Source: Arthrobacter sp. 35W (GTDB lineage Bacteria; Actinomycetota; Actinomycetes; Actinomycetales; Micrococcaceae). From it: a stretch of DNA of 64,000 nt. Both the position numbers and the translations under genes were made by a program. The notes under the pieces are model-generated. The model did no database searches, had not been told where the DNA came from, and was given only the letters and a program-made list of their open reading frames with translations. Shown here one piece after another: positions 1-64,000 of the stretch (position 1 is its first letter; every line of letters begins with the position of its first letter). The stretch spans positions 434,001 to 498,000 of the forward strand of contig NZ_KI519454.1 of NCBI RefSeq assembly GCF_000482545.1, given 5' to 3'.

Positions 1-452
1 TCGCCGGCAGCTGGGCCGGCTGGGACGCCGCCGCGGGCACCGGTGCCCGCGGAACGGTGGCCACGGTGCTGCCGGCCTGCGACCTCTCCACCCGGGCCCC
101 GCTGGCGCCGGCCAGGGCGCTGCTGGACGCCGGAGTGCAGGTCGCCATTGCCTCCAATTGCAACCCGGGCACCTCCTACACCTCCTCGATGAACTTCTGC
201 GTCTCCACCGCCGTGCTGCAGATGGGGCTCAGCGTTGAAGAGGCCGTGCATGCTGCCACCTACGGCGGCGCCCTGGCCCTGGGGCGCGAACGCGGCACGG
301 ATGCCGACGGGCAGCGCGCCGTCGGTTCGCTGGTCGTGGGCCACCGTGCGGACCTGCACCTGCTCAACGCGCCCTCGGCCACCCACCTGGCCTACCGGCC
401 GGGCATGCCGATGACGCACGGCGTCTGGCGCAAGGGCGTCCGCCAGCTCTAG
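1..452 (+). CDS. hutI: Imidazolonepropionase, C-terminal part (cut by window start)
   Basis: The reading frame is open from position 3 to the TAG at 450-452, giving about 149 C-terminal residues of an amidohydrolase-fold enzyme. HutI hydrolyses 4-imidazolone-5-propanoate to N-formimino-glutamate, the third step of histidine degradation. The NPGTSYTSSM segment, the AATYGGALALGR helix and the closing VGHRADLHLL / MTHGVWRKG segments are typical of the family. In HutI enzymes I recall, a metal-binding Asp precedes the N-P-G motif as [ST]DxNPG; here the text reads SNCNPG, so that position appears to be Asn. The rest of the hut genes presumably lie to the left of the window. The start codon is not visible. 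Confidence 0.9.
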   Translation, partial: AGSWAGWDAAAGTGARGTVATVLPACDLSTRAPLAPARALLDAGVQVAIASNCNPGTSYTSSMNFCVSTAVLQMGLSVEEAVHAATYGGALALGRERGTDADGQRAVGSLVVGHRADLHLLNAPSATHLAYRPGMPMTHGVWRKGVRQL

Positions 453-517
453 CCGTCCGCGGCTCCGGCACAGGCGACCTAGACGAACCAGAAGAACCAG
501 GCGAACCAGACGGCAAA

Positions 518-564
518 GGGGCGGTGCCCTTCCTCCAGGATTACTGGAGGAAGGGCACCGCCCC
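518..564. terminator. Bidirectional terminator between hutI and the GH101 gene
   Basis: A perfect 21-bp stem (518-538 with 544-564) has a 5-nt loop (gatta). It lies between the stop of hutI (+) and the stop of the convergent GH101 gene (-), so it can end both transcripts. No long U tract follows on either side. Confidence 0.8.
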
Positions 565-625
565 TGGTGTTTGTCCTGCCGGCCCCGCTGCCCGCCCTCG
601 GGGGAGGGCAGCGGGGCCGTCCGGG

Positions 626-3600
626 CTAGATGGCCCGGTTGCCGCGGCGGCGGATGACCAGCACCACGGCGCCGGCAATCAGCACCAGCAGGGCCAGTCC
701 GACGATCGGCAGCACCGTGGATCCGGTGTAGGCCAGCGGATCGGAGGCATCCGGCGTCGTGCCGGAGCCCGCGCCGTTGCCGCCGGCACCCGGGGTGCCA
801 TCGCCCGGGGTGCCCGTGCCGGGACCACCGGTGCCGGGGCCGCCGGTTCCGGGGTTCTGGCCATCGGTGGCCAGCACGGCCACGTTGATGTTGCCCTGCG
901 CGGCCAGGCCGTTGCCTGCCGTGCCGAACACGAGAATGCGGTGGTCTCCGGCCGGGGTGCCCGCGGGGATCACGGCGGCCAGGGTGGCGACGCCGTTCTC
1001 ATCGGCCACCACGGTGCCCAGCACCACGGGATCGGAGTGCAGTTCCACGCGCAGTTCGCTGCCCGGGAGCAGGCCCGGCACCGTGACGGTGATGGTGCCA
1101 CCGGCGGTGAGCGATCCGGCGTCCACATCCAGGGCCGGAGAGACCACCTCGGGGAGGGGGTCGACGGCGTCGGCGGCCTTGACGGTGACGGACAGGGTGC
1201 CCGTTGCGGCCAGGGAGTTGGAGCCGTTGCCCGCGGCCTTCAGCTCGGCGATGCCCGTCGCTGCGCCGCCCGGGAGGGTCACTCTGAAGGTGGCCCGGCC
1301 CTGTGCGTCGGCGGTGGACTTGCCCAGCTCCTTGCCCGCCAGGGACAGCGTGGCCTCGGCGTTGGCGGCCAGGTTGGACACCGTGATGGTGGCCTCCTTG
1401 CCGATGGTCAACTCCGCACCGCCGGCGACGGCGATGCCCAGATCCACCGGAATGGGCTTGGCCGTGACGGAGAGGTTGAGCGTTCCGGTGGCGTCCTTGC
1501 CGTTGTGGTCGGTGCCGAAGACGGCCAGTTCGGCGGTGCCCAGCTCGGCGTCGGCCGGGATGGCCAGAGTGAACTCTGCGGTGCCGTTGGCGGCCACCGT
1601 GGCGGTGTCCACCTCCTCGCCGTCGAGTTCCAGCGAAGCCTCGGTGCCGGACTTGAGGTCGGCCACCGTGACGGTGTGCGTGGAACCCTGCTCCACGGCG
1701 TTGCCGCCGTCGACGACGGGGGCCAGCACCAGGGCCGGGGTTTCATCGTCGCAGCGGAACGCGGCGCCGGCCCAGTCGGCCCACTCGTCGCCCGTCTTGC
1801 CATCCACCATCACCAGGTCAACCTTCAGTTCGACGTTCTGCACGCCGGCCAGATTGGCGGTGATCTTGGTGGTGGGGGAGTCCACCGTCAGCTGGGCGGA
1901 GGTGGCAAGAACCTTGCCATCGCCCACCACGGAGAACACCACGTTGCCACGGTGCGCCTTGGGCAGCTTCGCATCGTCAATGCCGATGTCCGAGGAGAAG
2001 TAGCTGCACTTGCCGTTGACGGCGTAGGTGACGGAGGAGTTGGCGTGCGTGCCCAGACCCTTGGCGTAGGGCTTCCCGTCCAGGATGAGAGCGGCGCCGT
2101 CTCCGGTGCCCTCCTCACCGTTGTTCAGGTTCTTCTCCACCGGACCCCAGCCATTGGCGGGGGTTCCCGCCCAGTCCAGATCGGAGGCGAAGACATCCGT
2201 TCCCGGACCCGTGGGGCCGGGAGAGGTGACGGTCAGCGCTAGCGTGCCGGTGGCGGCGCGGTCGTTCTTGTCGGTGCCTGTGACTGTCACGGTTGCCGGA
2301 CCGGCAGGGGTGGTGTCGGCGATGTGCAGCACGTACGTGGCCACGCCGGAGGCGTTGGCCGTTTCGGTGCCCACAACGGCTCCACCCAGCTTGAACGTTG
2401 CCACGGAGCCGGCCTTCAGCTCGCCCACCGTGACCGTGACGTCCTTGCCCTGCTCCACCGGACCGGTGGGGTTGGCCACGGGGGCCAGCACCAGACCGGG
2501 GGTCTTGTCGGCGCAGGCGAACTTCGCGTTCACCCAGTCGGCCCAGTCATTGCCGTTGCCGTCTGCGGTCTTGTCCACCTTGAGGTCAACGTAGTTCACA
2601 TTGGCCAGCGGAACATTGACCGCCAGGGGAGTGCCGCCGCCCACCTGCGTGGCCGAGCGGAACACCTCAGTGCCATCGGCGACGACGGCGAACTGCACGG
2701 TGCCGCGGGTCTGCTTGTTATCGATGCCCACCAGAGCGGTGAACGCCGAGCACTGGCGGCCCAGGAAGTAGCGGATGCTCGAGTCGGCGTGGGTGCCCAG
2801 ACCCTTCTCATAGGTGGTGCCGCCAAGCCGGAGCGCCGGACCGTCGCTGGGCCCCTGCTCACCGTTGGCCTTGTCCTTCTCCGCCGGTCCCCAGCCATTG
2901 GTGGGGGTGCCGATCCACTGCATGTCCGAGGCGAACGTGTCGGTGGTGGGCGGGTGCGGGAGGGTGTAGACGCCCAGCGTGTTCTCCGCTGCACGGGCGC
3001 CGATGGGGGCGGCCGTGGTGGTGTAGCTGGACTTCGCCTTGATGTTGTAGTTGCCATCGGCGTTGGCCGGAGCCCGGACCGTCCAGGTGGTGGACAGCGT
3101 TGCGCCCGGTGCCAGGGTTGCGGCGGTGGCGGGCGTGGTGGCGGTGGCCGTCCAGCCTGCCGGAACCTCAAGGGTGACGGCGGCGTTGGTGACGCCGGCC
3201 GGCTCGTTGGAGGTCAGACGCGTGGTGAAGACATTGTCGGCACCGCCCTGCTCGATGATCGGGCCGCTCTGGGCCAGGGTCAGCTGGGCACAGGCCGGGG
3301 TCTCGGAGGAAGCGCCGAGGTCTTCAATCAACAGGTTGTCGATGGAAACATCCGGGCCGTTCGCGGTGGAACCCGTGCGGTTCAGACCCACATAGCTCTG
3401 GCCACAGGCGCTCGCGGTGAACTCCTGGTTCCAGCGGGTGGTGGTGGTCACCTTGCCCATCGGCGTGCTCTGGGTCTGGACGGGGCCGGTGGCCGAGTCG
3501 TAGCCCAGAACCCAGGCGTACTCGTTGGCCATGGCGGACTGGTAGTCGAAGGACACGCGGTACTTGTGTCCGGCGGTGAACGGCACGGAGTAGTTGCTGG

Positions 3601-6457
3601 TCCGGTAGACCAGGCCGCTGTTCTCTTCGTGCGCCTTCAGGGAAAAGCCGCCGTCGATGACATCGTCAACCACCTTGCCGTTCCAGCCCTTCTGGGTGAA
3701 CGGAGCATGGATCGGGGCCAGGTGCGTGCGGGGGTCCGTGGAGCCGCCGGAGGCGCCCTTCACGAAGGGCCACCAGCCCTGGTCTACATTCTCGAAGTCC
3801 TCGGCGATGACCACATTGGTGGCACCGGGCTGGTCCACATCCGCTGCGGAGACGTGCGTGCCGGCGACGACGCGGACGTCGTCAATGCGCACGACGGCGG
3901 CACCGGCCGGGGCGGAGATGGTCAGCGTGGGCTTGTCGCCGTTTTTGGCGACATCGACCAGCACCCGCAGGCGCTGGAAGCCCTTGTCGTGCTTCTCATC
4001 GGCGCCCACGTAGTTGATGGCTCCGGAGCTGTCCACCGTGTTGGTGGCGGCCGCCTTGCCCGGGGTTTCAACCTTCAGGGTCACGGGGCGCTTTTGCCCC
4101 TTCTCGATCTCAACCCAGGCACCCACGGAGTAGGTCCCTGCGTTCAGCGCACCCAGCTGCTGGCTGATGGAGGAATCCCCGGCGCCCAGCTGGGCCACAA
4201 CGGTGCCGCGCGCGGTGGCGGAGGTGTTGGGGAAGGTGAACAGGCCCGCGCCGCCGGTGGCGTTCCACCCGGTGAGGTCTGCGCCGTTGAAGCCGGGGTC
4301 CTTGACGTTGCTGCCCTGTCCGAAATTGCGGTTGTCCGGCAGTGTCTTGGTGGCGGCGTTGGCGACCAGTACGTAGGCCGTGTTGGCCTCTGCATCCAGG
4401 GTGACGGAGCCGGCCGTGACGGGAACGGTGCCCACCAGAACGCGGCCGTTGTCGGTCAGCTTGTAGTACTGCAGCGAGGAGGCCGAGGCGAACTCCGGGG
4501 TCAGTGCCCAGGTGCTCGAGCCGCCGTCGCGGTTGTAGTGGTACAGCTTGGTCTGCGTGGTGTCATTGGGGTCGGCGAGGGCGTTCTTGCCGAACTTCAC
4601 GGCATCCGAGGACCACGGCAGCAGGTACTTGTGGCCGTTCAGCACGGTCTTGCCGCCCTGGGTGATGACGCGGTCCTCCAGCGTGGTGCCGGTGACGTTG
4701 AGATTGTTGGTCAGCTTGATGTTCCCCGGGGCCCACTTGGTGATCTCCTGCTGCTGCAGGAACTTCACCGGCAGGTTGTTGTCCCAGAGGTTCTTCAGGA
4801 AGGCGTTGTAGTCGGTCTGGCCGGTCCACCCCTCCCATTCAACGATGTGGGCGGTGCCCAGCAGCGGATCCGGGTTCCAGATGTCGCGCTGGGAGTTCTG
4901 GGCAAAGCGCAGGATCTGGGAGTTCCAGCCCTTGTTGGTGCTGCCGCCGTAGCTCTCGTCATTGGCCCAGTGCGACCAGGTGTTGTTGCGGGTCATGGCC
5001 GAGCCGAACTCGGAGGCCACGATGAACCCGTTCTCGACCAGGCTGTCCTGCAGACGCTGGCTCCACCAGCCGGACTCGTAGTAGACGTCCACGTAGGTCA
5101 TGGTCAGGTTGTCGTCCGTGGCATCGGCCAGTTCCTTGACGCGCTTGGCCTGGTCGCCGGAGAGGATGTCGCGCTGCTGGTCGATGTAGTACGACTGCTC
5201 GAGCCAGTCCCAGCCGGGCTTGGACGGGTCGGTGAAGCCGTCCTTGAACGACTTGGACTCGGGGTAGGCCTCGGTGTTGTTGATGTGCACACCGAAGGTT
5301 GCGCCGTAGTCCACGCCCGCGGCCAGCAGGGTGTTCATGTCCGCCAGGCCGCCGGCGCGGGAGTTGAAGTTGTTGCCGAAGTCGGTGTTGGCCGAGTCGT
5401 GGCCCTCGGAGCCGTAGCCCTTCAGCAGCGCCATCTGGCCCAGTCCGTCGGTGGACTCGGCAATCTGCTTGATGTCATCAAGCGTGCGCAGGAAGGGGTG
5501 GGTGGCCTGGGAGGCGAAGTTGAAGGGGATGTGGGTGACCACGCGGTTCTTCACATCCGCGGCGCCGGCCGGCTTCATCTCGATGCCGCGGTAGGCGATG
5601 GCGCCGTCCTGCCAGTCGACGACGCCGTCGGCGTTGGCATCGGCGGTGATCGCCACCGTGGCCTTCGGCAGGGCCTTTTCGACCTGGTCGGAGCCGGTGG
5701 CCCGGCGCAGCCAGGAGCCGGAGGAGATGCCCATGCGCTTGCCCGCACCGTCGGCGACGGTCTGGCGCCAGAAGCGGCCGCGCTCCTCGTTGGCGAGGGC
5801 AGTCTTGGAGTCGTAGAGGGAGTTGCTCTCCATGGCGGCGGCCAGCTCGGAGGTGTTGGCGATGGCCATGAAGGAGGTCTTCGCTGCCGCATCAACGGGC
5901 GTGGCCGCGGTGATGGGGGTGATGGTGTCGCCGGAGACGGCACGGTCAACGCTCACGACGGCGGAGGCCACGGAGGCGCCGGCCTGGTCGGAGGCGACGC
6001 TCACCAGGTCCTGGTTGACGATCTGGAGATTGTTGACCTTGGCGGAACCGGTCTCGTTGATCTCGGTGATGTCAAAGGACACGACATTCTTGGCCACGCT
6101 GAGCTTGGCCTTCATCGTCACACCGGGCATGCCGGGGACTGTGATGTCGTACGTGAAGGCGTCGGAGCCCGACGGCGCGGATGTCACGGTGACGGGCTGG
6201 ACGGTGCCATTGATGGTGATGGTGTTGGCCACCGAGGAGGCGCCGCGCATCACCTTGCCCGTGGCGATGTCCGTGTAGCTGGTGGCCTGCGGGAACGCCG
6301 TGGAGACGGCCACCGACAGGTTTGCCGAGGTGATGGTGGCTATGCCTGGCACGGCCAGGGCCGGGGCGGCCATGGCGAGGGGGATGACGGTGCCGGCAAG
6401 CAATGCGCCGGCCACCCCCATCCCCATCAGCCTGCGTCGTGGACGAGTGGGTGACAT
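626..6457 (-). CDS. Wall-anchored GH101 endo-alpha-N-acetylgalactosaminidase
   Basis: A 1943-residue secreted enzyme of the family that releases Gal-beta-1,3-GalNAc (core 1) from Ser/Thr of mucin-type glycoproteins. The ATG at 6457 is chosen because AAGGAG lies 6 nt upstream; the in-frame TTG two codons earlier abuts that site. Order: signal peptide (about 1-38, ending APALA), GH101 catalytic region with YVDVYY (Asp457, nucleophile by alignment to EngBF and pneumococcal enzymes) and VASEFG (Glu483, acid/base), a beta-sandwich region, a NEW3-like domain (about 1075-1160), NPCBM-like domains starting near 1172 and 1420 (FASD..W.G..NGWGP), four Ig-like repeats, a Gly/Pro/Thr-rich stalk, LAYTG at 1908-1912, a hydrophobic helix and a RRRGNR tail. 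LAxTG suggests a class E-type sortase. The loop between the two catalytic residues is six residues shorter than in the pneumococcal enzyme. Confidence 0.93.
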   Translation of the reverse strand: MSPTRPRRRLMGMGVAGALLAGTVIPLAMAAPALAVPGIATITSANLSVAVSTAFPQATSYTDIATGKVMRGASSVANTITINGTVQPVTVTSAPSGSDAFTYDITVPGMPGVTMKAKLSVAKNVVSFDITEINETGSAKVNNLQIVNQDLVSVASDQAGASVASAVVSVDRAVSGDTITPITAATPVDAAAKTSFMAIANTSELAAAMESNSLYDSKTALANEERGRFWRQTVADGAGKRMGISSGSWLRRATGSDQVEKALPKATVAITADANADGVVDWQDGAIAYRGIEMKPAGAADVKNRVVTHIPFNFASQATHPFLRTLDDIKQIAESTDGLGQMALLKGYGSEGHDSANTDFGNNFNSRAGGLADMNTLLAAGVDYGATFGVHINNTEAYPESKSFKDGFTDPSKPGWDWLEQSYYIDQQRDILSGDQAKRVKELADATDDNLTMTYVDVYYESGWWSQRLQDSLVENGFIVASEFGSAMTRNNTWSHWANDESYGGSTNKGWNSQILRFAQNSQRDIWNPDPLLGTAHIVEWEGWTGQTDYNAFLKNLWDNNLPVKFLQQQEITKWAPGNIKLTNNLNVTGTTLEDRVITQGGKTVLNGHKYLLPWSSDAVKFGKNALADPNDTTQTKLYHYNRDGGSSTWALTPEFASASSLQYYKLTDNGRVLVGTVPVTAGSVTLDAEANTAYVLVANAATKTLPDNRNFGQGSNVKDPGFNGADLTGWNATGGAGLFTFPNTSATARGTVVAQLGAGDSSISQQLGALNAGTYSVGAWVEIEKGQKRPVTLKVETPGKAAATNTVDSSGAINYVGADEKHDKGFQRLRVLVDVAKNGDKPTLTISAPAGAAVVRIDDVRVVAGTHVSAADVDQPGATNVVIAEDFENVDQGWWPFVKGASGGSTDPRTHLAPIHAPFTQKGWNGKVVDDVIDGGFSLKAHEENSGLVYRTSNYSVPFTAGHKYRVSFDYQSAMANEYAWVLGYDSATGPVQTQSTPMGKVTTTTRWNQEFTASACGQSYVGLNRTGSTANGPDVSIDNLLIEDLGASSETPACAQLTLAQSGPIIEQGGADNVFTTRLTSNEPAGVTNAAVTLEVPAGWTATATTPATAATLAPGATLSTTWTVRAPANADGNYNIKAKSSYTTTAAPIGARAAENTLGVYTLPHPPTTDTFASDMQWIGTPTNGWGPAEKDKANGEQGPSDGPALRLGGTTYEKGLGTHADSSIRYFLGRQCSAFTALVGIDNKQTRGTVQFAVVADGTEVFRSATQVGGGTPLAVNVPLANVNYVDLKVDKTADGNGNDWADWVNAKFACADKTPGLVLAPVANPTGPVEQGKDVTVTVGELKAGSVATFKLGGAVVGTETANASGVATYVLHIADTTPAGPATVTVTGTDKNDRAATGTLALTVTSPGPTGPGTDVFASDLDWAGTPANGWGPVEKNLNNGEEGTGDGAALILDGKPYAKGLGTHANSSVTYAVNGKCSYFSSDIGIDDAKLPKAHRGNVVFSVVGDGKVLATSAQLTVDSPTTKITANLAGVQNVELKVDLVMVDGKTGDEWADWAGAAFRCDDETPALVLAPVVDGGNAVEQGSTHTVTVADLKSGTEASLELDGEEVDTATVAANGTAEFTLAIPADAELGTAELAVFGTDHNGKDATGTLNLSVTAKPIPVDLGIAVAGGAELTIGKEATITVSNLAANAEATLSLAGKELGKSTADAQGRATFRVTLPGGAATGIAELKAAGNGSNSLAATGTLSVTVKAADAVDPLPEVVSPALDVDAGSLTAGGTITVTVPGLLPGSELRVELHSDPVVLGTVVADENGVATLAAVIPAGTPAGDHRILVFGTAGNGLAAQGNINVAVLATDGQNPGTGGPGTGGPGTGTPGDGTPGAGGNGAGSGTTPDASDPLAYTGSTVLPIVGLALLVLIAGAVVLVIRRRGNRAI

Positions 6458-6839
6458 CAGCAACTCCTTGTACGGCTTCTTCTCAGTGACGTGTTCCGCG
6501 CAGCGGCGCTCCGGCGGGGAGTCCCCGTGGGCCGCCGCGGCGGATGGTGGTGGGAGTTATCGGTGTAACACTGCGCCCTTGCGGGATCGATCGAGTGTTA
6601 TGGATAACATCAGACCCATCCTGCACTATTGTGATCGGCATTACAAGGAGTGATTCCACGTTAAGCAATGCACGCGGCATGGTCCGTGGAGGCCCCGGAG
6701 TGGCGCACGGCTCGGATCGAAGCTGATTGTTTGCTGTGTATTTACGTCACTAACGATCATTGAGTGGTAGGATTGCGAGCAGAACATTGAAACCCGTCCG
6801 GTGCTCTGGAGCCCGGCAGAACGAGGAGAATCCGAAAGC
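6458..6839. promoter_or_regulatory. Divergent control region between GH101 and the agaS operon
   Basis: This 382-bp AT-richer stretch holds no convincing gene. It must carry the promoters of both the surface GH101 enzyme (-) and the amino-sugar operon (+). It contains a perfect palindrome at 6596-6609 and a related imperfect GTTA...TAAC pair at 6556-6569. No clear -35/-10 pair could be assigned; TAGGAT at 6768-6773 is a possible -10 for the plus-strand operon. Confidence 0.6.
6596..6609. promoter_or_regulatory. Candidate operator palindrome TGTTAT-GG-ATAACA
   Basis: A perfect 14-bp inverted repeat (TGTTATGGATAACA) lies 139 bp upstream of the GH101 start and 231 bp upstream of agaS. A weaker second copy (GTTATCGGTGTAAC) is at 6556-6569. 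Its position between divergent glycan genes makes it a candidate site for a sugar-responsive repressor. The DeoR protein encoded at 10638-11429 is the nearest candidate, but nothing proves the link. Confidence 0.45.
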
Positions 6840-7751
6840 ATGACTGAGACCGCCGCTGCCACCCTGGGTGCCTTCATGGACGCCGAACTCACCAGCCAGC
6901 CCGAGGTGTGGGCCCAGGCCATCGCCCAGGCCCAGGCCGAAAACCTGCTCCCCGCCGACGGTGAGCGCGTCGCCGTCATTGGCTGCGGCACCTCCTGGTT
7001 CATGGCGCAGAGCTACGCCGTCGCCCGCGAAGCCGCCGGCAAGGGTGTCACCGACCCCTTCGCCGCCTCCGAGGCCTTCCTGGGGAGCGAGCGCCAGTAC
7101 GACGTCGTCGTCGCCATCACCCGCTCCGGCACCACCACCGAGGTGCTGGAAATCCTCACCGAGCTCAAGGGCTCCGTGCGCACCGTGGCACTTGTTGGTG
7201 ACGTTACCTCCCCGATCATGGCCCTGGCCGACGCCGTCGTCGAACTGCCCTACGCCGACGAGCAGTCGGTGGTGCAGACCCGTTTCGCCACCACCGCGCT
7301 TGTCTACCTGCTCACCTCTGTGGGCATGGACCTGAGTGCCGCCGTCGAGGACGCCAAGAGCGCCGTCACCGCCCCGGTGGAGCAGGAGCTGCTCGACGCC
7401 GAGCAGTTCACCTTCCTGGGCCGCGGCTGGACCGTCGGCCTGGCCCACGAGGCCGGCCTGAAGATGCGCGAAGCCGTCCAGGGCTGGACCGAGTCCTACC
7501 CGGCCATGGAATACCGCCACGGCCCGATCTCCATCGCCGCCCCGAACCGTGTCACCTGGCTCTTCGGCGAGCAGCCCGAGGGCCTGGACAAGGACATGGA
7601 GCGCACGGGCGCCCTGTACATCCACTCGGACAAGCACCCGCTGGCCGAGCTGGCCCGCGTGCACCGCGTCACGCTGGAGCGCGCCCGCGTGCGCGGCCTG
7701 AACCCGGACCTGCCGCGTAACCTCACGCGCTCCGTGATTCTGGACGCATAG
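6840..7751 (+). CDS. agaS: SIS-domain galactosamine-6-phosphate deaminase/isomerase (AgaS-like)
   Basis: A 303-residue cytoplasmic protein with two SIS folds. The first holds GCGTSWF (48-54) and RSGTTTE (95-101); the second starts at FLGRGW (192-197) and has EAV and YRHGP (225-229), the pattern of GlmS-type sugar isomerases without a glutaminase domain. AgaS proteins convert galactosamine-6-phosphate to tagatose-6-phosphate plus ammonia. The ATG at 6840 follows GAGGAGA. It is the first gene of a five-gene plus-strand cluster with a hexokinase-like ROK, a tagatose/fructose phosphate kinase, a class II aldolase and a DeoR protein. That context favours galactosamine over glucosamine. A GlcN-6-P-specific role is the main alternative. 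Confidence 0.8.
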   Translation: MTETAAATLGAFMDAELTSQPEVWAQAIAQAQAENLLPADGERVAVIGCGTSWFMAQSYAVAREAAGKGVTDPFAASEAFLGSERQYDVVVAITRSGTTTEVLEILTELKGSVRTVALVGDVTSPIMALADAVVELPYADEQSVVQTRFATTALVYLLTSVGMDLSAAVEDAKSAVTAPVEQELLDAEQFTFLGRGWTVGLAHEAGLKMREAVQGWTESYPAMEYRHGPISIAAPNRVTWLFGEQPEGLDKDMERTGALYIHSDKHPLAELARVHRVTLERARVRGLNPDLPRNLTRSVILDA

Positions 7752-7797
7752 GTTTAGTACACGCCTTTACACACGCTTGAACTGAACGAGGATATCG

Positions 7798-8787
7798 ATG
7801 AACACGTTGACCCGGACCCCGGCGTCACCTGCCCCCAGCGCTTCGGACGCTGAAGCCGCACCCACCGTCCTGGCCTTTGATGTTGGCGGAACGGACATGA
7901 AGGTGGGCCTGCTGCCCGGCTCCATTGCGCCGGGGGCCATCGACATCCGCGATCTGAAGCGTCTGCCCACCCCGCACAGCGGCCAGCCGGGCCGCGGTCC
8001 GGCGACGGCGGACGCCATTGTGGAACGCATCGTTGAGCTGACGCGCGAGTACCAGGCGAACCACCCGGACGTCCCCGTGGCGGCCGTGGGCGTCACGGTG
8101 CCCGGGCTGGTGGATGAGGTCGCCGGCACCGGCATCTTCTCGGCCAATCTGGGCTGGGACAACTACCCGTTCACCGACAAGCTGACTGAGCGGCTGAGGC
8201 TGCCCGTGGCATTTGGCCACGATGTGGCCATGGCCGGCGAGGCGGAACTGCAGATCGGCGCCGCCCGCGGCCACTCGGACGTCGTCGTCATGGTCATCGG
8301 CACCGGCATTGCCGGCGCCGTGGTCTGCGACGGACACCGCGTGCGCGGCGGGGGCTACTCCGGGGAATTGGGCCACGCCATGGTCCCCACCGGAGACGGC
8401 TCGACGGCCATCCTGGAATCCGTGGGATCCGCCCGGGCCATCGCCCAGGCCTACCAGAAAGCCACCGGCACCGAGGTCGACGGCGCCCGCGCCGTGCTCG
8501 AGCTGGCCCAGGCCGGCGACGAGGCCGCGGTGAAGGCCTGGGAGACGGGCGTACAGGCGGTGGCCTTCAGCATTGCCCAGTGCGTATCGATCCTGGGCAC
8601 CGAAACAGTGGTGCTGGGCGGCGGGCTCTCCATGGCCGGCCCGGCGCTCTTTGAACCCCTGGCGGCACGGATCGATGCACTGCTGTCCTTCCACCGCCGC
8701 CCCAACCTGGTCCACGCCGAGCTGGGTGAAAACGCCGGCCTGATCGGCTCCGCCCTCAAGGCCCGAGCATTGCTGGCCGCGTCATGA
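7798..8787 (+). CDS. ROK-family sugar kinase (probable GalNAc/amino-sugar kinase)
   Basis: 329 residues. The ATP phosphate motif DVGGTD is at 28-33, a GHD with the likely catalytic Asp142 at 140-142, and GELGH at 189-193. ROK kinases phosphorylate glucose, GlcNAc, ManNAc or related sugars at O6 or O1. The CxCGxxGC zinc motif that normally follows GELGH is absent: the text there is PTGDGSTAILESVG, with no cysteine. The downstream genes (deaminase, tagatose-6-P-type kinase, aldolase) suggest GalNAc or galactosamine as substrate. There is no N-terminal helix-turn-helix, so it is not a ROK repressor. It overlaps the next gene by four bases (ATGA), implying translational coupling. Confidence 0.8.
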   Translation: MNTLTRTPASPAPSASDAEAAPTVLAFDVGGTDMKVGLLPGSIAPGAIDIRDLKRLPTPHSGQPGRGPATADAIVERIVELTREYQANHPDVPVAAVGVTVPGLVDEVAGTGIFSANLGWDNYPFTDKLTERLRLPVAFGHDVAMAGEAELQIGAARGHSDVVVMVIGTGIAGAVVCDGHRVRGGGYSGELGHAMVPTGDGSTAILESVGSARAIAQAYQKATGTEVDGARAVLELAQAGDEAAVKAWETGVQAVAFSIAQCVSILGTETVVLGGGLSMAGPALFEPLAARIDALLSFHRRPNLVHAELGENAGLIGSALKARALLAAS

Positions 8788-9722
8788 CGGCGGCTCGGAC
8801 CGTTGTCACGGTGACGCCCAACCCGGCCGTCGACGTCACCTACGAGGTGGCAGGCGTATCGCTGGGCTCCTCGCACCGCGTGGCCGCCCCGCTGAACCGG
8901 GCCGGCGGCAAGGGTCTGAATGTGGCGCGCGTGGCGCACCAGCAGGGCTGCCCCACACTGGCGATCGCCACGGTGGGCGGCGCCGCGGGCGAGCAGTTCC
9001 GCGCCGATTTGATCGACAGCGGTGTACCGCACCGTCTGGTCCCGGTCGCGGCGCAGACCCGGCGCACGATCGCGCTGGTCGACACGGTCAACGGCGAAAC
9101 CAGCATCTTCAACGAACAGGGGCCCGCACTGGCAGCCGGGGAATGGCAGGCGCTGGCCGCCGCCGTCGTCGATTCCCTCGACGGCGCCGGTGTGCTGGTA
9201 GGCTCCGGCAGCCTGCCGCAGAACGCCCCGGCGGACTTCTACCCCGGCCTGGTGGCGCTGGCCCACAGCGCCGGCATCCCGGCCGTCATCGACACCTCGG
9301 GGGAGGGCATCCTGGCCGCCGCCCGCGCCGGTGCCGACCTGCTCAAGCCCAACAACCACGAGCTGATGGAGGCCGTGGGCGAAACCGATCTGCCCACGGC
9401 GGCCCGGAAGCTGATGGCACTGGGCGCCAAACGCGTGCTGGTCAGCGTGGGGGAGGAGGGCATGCTTGCCTTCGACGCCGCGGAGCCGCAGAAGTACATC
9501 CAGGCCAAGCTGCCCGCACCCCTGGCCGGGAACCCCACGGGCGCCGGCGACGCCGCCGTCAGCGCCGCCGCCGTCGTACTGGCCTCGGGCAACCGTTCGC
9601 TGGAGGACATGCTCCGCGCGGCCACGGCCTGGAGCGCCGCCGCCGTGCTGATGCCCGGAGCCGGGGAGATTTCGCCCGAACACCAGCGGCTGGCCGACGC
9701 ATTGATCGTGACGCACCACTAG
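8784..9722 (+). CDS. PfkB-family kinase, LacC/FruK group (probable tagatose-6-phosphate kinase)
   Basis: 312 residues of the ribokinase/PfkB fold. N-terminal VTPNPAVDVTY and GGKGLNVAR (GGKGLN at 41-46) define the phosphosugar-kinase branch that includes 1-phosphofructokinase and tagatose-6-phosphate kinase. The anion-hole and catalytic-base motif PTGAGD is at 251-256 (Asp256). In this operon it would make tagatose-1,6-bisphosphate from the AgaS product. It cannot be separated from fructose-1-phosphate kinase by sequence alone, but no PTS genes flank it and an aldolase follows directly. Its start overlaps the stop of the ROK gene. Confidence 0.85.
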   Translation: MTAARTVVTVTPNPAVDVTYEVAGVSLGSSHRVAAPLNRAGGKGLNVARVAHQQGCPTLAIATVGGAAGEQFRADLIDSGVPHRLVPVAAQTRRTIALVDTVNGETSIFNEQGPALAAGEWQALAAAVVDSLDGAGVLVGSGSLPQNAPADFYPGLVALAHSAGIPAVIDTSGEGILAAARAGADLLKPNNHELMEAVGETDLPTAARKLMALGAKRVLVSVGEEGMLAFDAAEPQKYIQAKLPAPLAGNPTGAGDAAVSAAAVVLASGNRSLEDMLRAATAWSAAAVLMPGAGEISPEHQRLADALIVTHH

Positions 9723-9776
9723 AGACCTGCACCATCGGCATGCGAGACAAGCATGCCCCAGACGAAGAGGAATCCC

Positions 9777-10637
9777 ATGGCTTTGACCCCCACCCGTGAC
9801 CTGATGGATGCCGCAGCAGCGGCGGGCACCGGCCAGGGCGCGTTCAACGTGATCCACCTGGAAACCGTCGAGGCGCTCATTGCCGGGGCCGAGGCCGCCG
9901 GGCTGCCCGTGATCCTGCAGATCTCCGAGAATTGCGCCAAGTACCACGGCGGGCTGGAGCCGGTGGCCCTGGCCACCCTGGCTGCGGCCCGCAAGGCCAC
10001 GGTGCCCGTCGCGGTGCACCTGGACCACGCCGAGGACGAGGCGCTGGCCTGCCAGGCCGTGGATCTGGGCTTCGGCTCCATCATGTACGACGGCGCCCAC
10101 TTCGAGTACGAGCAGAACGTCGAGGTGACGGCCCGCGTGGCCGCGTACGCCCACGACCGCGGCGTCTACATCGAGGCCGAACTGGGCAAGGTCGGCGGCA
10201 AGGATGGCGCGCACGCCCCCGGCGTCCTGACCGATCCGCTGGAAGCCGCGGCCTTCGTCGCCGCCACCGGAGTGGACGCCCTGGCCGTGGCCGTGGGCTC
10301 CTCCCACGCCATGACCGAGCGCTCAGCCGCCCTGAACCTGGAGCGCATCGCCGCCCTGAAGGCCGCGCTTGAGGTTCCGCTGGTGCTGCACGGCTCCTCT
10401 GGGGTGTCCGATGAGAACATCGTCGCTGCCATTGCCGCCGGCATGACCAAGATCAACGTCTCCACACACCTGAATGGTTTCTTTACCCGCGGTGTGCGCG
10501 AATACTTGGACGCCAACCCGTCCGTAGTAGACTCCCGCAAGTACCTGTCGGCCGGGCGGGATGCCCTGGTGCCCGAGGTGGCGCGCCTGTTGCAGCTCTT
10601 CGCCACGGCCACCATTCTGTCGCCGCTGGAGGCCTAG
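9777..10637 (+). CDS. kbaY: Class II (zinc) tagatose-bisphosphate-type aldolase
   Basis: 286 residues. Candidate zinc ligands are His84 (in HLDHAED, 81-87), His177 and His205 (LHGSSG). YDGAHFEYEQN and INVSTHLNGFF match the GatY/KbaY/FbaA class II group. It cleaves tagatose-1,6-bisphosphate to DHAP and glyceraldehyde-3-phosphate if the upstream kinase makes that substrate. The ATG at 9777 is preceded by GAGGA at 8 nt; an ATG eight codons earlier lacks a ribosome site. The stop directly abuts the TTG of the DeoR gene. Fructose-bisphosphate aldolase activity is the alternative. Confidence 0.85.
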   Translation: MALTPTRDLMDAAAAAGTGQGAFNVIHLETVEALIAGAEAAGLPVILQISENCAKYHGGLEPVALATLAAARKATVPVAVHLDHAEDEALACQAVDLGFGSIMYDGAHFEYEQNVEVTARVAAYAHDRGVYIEAELGKVGGKDGAHAPGVLTDPLEAAAFVAATGVDALAVAVGSSHAMTERSAALNLERIAALKAALEVPLVLHGSSGVSDENIVAAIAAGMTKINVSTHLNGFFTRGVREYLDANPSVVDSRKYLSAGRDALVPEVARLLQLFATATILSPLEA

Positions 10638-11429
10638 TTGAACCGCACCGAACGCCTGACGGCCATTCTCGATCTGCTGGCCGGGGCCGGCTCCGTCGAG
10701 GTGGATGACATTGTCACCAAGCTGGGTGTCTCACCGGCCACTGCCCGCCGCGACTTGGATTCGCTGGCCAACGAGCGCCTGCTCAGCCGCACCCGCGGCG
10801 GGGCCACAGCCGGTTCGGTGGCGTACGACCTCCCCGGCCGCTACAACCGCGACGACCACGCGGAGCAGAAGCACCAGATCGCCCTGGCGGCCAGTGCGCT
10901 GATCCCCAAGGGGTCGGTGATCGGCCTGTGCGGCGGAACGACGTCGACGGCGCTGGCCCAGGTGCTCTCCACCCGTGCCGATCTGATGGAAGCCTCCAAC
11001 CGGCCCACCCTGACGGTTGTCACGAACGCCATCAACATTGCGGCGCAGCTGGTGGTGCGGCCGAACTTCAAGATCATGGTCACCGGCGGCATCGTGAACC
11101 CGCGCTCCTATGAGCTGGTGGGGCCGTACACGGACATCATCCTGCAGAAGGTGGCGCTGGACTTTGCCTTCATCGGCGTCAACGGGATCGAGCCCGGCGT
11201 CGGGCCGACCATCAACGACGAGGGCGAGGCCACCGTCAACTCGCTGATGGCCCGCCGCGCCACCGAGTCCTACATGCTGGCGGACTCCTCCAAGATCGGC
11301 CAGCGCGCCTTCGCCACCATGGAGGGCTACCGCTTCCACAAGCTGATCACCGACTCCGGCATCACGGCCGCCCAGCTCGCCGCCTTTGATGAATCCGGCA
11401 TAGATGTCCTGGTGGCCCCGGCCGAGTAG
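10638..11429 (+). CDS. DeoR-family transcriptional regulator
   Basis: 263 residues. The N-terminal winged helix-turn-helix spans about 5-60 (VDDIVTKLGVSPATARRDLDSL), followed by the DeoR sensor domain, which is related to ribose-5-phosphate isomerase and binds phosphosugars. Initiation is at TTG immediately after the aldolase TAG, with GGAGG just upstream, giving the standard MNRTERL start. As the last gene of the amino-sugar operon it probably senses a pathway phosphosugar and controls this operon, perhaps with the divergent GH101 gene, like AgaR in enteric bacteria. The operator is not proved. Confidence 0.88.
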   Translation: MNRTERLTAILDLLAGAGSVEVDDIVTKLGVSPATARRDLDSLANERLLSRTRGGATAGSVAYDLPGRYNRDDHAEQKHQIALAASALIPKGSVIGLCGGTTSTALAQVLSTRADLMEASNRPTLTVVTNAINIAAQLVVRPNFKIMVTGGIVNPRSYELVGPYTDIILQKVALDFAFIGVNGIEPGVGPTINDEGEATVNSLMARRATESYMLADSSKIGQRAFATMEGYRFHKLITDSGITAAQLAAFDESGIDVLVAPAE

Positions 11430-11447
11430 CAGCCGCCACAATCCCAC

Positions 11448-11501
11448 TGTCCCGAACTTATTGTCCGCTTGGAGCCCCAGGCAGAGAATAAGTTCGGGAC
11501 A
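11448..11501. repeat. Long-loop inverted repeat TGTCCCGAACTTATT (terminator-like)
   Basis: A perfect 15-bp inverted repeat (11448-11462 with 11487-11501) encloses a 24-nt loop. It follows the DeoR stop and lies before the allantoin permease promoter. It could end the amino-sugar operon, but the long loop and missing U tract also fit a dispersed intergenic palindromic repeat. Confidence 0.5.
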
Positions 11502-11561
11502 TTTGTGGTTTAAGGCACCAGTTCCCAGCTGCAGAGGAACGGCGGCAAGTCAAATGCGCTC

Positions 11562-11577
11562 TTCCACATTATGGAAA
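11562..11577. promoter_or_regulatory. Purine-regulon box 1 (upstream of allantoin permease)
   Basis: TTCCACATTATGGAAA lies 90 bp upstream of the permease start. It matches the 33075 copy at 14 of 16 positions. Dyad ends are TTCCA / TGGAA. See the boxes at 15586, 33075, 38413, 38519, 39406, 51008 and 55436. Confidence 0.7.
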
Positions 11578-11666
11578 TCAAATCTCCTATTGCGAAACTA
11601 GTCGAATCTATTTACAGTTGTGTTCAACCTCACATCGAGGAGCGGAACTAAAGATCGGCCCCCAAA

Positions 11667-13253
11667 ATGACTTTCACACCAGGGCAAACGCCCCTTGCGG
11701 ATGAAGCTGCGGAACCCCAGCCCGGGGGCCGCCGCCGCCAGATGCACGAGCACATCGACCACATCATGCATGCTCCGCCGTCGCACGGACTGGCCTCGGC
11801 CAACCTGCCGCCCACGAGCCCGCAGCTCTACAACCAGGACCTCGCCCCGACGCAGACCGCCGGACGCCGCTGGACCGCCTACAGCATCTTCACCCTGTGG
11901 GCCAACGACGTTCACTCCCTCGGGAACTACGGCTTCGCCCTGGGCCTGTTCGCCCTGGGCCTGGGCGGCTGGCAGATCCTGCTGGCCCTGGGCATCGGGG
12001 CCATCCTGCTCTTCGCCCTGCTGAACTTCTCCGGCTTCATGGGCCACAAGACCGGCGTCCCGTTCCCGGTCATGAGCCGCATCGCCTTCGGCATCCACGG
12101 CGCCCAGATCCCGGCCCTGATCCGCGGCGCCGTCGCGATCGCCTGGTTCGGCATCCAGACCTACCTGGCCTCCCTGGTCCTGCGCGTGCTGCTGATCGCC
12201 CTGGTCCCCTCGCTGAAGGAGATGGACACCAACTCCATCCTGGGCCTGTCTTCCCTGGGCTGGATCACCTTCATCGGCCTGTGGATCATCCAGGTCTTCA
12301 TCGTCTCCTACGGCATGGACATGATCCGCAAGTACGAGGCCTTTGCCGGCCCCGTCATCCTCGTCACCATGGTCTCCCTGGCCGTGTGGATGTTCTTCCA
12401 GGCCGGATCCTCCATCTCCTGGTCCACCGACAACGCCCTGCAGGGCGGGGACATGTGGCGTGAAATCTTCGGCGCCGGCGCCCTGTGGGTCTCCATCTAC
12501 GCCACATTCGTGCTGAACTTCTGCGACTTCACCCGCTCCTCCAAGACCCGCAAGTCCATCGTCAAGGGCAACTTCTGGGGCATCCCGATCAACACCCTCC
12601 TGTTCGGCGGCATCGTCGTCGTCCTCGCCGGCGCCCAGTACCGGATCAACGGCCAGATCATCGCCAGCCCCTCGGACATTGTCGAGACCATCCCGAACAC
12701 GTTCCTGCTGGTGATGGCCGCCCTGGCCCTGCTGATCCTCACCGTCGCCGTGAACCTGATGGCCAACTTCGTCGCCCCGATCTACGCCCTGACCAACCTG
12801 TTCCCGAAGCGGCTGAACTTCCGCCGCGCCGGCCTGATCAGCGCCCTCATCGGCCTGGTCATCCTGCCCTGGAACCTGTACAACAACCCCGCCGTCATCG
12901 TGTACTTCCTCGGCGGCCTGGGCGCCCTGCTCGGCCCGCTGTTCGGCGTGATCATGGCCGACTACTGGCTGATCCGCAAGGCCAAGGTCAACGTCCCCGA
13001 GCTCTACACGGAGGTCAAGGACGGCGCGTACTTCTACAAGAACGGCTTCAACCCGCGCGCCATCATCGCCTTCGCCGTCGCCGCGACGATCTCCCTGCTG
13101 ATCGCCTTCGTCCCGGCCCTGGCCGCCCTGTCCTCCTTCTCCTGGTTCTTCGCCGCCGGCATCGCCGCGATCGTCTACCTGGCCATCGCGGACCGCAACC
13201 GCACCTTCCACGACGTCTCCGGCGAGCCCATCGCCGTCCCCAGCGTCCACTAG
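11667..13253 (+). CDS. pucI: NCS1-family allantoin/hydantoin-type permease
   Basis: 528 residues with about 12 hydrophobic helices and a roughly 70-residue polar N-terminus. The stretch from YNQDLAPT through WANDVHSLGNYGFALG to GFMGHKTGVPFPVMSR is the NCS1 (nucleobase:cation symporter-1) pattern of PucI and Mhp1. It is expected to bring allantoin, or a related hydantoin, across the membrane with a cation. The racemase-like gene and allantoinase follow 34 bp and about 870 bp downstream, which supports allantoin as substrate. Regulation is likely through the IclR-type box at 11562. The ATG at 11667 has only a weak ribosome site; GAGGAG is about 25 nt away. Confidence 0.88.
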   Translation: MTFTPGQTPLADEAAEPQPGGRRRQMHEHIDHIMHAPPSHGLASANLPPTSPQLYNQDLAPTQTAGRRWTAYSIFTLWANDVHSLGNYGFALGLFALGLGGWQILLALGIGAILLFALLNFSGFMGHKTGVPFPVMSRIAFGIHGAQIPALIRGAVAIAWFGIQTYLASLVLRVLLIALVPSLKEMDTNSILGLSSLGWITFIGLWIIQVFIVSYGMDMIRKYEAFAGPVILVTMVSLAVWMFFQAGSSISWSTDNALQGGDMWREIFGAGALWVSIYATFVLNFCDFTRSSKTRKSIVKGNFWGIPINTLLFGGIVVVLAGAQYRINGQIIASPSDIVETIPNTFLLVMAALALLILTVAVNLMANFVAPIYALTNLFPKRLNFRRAGLISALIGLVILPWNLYNNPAVIVYFLGGLGALLGPLFGVIMADYWLIRKAKVNVPELYTEVKDGAYFYKNGFNPRAIIAFAVAATISLLIAFVPALAALSSFSWFFAAGIAAIVYLAIADRNRTFHDVSGEPIAVPSVH

Positions 13254-13287
13254 CACCCCCGGCACCACAACACGAAGGAAACAAGAC

Positions 13288-14025
13288 ATGCGAATCCTCG
13301 TCGTCAACGTCAACACCACGCAGTCCATGACCGATTCGATCGCCGCCCAAGCCCGGGCCGCAGCGGCACCCGGCACGGAAATCGTGGGGCTGACACCGAA
13401 GTTCGGTGCCGAGTCCTGTGAAGGAAACTTCGAGAGCTACCTGGCCGCCATCGCCGTCATGGACGTGGTGCTGTCCTACCCGGAACCGTTCGACGCCGTC
13501 ATCCAGGCAGGCTACGGGGAGCATGGCCGTGAGGGCCTCCAAGAATTGCTGGACGTTCCGGTCGTGGACATCACCGAGGCAGCCGCCAGCACCGCGATGT
13601 TCCTGGGCTACAAGTACTCCGTCGTCACCACGCTGGACCGCGCGGTGCCGCTGATCGAAGACCGCCTCAAACTTGCCGGACTTGAGGCGCGCTGCGCCTC
13701 GGTGCGGGCCAGCGGCATGGCCGTTCTGGAGCTCGAAGAAGAGCCGGAGCGGGCCGTGCAGGCCATCGTCGACCAGGCGGAGAAGGCTGTCAATGACGAC
13801 AAGGCCGAAGTCATCGTTCTGGGCTGCGGCGGCATGGCGGGCCTGGACGACCAGGTCCGCGCCAGAACCGGTGTTCCGGTGGTCGATGGCGTCGCCGCCG
13901 CCGTCACCATCGCCGAATCCCTGGTGCGGATGGGGCTCTCCACCTCCAAGGTCCGCACCTACGCCGCACCCCGGCCCAAGAAAGTCATCGGCTGGCCCAT
14001 GTCGGCCCAGCCGGTCTCTTCCTAG
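13288..14025 (+). CDS. Asp/Glu/hydantoin racemase family protein (probable allantoin racemase)
   Basis: 245 residues. The family racemises hydantoins or allantoin with two cysteines, so that both allantoin enantiomers reach allantoinase. Family features are the start MRILVVNVNTT, the C-terminal LGCGGMAGL with Cys180, and VPVVDGVAAAV. The first catalytic Cys, normally in an A-C-[FY]-G segment, is replaced: here VIQAGYGEHG, Gly75. Cys44 in AESCEGNFE is the only other nearby cysteine. The protein may therefore use a changed mechanism or a different reaction such as decarboxylation or isomerisation. GAAGGA precedes the ATG. It sits between permease and allantoinase. Confidence 0.8.
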   Translation: MRILVVNVNTTQSMTDSIAAQARAAAAPGTEIVGLTPKFGAESCEGNFESYLAAIAVMDVVLSYPEPFDAVIQAGYGEHGREGLQELLDVPVVDITEAAASTAMFLGYKYSVVTTLDRAVPLIEDRLKLAGLEARCASVRASGMAVLELEEEPERAVQAIVDQAEKAVNDDKAEVIVLGCGGMAGLDDQVRARTGVPVVDGVAAAVTIAESLVRMGLSTSKVRTYAAPRPKKVIGWPMSAQPVSS

Positions 14026-14067
14026 CAACCGCTTCCGCAGAGAACAATATCCAACCAAGTGCTTGAG

Positions 14068-14098
14068 TGGGCGGCCGTCGGGAACCGGCGGCTGCCCA
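14068..14098 (+). other. Intra-operon RNA hairpin before allantoinase
   Basis: A 14-bp stem (14068-14081 with 14085-14098, two G-U pairs) with a very short loop lies in the 101-nt gap between the racemase-like gene and allantoinase. There is no U tract. It may protect the 3' end of the upstream message or tune allantoinase expression. Confidence 0.45.
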
Positions 14099-14126
14099 TC
14101 CACCATTCGAACAAGGGAAAAGTTAA

Positions 14127-15479
14127 ATGTCTGAATCATCCAAGCCCCAGTTTGACCTGGTCTTTCGGGGCCAGCGCATACTCACCACCGCGGGCATCGT
14201 TGCCCGTGAAGTGGGTGTGCGCGACGGGTTGATTGCCGCGATTGAGCCGTTGGGCAACGGTCTGGAGGGTGCCCAGATCATCGAACTGGCCGACGACGAG
14301 ACGTTGATCCCGGGCCTGGTGGACACCCATGTCCACGTCAACGAGCCCGGCCGCACCGAGTGGGAGGGGTTTGCCTCCGCCACCCGTGCCGCGGCCGCCG
14401 GCGGCGTCACCACCATCATCGACATGCCGCTGAACAGCATTCCGCCGACCACCAATGTCGAGGCCCTGCGCCTGAAGCGCTCGGTGGCCAAGGACCAGGC
14501 GTTCGTTGATGTCGGATTCTGGGGCGGTGCGATCCCGGGCAACAAGAAGGACCTCCGCGGCCTTCACGACGAGGGCGTCTTCGGCTTCAAGTGCTTCCTG
14601 CTGCACTCCGGCGTGGATGAGTTCCCCCACCTGGAAGCGGACGAGATGGAGGAGGACATGGCAGAGCTGAAGTCCTTCGACTCCGTCATGATCGTCCACG
14701 CCGAGGATTCCCGTGCGATCGACAGGGCCCCCTCCGCCGAGGGCGACCACTACGACAAGTTCCTGCACTCCCGCCCCCGCGGCGCGGAGAACATCGCCAT
14801 CGCCGAGGTCATCGAGCGGGCCCGCTGGACGGGTGCCCGCGCCCACATCCTGCACCTGTCCTCCTCCGATGCGCTGCCGATGATCGAATCGGCCAAGGCC
14901 GACGGCGTGCACCTGACGGTGGAAACGTGTCCGCACTACCTGACGCTGACCTCCGAAGAGATCCCCAACGGAGCCACCGCCTTCAAGTGCTGCCCGCCCA
15001 TCCGTGAGGCCAGCAACCGCGAAAAGCTCTGGAAGGGCCTGGAGGACGGGCTCATTGACTGCATCGTCACCGACCACTCGCCGAGCACCCTGGACCTCAA
15101 GGACCTGGAAAACGGCGACTTCGCAGTGGCCTGGGGCGGCGTTTCCTCGCTGCAGCTTGGCCTGTCGCTGATCTGGACCGAGGCACGCAAGCGCGGCATC
15201 GCCCTGGAGAAGGTCCTCAACTGGATGTCCAAGCGTCCGGCGGAGCTGGCCGGCCTGCACCGCAAGGGCCAGCTGGCCCTGGGCTTCGACGCCGACCTGG
15301 CCGTCTTTGCCGCCGACGATGCGTACGTCGTCGACGTCACCAAGCTCAAGCACAAGAACCCGATCACGCCGTACGCCGGCAAGGCGCTCTCCGGGGTCGT
15401 CCGCAAGACGTACCTGCGCGGTGGGCTGATCGATGGGGAGACCCCCACCGGCAAGCTCCTGCGCCGCGGCGAACTCTAG
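14127..15479 (+). CDS. allB: Allantoinase
   Basis: 450 residues of the cyclic amidohydrolase family, which opens the hydantoin ring of S-allantoin to allantoate. The metal centre is readable: DTHVH (His68, His70), the carbamylated Lys155 in FGFKCF, His191 in VHAED, His243 in ILHLSS and Asp316 in VTDHSPS. The DTHVHVNEPGRTEWEGF segment separates allantoinase from dihydropyrimidinase and dihydroorotase. The ATG at 14127 follows AAGGGA. It ends the permease-racemase-allantoinase unit and is followed by a strong terminator. Confidence 0.95.
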   Translation: MSESSKPQFDLVFRGQRILTTAGIVAREVGVRDGLIAAIEPLGNGLEGAQIIELADDETLIPGLVDTHVHVNEPGRTEWEGFASATRAAAAGGVTTIIDMPLNSIPPTTNVEALRLKRSVAKDQAFVDVGFWGGAIPGNKKDLRGLHDEGVFGFKCFLLHSGVDEFPHLEADEMEEDMAELKSFDSVMIVHAEDSRAIDRAPSAEGDHYDKFLHSRPRGAENIAIAEVIERARWTGARAHILHLSSSDALPMIESAKADGVHLTVETCPHYLTLTSEEIPNGATAFKCCPPIREASNREKLWKGLEDGLIDCIVTDHSPSTLDLKDLENGDFAVAWGGVSSLQLGLSLIWTEARKRGIALEKVLNWMSKRPAELAGLHRKGQLALGFDADLAVFAADDAYVVDVTKLKHKNPITPYAGKALSGVVRKTYLRGGLIDGETPTGKLLRRGEL

Positions 15480-15514
15480 AGGCATTGTTGCGGCTGCTTT
15501 GGTGCAGCCGCCGG

Positions 15515-15550
15515 AATCCGGCACCAACCCCTGTGGGTTGGTGCCGGATT
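15515..15550 (+). terminator. Terminator after allantoinase
   Basis: A perfect 16-bp stem (15515-15530 with 15535-15550) with the 4-nt loop CTGT, followed by GCGTTT, 35 bp after the allantoinase stop. Confidence 0.8.
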
Positions 15551-15585
15551 GCGTTTAGGGACCGAGCACGCCACAACTGTTCATA

Positions 15586-15601
15586 TTCCACTAAGTGGAA
15601 A
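15586..15601. promoter_or_regulatory. Purine-regulon box 2 (upstream of E2 acyltransferase)
   Basis: TTCCACTAAGTGGAAA contains a perfect 7-1-7 palindrome (TTCCACT-A-AGTGGAA, 15586-15600), the most symmetric copy of the box. It lies about 190 bp upstream of the E2 start codon. Confidence 0.65.
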
Positions 15602-15788
15602 CATTTATCCAAAATCTGACGTAAGATGGTTCCACAACAGGGATGGACCACGCTGCAGCCCGCCTGCAGTGGTCCGCGATGACGTGCAGTCCCGTGGCCC
15701 AGCGCCGCGGCATGGTGCTCCAACGACGGAGGGCTGTGGCAGTCCGCGGACGCGGCACTCCTTCCCACCTGCACAGAATGAGGCCCCT

Positions 15789-17177
15789 ATGCCTGGAGTT
15801 GTTGTCCTTCCCGAACTGGGTGAAAGCGTCACCGAGGGAACCATCACGCGCTGGCTCAAAGACGTTGGCGACATTGTCGAGGTGGACGAGCCGCTGCTGG
15901 AGGTGTCCACCGACAAGGTCGACACCGAGATCCCCTCGCCGTGGGCCGGCCGGCTGGCCGAAATCCTCATCAAGGAAGATGGGGTGGCCGAGATCGGCGC
16001 ATCGCTGGCCCGCATTGAAGAGGCTTCGGCCACCACAAGTTCCCCCCTCCCTGTAGTCGAAGGCAGGGAGGCGGGGGAGTCCTTCGCAGCTGCGGCGGCT
16101 CCGGCGGCAGCCGCTGTTGCCGCTCCAGCCGCTGTTGCCGCTCCGGCGGCTGTGCCTGCGCCGGCTGCCGCGCAGGAGCGCACGACGCCGTACGCGACAC
16201 CGCTGGCGCGCAAGCTCGCCCGCCAGGGCGGCCTGGATCTGTCCGCCGTGCCGGCCACCGGACCCGGCGGCCGGATCACCGCATCGGATGTGGGCGGGAC
16301 ACGCACCGCTGCCGTTCCTGCTGCCGCACCTGCAGCAGCTGTGGCTGCGCCGGCCGTTACGGCCGCCCTGGTTCCGGCTGCACCGGCCCAGGCCCCCGCC
16401 GCGCCGGCACCGGCCGCCGCTGCGCAGCCGAAGGCAGCTGCCCCGGCAAGCCCGCTGCGCGGCACCACCGTGAAGGCTCCGCGGATCCGGCAGATCATCG
16501 CCGAGCGCATGCGCCAGTCCCTGGACACCTCGACCCAGCTCACGCAGGTCATCGAAGTGGACATGACCCGCATCGCCGCGCTGCGCACCCGCTCCAAGGA
16601 CGCCTTCGCCGCGGCACACGGCGCGAAGCTGACCTTCCTGCCGTTCTTCGCCCTCGCCGTCGTCGAAGGCCTGCAGCAGCACCCGGTGCTCAACGCCTCC
16701 TACGACCAGGAGCGCCAGGAAATCACCTACCACCAGGACCAGCACCTGGCCATCGCCGTGGACACGGACAAGGGCCTGTTGGTGCCGGTGGTCTTCGGTG
16801 CCGGCGAAATGAAGCTGGACGGGCTCTCCAAGGGCATTGCAGATGTGGCCCAGCGGACGCGCAGCGGCAAGATCGGCGCCAACGAGCTCTCCGGCGGCAC
16901 CTTCAGCCTGACCAACATCGGCTCGGTCGGGGCACTGTTCGACACCCCGATCATCAACCAGCCGCAGGTCGGCATCCTGGGCACCGGTGCCATCGTCAAG
17001 CGCGCCGTCGTGGTGACGGACGAGGACGGCAACGACACCATTGCCTTCCGCTCCATGGTCTACCTGTCCCTGACCTACGACCACAGGATCGTCGACGGTG
17101 CCGACGCCGGACGCTATCTGCAGACAGTGAAGAAGCGCCTCGAGGGCGGCGACTTCGCTGAGGCGTTGAACCTCTAG
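15789..17177 (+). CDS. Dihydrolipoamide acyltransferase, E2 of a 2-oxo acid dehydrogenase complex
   Basis: 462 residues. One lipoyl domain (1-78, lipoylated Lys43 in STDKVDTEI), an Ala/Pro linker, a peripheral-subunit-binding domain ([12 protein letters not shown]...[11 protein letters not shown]), a second linker, then the catalytic domain ending in DHRIVDG (431-437, His432, Asp436). E2 passes acyl groups from E1 to CoA. No E1 or E3 lies beside it. The homodimeric pyruvate dehydrogenase E1 (aceE) at 48108-50849 carries the same upstream box, so I infer that this is its partner. 2-oxoglutarate or branched-chain E2 remain possible. The ATG at 15789 gives the normal lipoyl start and has TGAGG upstream. 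Confidence 0.88.
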
Positions 17178-17211
17178 ACGCGGAGGGGAACCGCCAAACG
17201 GTTGAACGGCA

Positions 17212-17252
17212 GGGGCCGTGCGGAAACAGTCGGACTGTTTCTGCACGGCCCC
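17212..17252 (+). terminator. Terminator after the E2 gene
   Basis: A stem of about 19 bp with one mismatch (17212-17230 with 17234-17252) and a CGG loop is followed by TCCTTTGT, 34 bp after the E2 stop. Confidence 0.8.
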
Positions 17253-17297
17253 TCCTTTGTGGCATCACTCAGCGTTGAGCCAAGGGAAGATGGGGCA

Positions 17298-17552
17298 ATG
17301 CAGACGACTCGAAAACACCTCATCATCGGGACCATGGTTTCCCTTGGAGTGCTTGTGCTGCTGTGGGCCGGCAGCCTGGCGTTGAACCTGCTTGACGACG
17401 TCGGAACAGCCACGGCAGCCCGTACGCTCGCAGCCGAGCTGGGCGTGGAGTCCGAACGCTGCGGGCCTCGAAACCTGCTGACGATGCGCAAAACCTGCAC
17501 CGGATCCACGAATGTTGCCGGGAGGCTCCGGATCTATGTGAAGTACTCCTAG
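17298..17552 (+). CDS. Small single-pass membrane protein of unknown function
   Basis: 84 residues. A basic N-terminus (MQTTRKH) is followed by one hydrophobic helix (about 8-29) and a roughly 55-residue outer part containing two cysteines (ESERC and RKTC) that could form a disulfide. I do not recognise a family. The ATG at 17298 follows GGGAAGA; an upstream extension of the frame runs through the E2 terminator and is unlikely. It is followed by a terminator shared with the convergent GH3 gene. Confidence 0.55.
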   Translation: MQTTRKHLIIGTMVSLGVLVLLWAGSLALNLLDDVGTATAARTLAAELGVESERCGPRNLLTMRKTCTGSTNVAGRLRIYVKYS

Positions 17553-17576
17553 CAGCCCGGCCCGCAGACCAGCTAT

Positions 17577-17633
17577 GAAGGGGGGCTGCCCGTGCACGGA
17601 TCCAATGGATCCGCGACCGGGCAGCCCCCCTTC
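17577..17633. terminator. Bidirectional terminator between the small membrane protein and GH3 genes
   Basis: A 16-bp stem (17577-17592 with 17618-17633) is followed by TTTG on the plus strand and lies 25 bp after one stop and 9 bp after the convergent one. Confidence 0.75.
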
Positions 17634-17641
17634 TTTGCTGT

Positions 17642-19900
17642 CTAGGCGTTGCCGGCGGCCACCAGCTGGTCCAGCACATGAGGGGTGAGCGGGCTGCCGG
17701 GGAAGGCTGCAATGCGGCCCAGCGGCATCGAACCGATCATCTTCACCAGGGACGGATCGGACATCAGCGCGAGCATTTCGCCGCCGCCGCCGGAGGCCTG
17801 GGCCGCGGCAAAAGCGCCGCCGAGCACCTGTCCGCCCACCGGGTGGGCCATCCACTCGGCCAGCGTCGAATCGGTGTCCAGGGGCAGCACCACGTCGTCG
17901 CCCGCAACGGCCACGGAGGCCGAGAGCCGGATGTCGCGCGAGGACGCGCCCACCTCAACCGTGTAGCTGCCGGTTTCCACGGTCCACCCGCTTGCCGGTA
18001 CGTTCCAGTACGCGAGCTCCTCCCGGGGGATGTCGAGGCTGATGTGGCGGGTTTCGCCCGGCTCCAGCGCCACGGTGGCGAAGGCGCGCAGCTCGCGCGG
18101 GGCGCGGACCACCGCGGATCCCGGCAGTCCCACATACACCTGGACTACGTCGCGGCCGGTGCGGCTGCCGGTGTTCTGCACGTCGAGGGACACGCTCAGC
18201 CCGGACTCCGATGCTGCCACCTCAAGTCCGGCGTAGCCAAAGCTCGTGTAGGACAGGCCATGCCCGAACGGGTAGCTGACCTCCATGGTGCGTGCATCGT
18301 AGTAGCGGTAGCCCACAAACAGGCCCTCGCCGTAGCGGACGTGGGAGTTTTCGCCCGGGAAGTCCAGGTAGGCCGGGGTGTGGGCCAGCTCCAGCGGGAT
18401 GGTCTCGGCCAGCCGGCCGGAGGGGTTGACGACGCCGAACAGTACATCGGCGATGGCTCCGCCGCCGGCCTGACCCAGCAGCCAGCCCTCCACAATGGCC
18501 GGGACGCGCTGGCCCCAGCCGGAGAGCCGGACCACGCTGCCGTTGGACAGCACGACGACGGTGCGCGGGTTCGCGGCCAGCACGGCCTCGATCAGCTCGG
18601 TCTGCTCTGCCGGCAGTTCCAGGTGCGTCCGGTCGAAGCCCTCGGATTCGTCTCCGCTGGGCAGGCCCAGGAACAGCAGTGCGACATCGGCGGCGGCCGC
18701 GGCGGCAACGGCCTCCGCCACGAGGCCGGCAGGGCTGCCGTCCTCGCCGTCGGCACTGTCCACGGTGTAGCCGGCGGCGAAGACGGCACCGGGCGCCTGC
18801 ACGCGGATCTCGTCCAGCGCGTTGTCCAGCTTCGTCGGGTTGATCTGCGAGCTGCCAGCCCCCTGGTAGCGTGGCGTACGGGCAAACTCGCCAATCACCG
18901 CGACATTGGCGCCCCGGGCCAGCGGGAGCAGCCCGCCGTCGTTCTTCAACAGCACGATGCCGCGCCCGGCAGCCTCGCGGGCCAGTGCGTGGTGGGCCTG
19001 CACATCGTAGCCTGCGGAGGCATCCGCGCCGTCGACCACGCGTTCAACCATGGTGAGGACCCGGTGCGCGGCGGTGTCCAGGACGGACTCGTCCAGGCTG
19101 CCATCGGCCACGGCCGCCACGATCTGCGTGTCCGTCACGCCGCCGCTGGAGGGCATTTCCAGATCCAGCCCGGCGGCGAGGCCCGCCACTCTGTCATTGA
19201 CGGCGCCCCAGTCGGAGACGACCAGGCCGTCAAAGCCCCACTCGCCGCGCAGCACGTCGGTCAGCAGCCACGGATCCTCCGAGGCGTAGACGCCGTTGAT
19301 CTTGTTGTACGAGCACATGACAGTCCAGGGCCTGGCCTCGGTGACCACGCGCTGGAAGCCGCGCAGGTAGATTTCCCGCAGCGGACGCTCGTCGACGTCG
19401 GCACTGACCCGCAGCCGGTCCGTTTCCTGGTTGTTGGCGGCAAAGTGCTTCAGCGAGGCGCCCACACCCTGGCTCTGCAGGCCGTTGACCAGGGCTGCGC
19501 CCAGGACGCCGCTGATGTACGGGTCCTCGGAGAGGTATTCAAAGTTGCGCCCGCCCAGCGGGGAGCGCTTGATGTTGATGCCCGGGCCCAGCAGGATGCC
19601 GACGCCCTCCGCCTTGGCCTCCTCGCCCAGTGCCACGCCCACGCGTCCCACCAGCTCCGGGTCCCAGATGGAGCCAAGGGCGACGGCGGGCGGGAAGCAG
19701 GTGGCGGGTACGCTGTCCATCAGGCCGAGGTGGTCGCCGCCTTCGCGCTGCTTGCGGACGCCGTGGGGGCCGTCGGTGAGCATGATGGAGGGAACGCCGG
19801 CGTGCTCTATGGCCTTGGTGTTCCAGAAACTGGCGCCGCTGGTAAGGGACGCCTTTTCCCCGGTGGTCAGCCCGGACAGGGCCTCGGTGGGCTTGCTCAT
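17642..19900 (-). CDS. GH3 beta-glucosidase (with fibronectin-III-like domain)
   Basis: 752 residues with no signal peptide, so probably cytoplasmic. Family GH3 features: SIMLTDGPHGVR near the N-terminus, GPGINIKRSPLGGRNFEYLSEDP split across two motifs, KHFAANNQE, and VVSDWG with Asp230 as the nucleophile. The second alpha/beta domain is followed by a fibronectin-III-like tail (QNTGSRTGRDVVQVYVG). Such enzymes split beta-glucosides or xylosides taken up as short oligosaccharides. AAGGAG is 6 nt before the ATG. It lies 32 bp downstream of a second GH3 gene in the same operon. Substrate cannot be read from sequence. Confidence 0.92.
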   Translation of the reverse strand: MSKPTEALSGLTTGEKASLTSGASFWNTKAIEHAGVPSIMLTDGPHGVRKQREGGDHLGLMDSVPATCFPPAVALGSIWDPELVGRVGVALGEEAKAEGVGILLGPGINIKRSPLGGRNFEYLSEDPYISGVLGAALVNGLQSQGVGASLKHFAANNQETDRLRVSADVDERPLREIYLRGFQRVVTEARPWTVMCSYNKINGVYASEDPWLLTDVLRGEWGFDGLVVSDWGAVNDRVAGLAAGLDLEMPSSGGVTDTQIVAAVADGSLDESVLDTAAHRVLTMVERVVDGADASAGYDVQAHHALAREAAGRGIVLLKNDGGLLPLARGANVAVIGEFARTPRYQGAGSSQINPTKLDNALDEIRVQAPGAVFAAGYTVDSADGEDGSPAGLVAEAVAAAAAADVALLFLGLPSGDESEGFDRTHLELPAEQTELIEAVLAANPRTVVVLSNGSVVRLSGWGQRVPAIVEGWLLGQAGGGAIADVLFGVVNPSGRLAETIPLELAHTPAYLDFPGENSHVRYGEGLFVGYRYYDARTMEVSYPFGHGLSYTSFGYAGLEVAASESGLSVSLDVQNTGSRTGRDVVQVYVGLPGSAVVRAPRELRAFATVALEPGETRHISLDIPREELAYWNVPASGWTVETGSYTVEVGASSRDIRLSASVAVAGDDVVLPLDTDSTLAEWMAHPVGGQVLGGAFAAAQASGGGGEMLALMSDPSLVKMIGSMPLGRIAAFPGSPLTPHVLDQLVAAGNA

Positions 19901-19932
19901 GGTTCTCCTTGAAAAGTAGGTGGAGCTGTCGG

Positions 19933-21729
19933 TTAGTTGGCGGCCGGGTAGCGCAGTCCGTGGCCGAACCGGAACAGGGGGTCGGCCGTGTCAAAGGGGA
20001 CGTCGGGGAGGTTGGCCTCGACGGCGTCCATGGAGCGGGGCAGGTCCATGGGCAGGCTGCCCTGCGGCGCGGCCACACCGAAGAGCACGTCCAGCAGCGC
20101 CGGGGCACCGGCGCCGAAGTTGGCCGTGATGGCCGCGGCCTCGCCGACGAGCGGGGTCAGAATGGCGGGGCGGTCAAGGAACACATCCAGAACCGTAGGA
20201 ACCGTTCGGCACAGGGTGGTGAGCTCCTCCAGCTGGTCCGCCGGGTAGTCCAGCGAGCCGGCGTGGAAGAAGTTCTCGAACATGGTGCCGCGCTCTTCGT
20301 AGGGTGCCTGCAGGCGCACGATGGCGACGTCGGCCTCCGCGGGGGAGCCAACCACCTCCGCATAGCCGGCGGCAGCCTCGGCGCTGACGCCGCGCAGGTA
20401 CACCTTCAGGCCCCTGGCCAGCGGCAGCGTGGGCGCGCCGGAGGCAGCGGGCCGGTTGGTGAGCAGCGTGAACGAGGCGCGCTGGGCGGCCTCGCCCGCG
20501 GCCTGGAATTCGGCACTGCCGACGACGGCGGCGGCACGGTCGACGTCGACCAGCGGGGAGTCGAAGAGGCCCAGCACAAACTTCTCCCGCAGCAGCCGGC
20601 GCGCGGACACATCGATTCGTTCCTCGGACACCTCGCCACTGGCCACGAGGTCCAGGAGGAGCTCGGGGATGGCCTCGCCGCCAAATTGGTCGGCGCCCGC
20701 ATTCAGCACGGCCAGCATGCGCTCGCGGGGCGAGAGATGCTCCACGCCCCAGGCCCGGGCGGGGAACGGCTGCCCGCCGATCACGGCGTCGGACAGCAGG
20801 CCCCAGTCGGTGCAGACCACGCCGTCGAAGCCGTAGCGCTCGCGCAGCAGGCCGGTGATGACCGACTTGTTGAACCCAAAGCCAACCTCCTCGTACTCGG
20901 TGCCTACGGGCATGCCGTAGTACGGCATGATCTGGCGGGTTCCGGCGTCGAAGGCGGCCTCGAAGGGCAGCAGGTGGTGCTCGAAGTTGCCGCCCGGGTA
21001 GACCTGCTCCCGGCCGTAGGCGAAGTGCGGATCCTCGCCGTCCTTCTGCGGCCCGCCGCCGGGGAAGTGCTTGGTCATGGTGGACACCGACTCCGGGCCG
21101 AAGGTTTCGCCCTGGAAACCGCGGATGTAGGCGGCGGCCAGCCGGCCGGTGAGCTCCGCGTCCTCGCCGAAGGTGGCCACCTGGCGGGACCATCGCGGCT
21201 CAGTGGCCAGATCGATCTGCGGATGCAGGGCCACCCGAAGCCCGACGGCGGTGTACTCCTGGCGGGCGATGTCGCCAAAGCGCTCCACCAGGGCCTCATC
21301 GCCAATGGCCGCCAGGCCCAGGGGCTCGGGCCACTGGGAGAACGGCCCGGCCAGCATGGCAGTGCCCGGGTTTTCGGTGAAGGAATGCCGCGGGTCGGTG
21401 GACAGTGTCACGGGGATGCCCAGCCGCGAAGATGCGGCCAGTTCCTGGAGCTTGTTGTGCCAGCTGGCCATCTGGGCGGCGCTGTCTGCGGCGCCAAAGA
21501 CATTGAAGTGGGTCATGGCCCGGGCGGAGACGAGCTCCACGGTGGAGGCGATGCCGAAGACGGGGTCGGCGTCGGCCAGCCCGCCGTCGGCGCCAAGGGT
21601 GATCATGGTGTGGAAGAACAGGCCGGCCTTCTCCGCCAGCGTCATTTGGCCGAGAAGGTTCTCCACCCGCTCCTCGATGGGCAGGCTGGGATCGCGGAAG
21701 GTGGTGTCGATGGTGGTGGTCTCGGTCAT
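19933..21729 (-). CDS. Second GH3 beta-glucosidase-like hydrolase
   Basis: 598 residues with no signal peptide. N-terminal EERVENLLGQMTLAEKAGL, KHFPGGG and VVCTDWG (Asp308, nucleophile) are GH3. It is shorter than its neighbour and lacks the fibronectin-III tail; the FGHGLRY end is that of compact beta-glucosidases. Its ATG overlaps the stop of the PAP2 gene (ATGA), so the two are translationally coupled. With the 752-residue enzyme it probably acts on oligosaccharides imported by a nearby transporter such as the MFS protein at 24630. Confidence 0.9.
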   Translation of the reverse strand: MTETTTIDTTFRDPSLPIEERVENLLGQMTLAEKAGLFFHTMITLGADGGLADADPVFGIASTVELVSARAMTHFNVFGAADSAAQMASWHNKLQELAASSRLGIPVTLSTDPRHSFTENPGTAMLAGPFSQWPEPLGLAAIGDEALVERFGDIARQEYTAVGLRVALHPQIDLATEPRWSRQVATFGEDAELTGRLAAAYIRGFQGETFGPESVSTMTKHFPGGGPQKDGEDPHFAYGREQVYPGGNFEHHLLPFEAAFDAGTRQIMPYYGMPVGTEYEEVGFGFNKSVITGLLRERYGFDGVVCTDWGLLSDAVIGGQPFPARAWGVEHLSPRERMLAVLNAGADQFGGEAIPELLLDLVASGEVSEERIDVSARRLLREKFVLGLFDSPLVDVDRAAAVVGSAEFQAAGEAAQRASFTLLTNRPAASGAPTLPLARGLKVYLRGVSAEAAAGYAEVVGSPAEADVAIVRLQAPYEERGTMFENFFHAGSLDYPADQLEELTTLCRTVPTVLDVFLDRPAILTPLVGEAAAITANFGAGAPALLDVLFGVAAPQGSLPMDLPRSMDAVEANLPDVPFDTADPLFRFGHGLRYPAAN

Positions 21730-22457
21730 GGCAGCAGGTCCTTGGTGGTAGAGGGTTCAAAGAGGGCAGGGGAGGGGTGTCGTCTGATGCGGCGCCCGGT
21801 GCGGCGGGCCTCGTCTCGGGCGACCAGTGGGGCGAACAGCCACCACAGCGCAAGGGTGGCACCGGCGCCCAGCACGGCGCCGGCGACGGTGTCGGAGAGC
21901 CAGTGGGCACCCAGAAACGTCCGGCTCCACATCATCACCGCGACAAAGACAATCCCTGCGGGCCACCACCAGCGGCGCACCGATGGTGCCAGCAGGACGG
22001 CAACCATGATGACGAACGCGGTCGTGGAGACCACATGGCCGGAGGGGAACGAGCCGTGGTCCACGATCACCAGCGGATTGGCCGGGCGGGGTCTGTCCAC
22101 CACGTTTTTGACCACCTGGGCCAGAACCATGGGGACGGTGTAGCAGAGCACTGTGAAGAGGGCGGCCCACCAGCGCCGGGCGAACATCAGGATCGCCAGC
22201 AGCACGGGCAGCACCAGCAGGCCGGGCGGGCGGCCAAAGGCGTCCAGAAACGCCACGAGCCCATTGGGCTCATAGCCGGCCGGCGCGACGGTCGCTGCAT
22301 GCCACCACCTGTCGATGCCCTGGAAGAACGGGGCCGCCGGGGCCGGCAGCAGGGCAAGCATCATGATTCCGATGACAGCTGCCGCGGCGGCGGCCCCGAC
22401 CCACTGTGCACGCAGCCGCCCGTTTCCGGGCGCCGGCTGCTGCTGGAGGGCGGCCAT
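21726..22457 (-). CDS. PAP2-family membrane phosphatase
   Basis: 243 residues with about six membrane helices. The three acid-phosphatase motifs are present: KNVVDRPRP, PSGH (in GSFPSGHVVS) and SRTFLGAHWLSD. The family dephosphorylates lipid phosphates (phosphatidic acid, undecaprenyl diphosphate). It is first in a minus-strand unit with two GH3 genes and overlaps the second by four bases. A link between a lipid phosphatase and glycosidases is not obvious and may be only positional. There is no strong ribosome site before the ATG at 22457. Confidence 0.85.
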   Translation of the reverse strand: MAALQQQPAPGNGRLRAQWVGAAAAAAVIGIMMLALLPAPAAPFFQGIDRWWHAATVAPAGYEPNGLVAFLDAFGRPPGLLVLPVLLAILMFARRWWAALFTVLCYTVPMVLAQVVKNVVDRPRPANPLVIVDHGSFPSGHVVSTTAFVIMVAVLLAPSVRRWWWPAGIVFVAVMMWSRTFLGAHWLSDTVAGAVLGAGATLALWWLFAPLVARDEARRTGRRIRRHPSPALFEPSTTKDLLP

Positions 22458-22583
22458 CAGCGCACCGGCTTGATGGCTGGCGGGGCGGACGTGCTGAATC
22501 CTTGGTCATGCAGTTTCCCAGCAGGTGACGTCATCGTCATGGGTCCTGGCCTTTCGGAGGGGCGTCTTTGCTGACGCGGTATG

Positions 22584-22608
22584 CAAAACCATACGATGCA
22601 CGGTTTTG
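22584..22608. promoter_or_regulatory. Candidate TetR operator (CAAAACC-N11-GGTTTTG)
   Basis: A 7-bp inverted repeat with an 11-nt spacer lies 50 bp upstream of the TetR gene and 127 bp from the divergent PAP2-GH3-GH3 operon. The geometry suits a TetR dimer controlling both directions. Confidence 0.5.
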
Positions 22609-22658
22609 ATGCGCAAGGGTTGATTTTTCCCACGCCGTGGTGCGGTACGATCGGGGGC

Positions 22659-23258
22659 ATGTCAGCGAAAGGGTCCTACCCCAAAGGTGTCGCCAAGCGC
22701 GAGGAGATCCTGCGCACGGCGCTGGCGATCTTTTCCCAGGAGGGCTACCGGGGCACCTCGCTGCGCGAAGTCGCCCGCGAGTGCGGCCTCAGCCTGCCCG
22801 GGCTCATGCACTACTTCAACTCCAAGGAAGAGCTGCTGGCGGCCATCCTGAAAAAGCGCGACGAGAACGACTTCGCGGCCAGCTACGTGGAGGGCGAGGA
22901 TCCCTTCGCCATCCTCAGCGCCACCATGCGGCACAACGCCGAGGTCCCCGGACTGGTCCAGCTCTACGCGACCCTCTCCGCGGCGGCCAGCGACCCCGCG
23001 CACCCGGCCCACGGCTTCTTCGTCGAGCGGTACCGCGAATTCCGGGGCCGGCTTGCAGACGCGGTCCGCGAACGGCAGGCCGCCGGGCTGCTCGACGCCG
23101 GTCTGGATCCGGAGAAGCTCTCCGCCATTGCCATAGCGCTCGCCGACGGCCTGCAGGTGCAGTGGATGCTGGACCCTGGCATCGACATGGCCGCGCACAT
23201 CGACTATTTCCTCTCCCTGGCCACCACGATGGCAGCGTCTCGCCCGCCTGCACCCTAG
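22659..23258 (+). CDS. TetR-family transcriptional regulator
   Basis: 199 residues. The N-terminal helix-turn-helix is readable (REEILRTALAIFSQEGYRGT, then SLREVARECGLSLPGLMHYF), followed by a C-terminal ligand domain of the BetI/AcrR type. It is divergent from the PAP2-GH3-GH3 operon, with an inverted repeat between them, so it probably represses that operon in response to a glucoside-derived or other small molecule. The ATG at 22659 gives the usual length; an upstream ATG at 22581 would run through the proposed operator. Confidence 0.88.
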   Translation: MSAKGSYPKGVAKREEILRTALAIFSQEGYRGTSLREVARECGLSLPGLMHYFNSKEELLAAILKKRDENDFAASYVEGEDPFAILSATMRHNAEVPGLVQLYATLSAAASDPAHPAHGFFVERYREFRGRLADAVRERQAAGLLDAGLDPEKLSAIAIALADGLQVQWMLDPGIDMAAHIDYFLSLATTMAASRPPAP

Positions 23259-23288
23259 GCGCACATCGGCTGTCGATAGACTCGGGCC

Positions 23289-24521
23289 ATGGCACTTCGA
23301 AGCACCTCGGCGGCAGCGGGTCCCGCCGGTTCCCTCGTCAGCGGCGACGTCCGCCGGCACAACCTGAGCATCGTTGCCCGCTATGTGGTGGACCACGGGG
23401 CTAGTTCCCGCAGCCAGATCGCCGACGGCGCCGGGCTCACCCGCGGCTCCGTGACGGCGCTGGCGTCGCTGCTGTTGGACGCCGGCGTGCTGCGCGAAGA
23501 CGCCCCCCAGGATTCCCGCGGCAAGGGCCGCCCGCTGACCCTGCTCCATCTGGCCGCCGACGACGTGGCAATCCTGGCCCTCCAGCTGGATGCGGACGAG
23601 GTCACCGCAGTGGTGGCCACACTGTCGGGCGAGCCCCTGCTGCGCATTGCCGAGCACCACGGCCGGCCCATGGGCGCCCCGGAGCCCATCCTTGACCTGA
23701 TGGCCTCGGTGCTGGGGCGGGCACTTGATGCCTGCGCCGGGCTGGGGCGGCGGCTGGTGGATTCCACGGTGGTTGTCTTTGCCCCGGTGGGCGGAACGCC
23801 TCCGGTGGTCGTCGCCGATACGGATCTGGGCTGGGGGAGGGTTGACGTCCTGGCCGGACTGCGGGCGCGCGAGCCCCGGACGCCCCCGTCCATGCGGCTG
23901 CTGCCGGACTCGGTGTTGGCAGCGCAGGCGGAGCTGGGTCTGCTGGAGGATGGCCGCGACATGGTCTACATCAAGAGCAACTCGGGCATCGGTGGGGCCA
24001 TCATCGTTGACGGCACCGTCGTCGCGGGTGCGCACGACGTCGCCGGAGCCCTGGGCCACCTGCCGCTGGTGCCCGGCGGCGAGCAGTGCGGCTGCGGCCA
24101 GCGCGGCTGCCTGGTGACGGTTTCCGGCCCGGACGCCGTCCTGCGTGCGGCCGGCCTTGGCCGCCTGCTGGAATCCGACGGTCTGTCCGCAGCGCTCGAT
24201 GAACTGGTCAGCCGCATCCTGGCCGGCGAACAACACGCCTCCGCTGCATGGAACGATGCAGCCGAATGGATTGCCCGCGCGCTGCAGGTCCTGGCGATGG
24301 CCTTGGATCCGCGCGTCATTGTTCTCGGCGGCTATTGGGCCCCCCTGGCGGATTCCATCGCCGAAAGTTTTGCCCAGAACCGCCCGGCCGCCGTGCCGGG
24401 GGACCCGTGGATTGGCACGGCTGTAGTGCCCGGCCGGCTGGACCGGGACGCCGCGCTGTTGGGGGCGCTGTGGAGTGCCCGGGACAGGCTGCTGCTGGAC
24501 CCACTCCAAATTTCCACATAG
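23289..24521 (+). CDS. ROK-family transcriptional regulator
   Basis: 410 residues. The N-terminal winged helix (VRRHNLSIVARYVVDHG, then SRSQIADGAGLTRGSVTAL) is fused to a ROK domain containing CGCGQRGC, the zinc motif, which is complete here unlike in the ROK kinase at 7798. NagC/XylR-type ROK repressors respond to free sugars. It stands just before the MFS transporter and esterase genes and after the GH3 operon, so regulation of this sugar block is likely. The start ATG at 23289 has a poor ribosome site. Confidence 0.88.
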   Translation: MALRSTSAAAGPAGSLVSGDVRRHNLSIVARYVVDHGASSRSQIADGAGLTRGSVTALASLLLDAGVLREDAPQDSRGKGRPLTLLHLAADDVAILALQLDADEVTAVVATLSGEPLLRIAEHHGRPMGAPEPILDLMASVLGRALDACAGLGRRLVDSTVVVFAPVGGTPPVVVADTDLGWGRVDVLAGLRAREPRTPPSMRLLPDSVLAAQAELGLLEDGRDMVYIKSNSGIGGAIIVDGTVVAGAHDVAGALGHLPLVPGGEQCGCGQRGCLVTVSGPDAVLRAAGLGRLLESDGLSAALDELVSRILAGEQHASAAWNDAAEWIARALQVLAMALDPRVIVLGGYWAPLADSIAESFAQNRPAAVPGDPWIGTAVVPGRLDRDAALLGALWSARDRLLLDPLQIST

Positions 24522-24534
24522 TTCAACCCTTGAA
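24522..24534. promoter_or_regulatory. Candidate operator TTCAA-CCC-TTGAA before the MFS gene
   Basis: A perfect 5-3-5 inverted repeat directly after the ROK regulator stop codon, about 100 bp before the MFS transporter start. It is a plausible site for the ROK protein, but short enough to occur by chance. Confidence 0.3.
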
Positions 24535-24629
24535 TTATTGATTTCGGCACTGCATACTCGTTGATCAACCCCTCCTTTAGCGGCGGGCGGAAGCTTTGAC
24601 TCCGAGAAATCTCAACGATGAGGAATGTC

Positions 24630-25940
24630 GTGTCCACTCCAGCTCCCTCCTTTGGGGTCGCCCAGTCCGGCGACCCGGCAACCATTTCAAACATCCCCGG
24701 CTCCGGGGATAAACCCCCAACCAGCCCGCCTGCCACCAAGGCGCTTCTGCCGTGGATGGCCGCCACCTCCGTCTTCCTGTTCGCCACCTATTCGGCGCTT
24801 GGCGGCATTCTGCTGCCAGTCCAGGTGGCGCTGATCAGTGAAGCGGACAAGGTCGCCAATCTGGCCACGGTGAGCACTGTCTCGTTCATCTTCACCCTGT
24901 TCGCCCAACCGATCGTCGGCGCCTTCAGCGATCGCACCCGTGGGCGGCTTGGCCGCCGCGCGCCGTGGATGATCATCGGATCCTCGATCGCCGCCATAGC
25001 GCTGCTCGGCCTCGGCGGCATGTCCAACGTCCTGTGGATCACCGTCTTCTGGGTGGTCATCCAGGTGTCCCTGAACGCGCTGCAGGGCCCGCTGTCGGCC
25101 ATTGTGCCGGACCGTTTCCCACGTTCACGCCGCGGCGCCGCCTCGGCCATGGTGGGCATGGGCACCATGATCGGCGCCACCGTCGGCGTCGTCGTCGCCG
25201 GACAGTTCGCCAGCAACCTGGGCATTGGCTACACGGTCTTCGGGATCGGGGTGCTGGCGGTGACGATCCTTTTCGTGGTGTTCAACCGCGACACCTCCAG
25301 CGTGGACCTGGTGGTCGAACCGTTCTCCTGGAAGCAGTTCCTCGCCGGATTCTGGATCAACCCGAAGCAGAACCCGGACTTCGCCTGGGCCTTTGCCGCC
25401 CGGTTCTTCTTCATTCTGGGCTACTTCGTCATCTCGGCCTTCCAGCTGTACATCCTCACCGACTACATCGGCCTTTCGCTGGCGGAGGCAGCCCTCAGCG
25501 CCGGCCTGCTCAGCATCGCCGGGATGGTCACCACGCTGGTCTCGATCGTCGTCGCCGGCTTCTGGAGCGACAAGCTGGGCCGCCGCAAGATCTTCATCTA
25601 CGCGGCATCGGTCATCATGGTCCTCGGCCTGGCGGTTCCGCTGGCCATGCCCACCATGACGGGCATGATCCTGATGAGCGCCGTCAATGGCTTTGGCTTC
25701 GGCCTGTACATGGCCTGCGATACGGCCCTCATGACGGAGGTTCTGCCCGGCGGCGGCGTCTCGGCCGGAAAGGACCTCGGAATCCTGAACGTTGCCACCA
25801 ACATCCCGCAGGCCATGAGCCCGGCCATTGCCGGCGTCATCATTGGCTCCTTTGGCGGCTACCCCATCCTGTTTGTCTTCGGCATGATCTCGGTCGTTGT
25901 CGCAGCCCTCGTCCTCATCCCCATCAAAAGCGTTCGCTAG
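24630..25940 (+). CDS. MFS transporter (sugar-type)
   Basis: 436 residues from the GTG at 24630, which has GAGGA 5-6 nt upstream; an ATG four codons earlier (24618) is possible but has no ribosome site. Twelve membrane helices follow a 40-residue polar N-terminus. GAFSDRTRGRLGRRAPW between helices 2 and 3 and FWSDKLGRRKIF between helices 8 and 9 are the MFS A-like loops, close to the GPH and sugar-porter groups. The neighbours (ROK and TetR regulators, GH3 enzymes) point to uptake of a glycoside or disaccharide. The carboxylesterase starts 10 bp after the stop. Confidence 0.82.
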   Translation: MSTPAPSFGVAQSGDPATISNIPGSGDKPPTSPPATKALLPWMAATSVFLFATYSALGGILLPVQVALISEADKVANLATVSTVSFIFTLFAQPIVGAFSDRTRGRLGRRAPWMIIGSSIAAIALLGLGGMSNVLWITVFWVVIQVSLNALQGPLSAIVPDRFPRSRRGAASAMVGMGTMIGATVGVVVAGQFASNLGIGYTVFGIGVLAVTILFVVFNRDTSSVDLVVEPFSWKQFLAGFWINPKQNPDFAWAFAARFFFILGYFVISAFQLYILTDYIGLSLAEAALSAGLLSIAGMVTTLVSIVVAGFWSDKLGRRKIFIYAASVIMVLGLAVPLAMPTMTGMILMSAVNGFGFGLYMACDTALMTEVLPGGGVSAGKDLGILNVATNIPQAMSPAIAGVIIGSFGGYPILFVFGMISVVVAALVLIPIKSVR

Positions 25941-25950
25941 GAGAACCCCC

Positions 25951-27453
25951 ATGGCATCAGCAGCACAGCAGCCCGAAGCAACCACCCAGGCCGGCGTCGT
26001 CCGCGGCCGCTGGCGGGATGGCTCCGCGGCCTTCCTGGGCATTCCCTTCGCCGAGCCGCCCATCAATGAGCTCCGGTTCCAGGCCCCCGTTCCGCACCGA
26101 CCGTGGTCCGGTGTCCGCGACGCCGTCGAGTACGGACCGACCCCGCAGCGCAAGACGCTGGCCGAGGTGACCCTCATCCCCGAGCCCTCCATCGAGGGGG
26201 AGTCCACGCTGAATGTTAATGTGTTCACCCCGGCTCCGGGTCCGGCCGACGACGGCGGACTGCCGGTGCTGGTCTGGATCCACGGCGGCGGCTATGTGGC
26301 CGGCTCCCCGGCCAGCCCCTGGTACGACGGCGCCGCGTTCAACCGCGACGGCGTGGTGACGGTGAGCATCTCCTACCGGCTGGGCTTCGACGGCTTCGGC
26401 TGGATCGAGGATGCCCCGGCCAACCGCGGCATGCTCGACTGGCTGCTGGCCCTGGAGTGGGTGCGGGACAACATTGCGGCCTTCGGCGGCGACCCGGCGC
26501 GGGTGACCATCTCCGGACAGTCCGCCGGGGGAGGGGCCGTCCTGACCCTGCTGGGCTCCCCGCGTGCGCAGGGGCTGTTCTCCCGCGTCCTGTCCCTGTC
26601 GGGTCCGCCCACCCAGGTGGCCATGGAAGCCTCGGAGGAACTGGGCCGCAAACTTGCCGCCCTCGCCGGCGTCGCCCCCACTGTGGCGGGGCTGTCGGCC
26701 CTGTCCGAGGCCGAGATTCTGGCCCTGCAGGGGCAGCTCTCCTCTGTGGGCGGCTCCGATCCGACTGCCGACCCGCTGGCCGGGCTGTCCACAATGCTCA
26801 ACGAGGGGCTGACATTGGGGCCGGTGGTGGACGGTGCCCTCATTCCACTGTCCACGGCGGAGGCGCTGGCGGCCGGCATCGGTGCCGACAAGGAACTGAT
26901 TCTGGGCACCACCGACAACGAATTCAACATGGTGCTGGCCGGTGCCGGGGACGCTCTGGCCGCTGTTCCACCCGCCGCCGTGCTCGGCGGTCTGGGGGCC
27001 ACGCCCGGCGTTATTGAAGCGTATGTGGCGGCGCATCCGGGACTGGATACCGCTGCACTGGTGGGCCAGTTCGTCACCGACCACATGTTCCGGGCACCGG
27101 CGCTGGATTTGGCCGAGATCCGCGCCGCCGCACAGGCCCCCACCTGGCTGTACCGCTTCGCCTGGGCTTCACCGGCCGTGGGCGGGGCCGGCCACTGTCT
27201 GGACGTGCCGTTCATGTTCGACTGCCTGGGCAGTGAGAGGATCGCTGCGCTGGCAGGCCCCCAGCCGCCGCAGGCCCTGGCGGATGAGGTCCATGCCAGC
27301 GCCGCATCCTTCATCGCCACCGGGAATCCGGGCTGGCCGCAGTGGGACGACGCCGGCCAGGCCGTGCGGGTCTACGACCTGCCCACCACCGTGGTTGCCG
27401 ATGGATATGCGGACGCCCGGGCCCTGATTCCCGAGCGGGCCGCCCAGCACTAA
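25951..27453 (+). CDS. Type-B carboxylesterase
   Basis: 500 residues, alpha/beta hydrolase. It has the oxyanion-hole HGGGY (111-115), nucleophile Ser191 in GQSAGGG, the likely acidic residue in TTDNEFN and the His in GAGHCLDVPFMF. Family members (para-nitrobenzyl esterase type) cut carboxyl esters, including acyl groups on plant glycosides. AGGAGA lies 7 nt before the ATG. It probably forms an operon with the MFS gene. No signal peptide is present, so it acts inside the cell, possibly de-acylating an imported glycoside before GH3 cleavage. That last step is inference. Confidence 0.92.
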   Translation: MASAAQQPEATTQAGVVRGRWRDGSAAFLGIPFAEPPINELRFQAPVPHRPWSGVRDAVEYGPTPQRKTLAEVTLIPEPSIEGESTLNVNVFTPAPGPADDGGLPVLVWIHGGGYVAGSPASPWYDGAAFNRDGVVTVSISYRLGFDGFGWIEDAPANRGMLDWLLALEWVRDNIAAFGGDPARVTISGQSAGGGAVLTLLGSPRAQGLFSRVLSLSGPPTQVAMEASEELGRKLAALAGVAPTVAGLSALSEAEILALQGQLSSVGGSDPTADPLAGLSTMLNEGLTLGPVVDGALIPLSTAEALAAGIGADKELILGTTDNEFNMVLAGAGDALAAVPPAAVLGGLGATPGVIEAYVAAHPGLDTAALVGQFVTDHMFRAPALDLAEIRAAAQAPTWLYRFAWASPAVGGAGHCLDVPFMFDCLGSERIAALAGPQPPQALADEVHASAASFIATGNPGWPQWDDAGQAVRVYDLPTTVVADGYADARALIPERAAQH

Positions 27454-27459
27454 GCCAAG

Positions 27460-27494
27460 AGGAGGCTGTGGCCGCTGGACGGCCGCAGCCTCCT
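27460..27494 (+). terminator. Terminator after the carboxylesterase
   Basis: Arms AGGAGGCTG (27460-27468) and CAGCCTCCT (27486-27494) extend through an inner GGCCG/CGGCC pairing; TGTTGGGTT follows. It lies 7 bp after the esterase stop. Confidence 0.7.
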
Positions 27495-27501
27495 GTTGGG
27501 T

Positions 27502-27975
27502 TCATTGGGCGTTGTCCGGCCCGACGTTCAAGGACCCCAAGCGGCTCAGCTGTAGCCGGGTGGATTCAATGCCTGCGTCCGGCAGGGGATCCCCGTGCCG
27601 GTGGACAACCCTCCATTCCCCGCCCCCGCGCCTGAAGATGGTGGTGACGCGGAGTGCGCAGGGCAGTGGTGGAGCACCGCCCACCGATGCAGTGGTGTGC
27701 TCGATGCCCACGATGTACGCAAGATCGCCGCTGACGCCGGAGGCGATGACCTGGGTATCGTACGCCGTGCACTGGGAAAAGCGGGCGGCGAAGACGTCGA
27801 ACGTGGCGGCCACCTCGTCCGGCCCAGACTGTGTCACAACGGCGCCGAAAAGGGTCACGGGAGCCACCCTGGACCACAAGCGCTTGCGGGGCCCGGCGAC
27901 CCCATTGTGCAGAGAGGTCTAGGCGGCCGTCAGGCCCGGCATGACCGCGGCCAGAAATTCATCTACGTTGTCCAC
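27502..27975 (-). pseudogene. SnoaL/NTF2-like protein gene interrupted by an in-frame TAG
   Basis: A GTG at 27975 has an excellent ribosome site (GAGGAG at 5-6 nt) and opens a frame reading VDNVDEFLAAVMPGLTAA, then TAG at 27919-27921, then TSLHNGVAGPRKRLWSRVAPV and on to the stop at 27502. The joined product would be about 157 residues, the normal size of a SnoaL-like or nuclear-transport-factor-2-like domain protein, with the usual VTLFGA, W/F core and WRVVHRHGD ending. At the stop, family members usually have Glu (AAETALHNGD), so one GAG-to-TAG change explains it. A restart at the TTG 27879 would lack helix 1. Function of the ancestor is unknown. Confidence 0.75.
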
Positions 27976-28061
27976 AGCGCCTCCTCAGCGATGCCCCCGG
28001 CGTACCAGCCACGGTGATGGTCGATGCGGCAACCACCACGAACCAAAGGACGGCCAGCAGC

Positions 28062-28078
28062 TTTCTATTCAATAGAAA
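28062..28078. promoter_or_regulatory. Perfect 17-bp palindrome TTTCTATT-C-AATAGAAA
   Basis: An 8-1-8 palindrome in the gap upstream of the broken SnoaL-like gene (start 27975). A short minus-strand frame with one hydrophobic helix (about 27981-28082) overlaps it but has no ribosome site, so I do not call it a gene. Confidence 0.45.
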
Positions 28079-28192
28079 CACGACGGATTCCAGCTGTGAA
28101 CCGGGAATCTCGCGGCAGGTGCAACCACCCACCGGGCAGCGCGTTACGCTGTTGAAACTGCCAGGGCACGGCAAAGGCGGCCGCGGTGCACT

Positions 28193-28209
28193 GGACAGAT
28201 TATCTGTCC
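28193..28209. promoter_or_regulatory. Perfect 17-bp palindrome GGACAGAT-T-ATCTGTCC
   Basis: A second 8-1-8 palindrome 40 bp past the end of glxK. It could be a regulator site for the leftward (pseudo)gene or a short hairpin. No known consensus was recognised. Confidence 0.4.
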
Positions 28210-28248
28210 GATGCTCCGGGGCCGCCTCGTGCATGTCGCTGTGCGAGG

Positions 28249-29406
28249 TCAGGCGTGGGTTGGTTCCACGCTCTGGGCCAAAGCGGCAAACTCGGTGCCG
28301 ATCCGGCTGCCCACCTCGATGAGCAGCCGGCCGGCCTCTGCCATGCAGACGCTGACATCGGGCTCGATCTCCGTCAGTGCATAGACGGAATGGAATCCGG
28401 CCCCCACCAGCTGGCTGAGGGTCAGGGTGGTCCGCCCGCAGACGGCAATGATCGGCACATTCGCGGCAGCGGCGCTGAGCGCCACGCCCATGGGTGCCTT
28501 GCCGCCCAGGCTTTGGGCATCAAGGCTGCCCTCGCCGGTGATGACAAGATCCGCCCCGTCCAGGCGCTGCGGCAGGGCCGTGAAATCAAGGATGACGTCG
28601 ATCCCGGGACGGCGCTCGGCACCGAGCACCGTCAAGGCGGCGTAGCCCACGCCACCGGCGGCACCGGAACCCGGCGCCTCCATGTGCGTGACGCCGTCGG
28701 TGCCCAAGTGGTTGGAGACGCCGCGGTAGAGGCGTTCAAGCCCCTTTTCCAGCAGGTCGATGTCCGAGGAGGAGGCACCCTTCTGCGGGCCGAAGACTGC
28801 TGCTGCACCCTCCGGGCCGAGCAGGGGATTGTCGACGTCGCTGGCCAGGACAAACTTTGTCTTGGCCACACGCGGGTCCAGGCTGCTGAAGTCCATGTCC
28901 CACAGGCGCTCAAGGAACCCACCGCCGTCGGCGAGGCGGCGGCCGTCGCAGTCGAGCAGCCGCACGCCCAGGGCGCTGATCAGCCCGGCGCCGCCGTCGG
29001 TGCAGGCACTGCCGCCGACACCGAGGGTGATGGCGGTGGCGCCGGCATCCAGTGCGGCGAGGATCAGTTCCCCGGTGCCGCGGCTGGAGGACCGCAGCGG
29101 CTCAAGCTGGTCCTGCGGCAGCACCGCAAGGCCGGAGGCGAGGGCCATTTCAATCACTGCCTCCTGGCCGCGGACGGCGAAGTCCGCGGCCAGGGGTTCT
29201 CCGGTGGGACCGGAGACAGTGACGGTGCGGCGGGTGAAGCCGCTTCCCACGGCGGCGTCGAGGGTTCCCTCGCCGCCGTCGGCAACCGGAATGCGCTCCA
29301 CCGTGACATCCGCCAGAACGGTCTTCAGACCGATTTCCAGATACTGGCAGACCTCTGGTGCCGACAGGGAGCCTTTGAACTTGTCAGGAGCAACGATGAT
29401 GCGCAT
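28249..29406 (-). CDS. glxK: Glycerate 2-kinase
   Basis: 385 residues of the GarK/GlxK family, which phosphorylates D-glycerate to 2-phosphoglycerate and feeds glyoxylate carbon into glycolysis. The start MRIIVAPDKFKGSLSA, VADGGEGT, LGVGGSACTDGGAG and ITGEGSLDAQSLGGKAP are family signatures. It is the last gene of hyi-glxR-gcl-glxK, 11 nt after the gcl stop. Confidence 0.95.
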   Translation of the reverse strand: MRIIVAPDKFKGSLSAPEVCQYLEIGLKTVLADVTVERIPVADGGEGTLDAAVGSGFTRRTVTVSGPTGEPLAADFAVRGQEAVIEMALASGLAVLPQDQLEPLRSSSRGTGELILAALDAGATAITLGVGGSACTDGGAGLISALGVRLLDCDGRRLADGGGFLERLWDMDFSSLDPRVAKTKFVLASDVDNPLLGPEGAAAVFGPQKGASSSDIDLLEKGLERLYRGVSNHLGTDGVTHMEAPGSGAAGGVGYAALTVLGAERRPGIDVILDFTALPQRLDGADLVITGEGSLDAQSLGGKAPMGVALSAAAANVPIIAVCGRTTLTLSQLVGAGFHSVYALTEIEPDVSVCMAEAGRLLIEVGSRIGTEFAALAQSVEPTHA

Positions 29407-29417
29407 TCGGGTACCTT

Positions 29418-31196
<1,779 letters not shown>

Positions 31197-31273
31197 GGTG
31201 TGCTCCTAAAAAGTTTGTGTGTGGTGCAAAAGTGGTGTTGGGCCTGGGCCCGGAGGTCAGAGACCCGGTGTGG

Positions 31274-32152
31274 CTACTTGCGGCCGCTGAGCTGCAGGAC
31301 CTGCTTGAAGAGGCCCGAGTGGTCTAGTGCGCCGTCGCCCTGGTTCACGGTGGCGGCAACGAGCTGTGCGACGACGGCGCCGAGGGGGACGGCGACGTTG
31401 GCTTCGCGGGCTGCGGCGGTGACGATGCCGAGGTCCTTGTGGTGCAGGGCCAGGCGGAAGCCGGGGTCGAAGTTGCGGTCGAGCATCTTCTGGCCCTTCT
31501 GGTCCAGGACCTTGGAGCCGGCCAGGCCGCCGCCGAGGACCTTCAGTGCTGCGTCGGTGTCCACGCCGTAGGCCTCAAGGAAGGCGATGGCCTCGCCGAG
31601 GACCTGGATGTTGACGGCGACGATCAGCTGGTTGGCTGCCTTGACGGTCTGGCCGGAACCGGCCGGGCCGACGTGGACGATGGTCTTGCCGACGGCGGTG
31701 AGAACGGGCTGGGCTGCCTCGAAGTCGGCGGCCTCGCCGCCGACCATGATGGACAGGACGGCGTCAATGGCGCCCTGTTCGCCACCGGAGACCGGGGCGT
31801 CAAGGGCGCGCACGCCGGCGACCTTGGCGTACTCGGAGAGTCGCTTGGCAACATCGGGGCGGATGCTGCTGGCATCGATCCAGAGTGCACCGGGCTTGAC
31901 GTTGGCGAAGACGCCGTCGGCGCCGAGGACGACTGCCTCAACATCGGGGGAGTCCGGCACCATCGTGATGACAACGTCGGCGTCCTTGACGGCGTCGGCG
32001 ATGCTGGTGGCGGCACGGCCGCCGGCGGCTGCCAGCTTGTCGATGGCCCCCTGGCTGCGGTTGTAGCCGCTGACCGTGTGGCCGGCCTTGACCAGGTTGG
32101 TGGCCATGGGCAGGCCCATGATTCCGAGACCGATTACTGCAACGTTCGTCAT
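31274..32152 (-). CDS. glxR: Tartronate semialdehyde reductase
   Basis: 292 residues of the beta-hydroxyacid dehydrogenase family; reduces tartronate semialdehyde to D-glycerate with NAD(P)H. It has GLGIMG (8-13) for the dinucleotide, SGGEQGA (122-128) for substrate and catalytic Lys171 in KAANQ. AAAGGA precedes the ATG. It lies between hyi and gcl, with a 77-nt gap before gcl. Confidence 0.95.
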   Translation of the reverse strand: MTNVAVIGLGIMGLPMATNLVKAGHTVSGYNRSQGAIDKLAAAGGRAATSIADAVKDADVVITMVPDSPDVEAVVLGADGVFANVKPGALWIDASSIRPDVAKRLSEYAKVAGVRALDAPVSGGEQGAIDAVLSIMVGGEAADFEAAQPVLTAVGKTIVHVGPAGSGQTVKAANQLIVAVNIQVLGEAIAFLEAYGVDTDAALKVLGGGLAGSKVLDQKGQKMLDRNFDPGFRLALHHKDLGIVTAAAREANVAVPLGAVVAQLVAATVNQGDGALDHSGLFKQVLQLSGRK

Positions 32153-32200
32153 GAGAAGTCCTTTGTGGAAGAAGAGCGGGGGAGGGGGAAGACGGGTGTC

Positions 32201-33007
32201 TTAGCCGGCCTGGCTGGTGCTGCGCTGGCGGATGGCCCAGGAGAAGGCCTCGGCTGCGGGGGCCTTGTATTCCAGACCGATGTAGCCGTCGTAGCCGAGT
32301 TCACGGCTGCGGGCGATCCATTCACCGAGGGGGAGTTCGCCGGTGCCGGGGGCGCCGCGGCCGGGGTTGTCGGCAATCTGGATGTGGCCGAAGTCCTTGG
32401 CATGGTTCTCGATGACAGCTGCCACGTCGTCGCCGTTGACGGCCAGGTGGTAGAAGTCGGCGAGCAGCTTGACGTTGTCCACTCCGCCGGCCTGGGTCTT
32501 GGCGAGAACGTCCAGAACATCCTGGGCCGTCTTCAGCGGGTAGGCGGGGGTGCCGGAGACCGGCTCCAGCAGGACGGTGCCGCCGATGCGGGCGACGCCG
32601 GTGGCTGCGGCAACCAGGTTGGCCACGGCCAGTTCGTCCTGCTCCTGGGCGGAGGCGCCGTCCTGGCGGTTGCCGTAGAGGGCGTTGAAGGCCTTGCAGC
32701 CCAGACGCTCGCCGATGCCTGCAACAACATCGATGTTGTCCTTGAACTCGGCGTCGCGGCCAATCCAGGACACCAGGCCCCGGTCGCCGGCAGGCATGTC
32801 GCCGGCGTTGAAGTTCAGGCCGGTCAGCTGTACGCCGGCGTCGGTGATGGCCTTTTCAAAGGCATTGACGTCCTTGTCGGAGGGGACGGATTCGGCGAAG
32901 GGCCACCAGAACTCCACGGCTTCGAAGCCTGCAGCCTTGGCCGCTGCGGGGCGTTCCAGCAGGGGGAGCTCGGTGAGGAGGATGGAGCAGTTCACTGTGT
33001 AGCTCAT
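32201..33007 (-). CDS. hyi: Hydroxypyruvate isomerase
   Basis: 268 residues of the xylose-isomerase-like TIM barrel family. Hyi interconverts hydroxypyruvate and tartronate semialdehyde. Metal ligands are readable in LEPVSG, LADFYH, HIQIAD and GLEYK. The start MSYTVNCSILLTELPLLERP is the typical one; AAGGAAGGA precedes the ATG at 33007, so a longer frame to 33070 is rejected. First gene of the operon, directly below the regulon box at 33075. Confidence 0.93.
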   Translation of the reverse strand: MSYTVNCSILLTELPLLERPAAAKAAGFEAVEFWWPFAESVPSDKDVNAFEKAITDAGVQLTGLNFNAGDMPAGDRGLVSWIGRDAEFKDNIDVVAGIGERLGCKAFNALYGNRQDGASAQEQDELAVANLVAAATGVARIGGTVLLEPVSGTPAYPLKTAQDVLDVLAKTQAGGVDNVKLLADFYHLAVNGDDVAAVIENHAKDFGHIQIADNPGRGAPGTGELPLGEWIARSRELGYDGYIGLEYKAPAAEAFSWAIRQRSTSQAG

Positions 33008-33074
33008 GGGGTTCCTTCCTTGGGCCGGCCCGCTCTGTGGAGGAGAGGGGAGGACTGGCCCGCGATTCAAAGTA

Positions 33075-33090
33075 TTTCATATTATGGAAA
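33075..33090. promoter_or_regulatory. Purine-regulon box 3 (upstream of the hyi-glxR-gcl-glxK operon)
   Basis: TTTCATATTATGGAAA, the copy closest to the consensus, lies 67 bp upstream of hyi. Read on the minus strand it contains CATAAT, which could be the -10 element, so a protein bound here would cover the promoter. Confidence 0.75.
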
Positions 33091-33174
33091 GTAACTTCTG
33101 TCTTATGAAAATAATAGGTTGATGGCGCGGTGTCGTCAACCCCGTGACAGAACAAACACCACTCCAACGACTAC

Positions 33175-33208
33175 GGCGCCGTCCCAGCAATCATGCTGGA
33201 ACGGCGCC
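33175..33208 (-). terminator. Terminator after allE
   Basis: A 15-bp stem with one mismatch (33175-33189 with 33194-33208) and a 4-nt loop, 40 bp beyond the allE stop, ends the mez-aceB-DUF6986-allE operon before the hyi promoter. Confidence 0.7.
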
Positions 33209-33247
33209 GCGGTGTGGAAGAGGTTTGTCGTGCTGTTTTGGTATGGC

Positions 33248-34063
33248 CTAGGTGAGGCGGATCTGGCGGTTCATGTCCTTGTACAACAGGTAGCGGAACT
33301 CGCCCGGGCCGCCGGCGTAGCAGGCCTGCGGGCAGAAGGCGCGCAGCCACATGAAGTCGCCGGCCTCCACCTCAACCCAGTCGTTGTTGAGCAGGTACAT
33401 GGCCTTGCCCTCCAGGACGTACAGGCCGTGTTCCATGACGTGGGTCTCCGGGAACGGGATGACCCCGCCCGGCTGGAACGTCACGATGTTGACCTGCATG
33501 TCGTGGGCCAGATCGGAGGAATCCGTGAATCGGGTGGTCTTCCAGGCGCCGTTGGTGTCCGGCATCGCTGTCGGTTCGACTTCGGCGTCGCTGGTGACGA
33601 AGGACTTTGCCTCGTAGCCCTCAAGGCGCTCGTAGGCCTTGCGGATCCACTGGAAGGAGACGATGTCATCCGAGACGTTTTCCAGACCCCAGTTGGAGCC
33701 GGCGGCAAGGTAGGCGTAGCCGCCTTCCTCAAGCTGGTGGAGTTCGCCGTCGAGGGTCAGGTTGACCTTGCCCTTGGTGACGAAGACGACGCCTTCGACG
33801 CCGGCTTCGAACTCGGCCTTGGGTGCGCCGCCGCCGGGGGCGATTTCCACGATCAGCTGCGAGAACGTGGTGGCAAAGCCGGAGATCGGCCGGGCCAGGA
33901 TCCAGGAGCGGCTGTTGGTGAAGCCAGGCAGGGTGCTGGTCACGATGTCGGTCATAACGCCCTTGGGAATGACCGTGTAGGCCTCCGTGACGATGGCCCG
34001 CTCCGTGGTGAGGTGCGTCTGCGGCGGCAGGCCGCCTTGCGGGTAGTAGTAATTGCCCATCAT
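33248..34063 (-). CDS. allE: (S)-ureidoglycine aminohydrolase
   Basis: 271 residues, bicupin. The enzyme releases ammonia from ureidoglycine to give S-ureidoglycolate, the step after allantoate amidohydrolase. The C-terminal cupin carries the Mn2+ site: FPETHVMEHGLYVLEGKA, then LLNNDWVEVEAGDF and the end LLYKDMNRQIRL; these match the E. coli YlbA pattern closely. Two adjacent ATGs (34063, 34060) share the ribosome site TAAGGA. Last gene of the malic enzyme operon. No allantoate amidohydrolase is present in the window to supply its substrate. Confidence 0.92.
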   Translation of the reverse strand: MMGNYYYPQGGLPPQTHLTTERAIVTEAYTVIPKGVMTDIVTSTLPGFTNSRSWILARPISGFATTFSQLIVEIAPGGGAPKAEFEAGVEGVVFVTKGKVNLTLDGELHQLEEGGYAYLAAGSNWGLENVSDDIVSFQWIRKAYERLEGYEAKSFVTSDAEVEPTAMPDTNGAWKTTRFTDSSDLAHDMQVNIVTFQPGGVIPFPETHVMEHGLYVLEGKAMYLLNNDWVEVEAGDFMWLRAFCPQACYAGGPGEFRYLLYKDMNRQIRLT

Positions 34064-34070
34064 TGGATCC

Positions 34071-35342
34071 TTACTTAGAAGTGGAGTGTGCCAGCCGCGG
34101 GTGTGCCAGTGCGGTCAGCTGGGAAAGGTCGATGCCGACCAACGACTGGACCTCGTCGGTCCCGACGGCGCCGCACTGGACACCGCGCAGAACGAAGGCG
34201 GCCAGGGCGCGGGCGGTGGCGGGCTCGTCCATGACGCTGCCTTCCACACGCTCGACGTAGTTGCGAAGGCGCGCCGCCGCGGCCGGCAGGCCCTGGCGGT
34301 AGAAGGCGTACGTGGCCAGGAAGCGCGTGGGCAGCTGGGCCTGGTGCAGGTCCCAACCCTGGTAGTAGCCGCGTTCCAGCGAGCGGCGGACCAGACGGCC
34401 GTGCAGCTTCCAGGCGTCCTCTATGCCGTCACCCATCGGGATGACGTTGGTGGAGCCGTCGGAGAGGCGGATGCCCGTGCCGGCCACGGCAAGCTGCATG
34501 ACCTCCTTGGCGAAGTCCGCCACCGGGTGCTCCATCGACTGGTACTCGGCGGAGATCTGCAGCGAGGCGCTGTAGTCGTAGGTCCCGTAGTGCAGTGCGG
34601 AGATCCGCCCCGGCACCACATGCGGCAGCTGGGCCACCGGCGAGGTGCCCTCGGGTCCGAGGATCAGCTGCGGGGTCTCGACCTGCACCTCGAAGCGGAG
34701 CCGTCCGGCCCCCAGGCCGTGGATCTGCTCCAGGCGGCCGACGGCGAAGTCCATCGCCTTGACCTGGGCCACCGTGGTGACCTTGGGCAGGGTCAGGACC
34801 AGGCCCTCGGGCAGCTCGCCGGCGCGGGCCAGCGTGGAGACAAAGAGATCCAGCGTGCGCAGACCGCGGTCCCGGGTGGGTGCCTCGAAGCACTTGAACC
34901 GGATGCCGATGAACGGCGGGGCGGTGCCGGCGGCCACGGCTGCGGCCACCTGCTCGGCGGCGGCAACGGCCGCCGCATCCTCGACGTCGTCGCCGCGGTC
35001 GCCGAAGCCGTCCTCAAAGTCCAGACGCAGATCCTCGATCGGCTCGCTGGCCAGCTTGGCCGCAACGCGGCCGGTGATCTGGGCGGCCAGCTCGTCGTCG
35101 AACCCCAGCAGCGAGGCCAGACGGTCCAGACCGCCGTGGGCATCTGCCGTGGCCTGGGCCTCGGCGCCCCACTGTGCCACGAAGCCGGTGTTGAACCTGT
35201 CGGCCGGCACGTAGACGGTGTGGATCGGCTGGCGGCTGCCGTCGTCGCCCGGGTAGCCGCGTTCCAGCAGCGTGTCCGTGCCCTCCAGCGAGGAATTGAT
35301 GAACTTCAGATCCGAGGGATCCAGGGATGGTGTGGTCGCCAT
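34071..35342 (-). CDS. DUF6986-type protein, HpcH/CitE-like TIM barrel
   Basis: 423 residues. It resembles the aldolase/citrate-lyase superfamily: LRLDFEDGFGDRGDD carries the acidic metal motif, KCFEAPTRDRGLRTLDLF and LTLPKVTTVAQV look like the CoA-ester lyase barrel strands, and VQVETPQLILGP supplies a Glu. I recall such proteins next to malate synthase in actinobacteria as DUF6986, with no proven reaction. It starts 2 nt after the malate synthase stop and ends 7 nt before allE, so it is translationally coupled within glyoxylate metabolism. A malyl-CoA lyase-like or thioesterase role on a malate synthase intermediate is speculative. Confidence 0.75.
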   Translation of the reverse strand: MATTPSLDPSDLKFINSSLEGTDTLLERGYPGDDGSRQPIHTVYVPADRFNTGFVAQWGAEAQATADAHGGLDRLASLLGFDDELAAQITGRVAAKLASEPIEDLRLDFEDGFGDRGDDVEDAAAVAAAEQVAAAVAAGTAPPFIGIRFKCFEAPTRDRGLRTLDLFVSTLARAGELPEGLVLTLPKVTTVAQVKAMDFAVGRLEQIHGLGAGRLRFEVQVETPQLILGPEGTSPVAQLPHVVPGRISALHYGTYDYSASLQISAEYQSMEHPVADFAKEVMQLAVAGTGIRLSDGSTNVIPMGDGIEDAWKLHGRLVRRSLERGYYQGWDLHQAQLPTRFLATYAFYRQGLPAAAARLRNYVERVEGSVMDEPATARALAAFVLRGVQCGAVGTDEVQSLVGIDLSQLTALAHPRLAHSTSK

Positions 35343-35344
35343 GC

Positions 35345-36943
<1,599 letters not shown>

Positions 36944-36957
36944 TGTGGCTGTCCTTC

Positions 36958-38361
36958 CTAGTTGGCTTGGGCGTCGCGCGCGGCGTGGACGACGCCAATG
37001 ATGGCCTCGGCAACGTCGCCTGCTACATGAGGATCAAACACGCTCGGAATGATGAAGCTGGCGTTGAGTTCATCATCCCCCACGCGGTTGGCGATTGCCT
37101 CTGCTGCAGCCACCAGCATTTCCGGAGTGATGTCCGAAACGCCGGCATCGAGCAGGCCACGGAACAGGCCCGGGAAGGCCAGCACATTGTTGATCTGGTT
37201 CGGGAAGTCGCTGCGGCCGGTCGCGACGACGGCGGCGTACTTCGCGGCGATGGTCGGGTCCACCTCGGGGGTGGGGTTGGCCATGGCGAACACGATGGAG
37301 TTTTCGGCCATCGAGGCGACCTGGGCCTCGCCCAGGACGTTCGGGCCGGAGACGCCGATGAAGACGTCGGCGCCGGCGACGGCGTCGTGCAGGGAGCCGA
37401 TGAAGTTGTCCGGGTTGGTGTTCTCGGCCAGCCAGACGCGGTGCGCGTCGGTGTAGGTTTCGTCGCGGTTGATGGCACCGTTGCGGCCGCAGGCCACCAC
37501 GTTGACGGCGCCCTGGGCCAGCAGGAGCTGGATGATGGCGTTGCCGGCAGCGCCGACGCCTGCGACGACGATCTTGACGTCGGCGATCTTCTTGTCAACG
37601 ACCTTCAGGGCGTTGACAAGGGCGGCCAGGGTCACGATGGCCGTGCCGTGCTGGTCATCGTGGAAGACCGGGATGTCCAGTTCTTCGCGCAGGCGGGCCT
37701 CGATCTCGAAACAGCGCGGGGCGGCGATGTCTTCGAGGTTGATGCCGCCGTAGACCGGGGCGATGGCCTTGACGATCATGATGATCTCTTCGGTGTCCTG
37801 GGTGTCCAGGCAGACCGGCCAGGCGTCAACGTTGGCGAACTGCTTGAACAGGGCAGCCTTGCCCTCCATGACCGGCAGGGCCGCGGCCGGGCCGATGTTG
37901 CCCAGGCCCAGGACGGCGGAGCCGTCGGTGACCACGGCAACGGTGTTGCGCTTGATGGTCAGGCGGCGCGCATCCTCGGGGTTTTCCGCGATGGCCATGC
38001 AGACGCGGGCGACGCCGGGGGTGTAGGCGCGGGAGAGGTCGTCGCGGTTGCGCAGGGCAACCTTGGGGACAACCTCGAGCTTGCCGCCGAGGTGCATGAG
38101 GAAGGTGCGGTCGGAGACCTTGCGGACGTGAACGCCCTCCAAGGCGTTCAGGGCGTCCTTGATCTCATCCGCGTGGGCCTCGCTGGAGGTGTTGCAGGTG
38201 ACGTCGACGACGATGCGGTCCTGGTGGGACTCGGTGACGTCAAGGGCAGTGATCAAGGCGCCGGCCGCAGCAACGGCGGCGGTGATCTCGCTGGTTGCCG
38301 TGAAGCTCGACGGTGCTTCAACGCGCAGGGTGATCGAATTTCCGGGGCTGGGTATCGCCAT
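36958..38361 (-). CDS. Malic enzyme with N-terminal ACT domain
   Basis: 467 residues. The ACT-like domain (about 9-85) is followed by the malic enzyme core: SRAYTPGVA (Tyr113), EGKA (Lys168), [24 protein letters not shown] and the NAD(P)-binding [10 protein letters not shown]. It decarboxylates malate to pyruvate. The ACT domain suggests allosteric control by a small ligand. The ATG at 38361 has AAGGAGG upstream. Leading gene of the operon ending in allE, under the box at 38413. Cofactor preference (NAD or NADP) cannot be called. Confidence 0.93.
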
Positions 38362-38412
38362 TGATGTTCCTCCTTGGAGTGACCCGGTGGGGACCGGATC
38401 GTCAGCATTAGT

Positions 38413-38428
38413 TTTCGTATTATGGATA
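38413..38428. promoter_or_regulatory. Purine-regulon box 4 (upstream of the malic enzyme operon)
   Basis: TTTCGTATTATGGATA lies 51 bp upstream of the malic enzyme start, in the 207-bp gap shared with the divergent iclR gene. Confidence 0.7.
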
Positions 38429-38518
38429 TTATTATCTATCTGGTGGAAACACAAGCACTTCATGACGACGTCTCGTCAAGGGGTTGAAGTGGTGGTATAT
38501 CTTGGGATCAGGTCAAAT

Positions 38519-38534
38519 TTTCACGATGTGGATA
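38519..38534. promoter_or_regulatory. Purine-regulon box 5 (upstream of iclR, autoregulation)
   Basis: TTTCACGATGTGGATA lies 34 bp upstream of the IclR start codon, where binding would block its own transcription. A second short TTTC-N6-GAAA dyad (TTTCTTCACGAAAC) follows immediately. Confidence 0.6.
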
Positions 38535-38568
38535 ATTTTCTTCACGAAACCTCTAGGAGATCAAGGCA

Positions 38569-39336
38569 ATGGCGGGAAAAACTGCTGGCGGAGTCCAATC
38601 GGTGGAACGCGTTTTCGAGCTTCTTGAGCTGATCACCGACGCCGGGGGAGAGGTGACGCTCTCTGAATTGGCCGGTTCCACCGACCTTCCGCTGCCCACG
38701 ATCCACCGGTTGCTGCGCACGCTGGTGTCGCTGGGCTATGCCCGGCAGCTGCCCAACCGCCGCTACGCCCTGGGCCCGCGGCTGATCCGCATCGGCGACG
38801 GCGCAAGCCGGCAGCTGGGCGCACTGGCGCGGCCGCAGCTGGCATCGCTGGTGAAGGCGCTGGGCGAAACGTCCAATATGGCGATGCTCGACGGCGACAT
38901 GGTGGTCTACATCGCCCAGGTCCCCTCCGCGCACTCGATGCGCATGTTCACCGAGGTCGGCCGACGCGTCCACACCCACGCCTCCGGCGTGGGCAAGGCG
39001 ATCCTGGCCCAGCTCGATGACGAGACGGTCCGCGGGATTGTGGCCCGGGCCGGCATGCCGACGCCCACCGAGAAGAGCATCGGCAACGTCGAGGACCTGC
39101 TGGTGGATCTGCAGAAGATCCGCGAGCGGGGCTACTCCATTGATGACAACGAGCAGGAGATCGGCGTGCGCTGCTACGCCATGGGCATCCCCGGCGCCCC
39201 CACCCCCACCGCCATCTCCGTGTCCGGGCCGGTGTCGCGCGTGGATGATTCCTTTGCGGAGCGGGCCATTCCGCTGCTGCGTGCCGCCGCCCTGGAGGTT
39301 GCTGCGGCGCTGGACTACGAGGAAAAGGCGTCCTAG
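38569..39336 (+). CDS. IclR-family regulator (AllR-like), probable master regulator of the purine cluster
   Basis: 255 residues. Winged helix at about 8-65 (SVERVFELLELITDAGGEVTL, PTIHRLLRTLVSLGYARQ), then the IclR effector domain with THASGVGKAILAQL and IGVRCYAMGIPGA. AllR in E. coli and Streptomyces belongs to this family and senses glyoxylate or allantoate. The gene sits at the centre of the purine/glyoxylate genes, divergent from the malic enzyme operon, and eight copies of one partly palindromic box lie at the cluster promoters. Whether it represses or activates is not settled by sequence. CTAGGAG precedes the ATG. Confidence 0.92.
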   Translation: MAGKTAGGVQSVERVFELLELITDAGGEVTLSELAGSTDLPLPTIHRLLRTLVSLGYARQLPNRRYALGPRLIRIGDGASRQLGALARPQLASLVKALGETSNMAMLDGDMVVYIAQVPSAHSMRMFTEVGRRVHTHASGVGKAILAQLDDETVRGIVARAGMPTPTEKSIGNVEDLLVDLQKIRERGYSIDDNEQEIGVRCYAMGIPGAPTPTAISVSGPVSRVDDSFAERAIPLLRAAALEVAAALDYEEKAS

Positions 39337-39351
39337 TCCGGCCATGTTCCG

Positions 39352-39397
39352 ATGGCGATGGCCCCACCCCCGGCGACGGGTGTGGGGCCATCGCCAT
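39352..39397 (+). terminator. Terminator after iclR
   Basis: A long GC-rich stem with mirrored ATGGCGATGGCCCCAC arms encloses CCCG/CGGG around a short loop; TTTT follows. It lies 15 bp after the stop. Confidence 0.85.
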
Positions 39398-39405
39398 TTT
39401 AAAAG

Positions 39406-39421
39406 TTTCATGATGTGAGAG
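39406..39421. promoter_or_regulatory. Purine-regulon box 6 (upstream of guaD)
   Basis: TTTCATGATGTGAGAG is the weakest right half-site of the set. It lies 18 nt upstream of a possible -35 (TTGATT, 39440-39445). Confidence 0.5.
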
Positions 39422-39439
39422 TCGATTTCCGAAAAACCA

Positions 39440-39617
39440 TTGATTTGGGTCACTCATCGGTGTTACTGTCGTCACAGCCAAGGCGGGCACCCGGCAATCG
39501 GGAGCTATCTACCAGGCGCAACTTAACCTTCAATGAATAAGCTGCCAGGTAGTGGTGTCGACCCGTCCAAGACACGTCCCATCCCTGCTCTGGCGGCTTC
39601 GAAGCCTAGGAATCGCC
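39440..39617 (+). promoter_or_regulatory. guaD promoter and structured 5' leader
   Basis: A possible promoter (TTGATT at 39440, extended -10 TGTTACTGT at 39461-39469) would give a leader of about 140 nt. The leader can fold: CTACCAGGC (39510-39518) pairs with GCCAGGTAG (39544-39552) except for one A-A mismatch, after a GGGAGCTATCTACC segment that resembles the J2/3 core of purine riboswitches. The loop sequences expected of that riboswitch are absent, so identity is unproven. Confidence 0.4.
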
Positions 39618-40103
39618 ATGAACACCATCCCCACCCCCCAGGAACAACTGGTCAGAGCCGTTGAGCTGGCAACAGCCAACGTCCACAACCACGGCGGGCC
39701 GTTCGGCGCCGTCATCGTCACAGCTGACGGGAGGGCGTTCGACGGCGTCAACCGCGTCACCGACAACAACGACCCGACAGCGCACGCCGAGGTCACCGCG
39801 ATCCGCACCGCCTGCGCCGCTCTGGGAACCTTCGATCTGACCGGGGCCACCCTCTACAGCAGCTGCGAGCCCTGCCCCATGTGCCTCGCCTCGGCATTGT
39901 GGGCCCGCGTTGAACGCGTCTACTTCGCCGCCGACCGCTACGATGCGGCAAGCGCCGGCTTCGACGACGCGGTCTTTTATGAATACTTCGACACCCCGGT
40001 GGCGGAGCGGCTGATGCCTGTCGGCCAGCTGCAGACGCAGGACATCCCCGCCGTGGCCCCGTTTGATGCGTGGAACGCGAACACCGCCAGGATTGCGTAC
40101 TAG
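39618..40103 (+). CDS. guaD: Guanine deaminase (cytidine-deaminase fold)
   Basis: 161 residues. Zinc ligands and catalytic residues: His56 and Glu58 in AHAEV, Cys86 and Cys89 in PCPMC. The short CDA-fold guanine deaminase of the B. subtilis GuaD type has this size; GGPFGAVIV and YFAADRYDAASAGFDD are its usual segments. It converts guanine to xanthine, the entry to this pathway. tRNA adenosine deaminase is excluded by length and C-terminal sequence. The ATG at 39618 follows AGGA; the purine permease starts 16 nt downstream. Confidence 0.92.
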   Translation: MNTIPTPQEQLVRAVELATANVHNHGGPFGAVIVTADGRAFDGVNRVTDNNDPTAHAEVTAIRTACAALGTFDLTGATLYSSCEPCPMCLASALWARVERVYFAADRYDAASAGFDDAVFYEYFDTPVAERLMPVGQLQTQDIPAVAPFDAWNANTARIAY

Positions 40104-40119
40104 GGCTAGGTGCATTGAC

Positions 40120-41652
40120 ATGGCACTGCTCCCTCAGACAGCCGATCCCCGCGATCCGGCCCGCAGCCCGTCCACCCCACCGGAATCTAACACTCCGGAG
40201 CATGGTTCCCCCAAGGTGAAATTCCCGGGATTGGACGCCTTCTTCAAGATCACCGAGCGTGGTTCAACCCTGGCGCGCGAAATGCGTGGTGGGATCGTCA
40301 CCTTCTTCACGATGGCCTACATCGTCATCCTCAACCCGCTGATCCTTGGTGGCTTCAGCGCCACCTCGGCGCCCGTGGATGTGGCAGGCGGCTGGCTCTC
40401 GGCCGCGCAGGTCGGGGCCGTGACGGGCCTGACCGCCGGTCTGATGACCATCATCTTCGGCCTGGTGGCCAACCTCCCGTTCGGCCTCGCCGCCGGGCTG
40501 GGCATCAATTCCTTCCTGGCCGTGTCGGTCATCCACGAGGTCACCTGGCCCGAGGCCATGGGACTGGTGGTCATCAACGGCATACTCATCGTCCTGTTGG
40601 GTGCCACCGGCGCCCGAACCGCCATCTTCCGCGCCGTGCCCCGTGAACTCAAAGCCGCGATCACCGTGGGCATCGGCCTCTTCATCGCCTTCATCGGCTT
40701 CGTGGACTCAGGTTTCGTCCGTGCCACCAAGGGCGGGCCTCCCGTCCAATTGGGCGAGGACGGATCCATCGCCTCCATCCCGACGCTCGTCTTCGTCATC
40801 GGACTGCTGACAATGGGCATCCTGGTCGCCCGCAAGGTCCAGGGCGGCCTGCTGATCGGCATCGCCGCCACCACCGTGCTGGCCGTGGTGGTCGAGGCCG
40901 CCATGGGCATCGGGGCCTCCAGCGCCGACAACCCCGGAGGCTGGCACCTGAACACGCCCGTCCTCTCGGGACAGCTGGTCTCCGTGCCGGATCTGGGCCT
41001 GGTGGGGCAGTTTGATGTGTTCGGTGCCTTCGGCCGAGTGGGTGGACTGGCAGCAACGATGCTCGTGTTCACCCTGGTCTTCACCAACTTCTTCGACGCC
41101 ATGGGCACCATGACCGGCCTGGCGAAGAGCGCCGGGCTGGCCGACAAGAACGGGACCTTCCCGCGGCTGAAGTCAGCGTTTGTTGTCGAGGGCCTTTCGG
41201 CCGTCGTCGGCGGAGCCACCTCCGGATCCTCGAACACCGTCTATGTCGACTCCGCGGCCGGCATCGGCGAAGGTGCCCGGACCGGTCTCGCATCGGTGGT
41301 GACGGGCGTGCTGTTCCTGGGCTCGATGTTCTTTACTCCGCTGACCAGTGTGGTTCCGCTGGAGGTTGCTGCCGCCGCCCTCGTGGTGGTGGGTGCCATG
41401 ATGATGGCGCAGATCCGTGAAATCAACTTCACGAAGTTCTCCGTCGCCCTCCCGGCCTTCCTGACCATTGTCACCATGCCGCTGACCTACTCGATCGCCA
41501 ACGGCATCGGTGCGGGATTCATTTCCTGGGCCATCATTCGCGCCGCGTCCGGCAAGGCCAAAAAAATCCACCCCCTCATGTGGGTCGTGGCGGCCGGTTT
41601 CGTGGTCTACTTTGCCCGAGGACCCATCAGCCTTTGGCTCGGCGGGAACTAA
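40120..41652 (+). CDS. AzgA-type NCS2 purine permease
   Basis: 510 residues with about 12 membrane helices after a 45-residue polar N-terminus. FFKITERGSTLAREMRGGIVTFFTMAYIV, split by the first helix, GLGINSF, NFFDAMGTM and SGSSNTVYVDSAAGIGEGARTGL belong to the AzgA branch of the NAT/NCS2 superfamily, which takes up hypoxanthine, guanine and adenine by proton symport. It is operonic with guaD (16-nt gap) and probably runs into xdhCBA, so it supplies guanine or hypoxanthine. Confidence 0.92.
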   Translation: MALLPQTADPRDPARSPSTPPESNTPEHGSPKVKFPGLDAFFKITERGSTLAREMRGGIVTFFTMAYIVILNPLILGGFSATSAPVDVAGGWLSAAQVGAVTGLTAGLMTIIFGLVANLPFGLAAGLGINSFLAVSVIHEVTWPEAMGLVVINGILIVLLGATGARTAIFRAVPRELKAAITVGIGLFIAFIGFVDSGFVRATKGGPPVQLGEDGSIASIPTLVFVIGLLTMGILVARKVQGGLLIGIAATTVLAVVVEAAMGIGASSADNPGGWHLNTPVLSGQLVSVPDLGLVGQFDVFGAFGRVGGLAATMLVFTLVFTNFFDAMGTMTGLAKSAGLADKNGTFPRLKSAFVVEGLSAVVGGATSGSSNTVYVDSAAGIGEGARTGLASVVTGVLFLGSMFFTPLTSVVPLEVAAAALVVVGAMMMAQIREINFTKFSVALPAFLTIVTMPLTYSIANGIGAGFISWAIIRAASGKAKKIHPLMWVVAAGFVVYFARGPISLWLGGN

Positions 41653-41662
41653 CAGGCGGACT

Positions 41663-41708
41663 CCGCACACGGGCGCCCCGCCTTGCAAGGCGGGGCGCCC
41701 GTGTGCGG
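41663..41708. repeat. 46-nt perfect palindrome before xdhC
   Basis: Positions 41663-41685 are exactly complementary to 41686-41708, with CCTTGCAAGG at the centre. It ends 3 nt before the GGGAGGAAA ribosome site of xdhC. No U tract follows, so it could be a terminator or attenuator between the permease and xdhC, an RNA-end protector, or a translational switch. Confidence 0.75.
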
Positions 41709-41721
41709 CAGGGAGGAAATC

Positions 41722-42930
41722 ATGCTTGAACTTCTTGAACAGATGCCGGCCTGGTTCAGCCAGGCGGGCACCGGGCCCTGTGCGGTGGCCACCATCGTGG
41801 GCACCCAGGGGTCCGTTCCGCGGCCGGTGGGCACCTCGATGCTGGTCTCCGCCGACGGCGTGCTCGGCTCGCTGTCCGGCGGCTGCGTCGAAGGCGCCGT
41901 CATCGCACTGGCCCGCGAAGCACTCGCCGACGGCCAGCCGCGGCGGGAGCACTTCGGCTACAGCGCCGAGGACGCCTTTGCCGCGGGATTGACCTGCGGC
42001 GGCAGCCTGGATGTGCACATCCGGCCCTACACATCCGGTGCCACGGCACAGCTTGCCGCCCTGGCGGCGGAATCGCCGGGCAGCACAGCGCTCATCCGGC
42101 GTCTGGACGACACCGAGTCCCTCGCCGGCACGCACGGCGGGCCGGCCACAGAGGCCGGCGCCGGCGTCGTCGTGGTCCGCGACCCGCAGCGGCTGGGCGG
42201 GCACCGCCTGGCCGATGAGCTGGCCGCCCTGCTGGGCGAGGACGCCCGGGAGGACGCCAGCATGGGCCGGCGCGCTGCAGCCCATGTGGCAGCCATGGTC
42301 CGCTCCGGACTGACGGGGGTGGTGACAGTGTCGCCGGAACAACGTGAATGCTTCGGCACGGCGCCCACCCTGCTGGTGGAAAGCCGGCTGCCGGCACCGC
42401 GGATGCTCATTTTCGGTGCCAACGACTTCGGTGCGGCACTGCTGCCCGGGGCCAGGCTGCTGGGCTTCCATGTCACCATCTGCGATGCCCGGGAGGCCTT
42501 CGCCGGGCAGGAGCGCTTCCGCGCCGCGGATTCCGTGGCCATTGCCTGGCCGCACCGCTATCTGCGGGCCGAGGCGGACGCCGGCCGGGTGGATGCGCGC
42601 ACAGTGGTGTGCGTGCTGGGCCACGATCCCAAGTTTGACATCCCACTGCTGGCCGCGGCCCTGGACCTGGATCTGGCCTATGTGGGCGCGATGGGATCGC
42701 GCCGCAGCCACGGCCAGCGGGTGGCGTCACTGCTTCAGGGCGGCACGGACCGAAGGGCACTGGCCAGGCTGCACTCACCCATTGGTCTGGACCTGGCGGC
42801 CGAAACGCCGGCGGAGGTGGCCGTATCAATCCTGGCCGAAGTTGTGGCCGCCCGGCACCTGCCAGGCCACCCGAAATCACTAATGAATGGCACTGGAGCC
42901 ATCCACCATTCTGAGTTGGCACCGGTCTAG
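41722..42930 (+). CDS. xdhC: XdhC-family molybdenum cofactor chaperone
   Basis: 402 residues. The N-terminal XdhC/CoxI domain has GTQGSVPRPVGTSMLV and GGCVEGAV; the C-terminal Rossmann domain has IFGANDFGAALLPGARLLGFHV and AYVGAMGSRRSHGQRV. XdhC binds and delivers sulfurated Mo cofactor to xanthine dehydrogenase and is not part of the mature enzyme. First of xdhC-xdhB-xdhA; GGAGGAAAT precedes the ATG. Confidence 0.92.
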   Translation: MLELLEQMPAWFSQAGTGPCAVATIVGTQGSVPRPVGTSMLVSADGVLGSLSGGCVEGAVIALAREALADGQPRREHFGYSAEDAFAAGLTCGGSLDVHIRPYTSGATAQLAALAAESPGSTALIRRLDDTESLAGTHGGPATEAGAGVVVVRDPQRLGGHRLADELAALLGEDAREDASMGRRAAAHVAAMVRSGLTGVVTVSPEQRECFGTAPTLLVESRLPAPRMLIFGANDFGAALLPGARLLGFHVTICDAREAFAGQERFRAADSVAIAWPHRYLRAEADAGRVDARTVVCVLGHDPKFDIPLLAAALDLDLAYVGAMGSRRSHGQRVASLLQGGTDRRALARLHSPIGLDLAAETPAEVAVSILAEVVAARHLPGHPKSLMNGTGAIHHSELAPV

Positions 42931-42939
42931 GAGGCCCCC

Positions 42940-43881
42940 ATGGACATGAACACTATTGAGGCAGTGGTGCCCACGGTGGACCCGGACCAGTGGCGCGAGG
43001 GCGATGCCTGGCTGGCCGGCGGCACGGTGCTGTTTTCCTACGGCAGCTCGGTGCTGCGCCGCCTGCTGGACATCAGTTCGGCAGGCTGGCCCGCCATCAC
43101 CATCACCGAAGACGGCATCGAATTGGCGGCCACCGCCACCATCGCCGAGCTCTATGCACTACCCACCGCCGATGGGTTGGCCGACAGATGGCCGGCGCTG
43201 GATCTGGTGCGCCGGTGCTGCGATTCCTTCGTGGCCTCGTTCAAAATCTGGAACATGTCCACGGTGGGCGGCAACATCGCCACCGGGCTGCCGGCCGGAC
43301 CGATGATCTCGCTCTGCGCTGCGCTGGACGGCGTGGCAAGGATCCTGGCACCCGGCGGCGGCAGCCGCGAGGTGCCGGTGGCTGAGCTGGTGGTCGGTGA
43401 TGGCCAGACGGCACTGCGGCCGGGGGAGCTGCTGCGCAGCATCTGGCTGCCGCATGACGCGCTGGCGGCGCGGACGGCGTTCCGGCGCCTGTCGCTGAGC
43501 AACCTCGGCCGCTCCGGCGTGCTGCTGATCGGCCGCCTCGGCGCCAACGGCGTCCTGGTGCTGACTGTCACGGCATCCACCAAACGACCGGTGCAGCTGC
43601 GGTTCGGAGGGGGGAATGGCTCCGGAGTGGACTCCGGTCTGCTGCCGGGGCGTCCCGATGCCGCGGCCCTGGCCGCGGCGTTGGGTGCCGCCATCCCCGA
43701 AGAGCTCTACCACGACGACATCCACGGGCTGCCGCAGTGGCGCCGCGATATGACCTACCGGCTGGCGGAGGAGATCCGCACCGAGCTTCTCGATGAACCC
43801 GCCGGCGGAGATTCCAGCCACCTTTCCGGCACCCCGCAGGGCGGGGAACCCACCGGCACGACGACCCCAGGAGGCGAGTAG
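42940..43881 (+). CDS. xdhB: Xanthine dehydrogenase FAD-binding subunit
   Basis: 313 residues of the CO-dehydrogenase-flavoprotein-like family. [11 protein letters not shown] and [17 protein letters not shown] bind FAD; the C-terminal domain follows. It passes electrons from the iron-sulfur clusters to NAD+. It starts 9 nt after xdhC with GGAGG and ends 2 nt before xdhA. The last 25 residues are Gly/Thr/Pro-rich and overlap the xdhA ribosome site. Confidence 0.9.
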
Positions 43882-43883
43882 CC

Positions 43884-46739
43884 ATGTCCATGGACATCAA
43901 CGGAACCACGCATGACACCGAACCGCGGCCGGGGCAGTGCCTGCGCACCTTCCTGCGCGAGGAGGGCATGTTTGGCGTAAAGAAGGGCTGCGACGGCGGC
44001 GACTGCGGTGCCTGCACCGTCCACGTGGACGGCACGCCCGTGCACAGCTGCATCTATCCCGCCGTCCGGGCGGCGGGGCGGAGCGTCACCACGGTGGAGG
44101 GGCTGGCCGATGCCTCGGGTCTGCACCCGGTGCAGGAGCAGTTCCTGGCGGCCCAGGGTTTCCAGTGCGGATTCTGCACCGCCGGCATGCTGATGACGGC
44201 GGCCACCTTTGACGACGCCCAGAGGGAGGACCTGCCGCGGAATCTGAAGGGCAACCTCTGCCGCTGCACCGGCTACGCCTCCATCGAGGCCGCCGTCTGC
44301 GGCGGCCATGGCGGGGATGCGGCCAGCGACGACGCGGCTGCGGGTGTCGACAGCGCCGCGGCCGGTCAGGTGGGCGGCAATGTGCCAGCTCCGGCGGGCC
44401 GGGACATCGTCACGGGCCAGGCCCGATACACGCTGGACGTTCCGGCGGAGCAACTGCCCGGACTGCTGCACATGAAGCTGGTCCGTTCGCCGCACCCGCA
44501 TGCGCGGATCCGCTCCATTGACGCCGCCGCGGCCCTGGCGCTGCCCGGGGTCCGGGCCGTCTTCACCCATCTCGACGCCCCGGAGCAGCTGTACTCCAGC
44601 GCCCAGCACGAGCTCTACACGGACGACCCGGACGACAGCCGCGTGCTGGACTCCGTGGTGCGGTTCATTGGCCAGCGCGTGGCGGCGGTGGTGGCGGACA
44701 GCGTCGCCGAGGCCGAGGCCGGCGTGCGGGCCGTGGTGGTGGAATACGAGCTGCTTGATGCTGTGTTCGACCCCGAATTGTCGGCCCTGCCGGGTGCTCC
44801 GGCGCTGCATGGGGAGAAGGACGGCGAGACGGCCAGGATTGCCAATCCGGCCCTGAACACCATCGCCGAACTCCATTCGGAGCTGGGTGACGTCGCCGCC
44901 GGACTGGCGGCAGCCGACGTCGTGCATGAACACGTCTACCGGACCCAGCGGGTGCAGCACGTCTCGCTGGAAACGCATGCCTCCATCGGGTGGATCGAAG
45001 ACTCCGACGCCGACGCAGGCGCCCTCGACGGCGGCCGGCTTGTGGTGCGCTCCTCCACCCAGACGCCGTTCCTCACCCGCCGCTCGCTGTGCCGCGTCTT
45101 CTCGCTGCCCGCGGACAAGGTCCGGGTGGTGGCCGGCCGGGTGGGCGGCGGCTTCGGCGGCAAGCAGGAGATGCTCACCGAGGACGTCGTCGCACTCGCC
45201 GTGCTTCGCCTGCGCCGGCCGGTGCAGCTGGAATTCACCCGCACGGAGCAGTTCACAGCTTCCACCACGCGGCATCCCTTCCGGATCCGGCTGCGGGCCG
45301 GGGCCAAGCGGGACGGCACGCTCACTGCCCTGGCGGTGGATGTGCTGACCAACACCGGAGCCTACGGCAACCATGCGCCGGGGGTGATGTTCCACGGCTG
45401 CGGCGAATCGCTGTCCGTCTACAAATGCGCGAACAAGAAGATCGATGCCCGCGCCGTCTACACCAACACCGTGCCGGCCGGCGCGTTCCGCGGCTATGGG
45501 CTGAGCCAGATGATCTTCGCCGTCGAATCCGCCATCGACGAGTTGGCCGCACAGCTGGGCATGGACCCTATGGAGTTCCGCCGCAGGAACATCGTCCGCT
45601 CCGGAGACCCGATGCTGTCCTCGCATCCGGAGCCGGAGGAGGACGTGCTCTACGGCAGCTACGGCCTGGACCAGTGCATCGAGCTCGTGGACGATGCCCT
45701 CAAGCGCGGGGCGGAACGCTACCGGCTCTCGGGCAAGGGCGGCGTCGGCGGTGCGGGCCTGGGCCCGGAGTGGGTGCACGGCACGGGCACGGCCCTGTCG
45801 ATGATCGACACCGTCCCGCCGCGCGGGCACTTTGCGCACAGCCGGGTACGGCTTCTGCCCGACGGCGGCTACCAGGTGGATGTGGGCACGGCCGAGTTTG
45901 GCAACGGGACCACCACCGTGCACGCACAGCTGGCGGCGACGGCGCTGGGCACCAACGCCGCCACGGTGGAGGTGCGGCAGTCCGACACGGACCTGACCGA
46001 GCATGACACCGGCGCCTTCGGATCGACCGGGACGGTGGTGGCCGGCAAGGCAACACTGGCCGCCGCCGAGGAACTGGCGGTCCGGATCACTGCCCTGGCG
46101 TCCGAGCTCAGCGGGGTTCCGGCGGCCCAGTGCGTGCCGGGACCCGGCGCCGTCGACTGTGGCGGCACGCCGATGCCGCTGGCCGAGCTCCACCGGCGGG
46201 CCGCAGAACGCGGTGACCTTCTGGAAGCCGAGGGCCGCTGGCACGGAACGCCGCGGTCCGTGGCGTTCAATGTGCATGGCTTCGCGGTGGCGGTGAACAC
46301 CGGAACGGGGGAGCTGCGGATCCTGCAGAGTGTCCAGGCCGCCGACGCCGGCGTCGTGGTGAATCCGCGGCAGTGCCGCGGGCAGATCGAGGGCGGCATC
46401 GCCCAGGCGCTGGGCGCGGCACTGTATGAGGACGTGCGGGTGGGGCCCGGTGGGAAGGTGGAAACCGACATCCTGCGCCAGTATCACATCCCCACCTTCG
46501 CCGATGTGCCGCGCAGCGAGGTCTACTTCGCCGACACCACCGATGCGCTGGGGCCGCTGGGGGCGAAATCCATGAGCGAAAGCCCGTTCAACCCGGTGGC
46601 TCCGGCGATGGCCAACGCCATCCGCAACGCCACCGGCGTCCGCTTTGGCGAACTGCCGATCACCCGCGACAAGATCTACCTGGGCCTGCGGGATGCGAAC
46701 AGTGACGTGTCTACCGGCGGAGCCATGGTGGGCGCCTAG
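43884..46739 (+). CDS. xdhA: Xanthine dehydrogenase, fused [2Fe-2S] and molybdopterin subunits
   Basis: 951 residues. Residues 1-150 are the iron-sulfur part: plant-type cluster Cys36, Cys41, Cys44, Cys56 and second cluster Cys95, Cys98, Cys126, Cys128. A short Ala/Gly linker leads to the large subunit: [36 protein letters not shown], and near the end [12 protein letters not shown] with Glu899 as the likely catalytic base. It hydroxylates hypoxanthine or xanthine to urate. Fusion of small and large subunits with a separate FAD subunit is less common than three separate chains. The Glu motif is unusual (usually G-[VAG]-G-E-P). Confidence 0.9.
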
Positions 46740-46784
46740 GTCCAGTCCGGAATCCGGGTGGACAGATGGGCTAGCGTGGTGACG

Positions 46785-47234
46785 ATGAATGCCTTGGGAA
46801 ATTCTCCGTTCTGGCGGCTGGCGCTCGCCACGTTCCTCATTGGCAGCGCCCTGGCCGGGTGCGCCGGCCCCCAGCGCAACGGCCCCGAGAGCGTCAGCCC
46901 CCGGGGTGCCGGCCCGGGTGGGACTGCAGGCGAACGTGCCTCAGCAACGTGGGCCGCCGACCATTCCTGGGCGGTGGATCTCTCGGCCACGGAGCGGAAG
47001 GTCTTCGTCACCACCTATGGCAGCTCGTCGTGCCCGGCCACCATAGCGGTGGTCCAGATGGTCGAGCCAGACAACCTCGCCATCACAGTGGAGGTTGGGC
47101 AGGTCCGGGATGTATGTTCGGCCGATATGGCGCCGCACACATCCAGTGCCGACGTCCCGGAAGGCGTGTTCACGGAGCCCGTGGTCAAGATCGCCCTGGA
47201 GGGCAACCCGGTGGTCATAACGCTGCACAGGTAG
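46785..47234 (+). CDS. Putative lipoprotein of unknown function
   Basis: 149 residues. The signal sequence ends in the lipobox LAGC (ALAGCAG, Cys25), so it is likely a membrane-anchored outer-surface lipoprotein. The rest, with YGSSSCPATI and two further cysteines, resembles small secreted proteins of actinobacteria with no known role. The ATG at 46785 gives a normal signal peptide but has no clear ribosome site. It lies between xdhA and the convergent mocA; a link to xanthine oxidation is not evident. Confidence 0.65.
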   Translation: MNALGNSPFWRLALATFLIGSALAGCAGPQRNGPESVSPRGAGPGGTAGERASATWAADHSWAVDLSATERKVFVTTYGSSSCPATIAVVQMVEPDNLAITVEVGQVRDVCSADMAPHTSSADVPEGVFTEPVVKIALEGNPVVITLHR

Positions 47235-47393
47235 TGCGGCACATTGACGCTGTGGGGCTGGCGGGTCCCGGCCCGGGACGCGCTACCCCTTTGGGGACGC
47301 GTCCACTACTGCGTCATCAAAGGGGAACGACGTCGGGCGCAGGGGACGCACTCGACTGACCATCCGCCGGCGGCGCTGGCCATCAGGGGAAGG

Positions 47394-48026
47394 CTAATCC
47401 AGCAGGTGCAGCTGGGCTGGCGTATCGACGTCGGCCCCGTCTGACAAATCGCTGCAGTCCACCAGATCGACCAGTTCCGGGTGGCCGCGCAGGAAAATGC
47501 GTGCACCGGCATCGCCGCTGGCGGTGGCCGCTGCCTGCGCAGCCAGATCGGCGTCGAAGAGCACGGGGTGGCCGCGGACCAGCCCGCCGTCGTCGGAGCG
47601 GAATCCGGCGGCGGTGATCCGGCCTTCCTTGTGCACTGCGATCAGCCGCGCCACCAGCTCCGACCCCATGCCGGGCTGGTCCACCAGCGCCACCAGGACG
47701 TTGTCTGGCGTGGGCTGGTTGTCCGGGCCAGCGCCGCCGGCCGGTGCCAGAGCCGCGGCCACGCCGGCGGCGAACGAGGTGCCCATGCCCTCGGCCCAGC
47801 GCGGATTGTCCATTGCCCGGCACCCAGCGGGGAGTCCGGCCGCCCGGACCTCGGCAGCACCGGAGCCCAGCACCACCACCACCTCGGAACAGCCGCCCGC
47901 CAGCAGCACCGCTGCCGCATGCTGCGCCAGAGTGCCGCCGCGGTAGGGCAGCAGTGCCTTGGGCCCGCGGCCCAGCCGGGTGCCGGCGCCGGCGGCCAGC
48001 AGCACCGCCGTTGTTTTCTGTGTCAT
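47394..48026 (-). CDS. mocA: MocA-like molybdenum cofactor cytidylyl-/nucleotidyltransferase
   Basis: 210 residues of the GT-A nucleotidyltransferase fold. LLAAGAGTRLGRGPKALL binds NTP and PALL-type Mo cofactor; LVALVDQPGM carries the acidic metal site. MocA makes molybdopterin cytosine dinucleotide for xanthine-oxidase-family enzymes, fitting its place beside xdhCBA. Similar MobA-like proteins make the guanine form. It converges on the xdh operon and lies behind the aceE terminator. Confidence 0.85.
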   Translation of the reverse strand: MTQKTTAVLLAAGAGTRLGRGPKALLPYRGGTLAQHAAAVLLAGGCSEVVVVLGSGAAEVRAAGLPAGCRAMDNPRWAEGMGTSFAAGVAAALAPAGGAGPDNQPTPDNVLVALVDQPGMGSELVARLIAVHKEGRITAAGFRSDDGGLVRGHPVLFDADLAAQAAATASGDAGARIFLRGHPELVDLVDCSDLSDGADVDTPAQLHLLD

Positions 48027-48056
48027 GGCTCCACTCTAGGGATGGTGCGGAAAATA

Positions 48057-48092
48057 GTGATGCCCGTGTCTTGGAGGAGACACGGGCATCAC
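48057..48092 (-). terminator. Terminator after aceE
   Basis: A perfect 15-bp stem (48057-48071 with 48078-48092) has a 6-nt loop; read on the minus strand it is followed by TATTTT. It lies 15 bp after the aceE stop and upstream of mocA. Confidence 0.85.
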
Positions 48093-48107
48093 GGCATGGG
48101 GTGGTTG

Positions 48108-50849
<2,742 letters not shown>

Positions 50850-50959
50850 ATCCGGCCTTTCATGCTTGTGGGGTTGGTGGATTTGTCGTCCAGTTCCCCA
50901 TGGATGGTTCACGACCGGACCAAAGTGGGTCGCGTTCCGGCCATGTCCTTAGGATGAGG

Positions 50960-50988
50960 ATCATGAACCGGTGTCCCCGGGCTGTCAC
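50960..50988 (-). promoter_or_regulatory. Candidate aceE promoter
   Basis: Read on the minus strand, GTGACA (50983-50988) and CATGAT (50960-50965) are 17 nt apart, with an expected transcript start about 100 nt before the aceE GTG. The regulon box at 51008 would lie about 19 nt upstream of the -35. Confidence 0.4.
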
Positions 50989-51007
50989 ACCATTGGGACG
51001 GCTATGA

Positions 51008-51023
51008 TTTCATTATATGGAAG
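51008..51023. promoter_or_regulatory. Purine-regulon box 7 (between aceE and the SDR gene)
   Basis: TTTCATTATATGGAAG lies in the divergent gap, 158 bp before aceE and 72 bp before the SDR gene, and could serve both. Confidence 0.65.
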
Positions 51024-51095
51024 AAAACTTTCATTTCTAAGATGTTACGTCAAAGTGTACGCGCCTGGGAAGACGCTGAAGAGGAGTTGTTGAGT

Positions 51096-51854
51096 ATGGC
51101 AACCATTGATGGGCCGCGCGCGGCCATCGTGACTGGAGCAGGCTCGGGCATCGGACGGGCCGTGGCCCGCGCTCTGCTGGCGGACGGATGGCAGGTGGCG
51201 CTGGCCGGACGCCGTGCTGCGGCACTGGCGGAAACCGCGGGGGAGGACCCCAACGCCCTCTGCATCCCCACCGACGTCGCCGATGAGGCGGCGGTGGACG
51301 CGCTCTTCGCCGCCACGGCCGAGCGCTTTGGCCGGGTGGATGTGCTGTTCAACAACGCAGGCATCTTTGGGCCGATGGCCTCGCTGGACGAGGTGGGCCT
51401 GGATGAATGGGAGCAGACCCTCTCGGTGAACCTCACCGGTGCCATGCTCTGTGCCCGCGCCGCCTTCCGCCAGATGCGCGCCCAGACGCCCCAGGGCGGG
51501 CTGATCATCAACAATGGCTCCATCTCCGCCCACTCGCCCCGCCCGCTGTCCGTGGCCTACACCGTGAGCAAGCACGCCATCTCCGGCCTGACCAAGAGCA
51601 TCGATCTGGACGGGCGGCCCTACGGCATTCGCTGCGGGCAGATCGACATCGGCAACACGGCCACCGAGATCATGAGCGAGCTCGGTGTGGGGACAGGTGC
51701 CCTGCAGGCGGACGGCAGCCGGATGGTCGAGCCTACGTTTCCGGTGGCCGAAGCGGCACGGGTGGTGCTGATGATGGCCTCGCTGCCGCCGTCGGCCACC
51801 ATCGGCTCCATCCAGATCCTGGCCTCGGGCATGCCCTTCACCGGCCGCGGGTAG
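51096..51854 (+). CDS. Short-chain dehydrogenase/reductase
   Basis: 252 residues, classical SDR. The NAD(P) motif [12 protein letters not shown], Ser in GSISAHSP and the YTVSK catalytic pair are present. The substrate is unknown. GAGGAG lies about 9 nt before the ATG at 51096. It is divergent from aceE with the regulon box between them, so a role in glyoxylate or hydroxy-acid metabolism is conceivable but not shown. Confidence 0.85.
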
Positions 51855-51921
51855 CCGGCACACCTGCGGCGGACACCACGAGCCGGGCATCCGCCGTCGT
51901 GCACAAAGCCGCATTAAAGAA

Positions 51922-51981
51922 CACTGGAGCGGCGTCCCTTCCCCGATCGGCCCAGATGAGGGAGGGGGCGCCGCCCCAGTG
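51922..51981. terminator. Terminator-like inverted repeat between the SDR and permease genes
   Basis: Arms CACTGG-GCGGCG and CGCCGC-CCAGTG (with an extra base) flank a loop of about 27 nt between two convergent genes. Confidence 0.45.
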
Positions 51982-52006
51982 CAGATCCAGTCGTCGACTA
52001 CTGGTT

Positions 52007-53491
<1,485 letters not shown>

Positions 53492-53605
53492 TTTTGAGGA
53501 CCTCCTTGTCCTTGGGCACGCCGACGGCGGCGGTCCCGGTACCGCTGAATGGGTCGACGGATGGTGGGCACCCGCGCAGCGGCGGGTGCCCACTCGTCAT
53601 GACGT

Positions 53606-54508
53606 TTAGCAGAAGCCGGCGATGCCGTCCCAGGCGTTGCCCGCGTCGGGGGCATCCTCGCGCAGCACAGTAGCCTCGATCAGGCCGTAGGGGCGGTCGG
53701 CGGCGTAGAAGACCTCATTGGGGTTGTCCAGTCCAAACGGGGAGAGGTCCACCAGGAAGTGGTGCTTGTTGGGCATGGAGAACTTGATCTCTTCAATCTC
53801 CGGGTGCGCCAGCAGGACCTTCTGGCCCATGTCGAAGAGGGTCTGCTGCAGGGCGTGGGAGTACCGCTCCGTGAACCCTTCCAGCAGCAGCGCCTTCACA
53901 TCCGAGTAGGACTTGTTGAAATCGACGTCCGTGGTGTTGAAGCGCCACCGGGCGGAGACGTCGGTGGCCAGGATCCGGTCGGTGGTCTCGGCCAGGGTGG
54001 TGTACTGGTCCTTCGGGTAGCCGACAAAGCCCGATTGCGTGGTCTTCAGGACGGTGAGGTCCTTGAGCCCGGCAATGACATGCGTCTGGTCGCCGTCCTT
54101 GACGACGACGGCGGTGCGGACCTCCTGGCCGTTGCGGACGAAGGAGTGGTCGTGGCCGACGCCGCCGGCCTGGATGCGGTCCCAGGAGTACGACTCGGCC
54201 TCCCAGCGCCCACCGGAAACCCAGTCAAAGCTGGAGGTGAAGTGGTCCGCCAGGCGCAGCAGGAACGCCTCGGGCGAGCCCACGCCGTCGCGGGCCAGGG
54301 CGTAGACCGTGTTCTTTTGGGTGTCGGTGGCCACCACATGGGCGTTGTCGCCCGTGAGGTGGGCGTCGGTGAAGTCGCCGCGCAGCTGGGAGGTGACGTT
54401 GAGGTCTTCGATCTCGTGGCGGTCCGTGTTGCGGGTGACCTTGACGAGGCGGACCTCCGCCTTGCCGTACTGGTTGGCGCCCAGGATGATCTTGCTGTTT
54501 TCGCTCAT
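53606..54508 (-). CDS. Uricase (urate oxidase)
   Basis: 300 residues, two T-fold domains. NQYGKAEVRLVKVTRN holds the catalytic Lys; VVATDTQKNTVY the Thr; ATDVSARWRFNT and SMPNKHHFLVDL follow; the end WDGIAGFC matches the Arthrobacter globiformis-type uricase. It oxidises urate to 5-hydroxyisourate and peroxide without cofactor. The ATG is 2 nt after the HIU hydrolase stop. The gene order uraD-uraH-uricase-permease gives a complete urate-to-allantoin unit. Confidence 0.97.
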   Translation of the reverse strand: MSENSKIILGANQYGKAEVRLVKVTRNTDRHEIEDLNVTSQLRGDFTDAHLTGDNAHVVATDTQKNTVYALARDGVGSPEAFLLRLADHFTSSFDWVSGGRWEAESYSWDRIQAGGVGHDHSFVRNGQEVRTAVVVKDGDQTHVIAGLKDLTVLKTTQSGFVGYPKDQYTTLAETTDRILATDVSARWRFNTTDVDFNKSYSDVKALLLEGFTERYSHALQQTLFDMGQKVLLAHPEIEEIKFSMPNKHHFLVDLSPFGLDNPNEVFYAADRPYGLIEATVLREDAPDAGNAWDGIAGFC

Positions 54509-54510
54509 GA

Positions 54511-54852
54511 TTAGTTGCCTCGATATGTGGAGTAGGAGAAGGGGCTCAGCAGCAGCGGGACATGGTAGTGGTCCTCGCCGGCTGTAACGGTGAAGGTCAG
54601 GACGACCTCGGGGAAGAACGTTTCCGTGGCAGTGCGGGCAAAATAGGCTCCGGTGCCGAAACGCAGTTGGTAGGTGCCCGGCGCCAGGACCTCAGGTCCC
54701 AGCTCGGGGATCCGGCCGGCGTCGTTGGTCACCCCGGCCGCAAGGTGCGTCCAGGTGGTGCCATCGGCGGCGAAAAGCTCGACGGCGACACGCGCCGCGG
54801 GCTTGCCGGAGGAGGTGTCCAGAATGTGGGTGGTCACATGCGAAACGCTCAT
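54511..54852 (-). CDS. uraH: 5-Hydroxyisourate hydrolase
   Basis: 113 residues, transthyretin-like. The N-terminal VTTHILDTSSGKPA and the C-terminal YSTYRGN (YRG[ST]-type end) carry the catalytic His/Arg motifs, and DHYHVPLLLSPFSY the second His. It opens HIU to OHCU. Its ATG overlaps the uraD stop (ATGA). Confidence 0.96.
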   Translation of the reverse strand: MSVSHVTTHILDTSSGKPAARVAVELFAADGTTWTHLAAGVTNDAGRIPELGPEVLAPGTYQLRFGTGAYFARTATETFFPEVVLTFTVTAGEDHYHVPLLLSPFSYSTYRGN

Positions 54853-55346
54853 GCGGCCACCGCTCCTTCCAGGCGCAGGACGGCAATCTCGCGAAGCTGC
54901 TGGGCCACGACGGCCAGTTCAACCTCGGGTGGATTCTCCAGGCGCTTGTTGAGCGAGCCCAGGATGTCCGTGGCGCTGCGTCCGGCCGCCCGGATCAGGA
55001 AGACCCGGCCGAATTTGGACTCGTAGGCCGCATTCCCCTCGGCGATGGCCGCCAGGATGGCCGGATCCTCGCCGGAGACCCGTGCCTGCTCCGCTGCAGA
55101 CAGTTTGGCCTCCGTGGAGGTGCCGGCAGCCTTCTGGCCGATCCGGGGGTGGTGCGCCAGGGCCGATTCGATCTCGGGGATCGTGAAGGGATCTGCAGCG
55201 ATCCTGGCGGAGTCGAGAAGTGCTTCCCGGCTCGAATAGGGGCGGTCATCGATGATCCCATCGATCCACCGTTGGATATCGAGGCAGGGTCGGAGCACTT
55301 TTTCCAGCTCCACACGCGCGGCCTCGTTGCATTGTTCAAGCAACAT
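54849..55346 (-). CDS. uraD: OHCU decarboxylase
   Basis: 165 residues, all-helical. Catalytic His66 lies in AHHPRIGQKA, and YESKFGRVFLIRAAGRS is the family signature. It makes S-allantoin from OHCU. The ATG at 55346 has AAGGAA upstream; a frame extending to 55373 starts without a ribosome site. First gene of the urate operon, below the box at 55436. Confidence 0.94.
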   Translation of the reverse strand: MLLEQCNEAARVELEKVLRPCLDIQRWIDGIIDDRPYSSREALLDSARIAADPFTIPEIESALAHHPRIGQKAAGTSTEAKLSAAEQARVSGEDPAILAAIAEGNAAYESKFGRVFLIRAAGRSATDILGSLNKRLENPPEVELAVVAQQLREIAVLRLEGAVAA

Positions 55347-55435
55347 GGTGTTCCTTGCGACAGATACTGGCATCCACGGCGTGGGCTATACGGAACGGCC
55401 GGTCCTGGGACTCGGCTGACTCTGGTTGGTCAAGG

Positions 55436-55451
55436 TTTCGTATCGTGGAAC
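55436..55451. promoter_or_regulatory. Purine-regulon box 8 (upstream of the uraD-uraH-uricase operon)
   Basis: TTTCGTATCGTGGAAC lies 89 bp upstream of uraD; a second weak TTTCAGTATGTGTAAT follows. Confidence 0.6.
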
Positions 55452-55647
55452 TGTTATTTCAGTATGTGTAATAGTGAACCCGATCACAATCCACTTGTCA
55501 AGCACTAATTTATCCAAGGTCCCGCAAAGTGCAAGATCCAAGGGGCTGGAGGCCCTTTTTGGGGGCCTGGTTGGAGGCGCCCCAGGGGTGGAATGGGCGT
55601 GCGGCGCTGCGGCCCCCGCCGGTGGATGGGGGCCGCAGCGGACGTTC

Positions 55648-55683
55648 TGCGGCGCGCTGTGCGGCGCTTTGTGCGGCGCGGGC
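55648..55683. repeat. Three tandem 12-bp repeats (TGCGGCGC core)
   Basis: TGCGGCGCGCTG, TGCGGCGCTTTG and TGCGGCGCGGGC lie head to tail, non-coding, downstream of bcp. Probably a slippage product. Confidence 0.6.
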
Positions 55684-55716
55684 CGGAAGGGGGCCCGGGA
55701 ATGGCCTAGGAAAGGC

Positions 55717-56187
55717 CTAGGAAAGGCCCAAGGACTCCCGCAGCCGCCGGACGTGGCCCTCTGCCGCGACGCTGTATTCCGCGGAGACCACCTGGCCGCC
55801 GTCGTCGATCACCACAGTCGTCCGCAGCACGCCCTGCACCGTCTCGCCGTTGACCACCTTGTCGCCCCAGGCGCCGTAGGCAGCCGCGACGGCGCTGCCC
55901 TCGTCCGAGAGCAGGGGGAAGTTGAGTCCGTGCTCGGCAGTGAAGGCCTGCAGAGAGTCCGCCGGGTCCGGCGAGATGCCAAGAACCGAGTACCCCGCCG
56001 ATTTGAGGCTGGCGAGGCTGTCGCGGAAATCGCAGGCTTCAGTGGTGCAGCCGGGGGTCGCGGCCTTGGGGTAGAAATACACCACAACATTGGTCCCCTG
56101 GAAGTCGGAGAGTGCAATCGTGGCCCCGGTGGCGTCGGACAGTTCAAAGGCCGGGGCTGTCGCTCCCGGTGCGAGTTGGGTGGTCAT
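55717..56187 (-). CDS. bcp: Thioredoxin-dependent peroxiredoxin, BCP/PrxQ type
   Basis: 156 residues. Peroxidatic Cys47 and resolving Cys52 lie in TPGCTTEACDFRD, the atypical two-Cys pattern of PrxQ. It reduces H2O2 and organic peroxides. Uricase in the neighbouring operon produces H2O2, so proximity may be useful, but the genes are separate. The ATG at 56187 follows GGGAGA. The stop codon lies within an 11-bp direct repeat, so a second copy of the stop follows 11 bp later. Confidence 0.92.
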   Translation of the reverse strand: MTTQLAPGATAPAFELSDATGATIALSDFQGTNVVVYFYPKAATPGCTTEACDFRDSLASLKSAGYSVLGISPDPADSLQAFTAEHGLNFPLLSDEGSAVAAAYGAWGDKVVNGETVQGVLRTTVVIDDGGQVVSAEYSVAAEGHVRRLRESLGLS

Positions 56188-56333
56188 GGATGTCTCCCGA
56201 AAGGGTTGTGGGGTGGGTGCATCGGCTGCGGTCCGCCGGCGGCAGGGGCCGGGCGGTGCGCTTCTTCCATGATGCAGAAGCAAGATCTTGCCATTCGGAA
56301 TCCTAATTCCACCGCCGGCACCCGTCAATGCCC

Positions 56334-57653
56334 CTAGGCGAAGAACTCCTGGCCGTAGTAGCTGCCGGCGGCGGGCAGGCCGGCGGGGACGGCGAAGACG
56401 GCGGAGCCGACGTGGCGGATGTACTCGTTCAACCTGTCGGAGGAGCCGAGCCGGCGCTGCAGCGCAACAAAATTGGCCGGATCATTCTGGAAGCTGAGGA
56501 AAAACAGCCCGGCATCCAGCCGGCCCACACTGTCCAGCCCGTCGGTGAAGTTGTAGCCGCGGCGCAGGATCTTCACGCCATTGTTGTTCTCGTGGGCGGC
56601 CAGGGCAATGTGCGAGTCGGCGGCGATCACCGGTTCGCCGTCGGCGCCCTTTGCTGCAAAGTCCGGGACGTCATGCTCCAGCTTGCCGGAATGCGGGGCG
56701 CCCTCATGCTTGGTGCGGCCGAAGATGCTCTGCTGGTCGCCAATGGAATCGGTGTCCCAGGTTTCGATCATCATGTGGATTTTCCGGGCCACCAGATAGG
56801 TGCCGCCGTTCATCCACGACTGGCCGGTTTCCTCACCCGTCCACACATGCTCCGCCATGTCCTCGGCGGTGGTGATGTTGCGGGTGCCGTCCTTGAACCC
56901 CATGAGGTTGCGCGGCGTCTGCTGGTTGGCGCCGGCCGAGGCCCGGCCGAAGCCCAGCACCGTCCAGCGGGTCTTGACCTGGGTGCGGGCCATGCGGGCC
57001 AGGTTGCGGATCGCATGGTAGGCCACCTGCGGATCGTAGGCGCAGGCCTGGATGCACAGATCACCCCCGGTGAACTGGGGTTGCAGGGATTCGCCCGCCA
57101 TGGCGGGGAGGTCCGCGAAATTGGCTGGCTTGAACTTTTCCAACCCGAAACGGTCGTCGAAGAGCGAGGGGCCGAATCCAAGGGTCAACGTCAGCCCCTG
57201 CGGACCCATCCCGGTGGCCTCGCCCGTGTCCACGGGGATGGCCTGTTCGCGGCCGGGTTCCGTGGCGCCGATGGCTTTTCCTGCTGTCATCTCCGCCATG
57301 GCGGCACTCCACTTGGCCAGCACCAATTGCAGATCCGTGCGGCTCTTGCCCGTCATGTCGAAGGACATGAACACCAAATGGTCCTGCGGAGGGGTGGCGA
57401 TGCCGCTCTGGTGCTCGCCATAGAAGGGATAGGCCAGCTGGGACTGCGCAGCGCCCAGGGCGGCGATGCCCGTGGGTCCACCGCTCGTGGCAGCGTGTGC
57501 GGCGTCGCCGGCCAGCACAGCGGAGGCGCCGATTGCGCCGACGGCGGTGCCCGCCACCAGACCCGCCGAGGCGGACATGATGGCCGTGCCGCCGGCGCCG
57601 TGGAGGAATCCGCGGCGCGAGACGCCGTCCTTCGAAGGAGTCGAGGCAGCCAT
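56334..57653 (-). CDS. efeB: Dye-decolorising peroxidase / deferrochelatase EfeB
   Basis: 439 residues. A Tat signal (SRRGFLHG, Arg13-Arg14) precedes a DyP fold with GFKDGTRN (GxxDG motif, catalytic Asp) and the heme-ligand His in LAAHENNNG. It oxidises ferrous iron or removes iron from heme at the cell surface for EfeUO. Its ATG overlaps the efeO stop by one base (TAATG). Confidence 0.95.
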   Translation of the reverse strand: MAASTPSKDGVSRRGFLHGAGGTAIMSASAGLVAGTAVGAIGASAVLAGDAAHAATSGGPTGIAALGAAQSQLAYPFYGEHQSGIATPPQDHLVFMSFDMTGKSRTDLQLVLAKWSAAMAEMTAGKAIGATEPGREQAIPVDTGEATGMGPQGLTLTLGFGPSLFDDRFGLEKFKPANFADLPAMAGESLQPQFTGGDLCIQACAYDPQVAYHAIRNLARMARTQVKTRWTVLGFGRASAGANQQTPRNLMGFKDGTRNITTAEDMAEHVWTGEETGQSWMNGGTYLVARKIHMMIETWDTDSIGDQQSIFGRTKHEGAPHSGKLEHDVPDFAAKGADGEPVIAADSHIALAAHENNNGVKILRRGYNFTDGLDSVGRLDAGLFFLSFQNDPANFVALQRRLGSSDRLNEYIRHVGSAVFAVPAGLPAAGSYYGQEFFA

Positions 57654-58861
57654 TAGACCGCCGCCACCTTCGCAGCAATCTTGGACAGCGGATCCTGCAG
57701 GGATTGGATCAGCTGGGTCAGCTTGGTGGCGTCGGAGGCCTTGAGCTCCTCCGTGTACGGCTTCCAGCCACCGATGGCGTTGGCGTCCTTGTAGTCTTCC
57801 AGTGCTGCCGTGACGGTGTCGAACTGGGCGGAGATGGTCTTCACCAGATCGGCGTCGATCACCACGAGGGCGGGCTTGAGGTACTCGAAGGCCTGCTGGG
57901 AGCCCTCAACGTTGGCGCCGAAGTCCAGCAGGTCAAGCTTGGAGTAGGCCTCCTCCTCGCCGGTGATCTTGGAGGACTGGACCTCCTCCAGCAGGCCGCT
58001 GGCGCCGTTGGCCAGTTCCTCGGCCTTGTACTGAAGACCGGTGGTTTCCTTCTGCAGCTTGCCGACGTTCTCCACCAGACCGGCCGCCAGGGCCTTCGTG
58101 GAATCGGTGATGGCCTTGGTTTCGAAAAGGTCCCGCTCGAGCGGGTGGAAGCCGGTCCACTCGGCGCCCGGCTCGACGTCGGCGATGCGCAGGTCCAGCG
58201 CCGGGTCCAGCTCGGGGAAGCTCTCGGCCACGGGCTCGATGCGCTCGTAGAACGGGCGGGCGGCTGCGTAGGCCTTCTGGCTGGCCGTGACATCGCCGGA
58301 GTCGACGGCGGTCTTCAGGGCGGCGACGGCCTCCACCAGGCTGGCCACCTGGCCGGAGACGTAGCCGCCGTAGCCGGCGGTGCCGGCGGCCAGCAGGTCC
58401 GTGGTGCCGTTGCTGGCGGCGGCGGTGCTGTTGCCCGTGACGGTGAAGGGGGTGTATTCGGTGCCGGCGCCGGGGCAGTACAGCTGGTAGCTGCCGCCAG
58501 AGAGGGTGACGGTGAAGCTGACGGGCTTCAGGCCCGGGATGACGTTCTCGCGCTCGCCCAGGATGCGCTTGTCGGACAGCAGCTCCACCTCGCTGACACC
58601 GGAGGCGTCCTTGTTGGAGATGTTGAAAGTCACGGGCCCCGCCGGGGCCGAGGTGAAGTCGGGAACGCACTGGTCCTTGCCGTCCACGTTCTTGACGGAG
58701 ACGCTCACCGCGGCCGTGCCGTTGGCGACGGGCGCGCCGCCGCCGGCGGCGCCCGTGCCCGTGGCGCCCGTGGTTCCCGAACAGCCGGCCAGAACCATCG
58801 CCGCCAGGGCGGGTCCGGCGACGAGGAGGGCTGTGGTGCGCTTGCGCGGGGTGGAGATCAT
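57653..58861 (-). CDS. efeO: EfeO iron-binding lipoprotein (cupredoxin plus M75 domain)
   Basis: 402 residues. The lipobox LAGC (MVLAGCSG) anchors it to the membrane. A cupredoxin-like domain (CVPDFTSAPAGPVTFNI to LYCPG) is followed by the imelysin-like M75 domain with the HxxE motif GFHPLERDLFE, which binds iron. It delivers iron to EfeU. The ATG at 58861 overlaps the efeU stop. Confidence 0.94.
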   Translation of the reverse strand: MISTPRKRTTALLVAGPALAAMVLAGCSGTTGATGTGAAGGGAPVANGTAAVSVSVKNVDGKDQCVPDFTSAPAGPVTFNISNKDASGVSEVELLSDKRILGERENVIPGLKPVSFTVTLSGGSYQLYCPGAGTEYTPFTVTGNSTAAASNGTTDLLAAGTAGYGGYVSGQVASLVEAVAALKTAVDSGDVTASQKAYAAARPFYERIEPVAESFPELDPALDLRIADVEPGAEWTGFHPLERDLFETKAITDSTKALAAGLVENVGKLQKETTGLQYKAEELANGASGLLEEVQSSKITGEEEAYSKLDLLDFGANVEGSQQAFEYLKPALVVIDADLVKTISAQFDTVTAALEDYKDANAIGGWKPYTEELKASDATKLTQLIQSLQDPLSKIAAKVAAV

Positions 58862-60516
58862 GAAAGGTCCTTCACTTGCTGGGACGAAAGGGAACGGTTG
58901 TCTGATGCTGCGATGGGGGTGCGTCCGCTGCGCGCGTGGGACGCGCTGGGGGCCGAAGCTGTGTGGGGTGCCGGACGACGGCCCTGGCGGAATGCCACGG
59001 CCGCGAAGAGGAGGGCTGCAGCGGCCAGGACGGCGGGGAGCCACAAATGCCACAGCGGCAGTTCATTGCGCACCCCCGCCGACAAGGCCAGGGCCTGGGC
59101 CGCAGCGGCGGACGATGCCGCCGGGACGGTCCAGGCATCCGGGCTGGGCAGGACCACCGTGCGCGCGGTGGGAAGTCCGCCGCCGCTGAGGGTGGCGGTG
59201 GTGCTGCCGGCGCTGGCGGCGTCGAGCAGTTCCGTGCCGGCGAGCCAGACGGTGAGCTTCATGTCATGGCTCCAGGCGGCGTCGAACGGGCCTGGATTGT
59301 TCTGGCCGCCGATGCCCACCGGCAGGCGGCCGCCGTTGAGGGCGGCCAACGCCGTGCGGTCCAGGCTGGCGGGGCCGGAATCCGTCTGCTGCACAGGGAG
59401 CGAATACTCCGTGGCGGTGGTGCCCAGATGGCCCACCGTGTGGTGGTCCGCTGCGGCGAGGTCGAAGGTGGTGGTGCGCCCGGCCGTGTCCAGCGAGAGC
59501 TGCAGGGTTCCGCGGTCCAGGGACAGTGTGCCGTAGGATTTCCCGGCGTCGTCCACCACCGCCGTCGTGCCTGTGCCCGTGGCGGTGCCGGCAACGGCCG
59601 GCTGCGGGGCCAGCAGCGGTGCGGCGATGGCCAGGACGGCGGCAGCTCCGGCCAGGGCGCCGGCCGTGGCGAATTTGGCCCGCTGCGCGTTGGCGGGGGA
59701 GGGGCGCCAGCCGCGCGGGGCGAGGATGAAATACAGCACGGGCAGCAGATAGAGCAGCCAGCCCAGGACTTCAATCACGCGGGGGTCGGACGGAATGCCC
59801 AGAACGCCCGTGAGCAGTGCCGCCTGCCAGGAGCCATTGGGTGCCAGCCAGGAAAGGTCCACCGTGGCGCCTTGGCCGAGGGTGATCCACCCGGCTTCGT
59901 GGGCGGTGCGGAGGGATTTCATCACCAGTCCGGCGGCGACGAAGGCCAGAAAGACACCGGTGGCCTTGAAGAATTTGGCCAGATTCAGTTTGATGCCACC
60001 ACGGTAGAGTCCGTAGCCGGCCGCGGCGGCGAGGACCAGGCCCAGCACAGCGCCGGCGCCGGCGAGCATCGGGTCGACGGATGACTGGAATGCGGCCACC
60101 AGGAAGACGGCCGTTTCGATGCCCTCGCGCAGCACGGCAAGGAAGGCCATCGAGGCCAGGGCCAGGGCCGATCCCCCGCCGAGTGCGTTGGCGGCATGCG
60201 ATTCCACCTCGGATTTCATGGAACGGGCGTTCTTGGCCATCCAGACGATCATGAAGGTCACGATGCCCACGGCCACCAGGCCGATGATGGACTCCATCCC
60301 CTCCTGCTGGGCCTGGGGGAGGGCGGCGGAGACGAGTTCAAGCACCAGTCCGACGACGGCGCTGAGCACCGCGGCCGCGCCGACACCTATCCACATCGGG
60401 GCCAGAGAGGCGCCGTTGCGGCGGAGGAAGGCGGCAATCATGCCGACGATCAGGGCGGCTTCGAGGCCTTCGCGCAGGCCAATCACCAGTGTTGCAAGCA
60501 CCGAGTACTCCGGCAT
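58858..60516 (-). CDS. efeU: EfeU ferrous-iron permease with large C-terminal extension
   Basis: 552 residues, about twice the usual EfeU/Ftr1 length. The N-terminal 280 residues have seven helices and both iron motifs, REGLE (near 15) and REGIE (near 130). A region of about 220 residues follows that appears extracytoplasmic (beta-rich, Thr/Ala/Gly-rich, TVVLPSPDAW), then a further helix and a basic tail. Function of the extension is unknown. The start has no strong ribosome site. First gene of efeUOB, behind a DtxR-like box. Confidence 0.92.
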   Translation of the reverse strand: MPEYSVLATLVIGLREGLEAALIVGMIAAFLRRNGASLAPMWIGVGAAAVLSAVVGLVLELVSAALPQAQQEGMESIIGLVAVGIVTFMIVWMAKNARSMKSEVESHAANALGGGSALALASMAFLAVLREGIETAVFLVAAFQSSVDPMLAGAGAVLGLVLAAAAGYGLYRGGIKLNLAKFFKATGVFLAFVAAGLVMKSLRTAHEAGWITLGQGATVDLSWLAPNGSWQAALLTGVLGIPSDPRVIEVLGWLLYLLPVLYFILAPRGWRPSPANAQRAKFATAGALAGAAAVLAIAAPLLAPQPAVAGTATGTGTTAVVDDAGKSYGTLSLDRGTLQLSLDTAGRTTTFDLAAADHHTVGHLGTTATEYSLPVQQTDSGPASLDRTALAALNGGRLPVGIGGQNNPGPFDAAWSHDMKLTVWLAGTELLDAASAGSTTATLSGGGLPTARTVVLPSPDAWTVPAASSAAAAQALALSAGVRNELPLWHLWLPAVLAAAALLFAAVAFRQGRRPAPHTASAPSASHARSGRTPIAASDNRSLSSQQVKDLS

Positions 60517-60558
60517 CTGTGGAAAAGATCAAGGCCGGAGAGCTCTCCAAGCCGAGCC

Positions 60559-60571
60559 AAGGCTATCCTTA
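60559..60571. promoter_or_regulatory. Candidate DtxR/IdeR iron box upstream of efeU
   Basis: AAGGCTATCCTTA (reverse TAAGGATAGCCTT) resembles the TTAGG-TA-CCTAA type iron-regulator box. It lies 43 bp before the efeU start, suiting iron repression of efeUOB. Confidence 0.55.
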
Positions 60572-60710
60572 CTCAAGCCCTATGCGCGAATTAAGCCAGA
60601 TCAACATGACGTAATGCGCGCCTTATGGAGGAGCCGCGTCCCGCTGGCCGGCAGCGGACCGGCTGCCGGTGGGCCTGCCGATCTGCCTGCCAACCCGTCT
60701 ACCAGTCCCT

Positions 60711-61388
60711 TTACCAATCCCGGTGGGGGGCGTCCAGCACCGTCTGGCCCAGCGGCGTCGGGGACCATTGGTCGAACGGGGCATCCAGCTCGTAGCGCCG
60801 GCCCGCCCGCAGCAGCGTGCGCACCTCGGCATTGCCGGGGTTGTTCAGCGATTCGAAGTACTCCACGGACCAGTGGAACCAGCGCATGCAGAACAGCCGC
60901 ATGGTCAATCCGTGGGTGACCAGCAGCGTGTTGGGGGCGTAGAGCGGTTTGTCCCAATGTCTGTACAGCGTCTCCATGAACGAGGAGACCCGGTCGAACA
61001 CATCCGAGCCGGATTCGCCGTCGCGGAAGCGGTAGAAGAAGTGTCCATAGGCGTTGCGCAGCTCGCGCTGGTCCGCGATGTCGGCCGGGTTCTGGAAATT
61101 GGCCCAGTCCTGCTCCCGCAGCCGGGGCTCCTCGATGATGCGCTCCACGGAATCGCCCAGATTCAGCGCCTCAAGAGTCTGGTAGGCGCGCAGATAGGGC
61201 GAGACGTAGACGCACACCTGCCCGCCGTCGAGCTGGCGGCGGATCCTCTCCCCGGCGGCCTTGGCCTGCTGCACGCCCAGCTCCGTCAAGGGGATCCGGT
61301 AGTCGGGAACCCTGTTGTACAGCGTCTGGTCCACATTGGCCATGGACTGTCCGTGGCGGACCATGATGATCTGGCGGGGAGCGGTCAT
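60711..61388 (-). CDS. Histidine phosphatase family protein
   Basis: 225 residues, phosphoglycerate-mutase-like. The catalytic RHG (11-13) in IIMVRHGQSMANVD and the second His in LVTHGLTMR are present; REQDWANFQNPAD follows. The substrate is unknown; the related family handles phosphosugars, phosphoserine and others. It is divergent from the CPBP gene, 49 bp away. Confidence 0.85.
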   Translation of the reverse strand: MTAPRQIIMVRHGQSMANVDQTLYNRVPDYRIPLTELGVQQAKAAGERIRRQLDGGQVCVYVSPYLRAYQTLEALNLGDSVERIIEEPRLREQDWANFQNPADIADQRELRNAYGHFFYRFRDGESGSDVFDRVSSFMETLYRHWDKPLYAPNTLLVTHGLTMRLFCMRWFHWSVEYFESLNNPGNAEVRTLLRAGRRYELDAPFDQWSPTPLGQTVLDAPHRDW

Positions 61389-61437
61389 GGACGCCAGCCT
61401 AACGGTCCCAGACGCTGCGACCGGGCAGGATGGATCC

Positions 61438-62172
61438 ATGACTGAAACCCGAACCCGGCTGCGTGCCCAATTGTGGATTGTCCTGGGCCTCTCGCTGGGG
61501 CAGTCGGCCGTCTATTCGGTGGTCCAGCTGCTGGACAAGGCCACGCGGGCGCCGCTGGCCGAGGGCACCTCCACGCTCAACCCCGTGCGCAGCAGCCGGG
61601 AGGTCTTTGACCTCATCTACCAGCTGCTGGACATCGGCTTTGCACTGGTGCCGGTGGCGCTGGTGCTCTACCTGCTCTGGCAGCCCGGAAAATCCGCCTT
61701 CACGGTGCTCGGCTTCACGGCGGACAAGCCCGTGCGCGATGTGCTGTGGGGGATCGGACTGATGCTGGCCATGGGGCTGCCCTCGCTGGGGCTCTACGCC
61801 GCGGGCCGGGCCATGGGTGTCACCACCGAGATCATCACCAGCGCCCTCGACGCGCACTGGTGGACCATCCCCGTGCTGGTGCTCTCCGCCATCCGGCACG
61901 CCCTGGTGGAGGAAATCATCGTGGTGGGGTACCTGCTGAACCGGCTGGAGAAGCTGGGGTGGGCGCCCTGGGTTGCCGTGCTGGCCAGCTCCCTGCTGCG
62001 CGGCAGCTACCACCTGTACCAGGGGCTGGGGCCGTTCCTGGGCAACTTCCTCATGGGCCTGGTGTTCTGCTGGGTCTACAAGCGCTGGGGGCGCCTGGCC
62101 CCGCTGGTCATCGCCCACGCCCTGCTGGACATCGCCGCCTTCACCGCCGGCCCCTTGCTGGGATTCGGTTAA
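61438..62172 (+). CDS. CPBP-family intramembrane metalloprotease
   Basis: 244 residues with about six to seven helices. The Abi/CPBP motifs are present: RHALVEEIIVVGYLLNR (EE...R type), GSYHLYQG and IAHALLDI. The ATG at 61438 follows AGGA. The substrate is unknown; bacterial homologs process prenylated or membrane peptides or confer bacteriocin immunity. Confidence 0.85.
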   Translation: MTETRTRLRAQLWIVLGLSLGQSAVYSVVQLLDKATRAPLAEGTSTLNPVRSSREVFDLIYQLLDIGFALVPVALVLYLLWQPGKSAFTVLGFTADKPVRDVLWGIGLMLAMGLPSLGLYAAGRAMGVTTEIITSALDAHWWTIPVLVLSAIRHALVEEIIVVGYLLNRLEKLGWAPWVAVLASSLLRGSYHLYQGLGPFLGNFLMGLVFCWVYKRWGRLAPLVIAHALLDIAAFTAGPLLGFG

Positions 62173-62177
62173 ACAAA

Positions 62178-62237
62178 AACTGTGCGACAGCACGTGTCGC
62201 TATGGGCGTCCATAACGACACGTGCTGTCGCACAGTT
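62178..62237. repeat. Intergenic hairpin repeat (28-bp imperfect stem)
   Basis: 62178-62199 pairs perfectly with 62216-62237; one mismatch is followed by TATGG/CCATA around a GCGT loop. It lies between the CPBP gene and the convergent VOC gene, where it may end transcription. Its large size fits a dispersed palindromic repeat. Confidence 0.75.
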
Positions 62238-62253
62238 GATAGGTGGGCCGGTA

Positions 62254-62892
62254 TTAGATGGTGACCGGACCGTTGGGGGTTTCGAAGGTGACGCTCATGA
62301 TGCCGGGCGTGCCGCGCGGGGCGATCCACTCGACCTTGACGTCCTCCAGCGGCTTCTCCACCGGTTCGCCCAGCCATTCGGTGACGCGCTCGGCGCTGCC
62401 GGCAATGGTCAGGGAGGCCAGACGGACATTGGACTCGCGGGCCAGCGAGGGGTGCAGCTCGGGATTGCCCTCCCACTTGAGCATGTACGGCACCTGCGGG
62501 TCCGCGATGAGGCCCTTGATGCCGATCTGCTGCCAGATCAACTCCTGGCCGTCGGGGAACTTGCGGTTGCCGGGGACGGCGCTGCGGCCGAGGCGCTCTT
62601 CGAAGGGGGTAAGGTCATCCACCGCCACGCACCAGCCCATCCAGCCGCCGCCGGCTGCCGAACGGGCCCGCACGGCCTGGCCAAAGGGCGCCTTGTCCGA
62701 CGCCGGGTGGTCCAGGCACTCCACGACCTCCACATAGTGGTGGTCCGTGAGGGGGATGATCATATTGCGGGTGCCGAAGCGCGGGTGCACGCCTCCACGC
62801 ACCGCTTCGACTCCAAGGGCATCGGCAATCCGTCCAGCGGTTGCTGCCAGTCCATCTGATTCACAGGCGTAAGAAACATGATCCATGCGCAT
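62254..62892 (-). CDS. VOC/glyoxalase-like domain protein
   Basis: 212 residues. The start MRMDHVSYAC is followed by a glyoxalase-like beta-alpha fold (FGTRNMIIPLTDHHYVEVVECLDHP split into motifs) and a second half ending in VTFETPNGPVTI. Members of this Glyoxalase_3-like group (PF13468 type) have no fixed function. Metal ligands are suggested by DHHYVEVVE but not certain. Confidence 0.75.
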   Translation of the reverse strand: MRMDHVSYACESDGLAATAGRIADALGVEAVRGGVHPRFGTRNMIIPLTDHHYVEVVECLDHPASDKAPFGQAVRARSAAGGGWMGWCVAVDDLTPFEERLGRSAVPGNRKFPDGQELIWQQIGIKGLIADPQVPYMLKWEGNPELHPSLARESNVRLASLTIAGSAERVTEWLGEPVEKPLEDVKVEWIAPRGTPGIMSVTFETPNGPVTI

Positions 62893-63035
62893 GGCTTCAT
62901 CTTGGCACTTTGTGAAGTACGTCTCGACTTAGGGCCCCCTTATCGTCATAGGACGTCAGTTCAATCGTCATAATTGACGACAGAGGCTGCCGTCCGGCGG
63001 GTCAAATTGCCTGATGTGTGCGGGACAATGGCACG

Positions 63036-64000
63036 GTGACTTCGCATCCCGCAGCCCCGATCCCTTCGCGCCCCAGCAGCCCTGCGCCGCGCACCGACCC
63101 ACGCCCCGGCGGACGCAGCCCCGGCGCTGCGGCGGACCCTGTGAAGCAGGAGGAACGGAAGCCGGAACGGCAGGGGCCGGATGCCCTGGAGCGGGCCATC
63201 GCCGCCGAGCTGGGAGTGCGCCCCGACCAGGTGCGGGCCGCCGTCGCCCTTCTTGACGGCGGGGCCACGGTGCCCTTCATCGCCCGCTACCGCAAGGAAG
63301 CCACCGGCACGCTGGATGATGCCCAGCTGCGCACGCTGTCCGAACGCCTGAGGTATCTGCGCGAGCTCGAAGACCGCCGCCGCGCCGTGTTGGAGGGCAT
63401 CGAGGCGGCGGGGAAGCTGACCCCCGCCCTGCGCGCCGCCGTGCTCGCCGCGGCCACGAAGACGGAACTGGAGGAGCTGTACTTCCCCTTCAAATCCACC
63501 CGCCGCACCAAGGCCCAGTCTGCCCGCGAGGCGGGGCTGGAGCCGCTGGCGGACGCGTTGCTGAAGGAGCCGCACCGCGACCCGGAGGCCACCGCCGCCC
63601 GCTACCGCAATGCGGAGCACGGCGTGGACGACGCCGGGGCCGCCCTGGCCGGGGCCCGGGCCATCCTGATCGAGCGTGCCGCCCAGGACACGGTGCTGGC
63701 ATCCGAGCTGCGCACCCGGCTGTGGAAGGGTGGGCGGCTGCGCTCGCGCCCCAAACCCGGCGCCAAGGCCGGTGTTCCGGGCGCGCCCGGCGGGGATGCC
63801 GCCGCCAAATTCAAGGACTATCTGGACTTTGTCCAGCCGCTGAACCGCCTGCCCGGGCACCGGGTGCTTGCCCTGCTGCGCGGCGAGGCCGACGGCGTGC
63901 TGGCCCTGGACATCGCCGAGGCCGATCCGCGTGATGCCGAGGTGCTGGCCGAGGCCCGGGGCTGGTACGAACGCGCCGTCGCCCGCTCGCTGGGCGTATC
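63036..64000 (+). CDS. tex: Tex-type transcription accessory protein, N-terminal part (cut by window end)
   Basis: About 321 codons are visible from a GTG at 63036 to the window end. The Tex N-terminus follows a Pro/Arg-rich leader of about 50 residues: LERAIAAELGVRPDQVRAAV, then TVPFIARYRKEATGTLDD, ELEDRRRAVLEGI and ELEELYFPFKSTRRTKAQ, all typical of Tex, an RNA-binding protein with a C-terminal S1 domain beyond the window. GTG at 63141 is another possible start without the Pro-rich leader. Two CGTCA/TGACG palindromic sequences (62966-62979) lie upstream. Confidence 0.9.
   Translation, partial: MTSHPAAPIPSRPSSPAPRTDPRPGGRSPGAAADPVKQEERKPERQGPDALERAIAAELGVRPDQVRAAVALLDGGATVPFIARYRKEATGTLDDAQLRTLSERLRYLRELEDRRRAVLEGIEAAGKLTPALRAAVLAAATKTELEELYFPFKSTRRTKAQSAREAGLEPLADALLKEPHRDPEATAARYRNAEHGVDDAGAALAGARAILIERAAQDTVLASELRTRLWKGGRLRSRPKPGAKAGVPGAPGGDAAAKFKDYLDFVQPLNRLPGHRVLALLRGEADGVLALDIAEADPRDAEVLAEARGWYERAVARSLGV

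What the first reader, a model, noticed from the sequence alone, without database searches (positions are those of the whole stretch)
11562..55451. One 16-bp box in front of eight purine/glyoxylate transcription units: a probable IclR regulon
Copies read TTCCACATTATGGAAA (11562), TTCCACTAAGTGGAAA (15586), TTTCATATTATGGAAA (33075), TTTCGTATTATGGATA (38413), TTTCACGATGTGGATA (38519), TTTCATGATGTGAGAG (39406), TTTCATTATATGGAAG (51008) and TTTCGTATCGTGGAAC (55436). All are intergenic, and one precedes each of the allantoin permease, E2, hyi, malic enzyme, iclR, guaD, aceE/SDR and the uricase operon. The IclR protein at 38569 lies in their midst and has a box in its own promoter. Seeing the box: direct. 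Assigning IclR: inference. In some promoters the box overlaps a -10-like sequence, in others it lies upstream of a possible -35, so repression and activation both stay open.
Basis: partly seen in the sequence, partly recalled or inferred. Interest (0 to 1): 0.82.

Follow-up and report, generated by a model that had tools for sequence, protein, structure and literature searches.

The report
Shared repressor sites controlling purine breakdown
A soil actinobacterium of the Arthrobacter kind carries the same DNA switch, often a pair of sites 21 bases apart, in front of its genes for breaking down uric acid and burning the glyoxylate left over, including a private copy of a central metabolic enzyme.

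Summary
All eight boxes are present as written. A matrix built only from promoters of related genomes ranks all eight among its 11 best window hits; at 14 bits or more the window has 10 hits, 440 kb of control DNA from the same genome 3. The box is the 17-bp palindrome WTTYCRYAWTRYGRAAW, a published IclR-family type. In 73 held-out loci, 300 of 303 sites lie outside recognised genes. Two further tandem operators elsewhere precede NCS1 (allantoin-type) permeases; two others precede other IclR-type genes. The gene at 38569 is the best candidate regulator, an AllR-type protein whose orthologues in eight Streptomyces-like genomes keep the same boxes. Promoter overlap favours repression. Newer points: the boxed genes include second copies of pyruvate dehydrogenase E1 and E2 beside malate synthase and malic enzyme, which could close a glyoxylate-oxidising cycle; and the second E1 gene stays nearly identical to the housekeeping copy. 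Binding and effector are untested.

The parts
11561..11598 (+). Tandem operator before the allantoin permease gene (allP, 11667): sites 11561-11577 and 11582-11598
   Evidence: 23.8 + 10.9 bits with the relatives-only matrix
15585..15622 (+). Operator before the E2 gene: strong site 15585-15601, weak partner 15606-15622
   Evidence: 22.6 + 5.9 bits
15789..17177 (+). Dihydrolipoamide acyltransferase (E2), SucB_Actino family; second E2 of the genome
   Evidence: TIGR02927 553.6 bits over cutoff 423; start by SD; paralogue 68% identical at C1:859880
33074..33111 (-). Tandem operator before the hyi-glxR-gcl-glxK run: sites 33074-33090 and 33095-33111, abutting a promoter-like TTGACG-N17-TATTAT (33139-33111)
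   Evidence: 28.4 + 16.2 bits; promoter; 28 of 31 held-out hyi genes have a site
38412..38449 (-). Tandem operator before malic enzyme (start 38361); run maeB-aceB-DUF6986-UGlyAH
   Evidence: 24.5 + 15.5 bits; 49 of 54 held-out maeB
38518..38534 (+). Operator of iclR itself; no partner at 21 bp
   Evidence: 22.6 bits; 68 of 74 held-out iclR
38569..39336 (+). IclR-family regulator, AllR type (candidate repressor)
   Evidence: HTH_IclR and IclR_C domains; 55-79% identical to 17 aligned orthologues; effector pocket residues
39405..39442 (+). Weak operator before guaD (39618): 39405-39421 and a weak partner 39426-39442
   Evidence: 13.8 + 3.5 bits; 15 of 17 held-out guaD have a site
51007..51044 (.). 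Operator between aceE (leftward) and an SDR gene (rightward, start about 51096); partner 51028-51044 very weak
   Evidence: 22.6 + 0.5 bits; box upstream of 9 of 10 second aceE copies compared, 0 of 12 housekeeping or single copies
48108..50912 (-). Pyruvate dehydrogenase E1 (aceE), second copy
   Evidence: TIGR00759 1374 bits; 99.4% DNA identity over 2692 bp with the copy at C1:2238011
55435..55472 (-). Tandem operator before the uricase run (OHCU decarboxylase, HIU hydrolase, uricase, xanthine permease): 55435-55451 and 55456-55472
   Evidence: 15.0 + 16.9 bits; 16 of 21 held-out ohcud
34071..35342 (-). DUF6986 protein in the maeB run; weakly malate-synthase-like model, function unknown
   Evidence: PF22484; model and fold search
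35345..36943 (-). Malate synthase A (aceB)
   Evidence: TIGR01344 745 bits
36958..38361 (-). Malic enzyme
   Evidence: PF00390/PF03949; start by SD
28249..33007 (-). hyi, tartronate semialdehyde reductase, glyoxylate carboligase, glycerate kinase (glycerate pathway)
   Evidence: NCBIfam

Best explanation
The boxes are operators of one purine/allantoin/glyoxylate regulon run by the IclR-family protein at 38569, an AllR-type repressor. Shown by sequence: one palindrome (WTTYCRYAWTRYGRAAW), often as a pair with 21 bp between centres, sits before the permease, uricase, guanine deaminase, glyoxylate, malate synthase/malic enzyme, E2, E1 and iclR genes, and is conserved before most of these in relatives. 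Inferred: two dimers (a tetramer) bind the pair on one face of the DNA, cover the promoter and block transcription; glyoxylate, or allantoin/allantoate, releases the protein. Derepression makes purine uptake and degradation, the glycerate pathway, and a closed cycle glyoxylate + acetyl-CoA -> malate (AceB) -> pyruvate (malic enzyme) -> acetyl-CoA (AceE + E2), which burns glyoxylate to CO2.
For: Relatives-only matrix finds the boxes. The palindrome also emerges without imposed symmetry. 21-bp pairing: 7 of 8 window boxes; 103 partner hits at 21 bp for 139 sites in relatives, next spacing 4; 200 for 303 sites in held-out loci, next 26 (a pair of two strong sites counts twice). 300 of 303 held-out sites outside recognised genes. 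Off-locus operators before a near-identical copy of allP and before another NCS1 permease. Consensus equals the IclR-family WTT-11-AAW type. Of five IclR residues that contact glyoxylate oxygens four are conserved (G140, D192, S217, S219) and A161 is V141. Promoter overlap at hyi, uricase run, maeB. gcl was found in 24 relatives, all of which have the regulator. Second aceE copies have the box (9 of 10), housekeeping or single copies do not (0 of 12).
Against: No binding or expression data. Other IclR proteins exist (seven HTH_IclR hits of 42 bits or more, this one included) and tandem sites of the same type stand before two of the other HTH hits: C1:1497744/1497765 (17.5 + 11.7) and C1:2300014 (13.5 + 12.9, in the control DNA). 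iclR's own box has no 21-bp partner and the aceE/SDR partner is marginal. In held-out loci aceE has a box directly upstream in only 4 of 18, sdr 2 of 16, allP 4 of 8; some of these aceE genes lie at the end of a boxed uricase run, others have no visible box. Exact-consensus counts per genome barely separate family members with (22) and without (13) the regulator: mean 3.6 versus 2.2, p 0.04; within the genus p 0.18. The guaD operator lies at or upstream of the likely -35.
Confidence: 0.86

Rival explanations
1. The boxes are real operators, but a different IclR paralogue of the genome, or two paralogues with overlapping motifs, bind them.
For: 31 HTH_IclR hits in the genome, seven of 42 bits or more; tandem sites of the same type stand before the HTH hits at C1:1497857 and C1:2300072.
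Against: This iclR lies in the cluster, its promoter carries a box in 68 of 74 held-out cases, and in eight Streptomyces-like loci the orthologue keeps the boxes in a different gene neighbourhood.
Confidence: 0.09
2. The IclR protein is an activator, or activates some units (guaD, perhaps others) and represses the rest.
For: guaD operator ends at the likely -35 in the window and in relatives' rows; the IclR family includes activators and dual regulators (PMC8222616 passages).
Against: At hyi the operator begins at the end of the likely -10 in 17 of 18 rows shown; the uricase run and maeB have likely promoter cores abutting or inside the operator.
Confidence: 0.15
3. The boxes are chance or shared-ancestry resemblance without function.
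For: The sites are AT-rich in a GC-rich genome; training and test genomes are related.
Against: Control DNA, exact 21-bp phasing, near absence inside recognised genes, absence upstream of genes that are mostly internal to runs (gcl 0 of 22, pbuX 0 of 29, uglyAH 0 of 36) and of housekeeping aceE.
Confidence: 0.01

Closest known systems
AllR of Streptomyces coelicolor (Navone et al. 2015, AEM; paper not held, known from recall and from a sentence and citation in PMC12772271)
   Same: IclR-family repressor of allantoin genes; Streptomyces-like orthologues of our protein are 59-62% identical and have boxes, mostly with a weaker partner at 21 bp, before allB/iclR and aceB
   Different: Here the boxed units also hold uricase, guanine deaminase, malic enzyme, a PDH E1 and an E2; the published S. 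coelicolor motif could not be compared
Escherichia coli AllR / IclR
   Same: Allantoin or glyoxylate genes, IclR family, four of five glyoxylate-oxygen contacts conserved
   Different: Motifs are KTTGGAAWAWTWTTCCAAC and TGGAAATNATTTCCA (PMC8222616 Table 1), half-sites in the opposite arrangement; NCBIfam scores far below those cutoffs
BhcR of Paracoccus denitrificans
   Same: IclR family, glyoxylate metabolism; best NCBIfam match (187 bits, cutoff 350)
   Different: Controls the beta-hydroxyaspartate cycle (PMC11323563 passages); below the family cutoff
IclR-family motif class WTT-11-AAW (Suvorova and Gelfand 2021)
   Same: Same consensus; tandem spacing within the reported 18-22 nt
   Different: A motif class; no Arthrobacter purine regulon in the parts read

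Membership tests
IclR-family transcription factor | N-terminal HTH_IclR and C-terminal IclR_C domains | tested here: met
   PF09339 62.9 bits, PF01614 120.4 bits
IclR-family transcription factor | Group 1 binding motif and 18-22 nt tandem spacing | tested here: met
   (motif assigned to this protein by inference)
Streptomyces-type AllR regulon | Orthologous regulator beside allantoin/malate synthase genes with the same operators | tested here: met
   8 of 8 Streptomyces-like loci taken; genus inferred from an 88.6% match of one of them to a named Streptomyces
Streptomyces-type AllR regulon | Demonstrated binding and derepression by a pathway metabolite | not testable with these tools
   no experiment possible
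E. coli AllR (NF007548) | Score above the curated cutoff | tested here: not met
   112.7 bits against 406
E. coli AllR | Motif KTTGGAAWAWTWTTCCAAC | tested here: not met
   motif found is TTYC..GRAA
BhcR (NF045644) | Score above the curated cutoff | tested here: not met
   187.1 bits against 350
IclR/AllR glyoxylate-binding pocket | Gly160, Ala161, Asp212, Ser239, Ser241 (IclR numbering) | tested here: inconclusive
   4 of 5 conserved; A161 is V141, as BhcR has Ile

The most novel reading that the evidence does not exclude
An AllR-type repressor in Micrococcales commands a complete private glyoxylate-oxidation cycle (malate synthase, malic enzyme, and paralogous pyruvate dehydrogenase E1 and E2) alongside purine degradation; the E1 copy is kept nearly identical to the housekeeping gene by gene conversion while its promoter stays separate; and the DUF6986 protein of the operon supplies the missing ureidoglycolate-cleaving, glyoxylate-releasing step.
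Probability: 0.3. Interest if true: 0.68.

Novelty: new variant of a known kind. Interest (0 to 1): 0.52.

Why it matters
It turns eight noted boxes into a defined, testable regulon across Micrococcales, with operator geometry and promoter overlap. It suggests that these soil bacteria treat purines as fuel: the switch that opens uric acid degradation would also make enzymes to burn the glyoxylate carbon. Duplicate aceE genes with near-identical bodies but different promoters offer a natural case for studying gene conversion against regulatory divergence. DUF6986 becomes a candidate for a missing enzyme.

Tried and rejected
Rejected: chance origin of the boxes. Rejected: DUF6986 as the only malate synthase of clusters that lack aceB; 12 of 12 genomes searched (ten whose locus lacks or seemed to lack aceB, two with it for comparison) have malate synthase matches far over the Pfam cutoff. 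Weak: counting exact consensus matches per genome as a test of co-occurrence with the regulator. Not possible: a test on genomes with gcl but without iclR, because none of the relatives searched was of that kind. No published description of this regulon, of the PDH link or of aceE gene conversion turned up in the held open-licence library, nor any paper naming DUF6986; a 2025 paper on allantoin-inducible glyoxylate use in Pseudomonas (PMC12694930) was seen only in the listing. The site at C1:265393 (19.7 bits) has no tandem partner and lies among ORFs two of which gave no Pfam hit; left unassigned.

Rows dropped before counts: 23 maeB regions left out of training because they share the iclR intergenic region; 7 of 80 named loci left out as copies of training contigs; genes whose match began after query residue 60 were not counted, so E2 was never counted there, aceE pairs of G007, G026 and G031 were left out because they are fragments; the own genome and the genomes outside the family were left out.
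Full report
WHERE IT IS. The window is bases 434001-498000 of contig C1 of a 4.66-Mb genome of four contigs.

THE OBSERVATION. All eight 16-mers are present as written. They lie before the allantoin permease, an E2 gene, hyi, malic enzyme, iclR, a guanine-deaminase-type gene (a cytidine-deaminase-fold protein whose best named match is TadA, below cutoff), an aceE/SDR divergent pair, and the OHCU decarboxylase-HIU hydrolase-uricase-xanthine permease run.

IS IT MORE THAN CHANCE? I took 28 neighbourhoods of iclR matches from other genomes, cut out 106 upstream regions of 11 gene types (gene hits), dropped 23 maeB regions that overlap the iclR ones, and ran an EM motif search on the other 83, of which 27 are iclR regions. 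The window was not used as sequence, only its proteins to find genes. The result, WTTYCRYAWTRYGRAAW, also appeared without imposed symmetry. In the window the eight boxes and three tandem partners (55456, 33095, 38433) are the 11 highest hits. Control DNA (400 kb of spread stretches plus 40 kb flanking the window): at 14 bits 3 hits in 440 kb against 10 in the 64-kb window; at 12 bits 11 against 13; at 5 bits 149 against 40. Genome-wide, the pattern WTTYCRYNNNRYGRAAW has 2 exact places, both in the window, and 44 places with at most one mismatch, 6 of them in the window; the same pattern read backwards, as control, has 11.

TANDEM OPERATORS. Seven of eight boxes score above zero for a second copy at exactly 21 bp; no other spacing from 15 to 45 does so for more than one of eight. 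Four are strong pairs (allP, hyi, malic enzyme, uricase), three are weak (E2, guaD, aceE/SDR), and iclR has none. In the relatives, which include the training regions, 139 sites gave 103 partner hits at 21 bp and at most 4 at any other spacing; two strong partners count twice. By a tandem score the window has 8 pairs and the 440-kb control 2, one of them 58 bases before another HTH_IclR hit at C1:2300072. Suvorova and Gelfand report tandem IclR-family sites with 18-22 nt between centres, mainly 19-21, and the motif class WTTYCRYW3RYGRAAW (PMC8222616; abstract, first part of the results and passages read).

HELD-OUT TEST. A scan of named genomes gave 80 loci; 7 repeat training contigs. In the other 73, 303 sites reach 14 bits; 300 lie outside recognised genes though these genes fill 47% of the bases (binomial p about 1e-77, which ignores relatedness and the base composition of genes). 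Genes with a site just upstream: iclR 68 of 74, maeB 49 of 54, hyi 28 of 31, guaD 15 of 17, ohcud 16 of 21, uox 17 of 33, allP 4 of 8, aceB 10 of 45, aceE 4 of 18, glxK 5 of 24, allB 3 of 16, sdr 2 of 16, glxR 1 of 27, DUF6986 1 of 39; gcl 0 of 22, pbuX 0 of 29, uglyAH 0 of 36, hiuH 0 of 14, xdhAB 0 of 9, xdhC 0 of 16, xdhFAD 0 of 10, the permease of the xdh run 0 of 16, the racemase-family gene next to allP 0 of 5. The zero rows are mostly genes inside runs. The low aceE count partly reflects aceE standing at the end of a boxed uricase run (Brevibacterium, Kocuria), but in several Microbacterium loci no box is visible. These genomes are related to the training set, so this is not a fully independent sample.

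ELSEWHERE IN THE GENOME. I scored 45 places from the pattern searches and looked at stretches around those of 16.6 bits or more outside the window. Two 21-bp pairs stand out: C1:2092396/2092417 (21.0 + 13.6 bits) just before a permease gene whose DNA is 99.1% identical over 1465 bp to the window's allP, and C2:1859530/1859551 (16.6 + 19.4) before another NCS1 permease. A third pair, C1:1497744/1497765, stands before another IclR gene and is probably that paralogue's own operator. Six further single sites of 16.9-19.7 bits have no partner.

THE REGULATOR. The 38569 protein has HTH_IclR and IclR_C domains. Its best NCBIfam matches are BhcR, IclR and PcaR/PcaU, all below cutoffs. Mapped through the alignment to E. 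coli IclR and the contact table of PMC11323563 (passages), the residues that bind glyoxylate oxygens are G140, V141 (Ala in IclR, Ile in BhcR), D192, S217 and S219; the patch that meets the methyl group of pyruvate is S123, M126, V134 and V200, against Leu, Met, Leu, Leu. Glyoxylate as effector is therefore plausible, not shown. At E 1e-30 the regulator is found in 27 of 58 genomes searched, own included. gcl occurs in 24 relatives, all of which have the regulator; G034 has the regulator without gcl, and G056 has only a 32% match. In eight Streptomyces-like genomes the 59-62% identical orthologue lies by allB and aceB, each with a box (13.5-22.2 bits between allB and iclR, 14.1-15.2 before aceB); partners are weaker (up to 11 bits), but the best partner is at 21 bp for 14 of 16. 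The genus is inferred from an 88.6% match of one of them to a named Streptomyces. S. coelicolor AllR is the likely namesake; that paper was not held and I saw only a sentence and citation elsewhere.

HOW IT WORKS. Aligned promoters (at most 20 rows a gene) show, at hyi, TTGAC followed after 17 nt by a -10-like hexamer that ends at the first or second base of the operator, in 17 of 18 rows including the window (TTGACG-N17-TATTAT, also found by a promoter scan). At the uricase run TTGAC stands 27-33 nt before the operator in all 6 rows. At malic enzyme the first site fills the gap between a TTG-type -35 and a TAATAT-like -10 in the window and 8 of 19 other rows; 8 rows show the iclR-side site instead and 3 differ. 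An occupied operator would block RNA polymerase: repression. At guaD the operator ends at a likely -35, so either sign is possible there. Promoter elements are consensus readings, not mapped starts.

WHAT IT CONTROLS. Besides purine uptake, uricase, allantoinase and the glycerate pathway, the boxed units hold malate synthase, malic enzyme, a pyruvate dehydrogenase E1 (TIGR00759) and an E2 of the SucB_Actino family (that this family serves as the PDH E2 in actinobacteria is recalled). With a shared E3 these would turn glyoxylate into CO2 through malate, pyruvate and acetyl-CoA, the dicarboxylic acid cycle of Kornberg (recalled). Both E1 and E2 have other copies in the genome: E1 98% identical, E2 68%. 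In several relatives E2 follows allB at the end of the hyi run, which independently ties it to the regulon. Arthrobacter sp. Rue61a grows on allantoin and glyoxylate, and its authors found no obvious genes for allantoate conversion (PMC3534580 passages).

THE TWO aceE GENES. Which copy is 'housekeeping' I inferred from place: the other lies in or near the purine cluster (nine genomes) or about 43 kb from iclR (G006). In these 10 genomes the second copy has a box of 17 bits or more upstream in 9; the exception, G027, stands behind a boxed uricase run. None of 12 housekeeping or single copies reaches 14 bits; the best is 13.5, single, 354 bp away, in the window's own genome. Within a genome the two copies share 97.8-99.6% of bases in 7 genomes (91.5, 85.7 and 84.1% in the others); between genomes the most is 89.4% (two single copies), leaving aside the close pair G001/G022. 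Conserved neighbourhood with such identity points to gene conversion; repeated recent duplication is the alternative.

DUF6986. The gene at 34071-35342 lies between ureidoglycine aminohydrolase and malate synthase. A model (mean pLDDT 83.6) matches malate synthases best, but weakly: E 4e-4, query TM 0.28-0.46, rmsd about 20 A. The genome has no match to the Pfam ureidoglycolate lyase at E 0.01, so the protein is a candidate for that step. Speculative.

VERDICT. A real regulon of a known kind (AllR/IclR), well supported by sequence, extended in content and operator anatomy, with binder, sign and effector still to be tested.

Noticed in passing
48108-50912 and G000:C1:2238011-2240761: Two aceE genes 99.4% identical in DNA over 2692 bp with no match in the flanks compared; same pattern in relatives, suggesting gene conversion.
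   Followed up: partly
11667-13253 and L088:10503-12014: A second allantoin permease gene, 99.1% identical over 1465 bp, with its own tandem operator, elsewhere in the genome.
   Followed up: partly
34071-35342: DUF6986 protein with a weakly malate-synthase-like model, conserved beside ureidoglycine aminohydrolase; candidate for a missing ureidoglycolate-cleaving enzyme.
   Followed up: partly
33248-34063: Cupin protein scores above the cutoff for a bifunctional allantoicase/(S)-ureidoglycine aminohydrolase model (NF040771, 459 against 350 bits).
   Followed up: no
56264-56301: Weak tandem pair (10.4 + 7.5 bits, 21 bp apart) inside the 5' end of an AhpC/TSA gene near iron-uptake genes (FTR1, imelysin).
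   Followed up: no
L157:9587-12016 and L088:8407-9318: PEP-mutase/isocitrate-lyase-family genes lie next to or near both off-locus NCS1 permeases; possible further members of the regulon.
   Followed up: no
L118:14-51 (G000:C1:2300014) and G000:C1:1497744-1497781: Tandem sites of the same type just before two other IclR-type HTH hits, probably operators of those paralogues.
   Followed up: partly
G021:C2:116506-117249 (L079): A second copy of the regulator (75% identical) on a contig of the same length as a named Arthrobacter dokdonellae plasmid, with no recognised target genes within about 10 kb.
   Followed up: no
G351, G352, G353 (Microbacterium genomes): Malate synthase matches of about 191-196 bits in open frames of 868-884 codons, perhaps a fused or distinct form.
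   Followed up: no
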